Assembly: GCA_028554795.2 (NCBI GenBank)
Contig: JAPYKE020000034.1
Span: 272,040-336,039, forward strand
Direction of reading: 5' to 3'
From: Sinohyriopsis cumingii
Taxonomy: Eukaryota; Mollusca; Bivalvia; Unionida; Unionidae
DNA: 64,000 nucleotides
Below are positions 1 through 64,000 of the stretch, one piece after another. Position 1 is the stretch's first letter, and each line of letters opens with the position of its first letter. The notes below the pieces were generated by a model. That model was not told the origin of the DNA and made no database searches. It saw only the letters and a list, made by a program, of their open reading frames with translations. The position numbers and the translations under genes were made by a program.

Positions 1-346
1 GATGTGAGGAAGTGGGTTTGCAGTACAATATATTTCCATTTATGCAATGCAATTCTTATAGCATAATGCTTGGCCAGAATAATTGACAAGTATATATGCT
101 GCAATAATAAGGATTATAATTGATTTTCAATATCCAATGCCTGTTTAGTTTAAAAAACATTTCCTGTATGACACAGCCAGAATAAAAAAGATCAACCAAA
201 GAATGTATAAATCTTACATGTGCACTTTTTGTAATAATTTATATAAAAAAAAGTCTATTTGCATTATGTTTTGGTAATATATGAATATATTTGGCTGATT
301 TTTCCTTTTTCATGGTGTCTGTTTTTATTTAAGTAAAATGTGGCAC

Positions 347-362
347 CTGCAAAATTGTGCAG
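347..362. other. Imperfect 16-bp palindrome centred on AATT
   Basis: CTGCAAAATTGTGCAG equals its own reverse complement except for one mismatched pair. The C version, CTGCAGAATTGTGCAG, has the same 5-bp arms and AATT centre and also one mismatched pair. It recurs in every A and C part of the array. A protein-binding role is possible but unproven, and a palindrome of this length can also arise by chance. Confidence 0.4.
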
Positions 363-461
363 TTTATTCATGTAATAAGCTTTTAATAACCTCGAATTAG
401 AACATTTAATACAAATGAAATTATAAAATGTTTAATTGGATTTTGATTGAATTTTCGTACG

Positions 462-482
462 TCTCTGAAAAAATCTCAGAGA
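462..482. other. Short stem-loop just before the LINE fragment
   Basis: TCTCTGA and TCAGAGA form 7-bp complementary arms around a 7-nt AAAAATC loop. The C version at 4232-4250 keeps 6-bp arms. In copies 8 and 9 the last A of the stem is changed to C. It follows the palindrome CGTACG and lies about 40 bp before recognisable LINE sequence, so it may lie near an old insertion or rearrangement border. Confidence 0.4.
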
Positions 483-520
483 TGCATGAGCATAATTGTG
501 ATATACTCTTGTATTCTCAT

Positions 521-1506
521 ACTAGCCCTGGACCAGGCACTCCAAGACCTGCCAGATCACGATGCCACAGTCATGTGGAGCGCCATGAAGGGTGTCATCT
601 ACAGCACAGCCATGGCCACGATTGGCACTAGTTCAGCGCACATCTATCAAGGATAGAACCAATAATCGAAGACAAATGAAAAGCCTTCAAAGCTTACAAA
701 AATGCCCTAATGAACGGATGCTTGCTGATCTCAGAAGCGCTCGAAGCAACACCCAACACATCGCTAGACAGTGCGCGAACGAGTACTGGTAACAACTATG
801 TGAAGGACTCCAGCGCAGTACCGAATCCGGAAACATCCAAGGTATGTACTGTGATATCAAGAAGGCTCTAGGCCCTATGGTGAAAGGGATCGTCCGCCAG
901 AAATCTCTGACGGGAGAGGAGATCACTGACTGCGAGCAACAGATGGCCAGATGGGTGGAACACTACTCAGAGCTATGCTCCCAAGAAATGTCAGTCACCG
1001 ATGCAGCCCTAGCAGCAAAAAAACTGCCCACCATAGAGGAGCTCGACAAAGTGCCCACCTTAGAGGAGCTCAAGAAAGCAATCGACTCCGTCCCAAACGA
1101 CAAAGCACAATGTAGTGACAGCATCCCGCCCAAAGCTATCGAACGTGGGAAACCAACATTGCTTCAGCTGCTGCATGAGCTACTTTGTCTCTGCTGGGAG
1201 GAAAGGAGCGGTCCTCCAAGATATGCGCGAGATACCGTTTACAAAAACAATGGCGACCTCAGTAACTGTAATAATTACAGAGGGATCTCGCTTCTGAGCA
1301 TCGTTGGCAAAGTGTATTCCCGCATTATACTCAACAGGCTGCAGTTGCTGGTGGACCATGTGCACCTGGAATCCCAGTGCGGCTTTAAAGCAGGCAGGTC
1401 GACGACAGACATGATCTTTTCCATACGACAACTCCAAGAGAAGAACACAGAGCAAGGTCAACCACTCTACATGATGTTCATTGAACTCACCAAGACCTTT
1501 GACCTG
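521..1506 (+). mobile_element. LINE reverse-transcriptase fragment A, copy 1 (longest open frame)
   Basis: This is an internal piece of a non-LTR retrotransposon ORF2. The 5' section encodes LQDLPDHDATVMW and a later ARQCANEYW, the linker between endonuclease and reverse transcriptase. It is interrupted by stops, by a deletion of about 22 bp relative to C that removes the QDWF segment, and by a TAA at 790-792. From 793 the frame is open for 242 codons including the stop (ATG at 844, stop ending 1518). Within the 224-residue frame are PNDKAQCSD (84-92, a decayed KAPGSD motif), CNNYRGISLLSIVGK (142-156, fingers), SQCGFKAGRSTTD (177-189) and FIELTKTFDL (212-221, motif A with Glu in place of the first Asp). 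Homology ends at about 1506, then HDN and a stop. Palm motifs B and C, the thumb and the endonuclease are missing, so it cannot be active. The motifs resemble animal RTE/CR1/Jockey-type LINEs. The exact clade is not settled by eye. Confidence 0.88.
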
Positions 1507-1576
1507 CATGATAATTAGTTTTTATTATGTAAACTAAAGACTATTAAATGCATCGAAGAGGTCATCTAAGCTGTTA

Positions 1577-1912
1577 TTTATTACATTTTGTTAACAATTG
1601 CTTGGAAGAGCTGAGATATGTAATTGTTTATTAGACTAGTTACAATTACCTTGAAGAGATGAGCTATGTAATCATTTGTTGTATTTTGGTTACAATTACT
1701 TCAGAGAATTGAGATATATACTTATTTATTACTCTTTTTACAGTTATACAGTTACTTCAACGAGTTGAGATATTTACTAGGCTTTAATACTCTGGTTTCA
1801 GTTACATCAAATAGTTGAGATACATACTCGTTTATTACATTGTTTATAATTACTTCAAAGAGGCGAGCTATGTAATCTTTTAGTACACTTTGCTTACAAT
1901 TACTTCGAGATA
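1577..1912 (+). repeat. Degenerate ~50-bp minisatellite, part A
   Basis: The element GAGATATGTAAT or GAGCTATGTAATC, followed by TTTATTACA, GGTTACAATTACTTC and AAGAG, recurs with anchors at 1613, 1661, 1711, 1767, 1817 and 1865. The spacings are 48, 50, 56, 50 and 48 bp. A seventh, decayed unit ends near 1907-1912. The 56-bp unit is longer because of a short internal duplication (CAGTTATACAGTTA). About 70 bp of linker (1507-1576) separates it from the LINE fragment. Single-base phase drift and substitutions show it is old compared with the higher-order array. Confidence 0.85.
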
Positions 1913-2321
1913 ATTTCATCCCATTTCCCTTTTGAAATGTACACCATAAACTGAATCCTGGAGTTATTTACTTGTAGATCGAACCAGTAAAGATTACATA
2001 TATAGTTTCTTTGAAATCTTTTTGTCGCATATGAAGATTTGTTCTAAATTGTCGAGATTACACTGGGCGTTACGTTCCATTTGTTACGCTGCGGAATACC
2101 AACAAATAAAGATTTCTTGAGTTTTATTGTATTTCTCACATTTTTTGTGAATTTAAAAATTGAATTAAACACTTTTAAGTAGTTATTGTTGATTAGCCGG
2201 TGTATATAGTATGACGACGGAAGACATCATGTCTGTATACACTTGTTGCATTCGTGTGTATGCGTGCGATGCTTTATTTGAATTAACGTTTGTCTTTCAC
2301 CATTATTTTGCATTAAGTATG
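1913..2321. other. AT-rich 3' tail of monomer A (truncated, no gene seen)
   Basis: This non-coding stretch is homologous to 3304-3790 (B) and 5706-6194 (C), but lacks the last ~77 bp of the monomer. AATAAA lies at 2105-2110. The second AATAAA of B and C (in TTGAATAAAACAC) is changed here to TTGAATTAAACAC. GACATCATGTC at about 2224 is a short palindrome with a 1-nt centre. A 61-codon frame (2211-2396) crosses the fusion point into LINE sequence out of its native frame. I do not regard it as a gene. Confidence 0.75.
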
Positions 2322-2335
2322 ACAGATGGCCAGAT
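2310..2335 (+). other. A-B fusion junction (deletion breakpoint)
   Basis: In B and C the tail reads GCATTAAGTTTGAAAC and continues for about 77 bp to the next monomer. Here it reads GCATTAAGTATGACAGATGG and enters LINE sequence that in A follows GAGCAACAGATGG (about 940). The break is at about 2320-2322 with at most one or two bases of overlap and possibly a short filler. It removed about 1.0 kb: the end of one monomer plus the first ~940 bp of the next. The identical junction is present in all ten complete units, so it predates the amplification of the 6.2-kb unit. Confidence 0.9.
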
Positions 2336-2899
2336 GGGTGGAACACTACCTAGAGCTATACTCCCAAGAAATGTCAGTCACCGATGCGGCCCCTAGCAGC
2401 ATAAAAACTGCTAACCATGGACGAGCTCAACAAAGTGCCCACCTTAGAGGAGCTCAGCAAAGCAATTGACTCCCTCCCAAACGACAAAGCACCAGGTAGT
2501 GACATCATCCCGCCCGAAGCTATCGAACGTGAGAAACAAACATTGCTTCAGCCACTGCATGAGCTACTTTGTCTCTGCTGGGAGGAAGGAGCGGATCCCC
2601 AAGACATGCGCGAGATACCGTTTACAAAAACAATGGCGACCTCAGTGACTGTAATAATTACAGAGGGATCTCGCTTGATCTCGCTTCTGAGCATCGTTGG
2701 CAACGTGTATGCCCGCATTATATTCAACAGGCTGCAGTTGCTGGCGGACAGTGTGCACCTGGAATCCCAGTGCGGCTTTAATGCAGGCAGGTCGACGACA
2801 GGCAGGATATTTTCCATACGACAACTCCAAGAGAAGAACACAGAGCAAGGTCAACCACTCTACATGATGTTCATCGACCTCACCAAGACCTTTGACCTG
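2322..2899 (+). mobile_element. LINE reverse-transcriptase fragment B, copy 1 (5'-deleted)
   Basis: This is the same LINE piece as A but begins at QMARWVEHY because of the fusion deletion. An extra base near 2391 (GCGGCCCCTAGC, shared with C) breaks the native frame before the ATG at 2417. From there a 164-codon frame runs to 2911. It keeps KAPGSD and CWEEGADPQDMR in the native frame, then runs out of frame (residues translated as EIPFTKTMATSVTVIITEG). It returns to the native frame at ISLLSIVGN through a 10-bp duplication at 2667-2686. SQCGFNAGRSTTG follows, then FIDLTKTFDL with the motif A Asp retained. It is non-functional for the same reasons as A. Confidence 0.87.
2667..2686 (+). repeat. 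10-bp tandem duplication in LINE B
   Basis: GATCTCGCTT occurs twice in a row, where A and C have it once. It is present in every B part of the window. Ten bases shift the frame by one, which restores the LINE frame that is out of register just upstream. Confidence 0.93.
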
Positions 2900-2968
2900 C
2901 ATGATAATTAGATTTAATATGTAAACTGAAGACTATTAAATGCATCGAAGAGGTCATCTAAGCTGTTA

Positions 2969-3303
2969 TTTATTACATTTTGTTTACAATTGCTTGGAAG
3001 AGCTGAGATATGTAATAGTTTATTAGACTAGTTACAATTACCTCTAAGAGATGAGCTATGTAATCATTTATTGTACTTTGGTTACAATTACTTCAGAGAG
3101 TTGAGATATATACTCATTTATTACTCTTGTTACAGTTATACAGTTGCTTCAACGAGTTGAGATATTTACTCGGCTTTAGTACTCTGGTTACAATTACATC
3201 AAATTGTTGAGATACATACTCGTTTATTACATTGTTTATAATTACTTCAAAGAGGCGAGCTATGTAATCTTTTAGTACACTTTGGTTACAATTACTTCGA
3301 GAC
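2969..3303 (+). repeat. Degenerate ~50-bp minisatellite, part B
   Basis: It has the same number and order of units as in A, including the long unit with CAGTTATACAGTTG. Linker sequence 2900-2968 precedes it. Since unit number and spacing are the same in A, B and C, the minisatellite expanded before the monomers diverged and has not changed copy number since. Confidence 0.84.
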
Positions 3304-3790
3304 AATTTCATCCCATTTCCCTTTTGAAATGTACACCATTAGCTGAATCCTACAGCTATTTACTCGTAGATCGAACCAGTAAAGATTACATATATAGTTT
3401 CTTTGAAATCTTTTTGTCGGTTATGAACATTTGTTCTAAATTGTCGAAATTACACTGAGCGTTACGTTCCATTTGTCACGCTGCGGAATACCAACAAATA
3501 AATATTTCTTGAGTTTTATTGTATTTCTCACATTTTTCCGAATTTAAAAATTGAATAAAACACTTTTAAGTAGTTATTGTTGATTTATCGGTGTAAATAG
3601 TATGACAAAGAAAGACATCCTGTCTGTATACACTTGTTGCATTCGTGTGTATGTGTGTGATGCTTTATTTGAATTAACGTTTGTCTTTCACCATTATTTT
3701 GCATTAAGTTTGAAACATTTCAGAGAAAACACATATTCATGCCACTGAGCATACTTGTAGAATACATTCATTGAACAGATAACAGGGTCG
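3304..3790. other. AT-rich 3' tail of monomer B (complete, no gene seen)
   Basis: This is non-coding and homologous to the A and C tails. It retains the last ~77 bp missing from A, ending AACAGGGTCG. AATAAA occurs at 3497-3502 and 3554-3559. The minus-strand frame across the B-C boundary (3694-3879) is not convincing as a gene. I see no RNA gene. Confidence 0.75.
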
Positions 3791-4289
3791 GATGTGAGGA
3801 AGTGGGTTTGCAGTACAATATATTTCCATTTATGCAATGCAATTCTCATAGCATAATGCTTGGTCAGAATAATTAACAAGTATATATGCTGCAGTAATAA
3901 GGATTATAACTGATTTTAAAAATGCAACTGCTGTATGACACAGCCAGAATAAAAAAGATCAATCAAAGAATTTATAAATCTTACACGTGCACTTTTTGTA
4001 ATAATTTATATTTAAAAAAAGTCTATTTGCATTATGTTTTGGTAATATATGAATCTATTTGGCTATTTTTTTCCTTTTCCATGGTACATGTGTTTATATA
4101 AGTAAAATGTGGCACCTGCAGAATTGTGCAGTTCTTTCATGTAATTTGCTTTTGATCACCTCGAACTAGAACATTCAATACCAATCAAATTATAAAATGT
4201 TTAATTGCATTTTGATTGAATGGTCGTACGTCTCTGAAACAATCTCAGAGCTGCACTAGTAGAATTGTGATATACTCTTGTATTATCAT
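3791..4289. other. AT-rich 5' flank of monomer C (no gene seen)
   Basis: It is homologous to 1-520. It differs from A by a deletion of about 20 bp after TGATTTTAAAAATGCAAC (3912-3929) and by a TATA-like stretch TTTATATAAG at 4093-4102, where A has TTTTATTTAAG. Nothing shows that this is a working promoter. The stem-loop homologue is at 4232-4250. Confidence 0.8.
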
Positions 4290-5301
4290 ACTAGCCCTGG
4301 ACCAGACACTCCAGGACCTGCCAGACCACGATGCCACAGCCATGTGGAACGCCATGAAGGGTGCAATCTACAGCACAGCCATGGCCATGTTTGGCAAAAA
4401 TTAACGGCCCAGCCAGGACTGGTTCAACGCACATCTATCAAGGATGGAACCAATAATCGAAGACAAACGAAAAGCCTTCAAACGTTACAAAAAAATGCCT
4501 TAATGGACGGACGCTTGCTGATCTCAGAAGTGCTCGAAGCAACACCCAACACAATCGCTAGACAGTGCGCGAACGAGTACTGGTAACAACTATGTGAAGG
4601 ACTCCAGCACAGTGCCGAGTCCGGAAACATCCAAGGTATGTACTGTGGTATCAAGAAGGCTCTAGGCCCTACGGTGAAAGGGGCCGTTCCCCGGAAATCT
4701 CTGAGGGGAGAGGAGATCACTGACTGTGAGCAACAGATGGCCAGATGGGTGGAACACTACTCAGAGCTATACTCCCAGGATATGCTAGTCACCGATGCGG
4801 CCCCTAGCAGCATAAAAACTGCCCACCATGGATGAGCTCGACAAAGTGCCCACCTTAGAGGAGCTCAGCAAAGCACTCGACTCCCACCCAAACGACAAAG
4901 CACCAGGTAGTGACATCATCCCGCCCAAAGCTATAGAACGTGGGAAACCAACATTGCTTCAGCCGCTGCATGAGCTACTTTGTCTCTGCTGGAAGTAAAG
5001 GAGCGGTCCCCCAAGATATGCGCGAGATACCGTTTACAAAAACAATGGCGACCTCAATGACTGTAATAACTACAGAGGGATCTCGCTTCTGAGCATCGTT
5101 GGCAAAGTGTATGCCCGCATTATACTCAACAGGCTGCAGTTGCTGGCGGACCGTGTGCACCTGGAATCCCAGTGCGGCTTTAAAGCAGGCAGGTCGACGA
5201 CAGACAGGATTTTTTCCATACGACAACTCCAAGAGAAGAACACAGAGCAAGGTCAACCACTCTACATGATGTTCATCGAAATCACCAAGACCTTTGACCT
5301 G
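4290..5301 (+). mobile_element. LINE reverse-transcriptase fragment C, copy 1 (most complete, most broken)
   Basis: This is the fullest version of the fragment and the best guide to the ancestor. In order it shows LQDLPDHDATAMWNAMKG, then QDWFNAHLSRM and EDKRKAFKRYKKM (segment lost or decayed in A), ARQCANEYW, ESGNIQGMYCGIKKALGP, QMARWVEHYSELYSQD, KAPGSDIIPP, CNNYRGISLLSIVGK, SQCGFKAGRSTTD and FIEITKTFDL. The frame is interrupted by a TAA after FGKN (4402-4404), one after KKMP, the TAA at 4584-4586 shared with A, the extra base near 4801 shared with B, and a TAA at 4996-4998 after CWK. Motif A has Glu in place of the first Asp, as in A. Homology stops immediately after motif A, at the same place as in A and B. 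Confidence 0.88.
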
Positions 5302-5371
5302 CATGATAATTAGTTTTTATTATGTAAATTGAAGACTATTAAATGCATCGTAGAAGTGATCTAAGCTGTTA

Positions 5372-5705
5372 TTTATTACATTTTGTTTACAATTGCTTGG
5401 AAGAGCTGAGATATGTAATAGTTTATTAGACTAGTTACCATTACCTTGAAGAGATGAGCTATGTAATCATTTATTGTACTTTGGTTACAATTACTTCAGA
5501 GAGTTGAGATATATACTCATTTATTACTCTTGTTACAGTTATACAGTTACTTCACCGAGTTGAGATATTTACTCGGCTTTAGTACTCTGGTTTCAATGAC
5601 ATCAAATAGTTGAGATACGTACTTGTTTATTACATTGTTTATAATTACTTCAAAGAGTCGAGCTATGTGATCTTTTAGTACACTTTGGTTACAATTACTT
5701 CGAGA
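5372..5705 (+). repeat. Degenerate ~50-bp minisatellite, part C
   Basis: It has the same six to seven units and spacing as in A and B, with its own fixed substitutions (for example CACCGAGTTGAG, CAATGACATC, GAGTCGAGCTATGTGATC). Linker 5302-5371 precedes it and holds the class marker GTAGAAGTG (I) or GTAGAGGTG (II). Confidence 0.84.
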
Positions 5706-6194
5706 CATTTTCATCCCATTTCCCTTTTGAAATGTACACCATTAACTGAATCCTGCAGCTATTTACTTGTAGATCGAACCAGTAAAGATTACATATATAG
5801 TTTCTTTGAAATCTTTTTGTTGGTTATGAAGATTTGTTCTAAATTGTCGAAATTACACTGGGAATTACGTTCCATTTGTCACGCTGTGGAATACCAACAA
5901 ATACAAATTTCTTGGGTTTTATTGTATTTCTCAAATGTTTTACAAATTTAACAATTGAATAAAACACTTTTAAGTAGTTATTGTTGATCAGCCGGTGTAT
6001 ATAGTATGACGAAGGAAGACATCATGTCTGTATACACTTGTTGCATTCGTGTGTATGTGTGTGATGCTTTATTTGAATTAACGTTTGTCTTTCACCATTA
6101 TTTTGCATTAAGTTTGAAACATTTCAAAGAAAACCGATATTCATGCCATTGAGGATACTTGTAGAATACATTCATTGAACAGATAACAGGGTCG
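5706..6194. other. AT-rich 3' tail of monomer C (complete, no gene seen)
   Basis: AATAAA is at 5958-5963. The upstream one of A and B is changed to AATACA here. An 88-codon frame at 5685-5951 is open in all ten C parts but begins only with TTG, is not open in A or B and matches nothing I know, so it is not called as a gene. The stretch ends AACAGGGTCG and leads into the next unit. Confidence 0.75.
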
Positions 6195-6714
6195 GATGTG
6201 AGGAAGTGGGTTTGCAGTACAATATATTTCCATTTATGCAATGCAATTCTTATAGCATAATGCTTGGCCAGAATAATTGACAAGTATATATGCTGCAATA
6301 ATAAGGATTATAATTGATTTTCAATATCCAATGCCTGTTTAGTTTAAAAAACATTTCCTGTATGACACAGCCAGAATAAAAAAGATCAACCAAAGAATGT
6401 ATAAATCTTACATGTGCACTTTTTGTAATAATTTATATAAAAAAAAGTCTATTTGCATTATGTTTTGGTAATATATGAATATATTTGGCTGATTTTTCCT
6501 TTTTCATGGTGTCTGTTTTTATTTAAGTAAAATGTGGCACCTGCAAAATTGTGCAGTTTATTCATGTAATAAGCTTTTAATAACCTCGAATTAGAACATT
6601 TAATACAAATGAAATTATAAAATGTTTAATTGGATTTTGATTGAATTTTCGTACGTCTCTGAAAAAATCTCAGAGATGCATGAGCATAATTGTGATATAC
6701 TCTTGTATTCTCAT

Positions 6715-7700
6715 ACTAGCCCTGGACCAGGCACTCCAAGACCTGCCAGATCACGATGCCACAGTCATGTGGAGCGCCATGAAGGGTGTCATCTACAGCA
6801 CAGCCATGGCCACGATTGGCACTAGTTCAGCGCACATCTATCAAGGATAGAACCAATAATCGAAGACAAATGAAAAGCCTTCAAAGCTTACAAAAATGCC
6901 CTAATGAACGGATGCTTGCTGATCTCAGAAGCGCTCGAAGCAACACCCAACACATCGCTAGACAGTGCGCGAACGAGTACTGGTAACAACTATGTGAAGG
7001 ACTCCAGCGCAGTGCCGAATCCGGAAACATCCAAGGTATGTACTGTGATATCAAGAAGGCTCTAGGCCCTATGGTGAAAGGGATCGTCCGCCAGAAATCT
7101 CTGACGGGAGAGGAGATCACTGACTGCGAGCAACAGATGGCCAGATGGGTGGAACACTACTCAGAGCTATGCTCCCAAGAAATGTCAGTCACCGATGCAG
7201 CCCTAGCAGCAAAAAAACTGCCCACCATAGAGGAGCTCGACAAAGTGCCCACCTTAGAGGAGCTCAAGAAAGCAATCGACTCCGTCCCAAACGACAAAGC
7301 ACAATGTAGTGACAGCATCCCGCCCAAAGCTATCGAACGTGGGAAACCAACATTGCTTCAGCTGCTGCATGAGCTACTTTGTCTCTGCTGGGAGGAAAGG
7401 AGCGGTCCTCCAAGATATGCGCGAGATACCGTTTACAAAAACAATGGCGACCTCAGTAACTGTAATAATTACAGAGGGATCTCGCTTCTGAGCATCGTTG
7501 GCAAAGTGTATTCCCGCATTATACTCAACAGGCTGCAGTTGCTGGTGGACCATGTGCACCTGGAATCCCAGTGCGGCTTTAAAGCAGGCAGGTCGACGAC
7601 AGACATGATCTTTTCCATACGACAACTCCAAGAGAAGAACACAGAGCAAGGTCAACCACTCTACATGATGTTCATTGAACTCACCAAGACCTTTGACCTG
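6715..7700 (+). mobile_element. LINE fragment A, copy 2
   Basis: The frame 7038-7712 is open for 224 codons and has the same protein sequence as copy 1. Just upstream it has G in place of the private A of copy 1 (GCGCAGTGCCG). Confidence 0.88.
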
Positions 7701-8515
7701 CATGATAATTAGTTTTTATTATGTAAACTAAAGACTATTAAATGCATCGAAGAGGTCATCTAAGCTGTTATTTATTACATTTTGTTAACAATTGCTTGGA
7801 AGAGCTGAGATATGTAATTGTTTATTAGACTAGTTACAATTACCTTGAAGAGATGAGCTATGTAATCATTTGTTGTATTTTGGTTACAATTACTTCAGAG
7901 AATTGAGATATATACTTATTTATTACTCTTTTTACAGTTATACAGTTACTTCAACGAGTTGAGATATTTACTAGGCTTTAATACTCTGGTTTCAGTTACA
8001 TCAAATAGTTGAGATACATACTCGTTTATTACATTGTTTATAATTACTTCAAAGAGGCGAGCTATGTAATCTTTTAGTACACTTTGCTTACAATTACTTC
8101 GAGATAATTTCATCCCATTTCCCTTTTGAAATGTACACCATAAACTGAATCCTGGAGTTATTTACTTGTAGATCGAACCAGTAAAGATTACATATATAGT
8201 TTCTTTGAAATCTTTTTGTCGCATATGAAGATTTGTTCTAAATTGTCGAGATTACACTGGGCGTTACGTTCCATTTGTTACGCTGCGGAATACCAACAAA
8301 TAAAGATTTCTTGAGTTTTATTGTATTTCTCACATTTTTTGTGAATTTAAAAATTGAATTAAACACTTTTAAGTAGTTATTGTTGATTAGCCGGTGTATA
8401 TAGTATGACGACGGAAGACATCATGTCTGTATACACTTGTTGCATTCGTGTGTATGCGTGCGATGCTTTATTTGAATTAACGTTTGTCTTTCACCATTAT
8501 TTTGCATTAAGTATG

Positions 8516-9093
8516 ACAGATGGCCAGATGGGTGGAACACTACCTAGAGCTATACTCCCAAGAAATGTCAGTCACCGATGCGGCCCCTAGCAGCATAAAA
8601 ACTGCTAACCATGGACGAGCTCAACAAAGTGCCCACCTTAGAGGAGCTCAGCAAAGCAATTGACTCCCTCCCAAACGACAAAGCACCAGGTAGTGACATC
8701 ATCCCGCCCGAAGCTATCGAACGTGAGAAACAAACATTGCTTCAGCCACTGCATGAGCTACTTTGTCTCTGCTGGGAGGAAGGAGCGGATCCCCAAGACA
8801 TGCGCGAGATACCGTTTACAAAAACAATGGCGACCTCAGTGACTGTAATAATTACAGAGGGATCTCGCTTGATCTCGCTTCTGAGCATCGTTGGCAACGT
8901 GTATGCCCGCATTATATTCAACAGGCTGCAGTTGCTGGCGGACAGTGTGCACCTGGAATCCCAGTGCGGCTTTAATGCAGGCAGGTCGACGACAGGCAGG
9001 ATATTTTCCATACGACAACTCCAAGAGAAGAACACAGAGCAAGGTCAACCACTCTACATGATGTTCATCGACCTCACCAAGACCTTTGACCTG
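8516..9093 (+). mobile_element. LINE fragment B, copy 2
   Basis: The 164-codon frame is at 8611-9105, unchanged from copy 1, with TLEELSK and the 10-bp duplication. Confidence 0.87.
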
Positions 9094-10483
9094 CATGATA
9101 ATTAGATTTAATATGTAAACTGAAGACTATTAAATGCATCGAAGAGGTCATCTAAGCTGTTATTTATTACATTTTGTTTACAATTGCTTGGAAGAGCTGA
9201 GATATGTAATAGTTTATTAGACTAGTTACAATTACCTCTAAGAGATGAGCTATGTAATCATTTATTGTACTTTGGTTACAATTACTTCAGAGAGTTGAGA
9301 TATATACTCATTTATTACTCTTGTTACAGTTATACAGTTGCTTCAACGAGTTGAGATATTTACTCGGCTTTAGTACTCTGGTTACAATTACATCAAATTG
9401 TTGAGATACATACTCGTTTATTACATTGTTTATAATTACTTCAAAGAGGCGAGCTATGTAATCTTTTAGTACACTTTGGTTACAATTACTTCGAGACAAT
9501 TTCATCCCATTTCCCTTTTGAAATGTACACCATTAGCTGAATCCTACAGCTATTTACTCGTAGATCGAACCAGTAAAGATTACATATATAGTTTCTTTGA
9601 AATCTTTTTGTCGGTTATGAACATTTGTTCTAAATTGTCGAAATTACACTGAGCGTTACGTTCCATTTGTCACGCTGCGGAATACCAACAAATAAATATT
9701 TCTTGAGTTTTATTGTATTTCTCACATTTTTCCGAATTTAAAAATTGAATAAAACACTTTTAAGTAGTTATTGTTGATTTATCGGTGTAAATAGTATGAC
9801 AAAGAAAGACATCCTGTCTGTATACACTTGTTGCATTCGTGTGTATGTGTGTGATGCTTTATTTGAATTAACGTTTGTCTTTCACCATTATTTTGCATTA
9901 AGTTTGAAACATTTCAGAGAAAACACATATTCATGCCACTGAGCATACTTGTAGAATACATTCATTGAACAGATAACAGGGTCGGATGTGAGGAAGTGGG
10001 TTTGCAGTACAATATATTTCCATTTATGCAATGCAATTCTCATAGCATAATGCTTGGTCAGAATAATTAACAAGTATATATGCTGCAGTAATAAGGATTA
10101 TAACTGATTTTAAAAATGCAACTGCTGTATGACACAGCCAGAATAAAAAAGATCAATCAAAGAATTTATAAATCTTACACGTGCACTTTTTGTAATAATT
10201 TATATTTAAAAAAAGTCTATTTGCATTATGTTTTGGTAATATATGAATCTATTTGGCTATTTTTTTCCTTTTCCATGGTACATGTGTTTATATAAGTAAA
10301 ATGTGGCACCTGCAGAATTGTGCAGTTCTTTCATGTAATTTGCTTTTGATCACCTCGAACTAGAACATTCAATACCAATCAAATTATAAAATGTTTAATT
10401 GCATTTTGATTGAATGGTCGTACGTCTCTGAAACAATCTCAGAGCTGCACTAGTAGAATTGTGATATACTCTTGTATTATCAT

Positions 10484-11495
10484 ACTAGCCCTGGACCAGA
10501 CACTCCAGGACCTGCCAGACCACGATGCCACAGCCATGTGGAACGCCATGAAGGGTGCAATCTACAGCACAGCCATGGCCATGTTTGGCAAAAATTAACG
10601 GCCCAGCCAGGACTGGTTCAACGCACATCTATCAAGGATGGAACCAATAATCGAAGACAAACGAAAAGCCTTCAAACGTTACAAAAAAATGCCTTAATGG
10701 ACGGACGCTTGCTGATCTCAGAAGTGCTCGAAGCAACACCCAACACAATCGCTAGACAGTGCGCGAACGAGTACTGGTAACAACTATGTGAAGGACTCCA
10801 GCACAGTGCCGAGTCCGGAAACATCCAAGGTATGTACTGTGGTATCAAGAAGGCTCTAGGCCCTACGGTGAAAGGGGCCGTTCCCCGGAAATCTCTGAGG
10901 GGAGAGGAGATCACTGACTGTGAGCAACAGATGGCCAGATGGGTGGAACACTACTCAGAGCTATACTCCCAGGATATGCTAGTCACCGATGCGGCCCCTA
11001 GCAGCATAAAAACTGCCCACCATGGATGAGCTCGACAAAGTGCCCACCTTAGAGGAGCTCAGCAAAGCACTCGACTCCCACCCAAACGACAAAGCACCAG
11101 GTAGTGTCATCATCCCGCCCAAAGCTATAGAACGTGGGAAACCAACATTGCTTCAGCCGCTGCATGAGCTACTTTGTCTCTGCTGGAAGTAAAGGAGCGG
11201 TCCCCCAAGATATGCGCGAGATACCGTTTACAAAAACAATGGCGACCTCAATGACTGTAATAACTACAGAGGGATCTCGCTTCTGAGCATCGTTGGCAAA
11301 GTGTATGCCCGCATTATACTCAACAGGCTGCAGTTGCTGGCGGACCGTGTGCACCTGGAATCCCAGTGCGGCTTTAAAGCAGGCAGGTCGACGACAGACA
11401 GGATTTTTTCCATACGACAACTCCAAGAGAAGAACACAGAGCAAGGTCAACCACTCTACATGATGTTCATCGAAATCACCAAGACCTTTGACCTG
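10484..11495 (+). mobile_element. LINE fragment C, copy 2
   Basis: It has the same stops as C of copy 1. A private T at 11107 changes the LINE-frame Asp of KAPGSD to Val. Confidence 0.87.
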
Positions 11496-12908
11496 CATGA
11501 TAATTAGTTTTTATTATGTAAATTGAAGACTATTAAATGCATCGTAGAAGTGATCTAAGCTGTTATTTATTACATTTTGTTTACAATTGCTTGGAAGAGC
11601 TGAGATATGTAATAGTTTATTAGACTAGTTACCATTACCTTGAAGAGATGAGCTATGTAATCATTTATTGTACTTTGGTTACAATTACTTCAGAGAGTTG
11701 AGATATATACTCATTTATTACTCTTGTTACAGTTATACAGTTACTTCACCGAGTTGAGATATTTACTCGGCTTTAGTACTCTGGTTTCAATGACATCAAA
11801 TAGTTGAGATACGTACTTGTTTATTACATTGTTTATAATTACTTCAAAGAGTCGAGCTATGTGATCTTTTAGTACACTTTGGTTACAATTACTTCGAGAC
11901 ATTTTCATCCCATTTCCCTTTTGAAATGTACACCATTAACTGAATCCTGCAGCTATTTACTTGTAGATCGAACCAGTAAAGATTACATATATAGTTTCTT
12001 TGAAATCTTTTTGTTGGTTATGAAGATTTGTTCTAAATTGTCGAAATTACACTGGGAATTACGTTCCATTTGTCACGCTGTGGAATACCAACAAATACAA
12101 ATTTCTTGGGTTTTATTGTATTTCTCAAATGTTTTACAAATTTAACAATTGAATAAAACACTTTTAAGTAGTTATTGTTGATCAGCCGGTGTATATAGTA
12201 TGACGAAGGAAGACATCATGTCTGTATACACTTGTTGCATTCGTGTGTATGTGTGTGATGCTTTATTTGAATTAACGTTTGTCTTTCACCGTTATTTTGC
12301 ATTAAGTTTGAAACATTTCAAAGAAAACCGATATTCATGCCATTGAGGATACTTGTAGAATACATTCATTGAACAGATAACAGGGTCGGATGTGAGGAAG
12401 TGGGTTTGCAGTACAATATATTTCCATTTATGCAATGCAATTCTTATAGCATAATGCTTGGCCAGAATAATTGACAAGTATATATGCTGCAATAATAAGG
12501 ATTATAATTGATTTTCAATATCCAATGCCTGTTTAGTTTAAAAAACATTTCCTGTATGACACAGCCAGAATAAAAAAGATCAACCAAAGAATGTATAAAT
12601 CTTACATGTGCACTTTTTGTAATAATTTATATAAAAAAAAGTCTATTTGCATTATGTTTTGGTAATATATGAATATATTTGGCTGATTTTTCCTTTTTCA
12701 TGGTGTCTGTTTTTATTTAAGTAAAATGTGGCACCTGCAAAATTGTGCAGTTTATTCATGTAATAAGCTTTTAATAACCTCGAATTAGAACATTTAATAC
12801 AAATGAAATTATAAAATGTTTAATTGGATTTTGATTGAATTTTCGTACGTCTCTGAAAAAATCTCAGAGATGCATGAGCATAATTGTGATATACTCTTGT
12901 ATTCTCAT

Positions 12909-13894
12909 ACTAGCCCTGGACCAGGCACTCCAAGACCTGCCAGATCACGATGCCACAGTCATGTGGAGCGCCATGAAGGGTGTCATCTACAGCACAGCCA
13001 TGGCCACGATTGGCACTAGTTCAGCGCACATCTATCAAGGATAGAACCAATAATCGAAGACAAATGAAAAGCCTTCAAAGCTTACAAAAATGCCCTAATG
13101 AACGGATGCTTGCTGATCTCAGAAGCGCTCGAAGCAACACCCAACACATCGCTAGACAGTGCGCGAACGAGTACTGGTAACAACTATGTGAAGGACTCCA
13201 GCGCAGTGCCGAATCCGGAAACATCCAAGGTATGTACTGTGATATCAAGAAGGCTCTAGGCCCTATGGTGAAAGGGATCGTCCGCCAGAAATCTCTGACG
13301 GGAGAGGAGATCACTGACTGCGAGCAACAGATGGCCAGATGGGTGGAACACTACTCAGAGCTATGCTCCCAAGAAATGTCAGTCACCGATGCAGCCCTAG
13401 CAGCAAAAAAACTGCCCACCATAGAGGAGCTCGACAAAGTGCCCACCTTAGAGGAGCTCAAGAAAGCAATCGACTCCGTCCCAAACGACAAAGCACAATG
13501 TAGTGACAGCATCCCGCCCAAAGCTATCGAACGTGGGAAACCAACATTGCTTCAGCTGCTGCATGAGCTACTTTGTCTCTGCTGGGAGGAAAGGAGCGGT
13601 CCTCCAAGATATGCGCGAGATACCGTTTACAAAAACAATGGCGACCTCAGTAACTGTAATAATTACAGAGGGATCTCGCTTCTGAGCATCGTTGGCAAAG
13701 TGTATTCCCGCATTATACTCAACAGGCTGCAGTTGCTGGTGGACCATGTGCACCTGGAATCCCAGTGCGGCTTTAAAGCAGGCAGGTCGACGACAGACAT
13801 GATCTTTTCCATACGACAACTCCAAGAGAAGAACACAGAGCAAGGTCAACCACTCTACATGATGTTCATTGAACTCACCAAGACCTTTGACCTG
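12909..13894 (+). mobile_element. LINE fragment A, copy 3
   Basis: The 224-codon frame is at 13232-13906. Its translation is identical to copies 1 and 2. Confidence 0.88.
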
Positions 13895-14709
13895 CATGAT
13901 AATTAGTTTTTATTATGTAAACTAAAGACTATTAAATGCATCGAAGAGGTCATCTAAGCTGTTATTTATTACATTTTGTTAACAATTGCTTGGAAGAGCT
14001 GAGATATGTAATTGTTTATTAGACTAGTTACAATTACCTTGAAGAGATGAGCTATGTAATCATTTGTTGTATTTTGGTTACAATTACTTCAGAGAATTGA
14101 GATATATACTTATTTATTACTCTTTTTACAGTTATACAGTTACTTCAACGAGTTGAGATATTTACTAGGCTTTAATACTCTGGTTTCAGTTACATCAAAT
14201 AGTTGAGATACATACTCGTTTATTACATTGTTTATAATTACTTCAAAGAGGCGAGCTATGTAATCTTTTAGTACACTTTGCTTACAATTACTTCGAGATA
14301 ATTTCATCCCATTTCCCTTTTGAAATGTACACCATAAACTGAATCCTGGAGTTATTTACTTGTAGATCGAACCAGTAAAGATTACATATATAGTTTCTTT
14401 GAAATCTTTTTGTCGCATATGAAGATTTGTTCTAAATTGTCGAGATTACACTGGGCGTTACGTTCCATTTGTTACGCTGCGGAATACCAACAAATAAAGA
14501 TTTCTTGAGTTTTATTGTATTTCTCACATTTTTTGTGAATTTAAAAATTGAATTAAACACTTTTAAGTAGTTATTGTTGATTAGCCGGTGTATATAGTAT
14601 GACGACGGAAGACATCATGTCTGTATACACTTGTTGCATTCGTGTGTATGCGTGCGATGCTTTATTTGAATTAACGTTTGTCTTTCACCATTATTTTGCA
14701 TTAAGTATG

Positions 14710-15286
14710 ACAGATGGCCAGATGGGTGGAACACTACCTAGAGCTATACTCCCAAGAAATGTCAGTCACCGATGCGGCCCCTAGCAGCATAAAAACTGCT
14801 AACCATGGACGAGCTCAACAAAGTGCCCACCTTAGAGGCCTCAGCAAAGCAATTGACTCCCTCCCAAACGACAAAGCACCAGGTAGTGACATCATCCCGC
14901 CCGAAGCTATCGAACGTGAGAAACAAACATTGCTTCAGCCACTGCATGAGCTACTTTGTCTCTGCTGGGAGGAAGGAGCGGATCCCCAAGACATGCGCGA
15001 GATACCGTTTACAAAAACAATGGCGACCTCAGTGACTGTAATAATTACAGAGGGATCTCGCTTGATCTCGCTTCTGAGCATCGTTGGCAACGTGTATGCC
15101 CGCATTATATTCAACAGGCTGCAGTTGCTGGCGGACAGTGTGCACCTGGAATCCCAGTGCGGCTTTAATGCAGGCAGGTCGACGACAGGCAGGATATTTT
15201 CCATACGACAACTCCAAGAGAAGAACACAGAGCAAGGTCAACCACTCTACATGATGTTCATCGACCTCACCAAGACCTTTGACCTG
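14710..15286 (+). mobile_element. LINE fragment B, copy 3 (one-base loss, extended 194-codon frame)
   Basis: The net one-base loss at about 14838 offsets the extra base shared by B and C near 14779. The frame can therefore open at the native MARWVEHY (ATG at 14714) and continue into LSKAIDSLPNDKAPGSD and on to 15298, giving 194 codons. Between the two changes, about 20 residues (roughly PSSIKTANHGRAQQSAHLRG) are out of register. It is unique among the ten B parts. It creates AGGCCT. It could be a real mutation or a base-calling error. Confidence 0.87.
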
Positions 15287-16676
15287 CATGATAATTAGAT
15301 TTAATATGTAAACTGAAGACTATTAAATGCATCGAAGAGGTCATCTAAGCTGTTATTTATTACATTTTGTTTACAATTGCTTGGAAGAGCTGAGATATGT
15401 AATAGTTTATTAGACTAGTTACAATTACCTCTAAGAGATGAGCTATGTAATCATTTATTGTACTTTGGTTACAATTACTTCAGAGAGTTGAGATATATAC
15501 TCATTTATTACTCTTGTTACAGTTATACAGTTGCTTCAACGAGTTGAGATATTTACTCGGCTTTAGTACTCTGGTTACAATTACATCAAATTGTTGAGAT
15601 ACATACTCGTTTATTACATTGTTTATAATTACTTCAAAGAGGCGAGCTATGTAATCTTTTAGTACACTTTGGTTACAATTACTTCGAGACAATTTCATCC
15701 CATTTCCCTTTTGAAATGTACACCATTAGCTGAATCCTACAGCTATTTACTCGTAGATCGAACCAGTAAAGATTACATATATAGTTTCTTTGAAATCTTT
15801 TTGTCGGTTATGAACATTTGTTCTAAATTGTCGAAATTACACTGAGCGTTACGTTCCATTTGTCACGCTGCGGAATACCAACAAATAAATATTTCTTGAG
15901 TTTTATTGTATTTCTCACATTTTTCCGAATTTAAAAATTGAATAAAACACTTTTAAGTAGTTATTGTTGATTTATCGGTGTAAATAGTATGACAAAGAAA
16001 GACATCCTGTCTGTATACACTTGTTGCATTCGTGTGTATGTGTGTGATGCTTTATTTGAATTAACGTTTGTCTTTCACCATTATTTTGCATTAAGTTTGA
16101 AACATTTCAGAGAAAACACATATTCATGCCACTGAGCATACTTGTAGAATACATTCATTGAACAGATAACAGGGTCGGATGTGAGGAAGTGGGTTTGCAG
16201 TACAATATATTTCCATTTATGCAATGCAATTCTCATAGCATAATGCTTGGTCAGAATAATTAACAAGTATATATGCTGCAGTAATAAGGATTATAACTGA
16301 TTTTAAAAATGCAACTGCTGTATGACACAGCCAGAATAAAAAAGATCAATCAAAGAATTTATAAATCTTACACGTGCACTTTTTGTAATAATTTATATTT
16401 AAAAAAAGTCTATTTGCATTATGTTTTGGTAATATATGAATCTATTTGGCTATTTTTTTCCTTTTCCATGGTACATGTGTTTATATAAGTAAAATGTGGC
16501 ACCTGCAGAATTGTGCAGTTCTTTCATGTAATTTGCTTTTGATCACCTCGAACTAGAACATTCAATACCAATCAAATTATAAAATGTTTAATTGCATTTT
16601 GATTGAATGGTCGTACGTCTCTGAAACAATCTCAGAGCTGCACTAGTAGAATTGTGATATACTCTTGTATTATCAT

Positions 16677-17688
16677 ACTAGCCCTGGACCAGACACTCCA
16701 GGACCTGCCAGACCACGATGCCACAGCCATGTGGAACGCCATGAAGGGTGCAATCTACAGCACAGCCATGGCCATGTTTGGCAAAAATTAACGGCCCAGC
16801 CAGGACTGGTTCAACGCACATCTATCAAGGATGGAACCAATAATCGAAGACAAACGAAAAGCCTTCAAACGTTACAAAAAAATGCCTTAATGGACGGACG
16901 CTTGCTGATCTCAGAAGTGCTCGAAGCAACACCCAACACAATCGCTAGACAGTGCGCGAACGAGTACTGGTAACAACTATGTGAAGGACTCCAGCACAGT
17001 GCCGAGTCCGGAAACATCCAAGGTATGTACTGTGGTATCAAGAAGGCTCTAGGCCCTACGGTGAAAGGGGCCGTTCCCCGGAAATCTCTGAGGGGAGAGG
17101 AGATCACTGACTGTGAGCAACAGATGGCCAGATGGGTGGAACACTACTCAGAGCTATACTCCCAGGATATGCTAGTCACCGATGCGGCCCCTAGCAGCAT
17201 AAAAACTGCCCACCATGGATGAGCTCGACAAAGTGCCCACCTTAGAGGAGCTCAGCAAAGCACTCGACTCCCACCCAAACGACAAAGCACCAGGTAGTGA
17301 CATCATCCCGCCCAAAGCTATAGAACGTGGGAAACCAACATTGCTTCAGCCGCTGCATGAGCTACTTTGTCTCTGCTGGAAGTAAAGGAGCGGTCCCCCA
17401 AGATATGCGCGAGATACCGTTTACAAAAACAATGGCGACCTCAATGACTGTAATAACTACAGAGGGATCTCGCTTCTGAGCATCGTTGGCAAAGTGTATG
17501 CCCGCATTATACTCAACAGGCTGCAGTTGCTGGCGGACCGTGTGCACCTGGAATCCCAGTGCGGCTTTAAAGCAGGCAGGTCGACGACAGACAGGATTTT
17601 TTCCATACGACAACTCCAAGAGAAGAACACAGAGCAAGGTCAACCACTCTACATGATGTTCATCGAAATCACCAAGACCTTTGACCTG
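16677..17688 (+). mobile_element. LINE fragment C, copy 3
   Basis: It shows no difference from C of copy 1 in the translated segments inspected. Confidence 0.87.
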
Positions 17689-19101
17689 CATGATAATTAG
17701 TTTTTATTATGTAAATTGAAGACTATTAAATGCATCGTAGAAGTGATCTAAGCTGTTATTTATTACATTTTGTTTACAATTGCTTGGAAGAGCTGAGATA
17801 TGTAATAGTTTATTAGACTAGTTACCATTACCTTGAAGAGATGAGCTATGTAATCATTTATTGTACTTTGGTTACAATTACTTCAGAGAGTTGAGATATA
17901 TACTCATTTATTACTCTTGTTACAGTTATACAGTTACTTCACCGAGTTGAGATATTTACTCGGCTTTAGTACTCTGGTTTCAATGACATCAAATAGTTGA
18001 GATACGTACTTGTTTATTACATTGTTTATAATTACTTCAAAGAGTCGAGCTATGTGATCTTTTAGTACACTTTGGTTACAATTACTTCGAGACATTTTCA
18101 TCCCATTTCCCTTTTGAAATGTACACCATTAACTGAATCCTGCAGCTATTTACTTGTAGATCGAACCAGTAAAGATTACATATATAGTTTCTTTGAAATC
18201 TTTTTGTTGGTTATGAAGATTTGTTCTAAATTGTCGAAATTACACTGGGAATTACGTTCCATTTGTCACGCTGTGGAATACCAACAAATACAAATTTCTT
18301 GGGTTTTATTGTATTTCTCAAATGTTTTACAAATTTAACAATTGAATAAAACACTTTTAAGTAGTTATTGTTGATCAGCCGGTGTATATAGTATGACGAA
18401 GGAAGACATCATGTCTGTATACACTTGTTGCATTCGTGTGTATGTGTGTGATGCTTTATTTGAATTAACGTTTGTCTTTCACCGTTATTTTGCATTAAGT
18501 TTGAAACATTTCAAAGAAAACCGATATTCATGCCATTGAGGATACTTGTAGAATACATTCATTGAACAGATAACAGGGTCGGATGTGAGGAAGTGGGTTT
18601 GCAGTACAATATATTTCCATTTATGCAATGCAATTCTTATAGCATAATGCTTGGCCAGAATAATTGACAAGTATATATGCTGCAATAATAAGGATTATAA
18701 TTGATTTTCAATATCCAATGCCTGTTTAGTTTAAAAAACATTTCCTGTATGACACAGCCAGAATAAAAAAGATCAACCAAAGAATGTATAAATCTTACAT
18801 GTGCACTTTTTGTAATAATTTATATAAAAAAAAGTCTATTTGCATTATGTTTTGGTAATATATGAATATATTTGGCTGATTTTTCCTTTTTCATGGTGTC
18901 TGTTTTTATTTAAGTAAAATGTGGCACCTGCAAAATTGTGCAGTTTATTCATGTAATAAGCTTTTAATAACCTCGAATTAGAACATTTAATACAAATGAA
19001 ATTATAAAATGTTTAATTGGATTTTGATTGAATTTTCGTACGTCTCTGAAAAAATCTCAGAGATGCATGAGCATAATTGTGATATACTCTTGTATTCTCA
19101 T

Positions 19102-20087
19102 ACTAGCCCTGGACCAGGCACTCCAAGACCTGCCAGATCACGATGCCACAGTCATGTGGAGCGCCATGAAGGGTGTCATCTACAGCACAGCCATGGCCAC
19201 GATTGGCACTAGTTCAGCGCACATCTATCAAGGATAGAACCAATAATCGAAGACAAATGAAAAGCCTTCAAAGCTTACAAAAATGCCCTAATGAACGGAT
19301 GCTTGCTGATCTCAGAAGCGCTCGAAGCAACACCCAACACATCGCTAGACAGTGCGCGAACGAGTACTGGTAACAACTATGTGAAGGACTCCAGCGCAGT
19401 GCCGAATCCGGAAACATCCAAGGTATGTACTGTGATATCAAGAAGGCTCTAGGCCCTATGGTGAAAGGGATCGTCCGCCAGAAATCTCTGACGGGAGAGG
19501 AGATCACTGACTGCGAGCAACAGATGGCCAGATGGGTGGAACACTACTCAGAGCTATGCTCCCAAGAAATGTCAGTCACCGATGCAGCCCTAGCAGCAAA
19601 AAAACTGCCCACCATAGAGGAGCTCGACAAAGTGCCCACCTTAGAGGAGCTCAAGAAAGCAATCGACTCCGTCCCAAACGACAAAGCACAATGTAGTGAC
19701 AGCATCCCGCCCAAAGCTATCGAACGTGGGAAACCAACATTGCTTCAGCCGCTGCATGAGCTACTTTGTCTCTGCTGGGAGGAAAGGAGCGGTCCTCCAA
19801 GATATGCGCGAGATACCGTTTACAAAAACAATGGCGACCTCAGTAACTGTAATAATTACAGAGGGATCTCGCTTCTGAGCATCGTTGGCAAAGTGTATTC
19901 CCGCATTATACTCAACAGGCTGCAGTTGCTGGTGGACCATGTGCACCTGGAATCCCAGTGCGGCTTTAAAGCAGGCAGGTCGACGACAGACATGATCTTT
20001 TCCATACGACAACTCCAAGAGAAGAACACAGAGCAAGGTCAACCACTCTACATGATGTTCATTGAACTCACCAAGACCTTTGACCTG
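19102..20087 (+). mobile_element. LINE fragment A, copy 4
   Basis: The 224-codon frame is at 19425-20099. C at 19750 gives LLQPLHELL in place of LLQLLHELL. Pro is also the B and C residue and so probably ancestral, either retained here or reintroduced by conversion. Confidence 0.88.
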
Positions 20088-20902
20088 CATGATAATTAGT
20101 TTTTATTATGTAAACTAAAGACTATTAAATGCATCGAAGAGGTCATCTAAGCTGTTATTTATTACATTTTGTTAACAATTGCTTGGAAGAGCTGAGATAT
20201 GTAATTGTTTATTAGACTAGTTACAATTACCTTGAAGAGATGAGCTATGTAATCATTTGTTGTATTTTGGTTACAATTACTTCAGAGAATTGAGATATAT
20301 ACTTATTTATTACTCTTTTTACAGTTATACAGTTACTTCAACGAGTTGAGATATTTACTAGGCTTTAATACTCTGGTTTCAGTTACATCAAATAGTTGAG
20401 ATACATACTCGTTTATTACATTGTTTATAATTACTTCAAAGAGGCGAGCTATGTAATCTTTTAGTACACTTTGCTTACAATTACTTCGAGATAATTTCAT
20501 CCCATTTCCCTTTTGAAATGTACACCATAAACTGAATCCTGGAGTTATTTACTTGTAGATCGAACCAGTAAAGATTACATATATAGTTTCTTTGAAATCT
20601 TTTTGTCGCATATGAAGATTTGTTCTAAATTGTCGAGATTACACTGGGCGTTACGTTCCATTTGTTACGCTGCGGAATACCAACAAATAAAGATTTCTTG
20701 AGTTTTATTGTATTTCTCACATTTTTTGTGAATTTAAAAATTGAATTAAACACTTTTAAGTAGTTATTGTTGATTAGCCGGTGTATATAGTATGACGACG
20801 GAAGACATCATGTCTGTATACACTTGTTGCATTCGTGTGTATGCGTGCGATGCTTTATTTGAATTAACGTTTGTCTTTCACCATTATTTTGCATTAAGTA
20901 TG

Positions 20903-21480
20903 ACAGATGGCCAGATGGGTGGAACACTACCTAGAGCTATACTCCCAAGAAATGTCAGTCACCGATGCGGCCCCTAGCAGCATAAAAACTGCTAACCATG
21001 GACGAGCTCAACAAAGTGCCCACCTTAGAGGAGCTCAGCAAAGCAATTGACTCCCTCCCAAACGACAAAGCACCAGGTAGTGACATCATCCCGCCCGAAG
21101 CTATCGAACGTGAGAAACAAACATTGCTTCAGCCACTGCATGAGCTACTTTGTCTCTGCTGGGAGGAAGGAGCGGATCCCCAAGACATGCGCGAGATACC
21201 GTTTACAAAAACAATGGCGACCTCAGTGACTGTAATAATTACAGAGGGATCTCGCTTGATCTCGCTTCTGAGCATCGTTGGCAACGTGTATGCCCGCATT
21301 ATATTCAACAGGCTGCAGTTGCTGGCGGACAGTGTGCACCTGGAATCCCAGTGCGGCTTTAATGCAGGCAGGTCGACGACAGGCAGGATATTTTCCATAC
21401 GACAACTCCAAGAGAAGAACACAGAGCAAGGTCAACCACTCTACATGATGTTCATCGACCTCACCAAGACCTTTGACCTG
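20903..21480 (+). mobile_element. LINE fragment B, copy 4
   Basis: The 164-codon frame is at 20998-21492, with TLEELSK. No private coding change was seen. Confidence 0.87.
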
Positions 21481-22870
21481 CATGATAATTAGATTTAATA
21501 TGTAAACTGAAGACTATTAAATGCATCGAAGAGGTCATCTAAGCTGTTATTTATTACATTTTGTTTACAATTGCTTGGAAGAGCTGAGATATGTAATAGT
21601 TTATTAGACTAGTTACAATTACCTCTAAGAGATGAGCTATGTAATCATTTATTGTACTTTGCTTACAATTACTTCAGAGAGTTGAGATATATACTCATTT
21701 ATTACTCTTGTTACAGTTATACAGTTGCTTCAACGAGTTGAGATATTTACTCGGCTTTAGTACTCTGGTTACAATTACATCAAATTGTTGAGATACATAC
21801 TCGTTTATTACATTGTTTATAATTACTTCAAAGAGGCGAGCTATGTAATCTTTTAGTACACTTTGGTTACAATTACTTCGAGACAATTTCATCCCATTTC
21901 CCTTTTGAAATGTACACCATTAGCTGAATCCTACAGCTATTTACTCGTAGATCGAACCAGTAAAGATTACATATATAGTTTCTTTGAAATCTTTTTGTCG
22001 GTTATGAACATTTGTTCTAAATTGTCGAAATTACACTGAGCGTTACGTTCCATTTGTCACGCTGCGGAATACCAACAAATAAATATTTCTTGAGTTTTAT
22101 TGTATTTCTCACATTTTTCCGAATTTAAAAATTGAATAAAACACTTTTAAGTAGTTATTGTTGATTTATCGGTGTAAATAGTATGACAAAGAAAGACATC
22201 CTGTCTGTATACACTTGTTGCATTCGTGTGTATGTGTGTGATGCTTTATTTGAATTAACGTTTGTCTTTCACCATTATTTTGCATTAAGTTTGAAACATT
22301 TCAGAGAAAACACATATTCATGCCACTGAGCATACTTGTAGAATACATTCATTGAACAGATAACAGGGTCGGATGTGAGGAAGTGGGTTTGCAGTACAAT
22401 ATATTTCCATTTATGCAATGCAATTCTCATAGCATAATGCTTGGTCAGAATAATTAACAAGTATATATGCTGCAGTAATAAGGATTATAACTGATTTTAA
22501 AAATGCAACTGCTGTATGACACAGCCAGAATAAAAAAGATCAATCAAAGAATTTATAAATCTTACACGTGCACTTTTTGTAATAATTTATATTTAAAAAA
22601 AGTCTATTTGCATTATGTTTTGGTAATATATGAATCTATTTGGCTATTTTTTTCCTTTTCCATGGTACATGTGTTTATATAAGTAAAATGTGGCACCTGC
22701 AGAATTGTGCAGTTCTTTCATGTAATTTGCTTTTGATCACCTCGAACTAGAACATTCAATACCAATCAAATTATAAAATGTTTAATTGCATTTTGATTGA
22801 ATGGTCGTACGTCTCTGAAACAATCTCAGAGCTGCACTAGTAGAATTGTGATATACTCTTGTATTATCAT

Positions 22871-23882
22871 ACTAGCCCTGGACCAGACACTCCAGGACCT
22901 GCCAGACCACGATGCCACAGCCATGTGGAACGCCATGAAGGGTGCAATCTACAGCACAGCCATGGCCATGTTTGGCAAAAATTAACGGCCCAGCCAGGAC
23001 TGGTTCAACGCACATCTATCAAGGATGGAACCAATAATCGAAGACAAACGAAAAGCCTTCAAACGTTACAAAAAAATGCCTTAATGGACGGACGCTTGCT
23101 GATCTCAGAAGTGCTCGAAGCAACACCCAACACAATCGCTAGACAGTGCGCGAACGAGTACTGGTAACAACTATGTGAAGGACTCCAGCACAGTGCCGAG
23201 TCCGGAAACATCCAAGGTATGTACTGTGGTATCAAGAAGGCTCTAGGCCCTACGGTGAAAGGGGCCGTTCCCCGGAAATCTCTGAGGGGAGAGGAGATCA
23301 CTGACTGTGAGCAACAGATGGCCAGATGGGTGGAACACTACTCAGAGCTATACTCCCAGGATATGCTAGTCACCGATGCGGCCCCTAGCAGCATAAAAAC
23401 TGCCCACCATGGATGAGCTCGACAAAGTGCCCACCTTAGAGGAGCTCAGCAAAGCACTCGACTCCCACCCAAACGACAAAGCACCAGGTAGTGACATCAT
23501 CCCGCCCAAAGCTATAGAACGTGGGAAACCAACATTGCTTCAGCCGCTGCATGAGCTACTTTGTCTCTGCTGGAAGTAAAGGAGCGGTCCCCCAAGATAT
23601 GCGCGAGATACCGTTTACAAAAACAATGGCGACCTCAATGACTGTAATAACTACAGAGGGATCTCGCTTCTGAGCATCGTTGGCAAAGTGTATGCCCGCA
23701 TTATACTCAACAGGCTGCAGTTGCTGGCGGACCGTGTGCACCTGGAATCCCAGTGCGGCTTTAAAGCAGGCAGGTCGACGACAGACAGGATTTTTTCCAT
23801 ACGACAACTCCAAGAGAAGAACACAGAGCAAGGTCAACCACTCTACATGATGTTCATCGAAATCACCAAGACCTTTGACCTG
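22871..23882 (+). mobile_element. LINE fragment C, copy 4
   Basis: It has the class I form (GTATTATCAT just upstream). It has the same stops as the other C parts. Confidence 0.87.
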
Positions 23883-25295
23883 CATGATAATTAGTTTTTA
23901 TTATGTAAATTGAAGACTATTAAATGCATCGTAGAAGTGATCTAAGCTGTTATTTATTACATTTTGTTTACAATTGCTTGGAAGAGCTGAGATATGTAAT
24001 AGTTTATTAGACTAGTTACCATTACCTTGAAGAGATGAGCTATGTAATCATTTATTGTACTTTGGTTACAATTACTTCAGAGAGTTGAGATATATACTCA
24101 TTTATTACTCTTGTTACAGTTATACAGTTACTTCACCGAGTTGAGATATTTACTCGGCTTTAGTACTCTGGTTTCAATGACATCAAATAGTTGAGATACG
24201 TACTTGTTTATTACATTGTTTATAATTACTTCAAAGAGTCGAGCTATGTGATCTTTTAGTACACTTTGGTTACAATTACTTCGAGACATTTTCATCCCAT
24301 TTCCCTTTTGAAATGTACACCATTAACTGAATCCTGCAGCTATTTACTTGTAGATCGAACCAGTAAAGATTACATATATAGTTTCTTTGAAATCTTTTTG
24401 TTGGTTATGAAGATTTGTTCTAAATTGTCGAAATTACACTGGGAATTACGTTCCATTTGTCACGCTGTGGAATACCAACAAATACAAATTTCTTGGGTTT
24501 TATTGTATTTCTCAAATGTTTTACAAATTTAACAATTGAATAAAACACTTTTAAGTAGTTATTGTTGATCAGCCGGTGTATATAGTATGACGAAGGAAGA
24601 CATCATGTCTGTATACACTTGTTGCATTCGTGTGTATGTGTGTGATGCTTTATTTGAATTAACGTTTGTCTTTCACCGTTATTTTGCATTAAGTTTGAAA
24701 CATTTCAAAGAAAACCGATATTCATGCCATTGAGGATACTTGTAGAATACATTCATTGAACAGATAACAGGGTCGGATGTGAGGAAGTGGGTTTGCAGTA
24801 CAATATATTTCCATTTATGCAATGCAATTCTTATAGCATAATGCTTGGCCAGAATAATTGACAAGTATATATGCTGCAATAATAAGGATTATAATTGATT
24901 TTCAATATCCAATGCCTGTTTAGTTTAAAAAACATTTCCTGTATGACACAGCCAGAATAAAAAAGATCAACCAAAGAATTTATAAATCTTACATGTGCAC
25001 TTTTTGTAATAATTTATATAAAAAAAAGTCTATTTGCATTATGTTTTGGTAATATATGAATATATTTGGCTGATTTTTCCTTTTTCATGGTGTCTGTTTT
25101 TATTTAAGTAAAATGTGGCACCTGCAAAATTGTGCAGTTTATTCATGTAATAAGCTTTTAATAACCTCGAATTAGAACATTTAATACAAATGAAATTATA
25201 AAATGTTTAATTGGATTTTGATTGAATTTTCGTACGTCTCTGAAAAAATCTCAGAGATGCATGAGCATAATTGTGATATACTCTTGTATTCTCAT

Positions 25296-26281
25296 ACTAG
25301 CCCTGGACCAGGCACTCCAAGACCTGCCAGATCACGATGCCACAGTCATGTGGAGCGCCATGAAGGGTGTCATCTACAGCACAGCCATGGCCACGATTGG
25401 CACTAGTTCAGCGCACATCTATCAAGGATAGAACCAATAATCGAAGACAAATGAAAAGCCTTCAAAGCTTACAAAAATGCCCTAATGAACGGATGCTTGC
25501 TGATCTCAGAAGCGCTCGAAGCAACACCCAACACATCGCTAGACAGTGCGCGAACGAGTACTGGTAACAACTATGTGAAGGACTCCAGCGCAGTGCCGAA
25601 TCCGGAAACATCCAAGGTATGTACTGTGATATCAAGAAGGCTCTAGGCCCTATGGTGAAAGGGATCGTCCGCCAGAAATCTCTGACGGGAGAGGAGATCA
25701 CTGACTGCGAGCAACAGATGGCCAGATGGGTGGAACACTACTCAGAGCTATGCTCCCAAGAAATGTCAGTCACCGATGCAGCCCTAGCAGCAAAAAAACT
25801 GCCCACCATAGAGGAGCTCGACAAAGTGCCCACCTTAGAGGAGCTCAAGAAAGCAATCGACTCCGTCCCAAACGACAAAGCACAATGTAGTGACAGCATC
25901 CCGCCCAAAGCTATCGAACGTGGGAAACCAACATTGCTTCAGCTGCTGCATGAGCTACTTTGTCTCTGCTGGGAGGAAAGGAGCGGTCCTCCAAGATATG
26001 CGCGAGATACCGTTTACAAAAACAATGGCGACCTCAGTAACTGTAATAATTACAGAGGGATCTCGCTTCTGAGCATCGTTGGCAAAGTGTATTCCCGCAT
26101 TATACTCAACAGGCTGCAGTTGCTGGTGGACCATGTGCACCTGGAATCCCAGTGCGGCTTTAAAGCAGGCAGGTCGACGACAGACATGATCTTTTCCATA
26201 CGACAACTCCAAGAGAAGAACACAGAGCAAGGTCAACCACTCTACATGATGTTCATTGAACTCACCAAGACCTTTGACCTG
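25296..26281 (+). mobile_element. LINE fragment A, copy 5
   Basis: The 224-codon frame is at 25619-26293, with protein identical to copies 1-3. Confidence 0.88.
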
Positions 26282-27096
26282 CATGATAATTAGTTTTTAT
26301 TATGTAAACTAAAGACTATTAAATGCATCGAAGAGGTCATCTAAGCTGTTATTTATTACATTTTGTTAACAATTGCTTGGAAGAGCTGAGATATGTAATT
26401 GTTTATTAGACTAGTTACAATTACCTTGAAGAGATGAGCTATGTAATCATTTGTTGTATTTTGGTTACAATTACTTCAGAGAATTGAGATATATACTTAT
26501 TTATTACTCTTTTTACAGTTATACAGTTACTTCAACGAGTTGAGATATTTACTAGGCTTTAATACTCTGGTTTCAGTTACATCAAATAGTTGAGATACAT
26601 ACTCGTTTATTACATTGTTTATAATTACTTCAAAGAGGCGAGCTATGTAATCTTTTAGTACACTTTGCTTACAATTACTTCGAGATAATTTCATCCCATT
26701 TCCCTTTTGAAATGTACACCATAAACTGAATCCTGGAGTTATTTACTTGTAGATCGAACCAGTAAAGATTACATATATAGTTTCTTTGAAATCTTTTTGT
26801 CGCATATGAAGATTTGTTCTAAATTGTCGAGATTACACTGGGCGTTACGTTCCATTTGTCACGCTGCGGAATACCAACAAATAAAGATTTCTTGAGTTTT
26901 ATTGTATTTCTCACATTTTTTGTGAATTTAAAAATTGAATTAAACACTTTTAAGTAGTTATTGTTGATTAGCCGGTGTATATAGTATGACGACGGAAGAC
27001 ATCATGTCTGTATACACTTGTTGCATTCGTGTGTATGCGTGCGATGCTTTATTTGAATTAACGTTTGTCTTTCACCATTATTTTGCATTAAGTATG

Positions 27097-27674
27097 ACAG
27101 ATGGCCAGATGGGTGGAACACTACCTAGAGCTATACTCCCAAGAAATGTCAGTCACCGATGCGGCCCCTAGCAGCATAAAAACTGCTAACCATGGACGAG
27201 CTCAACAAAGTGCCCACCTTAGAGGAGCTCAGCAAAGCAATTGACTCCCTCCCAAACGACAAAGCACCAGGTAGTGACATCATCCCGCCCGAAGCTATCG
27301 AACGTGAGAAACAAACATTGCTTCAGCCACTGCATGAGCTACTTTGTCTCTGCTGGGAGGAAGGAGCGGATCCCCAAGACATGCGCGAGATACCGTTTAC
27401 AAAAACAATGGCGACCTCAGTGACTGTAATAATTACAGAGGGATCTCGCTTGATCTCGCTTCTGAGCATCGTTGGCAACGTGTATGCCCGCATTATATTC
27501 AACAGGCTGCAGTTGCTGGCGGACAGTGTGCACCTGGAATCCCAGTGCGGCTTTAATGCAGGCAGGTCGACGACAGGCAGGATATTTTCCATACGACAAC
27601 TCCAAGAGAAGAACACAGAGCAAGGTCAACCACTCTACATGATGTTCATCGACCTCACCAAGACCTTTGACCTG
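27097..27674 (+). mobile_element. LINE fragment B, copy 5
   Basis: The 164-codon frame is at 27192-27686, class I (TLEELSK). Confidence 0.87.
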
Positions 27675-29065
27675 CATGATAATTAGATTTAATATGTAAA
27701 CTGAAGACTATTAAATGCATCGAAGAGGTCATCTAAGCTGTTATTTATTACATTTTGTTTACAATTGCTTGGAAGAGCTGAGATATGTAATAGTTTATTA
27801 GACTAGTTACAATTACCTCTAAGAGATGAGCTATGTAATCATTTATTGTACTTTGGTTACAATTACTTCAGAGAGTTGAGATATATACTCATTTATTACT
27901 CTTGTTACAGTTATACAGTTGCTTCAACGAGTTGAGATATTTACTCGGCTTTAGTACTCTGGTTACAATTACATCAAATTGTTGAGATACATACTCGTTT
28001 ATTACATTGTTTATAATTACTTCAAAGAGGCGAGCTATGTAATCTTTTAGTACACTTTGGTTACAATTACTTCGAGACAATTTCATCCCATTTCCCTTTT
28101 GAAATGTACACCATTAGCTGAATCCTACAGCTATTTACTCGTAGATCGAACCAGTAAAGATTACATATATAGTTTCTTTGAAATCTTTTTGTCGGTTATG
28201 AACATTTGTTCTAAATTGTCGAAATTACACTGAGCGTTACGTTCCATTTGTCACGCTGCGGAATACCAACAAATAAATATTTCTTGAGTTTTATTGTATT
28301 TCTCACATTTTTCCGAATTTAAAAATTGAATAAAACACTTTTAAGTAGTTATTGTTGATTTATCGGTGTAAATAGTATGACAAAGAAAGACATCCTGTCT
28401 GTATACACTTGTTGCATTCGTGTGTATGTGTGTGATGCTTTATTTGAATTAACGTTTGTCTTTCACCATTATTTTGCATTAAGTTTGAAACATTTCAGAG
28501 AAAACACATATTCATGCCACTGAGCATACTTGTAGAATACATTCATTGAACAGATAACAGGGTCGGATGTGAGGAAGTGGGTTTGCAGTACAATATATTT
28601 CCATTTATGCAATGCAATTCTCATAGCATAATGCTTGGTCAGAATAATTAACAAGTATATATGCTGCAGTAATAAGGATTATAACTGATTTTAAATATCC
28701 AACTGCTGTATGACACAGCCAGAATAAAAAAGATCAATCAAAGAATTTATAAATCTTACACGTGCACTTTTTGTAATAATTTATATTTAAAAAAAAGTCT
28801 ATTTGCATTATGTTTTGGTAATATATGAATCTATTTGGCTATTTTTTTCCTTTTCCATGGTACATGTGTTTATATAAGTAAAATGTGGCACCTGCAGAAT
28901 TGTGCAGTTCTTTCATGTAATTTGCTTTTGATCACCTCGAACTAGAACATTCAATACCAATCAAATTATAAAATGTTTAATTGCATTTTGATTGAATGGT
29001 CGTACGTCTCTGAAACAATCTCAGAGCTGCACTAGTAGAATTGTGATATACTCTTGTATTATCAT

Positions 29066-30077
29066 ACTAGCCCTGGACCAGACACTCCAGGACCTGCCAG
29101 ACCACGATGCCACAGCCATGTGGAACGCCATGAAGGGTGCAATCTACAGCACAGCCATGGCCATGTTTGGCAAAAATTAACGGCCCAGCCAGGACTGGTT
29201 CAACGCACATCTATCAAGGATGGAACCAATAATCGAAGACAAACGAAAAGCCTTCAAACGTTACAAAAAAATGCCTTAATGGACGGACGCTTGCTGATCT
29301 CAGAAGTGCTCGAAGCAACACCCAACACAATCGCTAGACAGTGCGCGAACGAGTACTGGTAACAACTATGTGAAGGACTCCAGCACAGTGCCGAGTCCGG
29401 AAACATCCAAGGTATGTACTGTGGTATCAAGAAGGCTCTAGGCCCTACGGTGAAAGGGGCCGTTCCCCGGAAATCTCTGAGGGGAGAGGAGATCACTGAC
29501 TGTGAGCAACAGATGGCCAGATGGGTGGAACACTACTCAGAGCTATACTCCCAGGATATGCTAGTCACCGATGCGGCCCCTAGCAGCATAAAAACTGCCC
29601 ACCATGGATGAGCTCGACAAAGTGCCCACCTTAGAGGAGCTCAGCAAAGCACTCGACTCCCACCCAAACGACAAAGCACCAGGTAGTGACATCATCCCGC
29701 CCAAAGCTATAGAACGTGGGAAACCAACATTGCTTCAGCCGCTGCATGAGCTACTTTGTCTCTGCTGGAAGTAAAGGAGCGGTCCCCCAAGATATGCGCG
29801 AGATACCGTTTACAAAAACAATGGCGACCTCAATGACTGTAATAACTACAGAGGGATCTCGCTTCTGAGCATCGTTGGCAAAGTGTATGCCCGCATTATA
29901 CTCAACAGGCTGCAGTTGCTGGCGGACCGTGTGCACCTGGAATCCCAGTGCGGCTTTAAAGCAGGCAGGTCGACGACAGACAGGATTTTTTCCATACGAC
30001 AACTCCAAGAGAAGAACACAGAGCAAGGTCAACCACTCTACATGATGTTCATCGAAATCACCAAGACCTTTGACCTG
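29066..30077 (+). mobile_element. LINE fragment C, copy 5
   Basis: It is shifted by one base relative to the other units by the extra A upstream. It is class I at GTATTATCAT, although the flank about 350 bp upstream is class II. Confidence 0.87.
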
Positions 30078-31490
30078 CATGATAATTAGTTTTTATTATG
30101 TAAATTGAAGACTATTAAATGCATCGTAGAAGTGATCTAAGCTGTTATTTATTACATTTTGTTTACAATTGCTTGGAAGAGCTGAGATATGTAATAGTTT
30201 ATTAGACTAGTTACCATTACCTTGAAGAGATGAGCTATGTAATCATTTATTGTACTTTGGTTACAATTACTTCAGAGAGTTGAGATATATACTCATTTAT
30301 TACTCTTGTTACAGTTATACAGTTACTTCACCGAGTTGAGATATTTACTCGGCTTTAGTACTCTGGTTTCAATGACATCAAATAGTTGAGATACGTACTT
30401 GTTTATTACATTGTTTATAATTACTTCAAAGAGTCGAGCTATGTGATCTTTTAGTACACTTTGGTTACAATTACTTCGAGACATTTTCATCCCATTTCCC
30501 TTTTGAAATGTACACCATTAACTGAATCCTGCAGCTATTTACTTGTAGATCGAACCAGTAAAGATTACATATATAGTTTCTTTGAAATCTTTTTGTTGGT
30601 TATGAAGATTTGTTCTAAATTGTCGAAATTACACTGGGAATTACGTTCCATTTGTCACGCTGTGGAATACCAACAAATACAAATTTCTTGGGTTTTATTG
30701 TATTTCTCAAATGTTTTACAAATTTAACAATTGAATAAAACACTTTTAAGTAGTTATTGTTGATCAGCCGGTGTATATAGTATGACGAAGGAAGACATCA
30801 TGTCTGTATACACTTGTTGCATTCGTGTGTATGTGTGTGATGCTTTATTTGAATTAACGTTTGTCTTTCACCGTTATTTTGCATTAAGTTTGAAACATTT
30901 CAAAGAAAACCGATATTCATGCCATTGAGGATACTTGTAGAATACATTCATTGAACAGATAACAGGGTCGGATGTGAGGAAGTGGGTTTGCAGTACAATA
31001 TATTTCCATTTATGCAATGCAATTCTTATAGCATAATGCTTGGCCAGAATAATTGACAAGTATATATGCTGCAATAATAAGGATTATAATTGATTTTCAA
31101 TATCCAATGCCTGTTTAGTTTAAAAAACATTTCCTGTATGACACAGCCAGAATAAAAAAGATCAACCAAAGAATGTATAAATCTTACATGTGCACTTTTT
31201 GTAATAATTTATATAAAAAAAAGTCTATTTGCATTATGTTTTGGTAATATATGAATATATTTGGCTGATTTTTCCTTTTTCATGGTGTCTGTTTTTATTT
31301 AAGTAAAATGTGGCACCTGCAAAATTGTGCAGTTTATTCATGTAATAAGCTTTTAATAACCTCGAATTAGAACATTTAATACAAATGAAATTATAAAATG
31401 TTTAATTGGATTTTGATTGAATTTTCGTACGTCTCTGAAAAAATCTCAGAGATGCATGAGCATAATTGTGATATACTCTTGTATTCTCAT

Positions 31491-32476
31491 ACTAGCCCTG
31501 GACCAGGCACTCCAAGACCTGCCAGATCACGATGCCACAGTCATGTGGAGCGCCATGAAGGGTGTCATCTACAGCACAGCCATGGCCACGATTGGCACTA
31601 GTTCAGCGCACATCTATCAAGGATAGAACCAATAATCGAAGACAAATGAAAAGCCTTCAAAGCTTACAAAAATGCCCTAATGAACGGATGCTTGCTGATC
31701 TCAGAAGCGCTCGAAGCAACACCCAACACATCGCTAGACAGTGCGCGAACGAGTACTGGTAACAACTATGTGAAGGACTCCAGCGCAGTGCCGAATCCGG
31801 AAACATCCAAGGTATGTACTGTGATATCAAGAAGGCTCTAGGCCCTATGGTGAAAGGGATCGTCCGCCAGAAATCTCTGACGGGAGAGGAGATCACTGAC
31901 TGCGAGCAACAGATGGCCAGATGGGTGGAACACTACTCAGAGCTATGCTCCCAAGAAATGTCAGTCACCGATGCAGCCCTAGCAGCAAAAAAACTGCCCA
32001 CCATAGAGGAGCTCGACAAAGTGCCCACCTTAGAGGAGCTCAAGAAAGCAATCGACTCCGTCCCAAACGACAAAGCACAATGTAGTGACAGCATCCCGCC
32101 CAAAGCTATCGAACGTGGGAAACCAACATTGCTTCAGCTGCTGCATGAGCTACTTTGTCTCTGCTGGGAGGAAAGGAGCGGTCCTCCAAGATATGCGCGA
32201 GATACCGTTTACAAAAACAATGGCGACCTCAGTAACTGTAATAATTACAGAGGGATCTCGCTTCTGAGCATCGTTGGCAAAGTGTATTCCCGCATTATAC
32301 TCAACAGGCTGCAGTTGCTGGTGGACCATGTACACCTGGAATCCCAGTGCGGCTTTAAAGCAGGCAGGTCGACGACAGACATGATCTTTTCCATACGACA
32401 ACTCCAAGAGAAGAACACAGAGCAAGGTCAACCACTCTACATGATGTTCATTGAACTCACCAAGACCTTTGACCTG
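31491..32476 (+). mobile_element. LINE fragment A, copy 6
   Basis: The 224-codon frame is at 31814-32488. The private A at 32332 is silent in this frame (GTG to GTA). Confidence 0.88.
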
Positions 32477-33291
32477 CATGATAATTAGTTTTTATTATGT
32501 AAACTGAAGACTATTAAATGCATCGAAGAGGTCATCTAAGCTGTTATTTATTACATTTTGTTAACAATTGCTTGGAAGAGCTGAGATATGTAATTGTTTA
32601 TTAGACTAGTTACAATTACCTTGAAGAGATGAGCTATGTAATCATTTGTTGTATTTTGGTTACAATTACTTCAGAGAATTGAGATATATACTTATTTATT
32701 ACTCTTTTTACAGTTATACAGTTACTTCAACGAGTTGAGATATTTACTAGGCTTTAATACTCTGGTTTCAGTTACATCAAATAGTTGAGATACATACTCG
32801 TTTATTACATTGTTTATAATTACTTCAAAGAGGCGAGCTATGTAATCTTTTAGTACACTTTGCTTACAATTACTTCGAGATAATTTCATCCCATTTCCCT
32901 TTTGAAATGTACACCATAAACTGAATCCTGGAGTTATTTACTTGTAGATCGAACCAGTAAAGATTACATATATAGTTTCTTTGAAATCTTTTTGTCGCAT
33001 ATGAAGATTTGTTCTAAATTGTCGAAATTACACTGGGCGTTACGTTCCATTTGTTACGCTACGGAATACCAACAAATAAAGATTTCTTGAGTTTTATTGT
33101 ATTTCTCACATTTTTTGTGAATTTAAAAATTGAATTAAACACTTTTAAGTAGTTATTGTTGATTAGCCGGTGTATATAGTATGACGACGGAAGACATCAT
33201 GTCTGTATACACTTGTTGCATTCGTGTGTATGCGTGCGATGCTTTATTTGAATTAACGTTTGTCTTTCACCATTATTTTGCATTAAGTATG

Positions 33292-33869
33292 ACAGATGGC
33301 CAGATGGGTGGAACACTACCTAGAGCTATACTCCCAAGAAATGTCAGTCACCGATGCGGCCCCTAGCAGCATAAAAACTGCTAACCATGGACGAGCTCAA
33401 CAAAGTGCCCACCTTAGAGGATCTCAGCAAAGCAATTGACTCCCTCCCAAACGACAAAGCACCAGGTAGTGACATCATCCCGCCCGAAGCTATCGAACGT
33501 GAGAAACAAACATTGCTTCAGCCACTGCATGAGCTACTTTGTCTCTGCTGGGAGGAAGGAGCGGATCCCCAAGACATGCGCGAGATACCGTTTACAAAAA
33601 CAATGGCGACCTCAGTGACTGTAATAATTACAGAGGGATCTCGCTTGATCTCGCTTCTGAGCATCGTTGGCAACGTGTATGCCCGCATTATATTCAACAG
33701 GCTGCAGTTGCTGGCGGACAGTGTGCACCTGGAATCCCAGTGCGGCTTTAATGCAGGCAGGTCGACGACAGGCAGGATATTTTCCATACGACAACTCCAA
33801 GAGAAGAACACAGAGCAAGGTCAACCACTCTACATGATGTTCATCGACCTCACCAAGACCTTTGACCTG
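33292..33869 (+). mobile_element. LINE fragment B, copy 6
   Basis: The 164-codon frame is at 33387-33881. This is the first unit with GAGGATCTC, giving TLEDLSK. A and C have GAGGAGCTC, so this Glu-to-Asp change is derived. Confidence 0.87.
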
Positions 33870-35259
33870 CATGATAATTAGATTTAATATGTAAACTGAA
33901 GACTATTAAATGCATCGAAGAGGTCATCTAAGCTGTTATTTATTACATTTTGTTTACAATTGCTTGGAAGAGCTGAGATATGTAATAGTTTATTAGACTA
34001 GTTACAATTACCTCTAAGAGATGAGCTATGTAATCATTTATTGTACTTTGGTTACAATTACTTCAGAGAGTTGAGATATATACTCATTTATTACTCTTGT
34101 TACAGTTATACAGTTGCTTCAACGAGTTGAGATATTTACTCGGCTTTAGTACTCTGGTTACAATTACATCAAATTGTTGAGATACATACTCGTTTATTAC
34201 ATTGTTTATAATTACTTCAAAGAGGCGAGCTATGTAATCTTTTAGTACACTTTGGTTACAATTACTTCGAGACAATTTCATCCCATTTCCCTTTTGAAAT
34301 GTACACCATTAGCTGAATCCTACAGCTATTTACTTGTAGATCGAACCAGTAAAGATTACATATATAGTTTCTTTGAAATCTTTTTGTCGGTTATGAACAT
34401 TTGTTCTAAATTGTCGAAATTACACTGAGCGTTACGTTCCATTTGTCACGCTGCGGAATACCAACAAATAAATATTTCTTGAGTTTTATTGTATTTCTCA
34501 CATTTTTCCGAATTTAAAAATTGAATAAAACACTTTTAAGTAGTTATTGTTGATTTATCGGTGTAAATAGTATGACAAAGAAAGACATCCTGTCTGTATA
34601 CACTTGTTGCATTCGTGTGTATGTGTGTGATGCTTTATTTGAATTAACGTTTGTCTTTCACCATTATTTTGCATTAAGTTTGAAACATTTCAGAGAAAAC
34701 ACATATTCATGCCACTGAGCATACTTGTAGAATACATTCATTGAACAGATAACAGGGTCGGATGTGAGGAAGTGGGTTTGCAGTACAATATATTTCCATT
34801 TATGCAATGCAATTCTCATAGCATAATGCTTGGTCAGAATAATTAACAAGTATATATGCTGCAGTAATAAGGATTATAACTGATTTTAAATATCCAACTG
34901 CTGTATGACACAGCCAGAATAAAAAAGATCAATCAAAGAATTTATAAATCTTACACGTGCACTTTTTGTAATAATTTATATTTAAAAAAAGTCTATTTGC
35001 ATTATGTTTTGGTAATATATGAATCTATTTGGCTATTTTTTTCCTTTTCCATGGTACATGTGTTTATATAAGTAAAATGTGGCACCTGCAGAATTGTGCA
35101 GTTCTTTCATGTAATTTGCTTTTGATCACCTCGAACTAGAACATTCAATACCAATCAAATTATAAAATGTTTAATTGCATTTTGATTGAATGGTCGTACG
35201 TCTCTGAAACAATCTCAGAGCTGCACTAGTAGAATTGTGATATACTCTTGTATTGTCAT

Positions 35260-36271
35260 ACTAGCCCTGGACCAGACACTCCAGGACCTGCCAGACCACG
35301 ATGCCACAGCCATGTGGAACGCCATGAAGGGTGCAATCTACAGCACAGCCATGGCCATGTTTGGCAAAAATTAACGGCCCAGCCAGGACTGGTTCAACGC
35401 ACATCTATCAAGGATGGAACCAATAATCGAAGACAAACGAAAAGCCTTCAAACGTTACAAAAAAATGCCTTAATGGACGGACGCTTGCTGATCTCAGAAG
35501 TGCTCGAAGCAACACCCAACACAATCGCTAGACAGTGCGCGAACGAGTACTGGTAACAACTATGTGAAGGACTCCAGCACAGTGCCGAGTCCGGAAACAT
35601 CCAAGGTATGTACTGTGGTATCAAGAAGGCTCTAGGCCCTACGGTGAAAGGGGCCGTTCCCCGGAAATCTCTGAGGGGAGAGGAGATCACTGACTGTGAG
35701 CAACAGATGGCCAGATGGGTGGAACACTACTCAGAGCTATACTCCCAGGATATGCTAGTCACCGATGCGGCCCCTAGCAGCATAAAAACTGCCCACCATG
35801 GATGAGCTCGACAAAGTGCCCACCTTAGAGGAGCTCAGCAAAGCACTCGACTCCCACCCAAACGACAAAGCACCAGGTAGTGACATCATCCCGCCCAAAG
35901 CTATAGAACGTGGGAAACCAACATTGCTTCAGCCGCTGCATGAGCTACTTTGTCTCTGCTGGAAGTAAAGGAGCGGTCCCCCAAGATATGCGCGAGATAC
36001 CGTTTACAAAAACAATGGCGACCTCAATGACTGTAATAACTACAGAGGGATCTCGCTTCTGAGCATCGTTGGCAAAGTGTATGCCCGCATTATACTCAAC
36101 AGGCTGCAGTTGCTGGCGGACCGTGTGCACCTGGAATCCCAGTGCGGCTTTAAAGCAGGCAGGTCGACGACAGACAGGATTTTTTCCATACGACAGCTCC
36201 AAGAGAAGAACACAGAGCAAGGTCAACCACTCTACATGATGTTCATCGAAATCACCAAGACCTTTGACCTG
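35260..36271 (+). mobile_element. LINE fragment C, copy 6
   Basis: It has the class II form, with GTATTGTCAT upstream. The private G at 36196 is silent (CAA to CAG). Confidence 0.87.
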
Positions 36272-37684
36272 CATGATAATTAGTTTTTATTATGTAAATT
36301 GAAGACTATTAAATGCATCGTAGAGGTGATCTAAGCTGTTATTTATTACATTTTGTTTACAATTGCTTGGAAGAGCTGAGATATGTAATAGTTTATTAGA
36401 CTAGTTACCATTACCTTGAAGAGATGAGCTATGTAATCATTTATTGTACTTTGGTTACAATTACTTCAGAGAGTTGAGATATATACTCATTTATTACTCT
36501 TGTTACAGTTATACAGTTACTTCACCGAGTTGAGATATTTACTCGGCTTTAGTACTCTGGTTTCAATGACATCAAATAGTTGAGATACGTACTTGTTTAT
36601 TACATTGTTTATAATTACTTCAAAGAGTCGAGCTATGTGATCTTTTAGTACACTTTGGTTACAATTACTTCGAGACATTTTCATCCCATTTCCCTTTTGA
36701 AATGTACACCATTAACTGAATCCTGCAGCTATTTACTTGTAGATCGAACCAGTAAAGATTACATATATAGTTTCTTTGAAATCTTTTTGTTGGTTATGAA
36801 GATTTGTTCTAAATTGTCGAAATTACACTGGGAATTACGTTCCATTTGTCACGCTGTGGAATACCAACAAATACAAATTTCTTGGGTTTTATTGTATTTC
36901 TCAAATGTTTTACAAATTTAACAATTGAATAAAACACTTTTAAGTAGTTATTGTTGATCAGCCGGTGTATATAGTATGACGAAGGAAGACATCATGTCTG
37001 TATACACTTGTTGTATTCGTGTGTATGTGTGTGATGCTTTATTTGAATTAACGTTTGTCTTTCACCATTATTTTGCATTAAGTTTGAAACATTTCAAAGA
37101 AAACCGATATTCATGCCATTGAGGATACTTGTAGAATACATTCATTGAACAGATAACAGGGTCGGATGTGAGGAAGTGGGTTTGCAGTACAATATATTTC
37201 CATTTATGCAATGCAATTCTTATAGCATAATGCTTGGCCAGAATAATTGACAAGTATATATGCTGCAATAATAAGGATTATAATTGATTTTCAATATCCA
37301 ATGCCTGTTTAGTTTAAAAAACATTTCCTGTATGACACAGCCAGAATAAAAAAGATCAACCAAAGAATGTATAAATCTTACATGTGCACTTTTTGTAATA
37401 ATTTATATAAAAAAAAGTCTATTTGCATTATGTTTTGGTAATATATGAATATATTTGGCTGATTTTTCCTTTTTCATGGTGTCTGTTTTTATTTAAGTAA
37501 AATGTGGCACCTGCAAAATTGTGCAGTTTATTCATGTAATAAGCTTTTAATAACCTCGAATTAGAACATTTAATACAAATGAAATTATAAAATGTTTAAT
37601 TGGATTTTGATTGAATTTTCGTACGTCTCTGAAAAAATCTCAGAGATGCATGAGCATAATTGTGATATACTCTTGTATTCTCAT

Positions 37685-38670
37685 ACTAGCCCTGGACCAG
37701 GCACTCCAAGACCTGCCAGATCACGATGCCACAGTCATGTGGAGCGCCATGAAGGGTGTCATCTACAGCACAGCCATGGCCACGATTGGCACTAGTTCAG
37801 CGCACATCTATCAAGGATAGAACCAATAATCGAAGACAAATGAAAAGCCTTCAAAGCTTACAAAAATGCCCTAATGAACGGATGCTTGCTGATCTCAGAA
37901 GCGCTCGAAGCAACACCCAACACATCGCTAGACAGTGCGCGAACGAGTACTGGTAACAACTATGTGAAGGACTCCAGCGCAGTGCCGAATCCGGAAACAT
38001 CCAAGGTATGTACTGTGATATCAAGAAGGCTCTAGGCCCTATGGTGAAAGGGATCGTCCGCCAGAAATCTCTGACGGGAGAGGAGATCACTGACTGCGAG
38101 CAACAGATGGCCAGATGGGTGGAACACTACTCAGAGCTATGCTCCCAAGAAATGTCAGTCACCGATGCAGCCCTAGCAGCAAAAAAACTGCCCACCATAG
38201 AGGAGCTCGACAAAGTGCCCACCTTAGAGGAGCTCAAGAAAGCAATCGACTCCGTCCCAAACGACAAAGCACAATGTAGTGACAGCATCCCGCCCAAAGC
38301 TATCGAACGTGGGAAACCAACATTGCTTCAGCTGCTGCATGAGCTACTTTGTCTCTGCTGGGAGGAAAGGAGCGGTCCTCCAAGATATGCGCGAGATACC
38401 GTTTACAAAAACAATGGCGACCTCAGTAACTGTAATAATTACAGAGGGATCTCGCTTCTGAGCATCGTTGGCAAAGTGTATTCCCGCATTATACTCAACA
38501 GGCTGCAGTTGCTGGTGGACCATGTGCACCTGGAATCCCAGTGCGGCTTTAAAGCAGGCAGGTCGACGACAGACATGATCTTTTCCATACGACAACTCCA
38601 AGAGAAGAACACAGAGCAAGGTCAACCACTCTACATGATGTTCATTGAACTCACCAAGACCTTTGACCTG
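37685..38670 (+). mobile_element. LINE fragment A, copy 7
   Basis: The 224-codon frame is at 38008-38682. The protein is unchanged. Confidence 0.88.
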
Positions 38671-39485
38671 CATGATAATTAGTTTTTATTATGTAAACTG
38701 AAGACTATTAAATGCATCGAAGAGGTCATCTAAGCTGTTATTTATTACATTTTGTTAACAATTGCTTGGAAGAGCTGAGATATGTAATTGTTTATTAGAC
38801 TAGTTACAATTACCTTGAAGAGATGAGCTATGTAATCATTTGTTGTATTTTGGTTACAATTACTTCAGAGAATTGAGATATATACTTATTTATTACTCTT
38901 TTTAAAGTTATACAGTTACTTCAACGAGTTGAGATATTTACTAGGCTTTAATACTCTGGTTTCAGTTACATCAAATAGTTGAGATACATACTCGTTTATT
39001 ACATTGTTTATAATTACTTCAAAGAGGCGAGCTATGTAATCTTTTAGTACACTTTGCTTACAATTACTTCGAGATAATTTCATCCCATTTCCCTTTTGAA
39101 ATGTACACCATAAACTGAATCCTGGAGTTATTTACTTGTAGATCGAACCAGTAAAGATTACATATATAGTTTCTTTGAAATCTTTTTGTCGCATATGAAG
39201 ATTTGTTCTAAATTGTCGAAATTACACTGGGCGTTACGTTCCATTTGTTACGCTACGGAATACCAACAAATAAAGATTTCTTGAGTTTTATTGTATTTCT
39301 CACATTTTTTGTGAATTTAAAAATTGAATTAAACACTTTTAAGTAGTTATTGTTGATTAGCCGGTGTATATAGTATGACGACGGAAGACATCATGTCTGT
39401 ATACACTTGTTGCATTCGTGTGTATGCGTGCGATGCTTTATTTGAATTAACGTTTGTCTTTCACCATTATTTTGCATTAAGTATG

Positions 39486-40063
39486 ACAGATGGCCAGATG
39501 GGTGGAACACTACCTAGAGCTATACTCCCAAGAAATGTCAGTCACCGATGCGGCCCCTAGCAGCATAAAAACTGCTAACCATGGACGAGCTCAACAAAGT
39601 GCCCACCTTAGAGGATCTCAGCAAAGCAATTGACTCCCTCCCAAACGACAAAGCACCAGGTAGTGACATCATCCCGCCCGAAGCTATCGAACGTGAGAAA
39701 CAAACATTGCTTCAGCCACTGCATGAGCTACTTTGTCTCTGCTGGGAGGAAGGAGCGGATCCCCAAGACATGCGCGAGATACCGTTTACAAAAACAATGG
39801 CGACCTCAGTGACTGTAATAATTACAGAGGGATCTCGCTTGATCTCGCTTCTGAGCATCGTTGGCAACGTGTATGCCCGCATTATATTCAACAGGCTGCA
39901 GTTGCTGGCGGACAGTGTGCACCTGGAATCCCAGTGCGGCTTTAATGCAGGCAGGTCGACGACAGGCAGGATATTTTCCATACGACAACTCCAAGAGAAG
40001 AACACAGAGCAAGGTCAACCACTCTACATGATGTTCATCGACCTCACCAAGACCTTTGACCTG
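39486..40063 (+). mobile_element. LINE fragment B, copy 7
   Basis: The 164-codon frame is at 39581-40075, class II (TLEDLSK). Confidence 0.87.
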
Positions 40064-41453
40064 CATGATAATTAGATTTAATATGTAAACTGAAGACTAT
40101 TAAATGCATCGAAGAGGTCATCTAAGCTGTTATTTATTACATTTTGTTTACAATTGCTTGGAAGAGCTGAGATATGTAATAGTTTATTAGACTAGTTACA
40201 ATTACCTCTAAGAGATGAGCTATGTAATCATTTATTGTACTTTGGTTACAATTACTTCAGAGAGTTGAGATATATACTCATTTATTACTCTTGTTACAGT
40301 TATACAGTTGCTTCAACGAGTTGAGATATTTACTCGGCTTTAGTACTCTGGTTACAATTACATCAAATTGTTGAGATACATACTCGTTTATTACATTGTT
40401 TATAATTACTTCAAAGAGGCGAGCTATGTAATCTTTTAGTACACTTTGGTTACAATTACTTCGAGACAATTTCATCCCATTTCCCTTTTGAAATGTACAC
40501 CATTAGCTGAATCCTACAGCTATTTACTTGTAGATCGAACCAGTAAAGATTACATATATAGTTTCTTTGAAATCTTTTTGTCGGTTATGAACATTTGTTC
40601 TAAATTGTCGAAATTACACTGAGCGTTACGTTCCATTTGTCACGCTGCGGAATACCAACAAATAAATATTTCTTGAGTTTTATTGTATTTCTCACATTTT
40701 TCCGAATTTAAAAATTGAATAAAACACTTTTAAGTAGTTATTGTTGATTTATCGGTGTAAATAGTATGACAAAGAAAGACATCCTGTCTGTATACACTTG
40801 TTGCATTCGTGTGTATGTGTGTGATGCTTTATTTGAATTAACGTTTGTCTTTCACCATTATTTTGCATTAAGTTTGAAACATTTCAGAGAAAACACATAT
40901 TCATGCCACTGAGCATACTTGTAGAATACATTCATTGAACAGATAACAGGGTCGGATGTGAGGAAGTGGGTTTGCAGTACAATATATTTCCATTTATGCA
41001 ATGCAATTCTCATAGCATAATGCTTGGTCAGAATAATTAACAAGTATATATGCTGCAGTAATAAGGATTATAACTGATTTTAAATATCCAACTGCTGTAT
41101 GACACAGCCAGAATAAAAAAGATCAATCAAAGAATTTATAAATCTTACACGTGCACTTTTTGTAATAATTTATATTTAAAAAAAGTCTATTTGCATTATG
41201 TTTTGGTAATATATGAATCTATTTGGCTATTTTTTTCCTTTTCCATGGTACATGTGTTTATATAAGTAAAATGTGGCACCTGCAGAATTGTGCAGTTCTT
41301 TCATGTAATTTGCTTTTGATCACCTCGAACTAGAACATTCAATACCAATCAAATTATAAAATGTTTAATTGCATTTTGATTGAATGGTCGTACGTCTCTG
41401 AAACAATCTCAGAGCTGCACTAGTAGAATTGTGATATACTCTTGTATTGTCAT

Positions 41454-42465
41454 ACTAGCCCTGGACCAGACACTCCAGGACCTGCCAGACCACGATGCCA
41501 CAGCCATGTGGAACGCCATGAAGGGTGCAATCTACAGCACAGCCATGGCCATGTTTGGCAAAAATTAACGGCCCAGCCAGGACTGGTTCAACGCACATCT
41601 ATCAAGGATGGAACCAATAATCGAAGACAAACGAAAAGCCTTCAAACGTTACAAAAAAATGCCTTAATGGACGGACGCTTGCTGATCTCAGAAGTGCTCG
41701 AAGCAACACCCAACACAATCGCTAGACAGTGCGCGAACGAGTACTGGTAACAACTATGTGAAGGACTCCAGCACAGTGCCGAGTCCGGAAACATCCAAGG
41801 TATGTACTGTGGTATCAAGAAGGCTCTAGGCCCTACGGTGAAAGGGGCCGTTCCCCGGAAATCTCTGAGGGGAGAGGAGATCACTGACTGTGAGCAACAG
41901 ATGGCCAGATGGGTGGAACACTACTCAGAGCTATACTCCCAGGATATGCTAGCCACCGATGCGGCCCCTAGCAGCATAAAAACTGCCCACCATGGATGAG
42001 CTCGACAAAGTGCCCACCTTAGAGGAGCTCAGCAAAGCACTCGACTCCCACCCAAACGACAAAGCACCAGGTAGTGACATCATCCCGCCCAAAGCTATAG
42101 AACGTGGGAAACCAACATTGCTTCAGCCGCTGCATGAGCTACTTTGTCTCTGCTGGAAGTAAAGGAGCGGTCCCCCAAGATATGCGCGAGATACCGTTTA
42201 CAAAAACAATGGCGACCTCAATGACTGTAATAACTACAGAGGGATCTCGCTTCTGAGCATCGTTGGCAAAGTGTATGCCCGCATTATACTCAACAGGCTG
42301 CAGTTGCTGGCGGACCGTGTGCACCTGGAATCCCAGTGCGGCTTTAAAGCAGGCAGGTCGACGACAGACAGGATTTTTTCCATACGACAACTCCAAGAGA
42401 AGAACACAGAGCAAGGTCAACCACTCTACATGATGTTCATCGAAATCACCAAGACCTTTGACCTG
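41454..42465 (+). mobile_element. LINE fragment C, copy 7
   Basis: The private C at 41953 changes LVTDA to LATDA in the short 65-codon segment 41802-41999. Confidence 0.87.
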
Positions 42466-43878
42466 CATGATAATTAGTTTTTATTATGTAAATTGAAGAC
42501 TATTAAATGCATCGTAGAGGTGATCTAAGCTGTTATTTATTACATTTTGTTTACAATTGCTTGGAAGAGCTGAGATATGTAATAGTTTATTAGACTAGTT
42601 ACCATTACCTTGAAGAGATGAGCTATGTAATCATTTATTGTACTTTGGTTACAATTACTTCAGAGAGTTGAGATATATACTCATTTATTACTCTTGTTAC
42701 AGTTATACAGTTACTTCACCGAGTTGAGATATTTACTCGGCTTTAGTACTCTGGTTTCAATGACATCAAATAGTTGAGATACGTACTTGTTTATTACATT
42801 GTTTATAATTACTTCAAAGAGTCGAGCTATGTGATCTTTTAGTACACTTTGGTTACAATTACTTCGAGACATTTTCATCCCATTTCCCTTTTGAAATGTA
42901 CACCATTAACTGAATCCTGCAGCTATTTACTTGTAGATCGAACCAGTAAAGATTACATATATAGTTTCTTTGAAATCTTTTTGTTGGTTATGAAGATTTG
43001 TTCTAAATTGTCGAAATTACACTGGGAATTACGTTCCATTTGTCACGCTGTGGAATACCAACAAATACAAATTTCTTGGGTTTTATTGTATTTCTCAAAT
43101 GTTTTACAAATTTAACAATTGAATAAAACACTTTTAAGTAGTTATTGTTGATCAGCCGGTGTATATAGTATGACGAAGGAAGACATCATGTCTGTATACA
43201 CTTGTTGTATTCGTGTGTATGTGTGTGATGCTTTATTTGAATTAACGTTTGTCTTTCACCATTATTTTGCATTAAGTTTGAAACATTTCAAAGAAAACCG
43301 ATATTCATGCCATTGAGGATACTTGTAGAATACATTCATTGAACAGATAACAGGGTCGGATGTGAGGAAGTGGGTTTGCAGTACAATATATTTCCATTTA
43401 TGCAATGCAATTCTTATAGCATAATGCTTGGCCAGAATAATTGACAAGTATATATGCTGCAATAATAAGGATTATAATTGATTTTCAATATCCAATGCCT
43501 GTTTAGTTTAAAAAACATTTCCTGTATGACACAGCCAGAATAAAAAAGATCAACCAAAGAATTTATAAATCTTACATGTGCACTTTTTGCAATAATTTAT
43601 ATAAAAAAAAGTCTATTTGCATTATGTTTTGGTAATATATGAATATATTTGGCTGATTTTTCCTTTTTCATGGTGTCTGTTTTTATTTAAGTAAAATGTG
43701 GCACCTGCAAAATTGTGCAGTTTATTCATGTAATAAGCTTTTAATAACCTCGAATTAGAACATTTAATACAAATGAAATTATAAAATGTTTAATTGGATT
43801 TTGATTGAATTTTCGTACGTCTCTGAAAAAATCTCAGAGCTGCATGAGCATAATTGTGATATACTCTTGTATTCTCAT

Positions 43879-44864
43879 ACTAGCCCTGGACCAGGCACTC
43901 CAAGACCTGCCAGATCACGATGCCACAGTCATGTGGAGCGCCATGAAGGGTGTCATCTACAGCACAGCCATGGCCACGATTGGCACTAGTTCAGCGCACA
44001 TCTATCAAGGATAGAACCAATAATCGAAGACAAATGAAAAGCCTTCAAAGCTTACAAAAATGCCCTAATGAACGGATGCTTGCTGATCTCAGAAGCGCTC
44101 GAAGCAACACCCAACACATCGCTAGACAGTGCGCGAACGAGTACTGGTAACAACTATGTGAAGGACTCCAGAGCAGTGCCGAATCCGGAAACATCCAAGG
44201 TATGTACTGTGATATCAAGAAGGCTCTAGGCCCTATGGTGAAAGGGATCGTCCGCCAGAAATCTCTGACGGGAGAGGAGATCACTGACTGCGAGCAACAG
44301 ATGGCCAGATGGGTGGAACACTACTCAGAGCTATGCTCCCAAGAAATGTCAGTCACCGATGCAGCCCTAGCAGCAAAAAAACTGCCCACCATAGAGGAGC
44401 TCGACAAAGTGCCCACCTTAGAGGAGCTCAAGAAAGCAATCGACTCCGTCCCAAACGACAAAGCACAATGTAGTGACAGCATCCCGCCCAAAGCTATCGA
44501 ACGTGGGAAACCAACATTGCTTCAGCTGCTGCATGAGCTACTTTGTCTCTGCTGGGAGGAAAGGAGCGGTCCTCCAAGATATGCGCGAGATACCGTTTAC
44601 AAAAACAATGGCGACCTCAGTAACTGTAATAATTACAGAGGGATCTCGCTTCTGAGCATCGTTGGCAAAGTGTATTCCCGCATTATACTCAACAGGCTGC
44701 AGTTGCTGGTGGACCATGTGCACCTGGAATCCCAGTGCGGCTTTAAAGCAGGCAGGTCGACGACAGACATGATCTTTTCCATACGACAACTCCAAGAGAA
44801 GAACACAGAGCAAGGTCAACCACTCTACATGATGTTCATTGAACTCACCAAGACCTTTGACCTG
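43879..44864 (+). mobile_element. LINE fragment A, copy 8
   Basis: The 224-codon frame is at 44202-44876, protein unchanged. Upstream it carries CCAGAGCAG (44172), shared only with copy 9. Confidence 0.88.
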
Positions 44865-45679
44865 CATGATAATTAGTTTTTATTATGTAAACTGAAGACT
44901 ATTAAATGCATCGAAGAGGTCATCTAAGCTGTTATTTATTACATTTTGTTAACAATTGCTTGGAAGAGCTGAGATATGTAATTGTTTATTAGACTAGTTA
45001 CAATTACCTTGAAGAGATGAGCTATGTAATCATTTGTTGTATTTTGGTTACAATTACTTCAGAGAATTGAGATATATACTTATTTATTACTCTTTTTAAA
45101 GTTATACAGTTACTTCAACGAGTTGAGATATTTACCAGGCTTTAATACTCTGGTTTCAGTTACATCAAATAGTTGAGATACATACTCGTTTATTACATTG
45201 TTTATAATTACTTCAAAGAGGCGAGCTATGTAATCTTTTAGTACACTTTGCTTACAATTACTTCGAGATAATTTCATCCCATTTCCCTTTTGAAATGTAC
45301 ACCATAAACTGAATCCTGGAGTTATTTACTTGTAGATCGAACCAGTAAAGATTACATATATAGTTTCTTTGAAATCTTTTTGTCGCATATGAAGATTTGT
45401 TCTAAATTGTCGAAATTACACTGGGCGTTACGTTCCATTTGTTACGCTACGGAATACCAACAAATAAAGATTTCTTGAGTTTTATTGTATTTCTCACATT
45501 TTTTGTGAATTTAAAAATTGAATTAAACACTTTTAAGTAGTTATTGTTGATTAGCCGGTGTATATAGTATGACGACGGAAGACATCATGTCTGTATACAC
45601 TTGTTGCATTCGTGTGTATGCGTGCGATGCTTTATTTGAATTAACGTTTGTCTTTCACCATTATTTTGCATTAAGTATG

Positions 45680-46257
45680 ACAGATGGCCAGATGGGTGGA
45701 ACACTACCTAGAGCTATACTCCCAAGAAATGTCAGTCACCGATGCGGCCCCTAGCAGCATAAAAACTGCTAACCATGGACGAGCTCAACAAAGTGCCCAC
45801 CTTAGAGGATCTCAGCAAAGCAATTGACTCCCTCCCAAACGACAAAGCACCAGGTAGTGACATCATCCCGCCCGAAGCTATCGAACGTGAGAAACAAACA
45901 TTGCTTCAGCCACTGCATGAGCTACTTTGTCTCTGCTGGGAGGAAGGAGCGGATCCCCAAGACATGCGCGAGATACCGTTTACAAAAACAATGGCGACCT
46001 CAGTGACTGTAATAATTACAGAGGGATCTCGCTTGATCTCGCTTCTGAGCATCGTTGGCAACGTGTATGCCCGCATTATATTCAACAGGCTGCAGTTGCT
46101 GGCGGACAGTGTGCACCTGGAATCCCAGTGCGGCTTTAATGCAGGCAGGTCGACGACAGGCAGGATATTTTCCATACGACAACTCCAAGAGAAGAACACA
46201 GAGCAAGGTCAACCACTCTACATGATGTTCATCGACCTCACCAAGACCTTTGACCTG
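45680..46257 (+). mobile_element. LINE fragment B, copy 8
   Basis: The 164-codon frame is at 45775-46269, class II (TLEDLSK). Confidence 0.87.
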
Positions 46258-47647
46258 CATGATAATTAGATTTAATATGTAAACTGAAGACTATTAAATG
46301 CATCGAAGAGGTCATCTAAGCTGTTATTTATTACATTTTGTTTACAATTGCTTGGAAGAGCTGAGATATGTAATAGTTTATTAGACTAGTTACAATTACC
46401 TCTAAGAGATGAGCTATGTAATCATTTATTGTACTTTGGTTACAATTACTTCAGAGAGTTGAGATATATACTCATTTATTACTCTTGTTACAGTTATACA
46501 GTTGCTTCAACGAGTTGAGATATTTACTCGGCTTTAGTACTCTGGTTACAATTACATCAAATTGTTGAGATACATACTCGTTTATTACATTGTTTATAAT
46601 TACTTCAAAGAGGCGAGCTATGTAATCTTTTAGTACACTTTGGTTACAATTACTTCGAGACAATTTCATCCCATTTCCCTTTTGAAATGTACACCATTAG
46701 CTGAATCCTACAGCTATTTACTTGTAGATCGAACCAGTAAAGATTACATATATAGTTTCTTTGAAATCTTTTTGTCGGTTATGAACATTTGTTCTAAATT
46801 GTCGAAATTACACTGAGCGTTACGTTCCATTTGTCACGCTGCGGAATACCAACAAATAAATATTTCTTGAGTTTTATTGTATTTCTCACATTTTTCCGAA
46901 TTTAAAAATTGAATAAAACACTTTTAAGTAGTTATTGTTGATTTATCGGTGTAAATAGTATGACAAAGAAAGACATCCTGTCTGTATACACTTGTTGCAT
47001 TCGTGTGTATGTGTGTGATGCTTTATTTGAATTAACGTTTGTCTTTCACCATTATTTTGCATTAAGTTTGAAACATTTCAGAGAAAACACATATTCATGC
47101 CACTGAGCATACTTGTAGAATACATTCATTGAACAGATAACAGGGTCGGATGTGAGGAAGTGGGTTTGCAGTACAATATATTTCCATTTATGCAATGCAA
47201 TTCTCATAGCATAATGCTTGGTCAGAATAATTAACAAGTATATATGCTGCAGTAATAAGGATTATAACTGATTTTAAATATCCAACTGCTGTATGACACA
47301 GCCAGAATAAAAAAGATCAATCAAAGAATTTATAAATCTTACACGTGCACTTTTTGTAATAATTTATATTTAAAAAAAGTCTATTTGCATTATGTTTTGG
47401 TAATATATGAATCTATTTGGCTATTTTTTTCCTTTTCCATGGTACATGTGTTTATATAAGTAAAATGTGGCACCTGCAGAATTGTGCAGTTCTTTCATGT
47501 AATTTGCTTTTGATCACCTCGAACTAGAACATTCAATACCAATCAAATTATAAAATGTTTAATTGCATTTTGATTGAATGGTCGTACGTCTCTGAAACAA
47601 TCTCAGAGCTGCACTAGTAGAATTGTGATATACTCTTGTATTGTCAT

Positions 47648-48659
47648 ACTAGCCCTGGACCAGACACTCCAGGACCTGCCAGACCACGATGCCACAGCCA
47701 TGTGGAACGCCATGAAGGGTGCAATCTACAGCACAGCCATGGCCATGTTTGGCAAAAATTAACGGCCCAGCCAGGACTGGTTCAACGCACATCTATCAAG
47801 GATGGAACCAATAATCGAAGACAAACGAAAAGCCTTCAAACGTTACAAAAAAATGCCTTAATGGACGGACGCTTGCTGATCTCAGAAGTGCTCGAAGCAA
47901 CACCCAACACAATCGCTAGACAGTGCGCGAACGAGTACTGGTAACAACTATGTGAAGGACTCCAGCACAGTGCCGAGTCCGGAAACATCCAAGGTATGTA
48001 CTGTGGTATCAAGAAGGCTCTAGGCCCTACGGTGAAAGGGGCCGTTCCCCGGAAATCTCTGAGGGGAGAGGAGATCACTGACTGTGAGCAACAGATGGCC
48101 AGATGGGTGGAACACTACTCAGAGCTATACTCCCAGGATATGCTAGTCACCGATGCGGCCCCTAGCAGCATAAAAACTGCCCACCATGGATGAGCTCGAC
48201 AAAGTGCCCACCTTAGAGGAGCTCAGCAAAGCACTCGACTCCCACCCAAACGACAAAGCACCAGGTAGTGACATCATCCCGCCCAAAGCTATAGAACGTG
48301 GGAAACCAACATTGCTTCAGCCGCTGCATGAGCTACTTTGTCTCTGCTGGAAGTAAAGGAGCGGTCCCCCAAGATATGCGCGAGATACCGTTTACAAAAA
48401 CAATGGCGACCTCAATGACTGTAATAACTACAGAGGGATCTCGCTTCTGAGCATCGTTGGCAAAGTGTATGCCCGCATTATACTCAACAGGCTGCAGTTG
48501 CTGGCGGACCGTGTGCACCTGGAATCCCAGTGCGGCTTTAAAGCAGGCAGGTCGACGACAGACAGGATTTTTTCCATACGACAACTCCAAGAGAAGAACA
48601 CAGAGCAAGGTCAACCACTCTACATGATGTTCATCGAAATCACCAAGACCTTTGACCTG
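47648..48659 (+). mobile_element. LINE fragment C, copy 8
   Basis: It has the class II form, with the standard set of stops. Confidence 0.87.
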
Positions 48660-50072
48660 CATGATAATTAGTTTTTATTATGTAAATTGAAGACTATTAA
48701 ATGCATCGTAGAGGTGATCTAAGCTGTTATTTATTACATTTTGTTTACAATTGCTTGGAAGAGCTGAGATATGTAATAGTTTATTAGACTAGTTACCATT
48801 ACCTTGAAGAGATGAGCTATGTAATCATTTATTGTACTTTGGTTACAATTACTTCAGAGAGTTGAGATATATACTCATTTATTACTCTTGTTACAGTTAT
48901 ACAGTTACTTCACCGAGTTGAGATATTTACTCGGCTTTAGTACTCTGGTTTCAATGACATCAAATAGTTGAGATACGTACTTGTTTATTACATTGTTTAT
49001 AATTACTTCAAAGAGTCGAGCTATGTGATCTTTTAGTACACTTTGGTTACAATTACTTCGAGACATTTTCATCCCATTTCCCTTTTGAAATGTACACCAT
49101 TAACTGAATCCTGCAGCTATTTACTTGTAGATCGAACCAGTAAAGATTACATATATAGTTTCTTTGAAATCTTTTTGTTGGTTATGAAGATTTGTTCTAA
49201 ATTGTCGAAATTACACTGGGAATTACGTTCCATTTGTCACGCTGTGGAATACCAACAAATACAAATTTCTTGGGTTTTATTGTATTTCTCAAATGTTTTA
49301 CAAATTTAACAATTGAATAAAACACTTTTAAGTAGTTATTGTTGATCAGCCGGTGTATATAGTATGACGAAGGAAGACATCATGTCTGTATACACTTGTT
49401 GTATTCGTGTGTATGTGTGTGATGCTTTATTTGAATTAACGTTTGTCTTTCACCATTATTTTGCATTAAGTTTGAAACATTTCAAAGAAAACCGATATTC
49501 ATGCCATTGAGGATACTTGTAGAATACATTCATTGAACAGATAACAGGGTCGGATGTGAGGAAGTGGGTTTGCAGTACAATATATTTCCATTTATGCAAT
49601 GCAATTCTTATAGCATAATGCTTGGCCAGAATAATTGACAAGTATATATGCTGCAATAATAAGGATTATAATTGATTTTCAATATCCAATGCCTGTTTAG
49701 TTTAAAAAACATTTCCTGTATGACACAGCCAGAATAAAAAAGATCAACCAAAGAATTTATAAATCTTACATGTGCACTTTTTGTAATAATTTATATAAAA
49801 AAAAGTCTATTTGCATTATGTTTTGGTAATATATGAATATATTTGGCTGATTTTTCCTTTTTCATGGTGTCTGTTTTTATTTAAGTAAAATGTGGCACCT
49901 GCAAAATTGTGCAGTTTATTCATGTAATAAGCTTTTAATAACCTCGAATTAGAACATTTAATACAAATGAAATTATAAAATGTTTAATTGGATTTTGATT
50001 GAATTTTCGTACGTCTCTGAAAAAATCTCAGAGCTGCATGAGCATAATTGTGATATACTCTTGTATTCTCAT

Positions 50073-51058
50073 ACTAGCCCTGGACCAGGCACTCCAAGAG
50101 CTGCCAGATCACGATGCCACAGTCATGTGGAGCGCCATGAAGGGTGTCATCTACAGCACAGCCATGGCCACGATTGGCACTAGTTCAGCGCACATCTATC
50201 AAGGATAGAACCAATAATCGAAGACAAATGAAAAGCCTTCAAAGCTTACAAAAATGCCCTAATGAACGGATGCTTGCTGATCTCAGAAGCGCTCGAAGCA
50301 ACACCCAACACATCGCTAGACAGTGCGCGAACGAGTACTGGTAACAACTATGTGAAGGACTCCAGAGCAGTGCCGAATCCGGAAACATCCAAGGTATGTA
50401 CTGTGATATCAAGAAGGCTCTAGGCCCTATGGTGAAAGGGATCGTCCGCCAGAAATCTCTGACGGGAGAGGAGATCACTGACTGCGAGCAACAGATGGCC
50501 AGATGGGTGGAACACTACTCAGAGCTATGCTCCCAAGAAATGTCAGTCACCGATGCAGCCCTAGCAGCAAAAAAACTGCCCACCATAGAGGAGCTCGACA
50601 AAGTGCCCACCTTAGAGGAGCTCAAGAAAGCAATCGACTCCGTCCCAAACGACAAAGCACAATGTAGTGACAGCATCCCGCCCAAAGCTATCGAACGTGG
50701 GAAACCAACATTGCTTCAGCTGCTGCATGAGCTACTTTGTCTCTGCTGGGAGGAAAGGAGCGGTCCTCCAAGATATGCGCGAGATACCGTTTACAAAAAC
50801 AATGGCGACCTCAGTAACTGTAATAATTACAGAGGGATCTCGCTTCTGAGCATCGTTGGCAAAATGTATTCCCGCATTATACTCAACAGGCTGCAGTTGC
50901 TGGTGGACCATGTGCACCTGGAATCCCAGTGCGGCTTTAAAGCAGGCAGGTCGACGACAGACATGATCTTTTCCATACGACAACTCCAAGAGAAGAACAC
51001 AGAGCAAGGTCAACCACTCTACATGATGTTCATTGAACTCACCAAGACCTTTGACCTG
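50073..51058 (+). mobile_element. LINE fragment A, copy 9
   Basis: The 224-codon frame is at 50396-51070. The private A at 50874 changes GKVYS to GKMYS in the fingers. The G at 50100 changes LQDLP to LQELP in the linker. Confidence 0.88.
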
Positions 51059-51873
51059 CATGATAATTAGTTTTTATTATGTAAACTAAAGACTATTAAA
51101 TGCATCGAAGAGGTCATCTAAGCTGTTATTTATTACATTTTGTTAACAATTGCTTGGAAGAGCTGAGATATGTAATTGTTTATTAGACTAGTTACAATTA
51201 CCTTGAAGAGATGAGCTATGTAATCATTTGTTGTATTTTGGTTACAATTACTTCAGAGAATTGAGATATATACTTATTTATTACTCTTTTTACAGTTATA
51301 CAGTTACTTCAACGAGTTGAGATATTTACCAGGCTTTAATACTCTGGTTTCAGTTACATCAAATAGTTGAGATACATACTCGTTTATTACATTGTTTATA
51401 ATTACTTCAAAGAGGCGAGCTATGTAATCTTTTAGTACACTTTGCTTACAATTACTTCGAGATAATTTCATCCCATTTCCCTTTTGAAATGTACACCATA
51501 AACTTAATCCTGGAGTTATTTACTTGTAGATCGAACCAGTAAAGATTACATATATAGTTTCTTTGAAATCTTTTTGTCGCATATGAAGATTTGTTCTAAA
51601 TTGTCGAGATTACACTGGGCGTTACGTTCCATTTGTTACGCTGCGGAATACCAACAAATAAAGATTTCTTGAGTTTTATTGTATTTCTCACATTTTTTGT
51701 GAATTTAAAAATTGAATTAAACACTTTTAAGTAGTTATTGTTGATTAGCCGGTGTATATAGTATGACGACGGAAGACATCATGTCTGTATACACTTGTTG
51801 CATTCGTGTGTATGCGTGCGATGCTTTATTTGAATTAACGTTTGTCTTTCACCATTATTTTGCATTAAGTATG

Positions 51874-52451
51874 ACAGATGGCCAGATGGGTGGAACACTA
51901 CCTAGAGCTATACTCCCAAGAAATGTCAGTCACCGATGCGGCCCCTAGCAGCATAAAAACTGCTAACCATGGACGAGCTCAACAAAGTGCCCACCTTAGA
52001 GGAGCTCAGCAAAGCAATTGACTCCCTCCCAAACGACAAAGCACCAGGTAGTGACATCATCCCGCCCGAAGCTATCGAACGTGAGAAACAAACATTGCTT
52101 CAGCCACTGCATGAGCTACTTTGTCTCTGCTGGGAGGAAGGAGCGGATCCCCAAGACATGCGCGAGATACCGTTTACAAAAACAATGGCGACCTCAGTGA
52201 CTGTAATAATTACAGAGGGATCTCGCTTGATCTCGCTTCTGAGCATCGTTGGCAACGTGTATGCCCGCATTATATTCAACAGGCTGCAGTTGCTGGCGGA
52301 CAGTGTGCACCTGGAATCCCAGTGCGGCTTTAATGCAGGCAGGTCGACGACAGGCAGGATATTTTCCATACGACAACTCCAAGAGAAGAACACAGAGCAA
52401 GGTCAACCACTCTACATGATGTTCATCGACCTCACCAAGACCTTTGACCTG
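51874..52451 (+). mobile_element. LINE fragment B, copy 9
   Basis: The 164-codon frame is at 51969-52463. It reverts to class I (TLEELSK) between two class II units. Confidence 0.87.
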
Positions 52452-53841
52452 CATGATAATTAGATTTAATATGTAAACTGAAGACTATTAAATGCATCGA
52501 AGAGGTCATCTAAGCTGTTATTTATTACATTTTGTTTACAATTGCTTGGAAGAGCTGAGATATGTAATAGTTTATTAGACTAGTTACAATTACCTCTAAG
52601 AGATGAGCTATGTAATCATTTATTGTACTTTGGTTACAATTACTTCAGAGAGTTGAGATATATACTCATTTATTACTCTTGTTACAGTTATACAGTTGCT
52701 TCAACGAGTTGAGATATTTACTCGGCTTTAGTACTCTGGTTACAATTACATCAAATTGTTGAGATACATACTCGTTTATTACATTGTTTATAATTACTTC
52801 AAAGAGGCGAGCTATGTAATCTTTTAGTACACTTTGGTTACAATTACTTCGAGACAATTTCATCCCATTTCCCTTTTGAAATGTACACCATTAGCTGAAT
52901 CCTACAGCTATTTACTCGTAGATCGAACCAGTAAAGATTACATATATAGTTTCTTTGAAATCTTTTTGTCGGTTATGAACATTTGTTCTAAATTGTCGAA
53001 ATTACACTGAGCGTTACGTTCCATTTGTCACGCTGCGGAATACCAACAAATAAATATTTCTTGAGTTTTATTGTATTTCTCACATTTTTCCGAATTTAAA
53101 AATTGAATAAAACACTTTTAAGTAGTTATTGTTGATTTATCGGTGTAAATAGTATGACAAAGAAAGACATCCTGTCTGTATACACTTGTTGCATTCGTGT
53201 GTATGTGTGTGATGCTTTATTTGAATTAACGTTTGTCTTTCACCATTATTTTGCATTAAGTTTGAAACATTTCAGAGAAAACACATATTCATGCCACTGA
53301 GCATACTTGTAGAATACATTCATTGAACAGATAACAGGGTCGGATGTGAGGAAGTGGGTTTGCAGTACAATATATTTCCATTTATGCAATGCAATTCTCA
53401 TAGCATAATGCTTGGTCAGAATAATTAACAAGTATATATGCTGCAGTAATAAGGATTATAACTGATTTTAAAAATGCAACTGCTGTATGACACAGCCAGA
53501 ATAAAAAAGATCAATCAAAGAATTTATAAATCTTACACGTGCACTTTTTGTAATAATTTATATTTTAAAAAAGTCTATTTGCATTATGTTTTGGTAATAT
53601 ATGAATCTATTTGGCTATTTTTTTCCTTTTCCATGGTACATGTGTTTATATAAGTAAAATGTGGCACCTGCAGAATTGTGCAGTTCTTTCATGTAATTTG
53701 CTTTTGATCACCTCGAACTAGAACATTCAATACCAATCAAATTATAAAATGTTTAATTGCATTTTGATTGAATGGTCGTACGTCTCTGAAACAATCTCAG
53801 AGCTGCACTAGTAGAATTGTGATATACTCTTGTATTATCAT

Positions 53842-54853
53842 ACTAGCCCTGGACCAGACACTCCAGGACCTGCCAGACCACGATGCCACAGCCATGTGGA
53901 ACGCCATGAAGGGTGCAATCTACAGCACAGCCATGGCCATGTTTTGCAAAAATTAACGGCCCAGCCAGGACTGGTTCAACGCACATCTATCAAGGATGGA
54001 ACCAATAATCGAAGACAAACGAAAAGCCTTCAAACGTTACAAAAAAATGCCTTAATGGACGGACGCTTGCTGATCTCAGAAGTGCTCGAAGCAACACCCA
54101 ACACAATCGCTAGACAGTGCGCGAACGAGTACTGGTAACAACTATGTGAAGGACTCCAGCACAGTGCCGAGTCCGGAAACATCCAAGGTATGTACTGTGG
54201 TATCAAGAAGGCTCTAGGCCCTACGGTGAAAGGGGCCGTTCCCCGGAAATCTCTGAGGGGAGAGGAGATCACTGACTGTGAGCAACAGATGGCCAGATGG
54301 GTGGAACACTACTCAGAGCTATACTCCCAGGATATGCTAGTCACCGATGCGGCCCCTAGCAGCATAAAAACTGCCCACCATGGATGAGCTCGACAAAGTG
54401 CCCACCTTAGAGGAGCTCAGCAAAGCACTCGACTCCCACCCAAACGACAAAGCACCAGGTAGTGACATCATCCCGCCCAAAGCTATAGAACGTGGGAAAC
54501 CAACATTGCTTCAGCCGCTGCATGAGCTACTTTGTCTCTGCTGGAAGTAAAGGAGCGGTCCCCCAAGATATGCGCGAGATACCGTTTACAAAAACAATGG
54601 CGACCTCAATGACTGTAATAACTACAGAGGGATCTCGCTTCTGAGCATCGTTGGCAAAGTGTATGCCCGCATTATACTCAACAGGCTGCAGTTGCTGGCG
54701 GACCGTGTGCACCTGGAATCCCAGTGCGGCTTTAAAGCAGGCAGGTCGACGACAGACAGGATTTTTTCCATACGACAACTCCAAGAGAAGAACACAGAGC
54801 AAGGTCAGCCACTCTACATGATGTTCATCGAAATCACCAAGACCTTTGACCTG
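53842..54853 (+). mobile_element. LINE fragment C, copy 9
   Basis: It is class I. The private T at 53945 changes MFGKN to MFCKN. The G at 54808 is silent. Confidence 0.87.
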
Positions 54854-56266
54854 CATGATAATTAGTTTTTATTATGTAAATTGAAGACTATTAAATGCAT
54901 CGTAGAAGTGATCTAAGCTGTTATTTATTACATTTTGTTTACAATTGCTTGGAAGAGCTGAGATATGTAATAGTTTATTAGACTAGTTACCATTACCTTG
55001 AAGAGATGAGCTATGTAATCATTTATTGTACTTTGGTTACAATTACTTCAGAGAGTTGAGATATATACTCATTTATTACTCTTGTTACAGTTATACAGTT
55101 ACTTCACCGAGTTGAGATATTTACTCGGCTTTAGTACTCTGGTTTCAATGACATCAAATAGTTGAGATACGTACTTGTTTATTACATTGTTTATAATTAC
55201 TTCAAAGAGTCGAGCTATGTGATCTTTTAGTACACTTTGGTTACAATTACTTCGAGACATTTTCATCCCATTTCCCTTTTGAAATGTACACCATTAACTG
55301 AATCCTGCAGCTATTTACTTGTAGATCGAACCAGTAAAGATTACATATATAGTTTCTTTGAAATCGTTTTGTTGGTTATGAAGATTTGTTCTAAATTGTC
55401 GAAATTACACTGGGAATTACGTTCCATTTGTCACGCTGTGGAATACCAACAAATACAAATTTCTTGGGTTTTATTGTATTTCTCAAATGTTTTACAAATT
55501 TAACAATTGAATAAAACACTTTTAAGTAGTTATTGTTGATCAGCCGGTGTATATAGTATGACGAAGGAAGACATCATGTCTGTATACACTTGTTGCATTC
55601 GTGTGTATGTGTGTGATGCTTTATTTGAATTAACGTTTGTCTTTCACCGTTATTTTGCATTAAGTTTGAAACATTTCAAAGAAAACCGATATTCATGCCA
55701 TTGAGGATACTTGTAGAATACATTCATTGAACAGATAACAGGGTCGGATGTGAGGAAGTGGGTTTGCAGTACAATATATTTCCATTTATGCAATGCAATT
55801 CTTATAGCATAATGCTTGGCCAGAATAATTGACAAGTATATATGCTGCAATAATAAGGATTATAATTGATTTTCAATATCCAATGCCTGTTTAGTTTAAA
55901 AAACATTTCCTGTATGACACAGCCAGAATAAAAAAGATCAACCAAAGAATTTATAAATCTTACATGTGCACTTTTTGTAATAATTTATATAAAAAAAAGT
56001 CTATTTGCATTATGTTTTGGTAATATATGAATATATTTGGCTGATTTTTCCTTTTTCATGGTGTCTGTTTTTATTTAAGTAAAATGTGGCACCTGCAAAA
56101 TTGTGCAGTTTATTCATGTAATAAGCTTTTAATAACCTCGAATTAGAACATTTAATACAAATGAAATTATAAAATGTTTAATTGGATTTTGATTGAATTT
56201 TCGTACGTCTCTGAAAAAATCTCAGAGATGCATGAGCATAATTGTGATATACTCTTGTATTCTCAT

Positions 56267-57252
56267 ACTAGCCCTGGACCAGGCACTCCAAGACCTGCCA
56301 GATCACGATGCCACAGTCATGTGGAGCGCCATGAAGGGTGTCATCTACAGCACAGCCATGGCCACGATTGGCACTAGTTCAGCGCACATCTATCAAGGAT
56401 AGAACCAATAATCGAAGACAAATGAAAAGCCTTCAAAGCTTACAAAAATGCCCTAATGAACGGATGCTTGCTGATCTCAGAAGCGCTCGAAGCAACACCC
56501 AACACATCGCTAGACAGTGCGCGAACGAGTACTGGTAACAACTATGTGAAGGACTCCAGCGCAGTGCCGAATCCGGAAACATCCAAGGTATGTACTGTGA
56601 TATCAAGAAGGCTCTAGGCCCTATGTTGAAAGGGATCGTCCGCCAGAAATCTCTGACGGGAGAGGAGATCACTGACTGCGAGCAACAGATGGCCAGATGG
56701 GTGGAACACTACTCAGAGCTATGCTCCCAAGAAATGTCAGTCACCGATGCAGCCCTAGCAGCAAAAAAACTGCCCACCATAGAGGAGCTCGACAAAGTGC
56801 CCACCTTAGAGGAGCTCAAGAAAGCAATCGACTCCGTCCCAAACGACAAAGCACAATGTAGTGACAGCATCCCGCCCAAAGCTATCGAACGTGGGAAACC
56901 AACATTGCTTCAGCTGCTGCATGAGCTACTTTGTCTCTGCTGGGAGGAAAGGAGCGGTCCTCCAAGATATGCGCGAGATACCGTTTACAAAAACAATGGC
57001 GACCTCAGTAACTGTAATAATTACAGAGGGATCTCGCTTCTGAGCATCGTTGGCAAAGTGTATTCCCGCATTATACTCAACAGGCTGCAGTTGCTGGTGG
57101 ACCATGTGCACCTGGAATCCCAGTGCGGCTTTAAAGCAGGCAGGTCGACGACAGACATGATCTTTTCCATACGACAACTCCAAGAGAAGAACACAGAGCA
57201 AGGTCAACCACTCTACATGATGTTCATTGAACTCACCAAGACCTTTGACCTG
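56267..57252 (+). mobile_element. LINE fragment A, copy 10
   Basis: The 224-codon frame is at 56590-57264. T at 56626 changes GPMVKG to GPMLKG, shared only with copy 11. Confidence 0.88.
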
Positions 57253-58067
57253 CATGATAATTAGTTTTTATTATGTAAACTGAAGACTATTAAATGCATC
57301 GAAGAGGTCATCTAAGCTGTTATTTATTACATTTTGTTAACAATTGCTTGGAAGAGCTGAGATATGTAATTGTTTATTAGACTAGTTACAATTACCTTGA
57401 AGAGATGAGCTATGTAATCATTTGTTGTATTTTGGTTACAATTACTTCAGAGAATTGAGATATATACTTATTTATTACTCTTTTTAAAGTTATACAGTTA
57501 CTTCAACGAGTTGAGATATTTACTAGGCTTTAATACTCTGGTTTCAGTTACATCAAATAGTTGAGATACATACTCGTTTATTACATTGTTTATAATTACT
57601 TCAAAGAGGCGAGCTATGTAATCTTTTAGTACACTTTGCTTACAATTACTTCGAGATAATTTCATCCCATTTCCCTTTTGAAATGTACACCATAAACTGA
57701 ATCCTGGAGTTATTTACTTGTAGATCGAACCAGTAAAGATTACATATATAGTTTCTTTGAAATCTTTTTGTCGCATATGAAGATTTGTTCTAAATTGTCG
57801 AAATTACACTGGGCGTTACGTTCCATTTGTTACGCTACGGAATACCAACAAATAAAGATTTCTTGAGTTTTATTGTATTTCTCACATTTTTTGTGAATTT
57901 AAAAATTGAATTAAACACTTTTAAGTAGTTATTGTTGATTAGCCGGTGTATATAGTATGACGACGGAAGACATCATGTCTGTATACACTTGTTGCATTCG
58001 TGTGTATGCGTGCGATGCTTTATTTGAATTAACGTTTGTCTTTCACCATTATTTTGCATTAAGTATG

Positions 58068-58645
58068 ACAGATGGCCAGATGGGTGGAACACTACCTAGA
58101 GCTATACTCCCAAGAAATGTCAGTCACCGATGCGGCCCCTAGCAGCATAAAAACTGCTAACCATGGACGAGCTCAACAAAGTGCCCACCTTAGAGGATCT
58201 CAGCAAAGCAATTGACTCCCTCCCAAACGACAAAGCACCAGGTAGTGACATCATCCCGCCCGAAGCTATCGAACGTGAGAAACAAACATTGCTTCAGCCA
58301 CTGCATGAGCTACTTTGTCTCTGCTGGGAGGAAGGAGCGGATCCCCAAGACATGCGCGAGATACCGTTTACAAAAACAATGGCGACCTCAGTGACTGTAA
58401 TAATTACAGAGGGATCTCGCTTGATCTCGCTTCTGAGCATCGTTGGCAACGTGTATGCCCGCATTATATTCAACAGGCTGCAGTTGCTGGCGGACAGTGT
58501 GCACCTGGAATCCCAGTGCGGCTTTAATGCAGGCAGGTCGACGACAGGCAGGATATTTTCCATACGACAACTCCAAGAGAAGAACACAGAGCAAGGTCAA
58601 CCACTCTACATGATGTTCATCGACCTCACCAAGACCTTTGACCTG
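58068..58645 (+). mobile_element. LINE fragment B, copy 10
   Basis: The 164-codon frame is at 58163-58657, class II (TLEDLSK, T at 58198). Confidence 0.87.
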
Positions 58646-60035
58646 CATGATAATTAGATTTAATATGTAAACTGAAGACTATTAAATGCATCGAAGAGGT
58701 CATCTAAGCTGTTATTTATTACATTTTGTTTACAATTGCTTGGAAGAGCTGAGATATGTAATAGTTTATTAGACTAGTTACAATTACCTCTAAGAGATGA
58801 GCTATGTAATCATTTATTGTACTTTGGTTACAATTACTTCAGAGAGTTGAGATATATACTCATTTATTACTCTTGTTACAGTTATACAGTTGCTTCAACG
58901 AGTTGAGATATTTACTCGGCTTTAGTACTCTGGTTACAATTACATCAAATTGTTGAGATACATACTCGTTTATTACATTGTTTATAATTACTTCAAAGAG
59001 GCGAGCTATGTAATCTTTTAGTACACTTTGGTTACAATTACTTCGAGACAATTTCATCCCATTTCCCTTTTGAAATGTACACCATTAGCTGAATCCTACA
59101 GCTATTTACTTGTAGATCGAACCAGTAAAGATTACATATATAGTTTCTTTGAAATCTTTTTGTCGGTTATGAACATTTGTTCTAAATTGTCGAAATTACA
59201 CTGAGCGTTACGTTCCATTTGTCACGCTGCGGAATACCAACAAATAAATATTTCTTGAGTTTTATTGTATTTCTCACATTTTTCCGAATTTAAAAATTGA
59301 ATAAAACACTTTTAAGTAGTTATTGTTGATTTATCGGTGTAAATAGTATGACAAAGAAAGACATCCTGTCTGTATACACTTGTTGCATTCGTGTGTATGT
59401 GTGTGATGCTTTATTTGAATTAACGTTTGTCTTTCACCATTATTTTGCATTAAGTTTGAAACATTTCAGAGAAAACACATATTCATGCCACTGAGCATAC
59501 TTGTAGAATACATTCATTGAACAGATAACAGGGTCCGATGTGAGGAAGTGGGTTTGCAGTACAATATATTTCCATTTATGCAATGCAATTCTCATAGCAT
59601 AATGCTTGGTCAGAATAATTAACAAGTATATATGCTGCAGTAATAAGGATTATAACTGATTTTAAATATCCAACTGCTGTATGACACAGCCAGAATAAAA
59701 AAGATCAATCAAAGAATTTATAAATCTTACACGTGCACTTTTTGTAATAATTTATATTTAAAAAAAGTCTATTTGCATTATGTTTTGGTAATATATGAAT
59801 CTATTTGGCTATTTTTTTCCTTTTCCATGGTACATGTGTTTATATAAGTAAAATGTGGCACCTGCAGAATTGTGCAGTTCTTTCATGTAATTTGCTTTTG
59901 ATCACCTCGAACTAGAACATTCAATACCAATCAAATTATAAAATGTTTAATTGCATTTTGATTGAATGGTCGTACGTCTCTGAAACAATCTCAGAGCTGC
60001 ACTAGTAGAATTGTGATATACTCTTGTATTGTCAT

Positions 60036-61047
60036 ACTAGCCCTGGACCAGACACTCCAGGACCTGCCAGACCACGATGCCACAGCCATGTGGAACGCCA
60101 TGAAGGGTGCAATCTACAGCACAGCCATGGCCATGTTTGGCAAAAATTAACGGCCCAGCCAGGACTGGTTCAACGCACATCTATCAAGGATGGAACCAAT
60201 AATCGAAGACAAACGAAAAGCCTTCAAACGTTACAAAAAAATGCCTTAATGGACGGACGCTTGCTGATCTCAGAAGTGCTCGAAGCAACACCCAACACAA
60301 TCGCTAGACAGTGCGCGAACGAGTACTGGTAACAACTATGTGAAGGACTCCAGCACAGTGCCGAGTCCGGAAACATCCAAGGTATGTACTGTGGTATCAA
60401 GAAGGCTCTAGGCCCTACGGTGAAAGGGGCCGTTCCCCGGAAATCTCTGAGGGGAGAGGAGATCACTGACTGTGAGCAACAGATGGCCAGATGGGTGGAA
60501 CACTACTCAGAGCTATACTCCCAGGATATGCTAGTCACCGATGCGGCCCCTAGCAGCATAAAAACTGCCCACCATGGATGAGCTCGACAAAGTGCCCACC
60601 TTAGAGGAGCTCAGCAAAGCACTCGACTCCCACCCAAACGACAAAGCACCAGGTAGTGACATCATCCCGCCCAAAGCTATAGAACGTGGGAAACCAACAT
60701 TGCTTCAGCCGCTGCATGAGCTACTTTGTCTCTGCTGGAAGTAAAGGAGCGGTCCCCCAAGATATGCGCGAGATACCGTTTACAAAAACAATGGCGACCT
60801 CAATGACTGTAATAACTACAGAGGGATCTCGCTTCTGAGCATCGTTGGCAAAGTGTATGCCCGCATTATACTCAACAGGCTGCAGTTGCTGGCGGACCGT
60901 GTGCACCTGGAATCCCAGTGCGGCTTTAAAGCAGGCAGGTCGACGACAGACAGGATTTTTTCCATACGACAACTCCAAGAGAAGAACACAGAGCAAGGTC
61001 AACCACTCTACATGATGTTCATCGAAATCACCAAGACCTTTGACCTG
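60036..61047 (+). mobile_element. LINE fragment C, copy 10 (spans the class II/I switch)
   Basis: The sequence is class II immediately upstream (GTATTGTCAT) and class I just downstream (GTAGAAGTG at about 61086). There is no class marker inside, so the exchange point is bounded by these two sites. Confidence 0.87.
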
Positions 61048-61940
61048 CATGATAATTAGTTTTTATTATGTAAATTGAAGACTATTAAATGCATCGTAGA
61101 AGTGATCTAAGCTGTTATTTATTACATTTTGTTTACAATTGCTTGGAAGAGCTGAGATATGTAATAGTTTATTAGACTAGTTACCATTACCTTGAAGAGA
61201 TGAGCTATGTAATCATTTATTGTACTTTGGTTACAATTACTTCAGAGAGTTGAGATATATACTCATTTATTACTCTTGTTACAGTTATACAGTTACTTCA
61301 CCGAGTTGAGATATTTACTCGGCTTTAGTACTCTGGTTTCAATGACATCAAATAGTTGAGATACGTACTTGTTTATTACATTGTTTATAATTACTTCAAA
61401 GAGTCGAGCTATGTGATCTTTTAGTACACTTTGGTTACAATTACTTCGAGACATTTTCATCCCATTTCCCTTTTGAAATGTACACCATTAACTGAATCCT
61501 GCAGCTATTTACTTGTAGATCGAACCAGTAAAGATTACATATATAGTTTCTTTGAAATCTTTTTGTTGGTTATGAAGATTTGTTCTAAATTGTCGAAATT
61601 ACACTGGGAATTACGTTCCATTTGTCACGCTGTGGAATACCAACAAATACAAATTTCTTGGGTTTTATTGTATTTCTCAAATGTTTTACAAATTTAACAA
61701 TTGAATAAAACACTTTTAAGTAGTTATTGTTGATCAGCCGGTGTATATAGTATGACGAAGGAAGACATCATGTCTGTATACACTTGTTGCATTCGTGTGT
61801 ATGTGTGTGATGCTTTATTTGAATTAACGTTTGTCTTTCACCGTTATTTTGCATTAAGTTTGAAACATTTCAAAGAAAACCGATATTCATGCCATTGAGG
61901 ATACTTGTAGAATACATTCATTGAACAGATAACAGGGTCG

Positions 61941-64000
61941 GATGTGAGGAAGTGGGTTTGCAGTACAATATATTTCCATTTATGCAATGCAATTCTTATA
62001 GCATAATGCTTGGCCAGAATAATTGACAAGTATATATGCTGCAATAATAAGGATTATAATTGATTTTCAATATCCAATGCCTGTTTAGTTTAAAAAACAT
62101 TTCCTGTATGACACAGCCAGAATAAAAAAGATCAACCAAAGAATTTATAAATCTTACATGTGCACTTTTTGTAATAATTTATATAAAAAAAAGTCTATTT
62201 GCATTATGTTTTGGTAATATATGAATATATTTGGCTGATTTTTCCTTTTTCATGGTGTCTGTTTTTATTTAAGTAAAATGTGGCACCTGCAAAATTGTGC
62301 AGTTTATTCATGTAATAAGCTTTTAATAACCTCGAATTAGAACATTTAATACAAATGAAATTATAAAATGTTTAATTGGATTTTGATTGAATTTTCGTAC
62401 GTCTCTGAAAAAATCTCAGAGATGCATGAGCATAATTGTGATATACTCTTGTATTCTCATACTAGCCCTGGACCAGGCACTCCAAGACCTGCCAGATCAC
62501 GATGCCACAGTCATGTGGAGCGCCATGAAGGGTGTCATCTACAGCACAGCCATGGCCACGATTGGCACTAGTTCAGCGCACATCTATCAAGGATAGAACC
62601 AATAATCGAAGACAAATGAAAAGCCTTCAAAGCTTACAAAAATGCCCTAATGAACGGATGCTTGCTGATCTCAGAAGCGCTCGAAGCAACACCCAACACA
62701 TCGCTAGACAGTGCGCGAACGAGTACTGGTAACAACTATGTGAAGGACTCCAGCGCAGTGCCGAATCCGGAAACATCCAAGGTATGTACTGTGATATCAA
62801 GAAGGCTCTAGGCCCTATGTTGAAAGGGATCGTCCGCCAGAAATCTCTGACGGGAGAGGAGATCACTGACTGCGAGCAACAGATGGCCAGATGGGTGGAA
62901 CACTACTCAGAGCTATGCTCCCAAGAAATGTCAGTCACCGATGCAGCCCTAGCAGCAAAAAAACTGCCCACCATAGAGGAGCTCGACAAAGTGCCCACCT
63001 TAGAGGAGCTCAAGAAAGCAATCGACTCCGTCCCAAACGACAAAGCACAATGTAGTGACAGCATCCCGCCCAAAGCTATCGAACGTGGGAAACCAACATT
63101 GCTTCAGCTGCTGCATGAGCTACTTTGTCTCTGCTGGGAGGAAAGGAGCGGTCCTCCAAGATATGCGCGAGATACCGTTTACAAAAACAATGGCGACCTC
63201 AGTAACTGTAATAATTACAGAGGGATCTCGCTTCTGAGCATCGTTGGCAAAGTGTATTCCCGCATTATACTCAACAGGCTGCAGTTGCTGGTGGACCATG
63301 TGCACCTGGAATCCCAGTGCGGCTTTAAAGCAGGCAGGTCGACGACAGACATGATCTTTTCCATACGACAACTCCAAGAGAAGAACACAGAGCAAGGTCA
63401 ACCACTCTACATGATGTTCATTGAACTCACCAAGACCTTTGACCTGCATGATAATTAGTTTTTATTATGTAAACTGAAGACTATTAAATGCATCGAAGAG
63501 GTCATCTAAGCTGTTATTTATTACATTTTGTTAACAATTGCTTGGAAGAGCTGAGATATGTAATTGTTTATTAGACTAGTTACAATTACCTTGAAGAGAT
63601 GAGCTATGTAATCATTTGTTGTATTTTGGTTACAATTACTTCAGAGAATTGAGATATATACTTATTTATTACTCTTTTTAAAGTTATACAGTTACTTCAA
63701 CGAGTTGAGATATTTACTAGGCTTTAATACTCTGGTTTCAGTTACATCAAATAGTTGAGATACATACTCGTTTATTACATTGTTTATAATTACTTCAAAG
63801 AGGCGAGCTATGTAATCTTTTAGTACACTTTGCTTACAATTACTTCGAGATAATTTCATCCCATTTCCCTTTTGAAATGTACACCATAAACTGAATCCTG
63901 GAGTTATTTACTTGTAGATCGAACCAGTAAAGATTACATATATAGTTTCTTTGAAATCTTTTTGTCGCATATGAAGATTTGTTCTAAATTGTCGAAATTA
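61941..64000 (+). repeat. Higher-order repeat copy 11, partial (first 2060 bp, class II)
   Basis: Only part A is present, cut by the window end within its AT-rich tail. Parts lie at copy-1 positions plus 61940. It has GTAAACTGAAG, TTTTTAAAG and GTCGAAATT (class II) and shares the T at 62820 in LINE A with copy 10. Confidence 0.95.
62461..63446 (+). mobile_element. LINE fragment A, copy 11
   Basis: The 224-codon frame is at 62784-63458, with GPMLKG as in copy 10. Confidence 0.88.

Follow-up and report, generated by a model that had tools for sequence, protein, structure and literature searches.

The 64,000-nucleotide stretch of DNA analysed here (the window) is, with a probability of roughly 0.87, a satellite array of non-coding DNA from the nuclear genome of a eukaryote, in which a dead LINE piece would have given rise to a 2.4-kb monomer and the monomer to a fused 6.2-kb unit that was amplified and homogenised. 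Three such monomers nested in the unit, a deletion that fuses two of them and a truncation of the reverse transcriptase common to all three are directly visible, and the variants among the copies of the unit are distributed in recombinant patterns.

By self-alignment, the window consists of ten complete copies and one partial copy of a 6194-bp unit, arranged head-to-tail:

1 to 61940, plus strand: ten complete copies of the higher-order unit, starting at 1, 6195, 12389, 18582, 24776, 30971, 37165, 43359, 49553 and 55747 (identity to copy 1 and pairwise columns)
61941 to 64000, plus strand: eleventh copy, partial, ended by the window edge (alignment)

The commonest spacing of successive identical 20-mers, counted over the whole window, is 6194 (27,869 pairs), followed by 6193 (3,914 pairs), 2399 (3,786) and 6195 (3,785). 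Aligned to the window, copy 1 recovered nine more complete copies in the same orientation at 99.73–99.95 % identity, which together with it span positions 1–61940, and the ten complete copies differ pairwise in 3–24 of 6195 aligned columns (0.05–0.39 %). The original prediction of a tandem macrosatellite with a period of about 6.2 kb, near-identical copies of one orientation and no interruption over 64 kb is thus borne out: a kilobase-sized unit recurs head-to-tail throughout the window, high identity within the array is accompanied by local homogenisation, and no 20-mer recurs in inverted form in the 64 kb, which rules out an inverted array. A tandem-repeat search had been recommended as a check; the period was recovered by 20-mer spacing and self-alignment. 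TRF, with a longest period of 500 and therefore blind to the 6194-bp and monomer periods, reported only inner repeats of 27–56 bp. The array fills the window from edge to edge, and no array end falls within the 64 kb.

While 6.2 kb stands as the period, it does not stand as the primary unit, since the unit is itself built of three copies (A, B, and C) of one 2.4-kb monomer that are 91–94 % alike by self-alignment and 93–94 % identical in a further comparison; additional 20-mer spacings were found across the window at 2399, 2403, and 1392. In the first copy, these parts are:

1 to 2321, plus strand: monomer A, short of the full monomer by about 77 bp at its end (alignment)
2310 to 2329, plus strand: A/B deletion junction, 20 bases identical in 10 of 10 units
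2322 to 3790, plus strand: monomer B, short of the full monomer by about 940 bp at its start (alignment)
3791 to 6194, plus strand: monomer C, full length, 2404 bp (alignment)

Monomer A is nearly full, B is 5′-truncated and C is full-length, with a deletion of ~1 kb fusing A and B at a junction that is the same in every unit reaching that point (10/10). Monomers within a unit are separated by K2P distances of 0.059–0.072, as compared to the 0.05–0.39 % between units, a two-level divergence by which higher-order repeats are recognised. The tree of the three monomers is unclear, the shared-site patterns being divided 44/40/34.

An internal LINE piece makes up about 42 % of the unit (with partly estimated boundaries), and the DNA outside the LINE pieces is AT-rich and holds a degenerate 50-bp minisatellite:

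518 to 1518, plus strand: LINE piece of monomer A; GC 0.50 versus 0.28–0.30 in the flanks; RVT_1 at ~1249–1503, E 4.9e-9; homology covers about 949–1503, the rest being putative
1574 to 1908, plus strand: degenerate ~50-bp minisatellite of monomer A (TRF, 6.7 copies)
2322 to 2911, plus strand: LINE piece of monomer B, with stops, frame changes and a 10-bp duplication; RVT_1 29.4 bits, cut-off 29.6
2968 to 3298, plus strand: degenerate ~50-bp minisatellite of monomer B (TRF, 6.6 copies)
4291 to 5313, plus strand: LINE piece of monomer C, with stops and frame changes; RVT_1 E 8.2e-10 in frame 4999–5310; upstream limit presumed
5371 to 5700, plus strand: degenerate ~50-bp minisatellite of monomer C (TRF, 6.6 copies)

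In profile searches, the reverse transcriptase family RVT_1 was matched over positions 5–80 of 205 in A and C and over 8–80 in B; its curated cut-off was exceeded in A and C and missed by 0.2 bits in B (29.4 versus 29.6). Judged by this homology, part of the monomer is evidently of LINE origin, and the predicted composition of the unit, part LINE coding sequence and part DNA of another kind, was supported (RVT_1 in A and C; AT-rich remainder). All three monomers leave the reverse transcriptase at one common point and enter AT-rich DNA, and a complete reverse transcriptase with catalytic motifs, as in an active LINE, is present in none of them. Residues 53–237 of the open frame of monomer A align with one unannotated reverse transcriptase-like sequence (E 2.4e-20, target 8 kb), and eight PDB sequences were matched at E up to 1, with R2 and LINE-1 proteins weakly among them (E 0.055–0.22). 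No endonuclease family was matched in the 12 frames of at least 80 aa of copy 1 (profile search, E up to 0.1), and no Pfam family in the frames scanned across the upstream part (about 518–948), which is presumably LINE sequence as well, given its base composition and the general make-up of such elements.

We propose that the 2.4-kb tandem monomer originated from an inactive internal LINE piece (~1 kb) and the AT-rich, minisatellite-bearing (50 bp) DNA around it, and that its copies would then have drifted about 6–7 % apart before a deletion joined two of them into a three-monomer, 6.2-kb unit. This unit may subsequently have been amplified, its near-identity being upheld by unequal crossing-over and/or gene conversion among units. 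If this order of events holds, a single stretch displays several stages of satellite birth (LINE and minisatellite capture, monomer array, fusion deletion, and unit amplification), and the array is a useful example of transposon debris turning into satellite DNA that can also be used as a probe sequence. The array probably represents a eukaryotic satellite family that has not been named, and its sequence most likely has no specific function other than the one that heterochromatic satellite DNA has in general.

Compatible with this origin, but adding a role to it, is the unlikely though conceivable reading that the array is a centromeric satellite, or one of a sex- or germline-restricted chromosome, with a structural role and a higher-order structure that arose via selection or drive. 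By analogy, such a role would be favoured by human alpha satellite, the higher-order structure of which correlates with centromere function (accessible text of PMC2588610), and by retrotransposon-derived arrays in Lathyrus that grew mainly at primary constrictions (accessible text of PMC7004042). However, the exact core of the CENP-B box has no match on either strand. With one mismatch, 10 matches were counted versus 3.4 expected, and none of 100 shuffles reached 10, yet all ten stem from a single position in the LINE sequence of monomer B that recurs once per unit, and therefore amount to one chance event only. A CENP-B-box satellite was rejected on these grounds (no exact core, one single-mismatch site per unit). 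It is rather doubtful that an undescribed LINE-derived higher-order family here makes up a working centromere of the species, or a block of heterochromatin restricted to the sex chromosome or the germline; if true, kilobase monomers would have evolved higher-order structure like that of alpha satellite.

Exchange between the units, as envisaged in the satellite origin proposed above, can be judged from the alignment of the copies, which contains 36 variable columns (34 substitutions and 2 gap columns) after removal of 38 columns gapped only in the cut eleventh copy. Among the 33 biallelic sites, 15 are common to several copies in patchy patterns, and for 54 of 105 pairs of informative sites the four-gamete test excludes a single tree without exchange or repeated mutation. 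Adjacent copies are also more similar than under shuffled order, at modest significance (p = 0.026). The distribution of variants agrees with unequal exchange or conversion. At 11 of the 33 biallelic sites, the allele that copy 1 lacks is identical to the nucleotide in a sister monomer, although most of these matches are explicable because copy 1 holds the derived allele. In two of the 18 singletons (unit positions 1169 and 2085, read from alignment rows), it is the rare allele that agrees with a sister monomer, which may hint at conversion between monomers. Alternatively, a genuine but short array, or one segmental duplication, might have been inflated to 64 kb during assembly. Copies 1–5 differ mutually in 3–7 columns only, and the longest identical runs between consecutive copies extend over 912–4093 columns, so that an assembler can hardly settle the precise number of copies. 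Such an artefact is nonetheless improbable, as the 36 variable columns and the patchily shared sites (15/33) are unlike a simple re-use of one sequence.

Monomer A additionally carries an open frame:

793 to 1518, plus strand: 241-aa stop-to-stop frame, without detectable selection

When the unit was shuffled 200 times with its dinucleotides preserved, the longest frame was shorter than this one every time (maximum 237, mean 111); the 241-aa frame is open in all 11 A monomers and broken in B and C. Such a length, however, is normal for DNA that once was coding, and near-identical copies would all be open in any case. Judged from the counts, substitutions fall evenly on the codon positions (12/18/14 for A versus C, 12/14/11 for A versus B), and five of the six sites that vary from copy to copy alter the amino acid, which together with the breaks in B and C leaves retention by selection unsupported. 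The "retained open frame" that had been put forward is hence open, but its selective retention is unsupported. The D4Z4 macrosatellite carries DUX4; a functional coding macrosatellite of this kind, with the 241-aa frame yielding a protein, is highly improbable here, and a coding function was rejected on the evenness of the codon positions, the breaks in B and C and the early cut-off of the reverse transcriptase.

Genes for tRNAs or other known RNAs were likewise rejected for the unit: ARAGORN (bacterial code) returned no tRNA gene in 1–12400, and the sole Rfam match in 1–6600 at E up to 1 scored 15.7 versus a gathering score of 113. The sequence collections searched for relatives comprise prokaryotes, phages, plasmids, and viral contigs, none of them eukaryotic, so that missing matches say little on novelty. 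Monomer C had no blastn match in phages and plasmids, and DNA patterns had 0 matches in both genome_contigs and viral_contigs. A protein pattern from one 86-aa query hit 18 stretches in viral_contigs and 331 in genome_contigs, of which tblastn confirmed 0; against plasmids, tblastn yielded one record, 37 % identical, that resembles a BAC vector. Among the literature matches listed, titles and abstract openings, which cannot be matched by sequence, do not describe the present array.

The general kind, a transposon-derived satellite, is already well known, and the array is not a new type of system; the accessible parts of PMC2588610 and PMC6947457 describe such satellites, of which some are organised in higher-order repeats. 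According to Table 1 of the latter, as far as accessible, the common cetacean satDNA and PROsat of Phodopus are attributed to LINE-1, and the chicken HinfI and Cen2/3/4/7/11 repeats to CR1. By description, these resemble the present case as tandem arrays ascribed to LINE sequence, whereas a higher-order unit of kilobase monomers, as found here, goes unmentioned for them in the accessible text (PMC6947457). A chicken pericentromeric repeat measures 770 bp (accessible text of PMC8392823). The Ogre-derived satellites of Lathyrus sativus also arose from retrotransposon DNA, but from short 3′UTR tandem repeats of LTR elements rather than an internal coding piece (accessible text of PMC7004042). Human megasatellites at 4p11 (~6 kb) and 19q13 (5.4 kb) similarly have gene-free units of 5–6 kb with pieces of LINE and other transposable elements; they differ in combining several classes of these, and the accessible text of PMC2588610 does not describe nested monomers for them. 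Human MaLR "LTR arrays", a megasatellite, share retrotransposon monomers (~3.5 kb) in higher-order repeats, with some of the monomers carrying deletions and with unequal crossing-over as the putative mechanism, but derive from LTR elements and have six-monomer units, whereas the present array is built from a LINE and has three (accessible text of PMC2588610).

The window is occupied by a single tandem array, as judged from the spacing of repeated 20-mers and from alignment to the first copy. The most frequent distance between repeated 20-mers is 6194, none of the 20-mers across the window recurs in inverted orientation, and copy 1 is followed by nine consecutive complete copies with 99.73-99.95% identity to it. 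Together, the ten complete copies span 1-61940 and differ from one another at 3 to 24 of 6195 aligned columns, while a partial eleventh copy takes up the rest. The near-identical ~6.2-kb copies that the original prediction saw filling the window are thus borne out by spacing, identity, and head-to-tail order. Moreover, the unit is itself a higher-order repeat of three monomers (A, B, and C), into which it is divided by secondary 20-mer spacings of 2399, 2403, and 1392 and by self-alignment:

1-2321, monomer A, about the last 77 bp missing
793-1518 (+), open frame of monomer A, 241 aa from stop to stop
2322-3790, monomer B, about the first 940 bp missing
3791-6194, monomer C, full length (2404 bp)
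1574-1908, 2968-3298, and 5371-5700, 50-bp minisatellite, AT-rich part

In a three-way alignment of copy 1 (gap columns excluded), identity amounts to 1293/1380 for A-B, 2140/2298 for A-C, and 1377/1459 for B-C (K2P distances of 0.066, 0.072, and 0.059, respectively). Shared-site patterns (BC|A 44, AC|B 40, AB|C 34) are so similar in number that the monomer tree is not clear. Since A lacks its end and B its start, the two look like the remains of two adjacent monomers after a deletion of ~1 kb, which most simply occurred before the 6.2-kb unit was amplified, as the A|B junction string is present in all ten units. A 10-bp tandem duplication in B (2667-2686), likewise found in 10/10 units and missing from A and C, can be used to mark this monomer specifically. 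All three monomers furthermore carry, 3' of the LINE piece, the degenerate minisatellite with 6.6-6.7 copies each (TRF, 66-69% matches); given this constancy, it appears to be older than the monomers and may be a leftover of an earlier satellite or an element tail.

The array is of the same kind as several described systems, for example, human MaLR 'LTR arrays' with 3.5-kb retrotransposon-derived monomers, higher-order repeats of six monomers, deletions, and putative unequal crossing-over (PMC2588610), human megasatellites of 5.4-6 kb that include LINE pieces (PMC2588610), the LINE-1- and CR1-derived satellites in Table 1 of PMC6947457, and Lathyrus satellites originating from Ogre elements (PMC7004042).

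In both A and C, a central piece of ~1 kb with a GC content of 0.50-0.51 lies between flanks of 0.28-0.31. The frames of A and C match positions 5-80 of the 205-position reverse transcriptase (RT) profile RVT_1 (PF00078; E 4.9e-9 and 8.2e-10, respectively), that of B scores 29.4 bits (positions 8-80), just under the cut-off of 29.6, and a fourth frame (4587-4832) has no Pfam match. A sequence search of the PDB gave eight entries with E up to 1, headed by weak matches to R2 and LINE-1 proteins (E 0.055-0.22). In the plasmid record NZ_CP104070.1 16595-24846, an unannotated sequence, presumably itself a LINE, can be aligned with A-frame residues 53-237 (29% identity, E 2.4e-20 against the 8-kb target). 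Judged from the profile match and this alignment, the LINE-derived part of A spans at least about 949-1503; composition and apparent LINE linker sequence suggest an upstream extension to about 518, although the frames scanned upstream of ~949 contain no Pfam family. Within limits that we set, partly by inference, about 2.6 of the 6.2 kb (42%) are LINE-derived. The piece ends directly after what we take to be RT motif A, so that the catalytic part, later domains, and the 3' end are missing. As the break lies at a common position in A, B, and C and is followed in each by shared AT-rich DNA, the truncation predates their divergence. Ordinary 5'-truncated LINE insertions retain their 3' end, and the piece was therefore probably trimmed at the DNA level or captured otherwise.

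The same plasmid record, filed under Alicyclobacillus fastidiosus, was the sole exception (4001-4252, 37% protein identity over 86 aa) among the non-eukaryotic collections searched (prokaryotes, phages, plasmids, and viral contigs), which otherwise gave no close sequence match. Together with the LINE content and the satellite architecture, this scarcity of matches suggests that the array is eukaryotic. The record's combination of an unannotated RT-like sequence, IncFIA typing, and catA1 suggests that eukaryotic DNA was inserted into a BAC cloning vector, which would make it a contaminating or mis-filed record.

The A frame is the longest of the unit (longest in 200 shuffles: mean 111, maximum 237) and open in 11/11 A monomers. 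In this sense, the predicted retained open frame stands. Retention by selection is not supported. Substitutions per codon position (A-C: 12, 18, 14 over 241 codons; A-B: 12, 14, 11 over 171, 171, and 169 positions) reveal, as raw counts, no third-position excess, five of the six variable sites among copies alter the amino acid, and the corresponding B and C frames are interrupted by stops and frame changes, which together argue against selection. The excess length is as expected for former coding DNA, and openness throughout as expected for near-identical copies. A stop directly upstream is common to A and C, and residues presumably typical of LINE RTs switch frame near QDMR/DTVYKNN in all three monomers.

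Among the ten complete copies, 33 biallelic gap-free sites vary (18 singletons, 15 shared), and 54 of the 105 pairings of shared sites fail the four-gamete test. Copies 6-8 and 10 mostly carry one variant set and copies 1-5 and 9 another, with patches crossing over. The mean difference rises from 8.1 for neighbouring copies to 12.5-13.3 at 6-9 units apart (copy-order test, p = 0.026). These patterns are as expected if units exchange sequence by unequal crossing-over and conversion, the standard satellite mechanism, which would keep the array alike; conversion between different monomers is at most weakly indicated. Copy 9 (49553-55746) holds 7/18 singletons and differs at 12-14 positions from copies 1-5, yet at 20-24 from copies 6-8 and 10 that surround it, which suggests block exchange or insertion.
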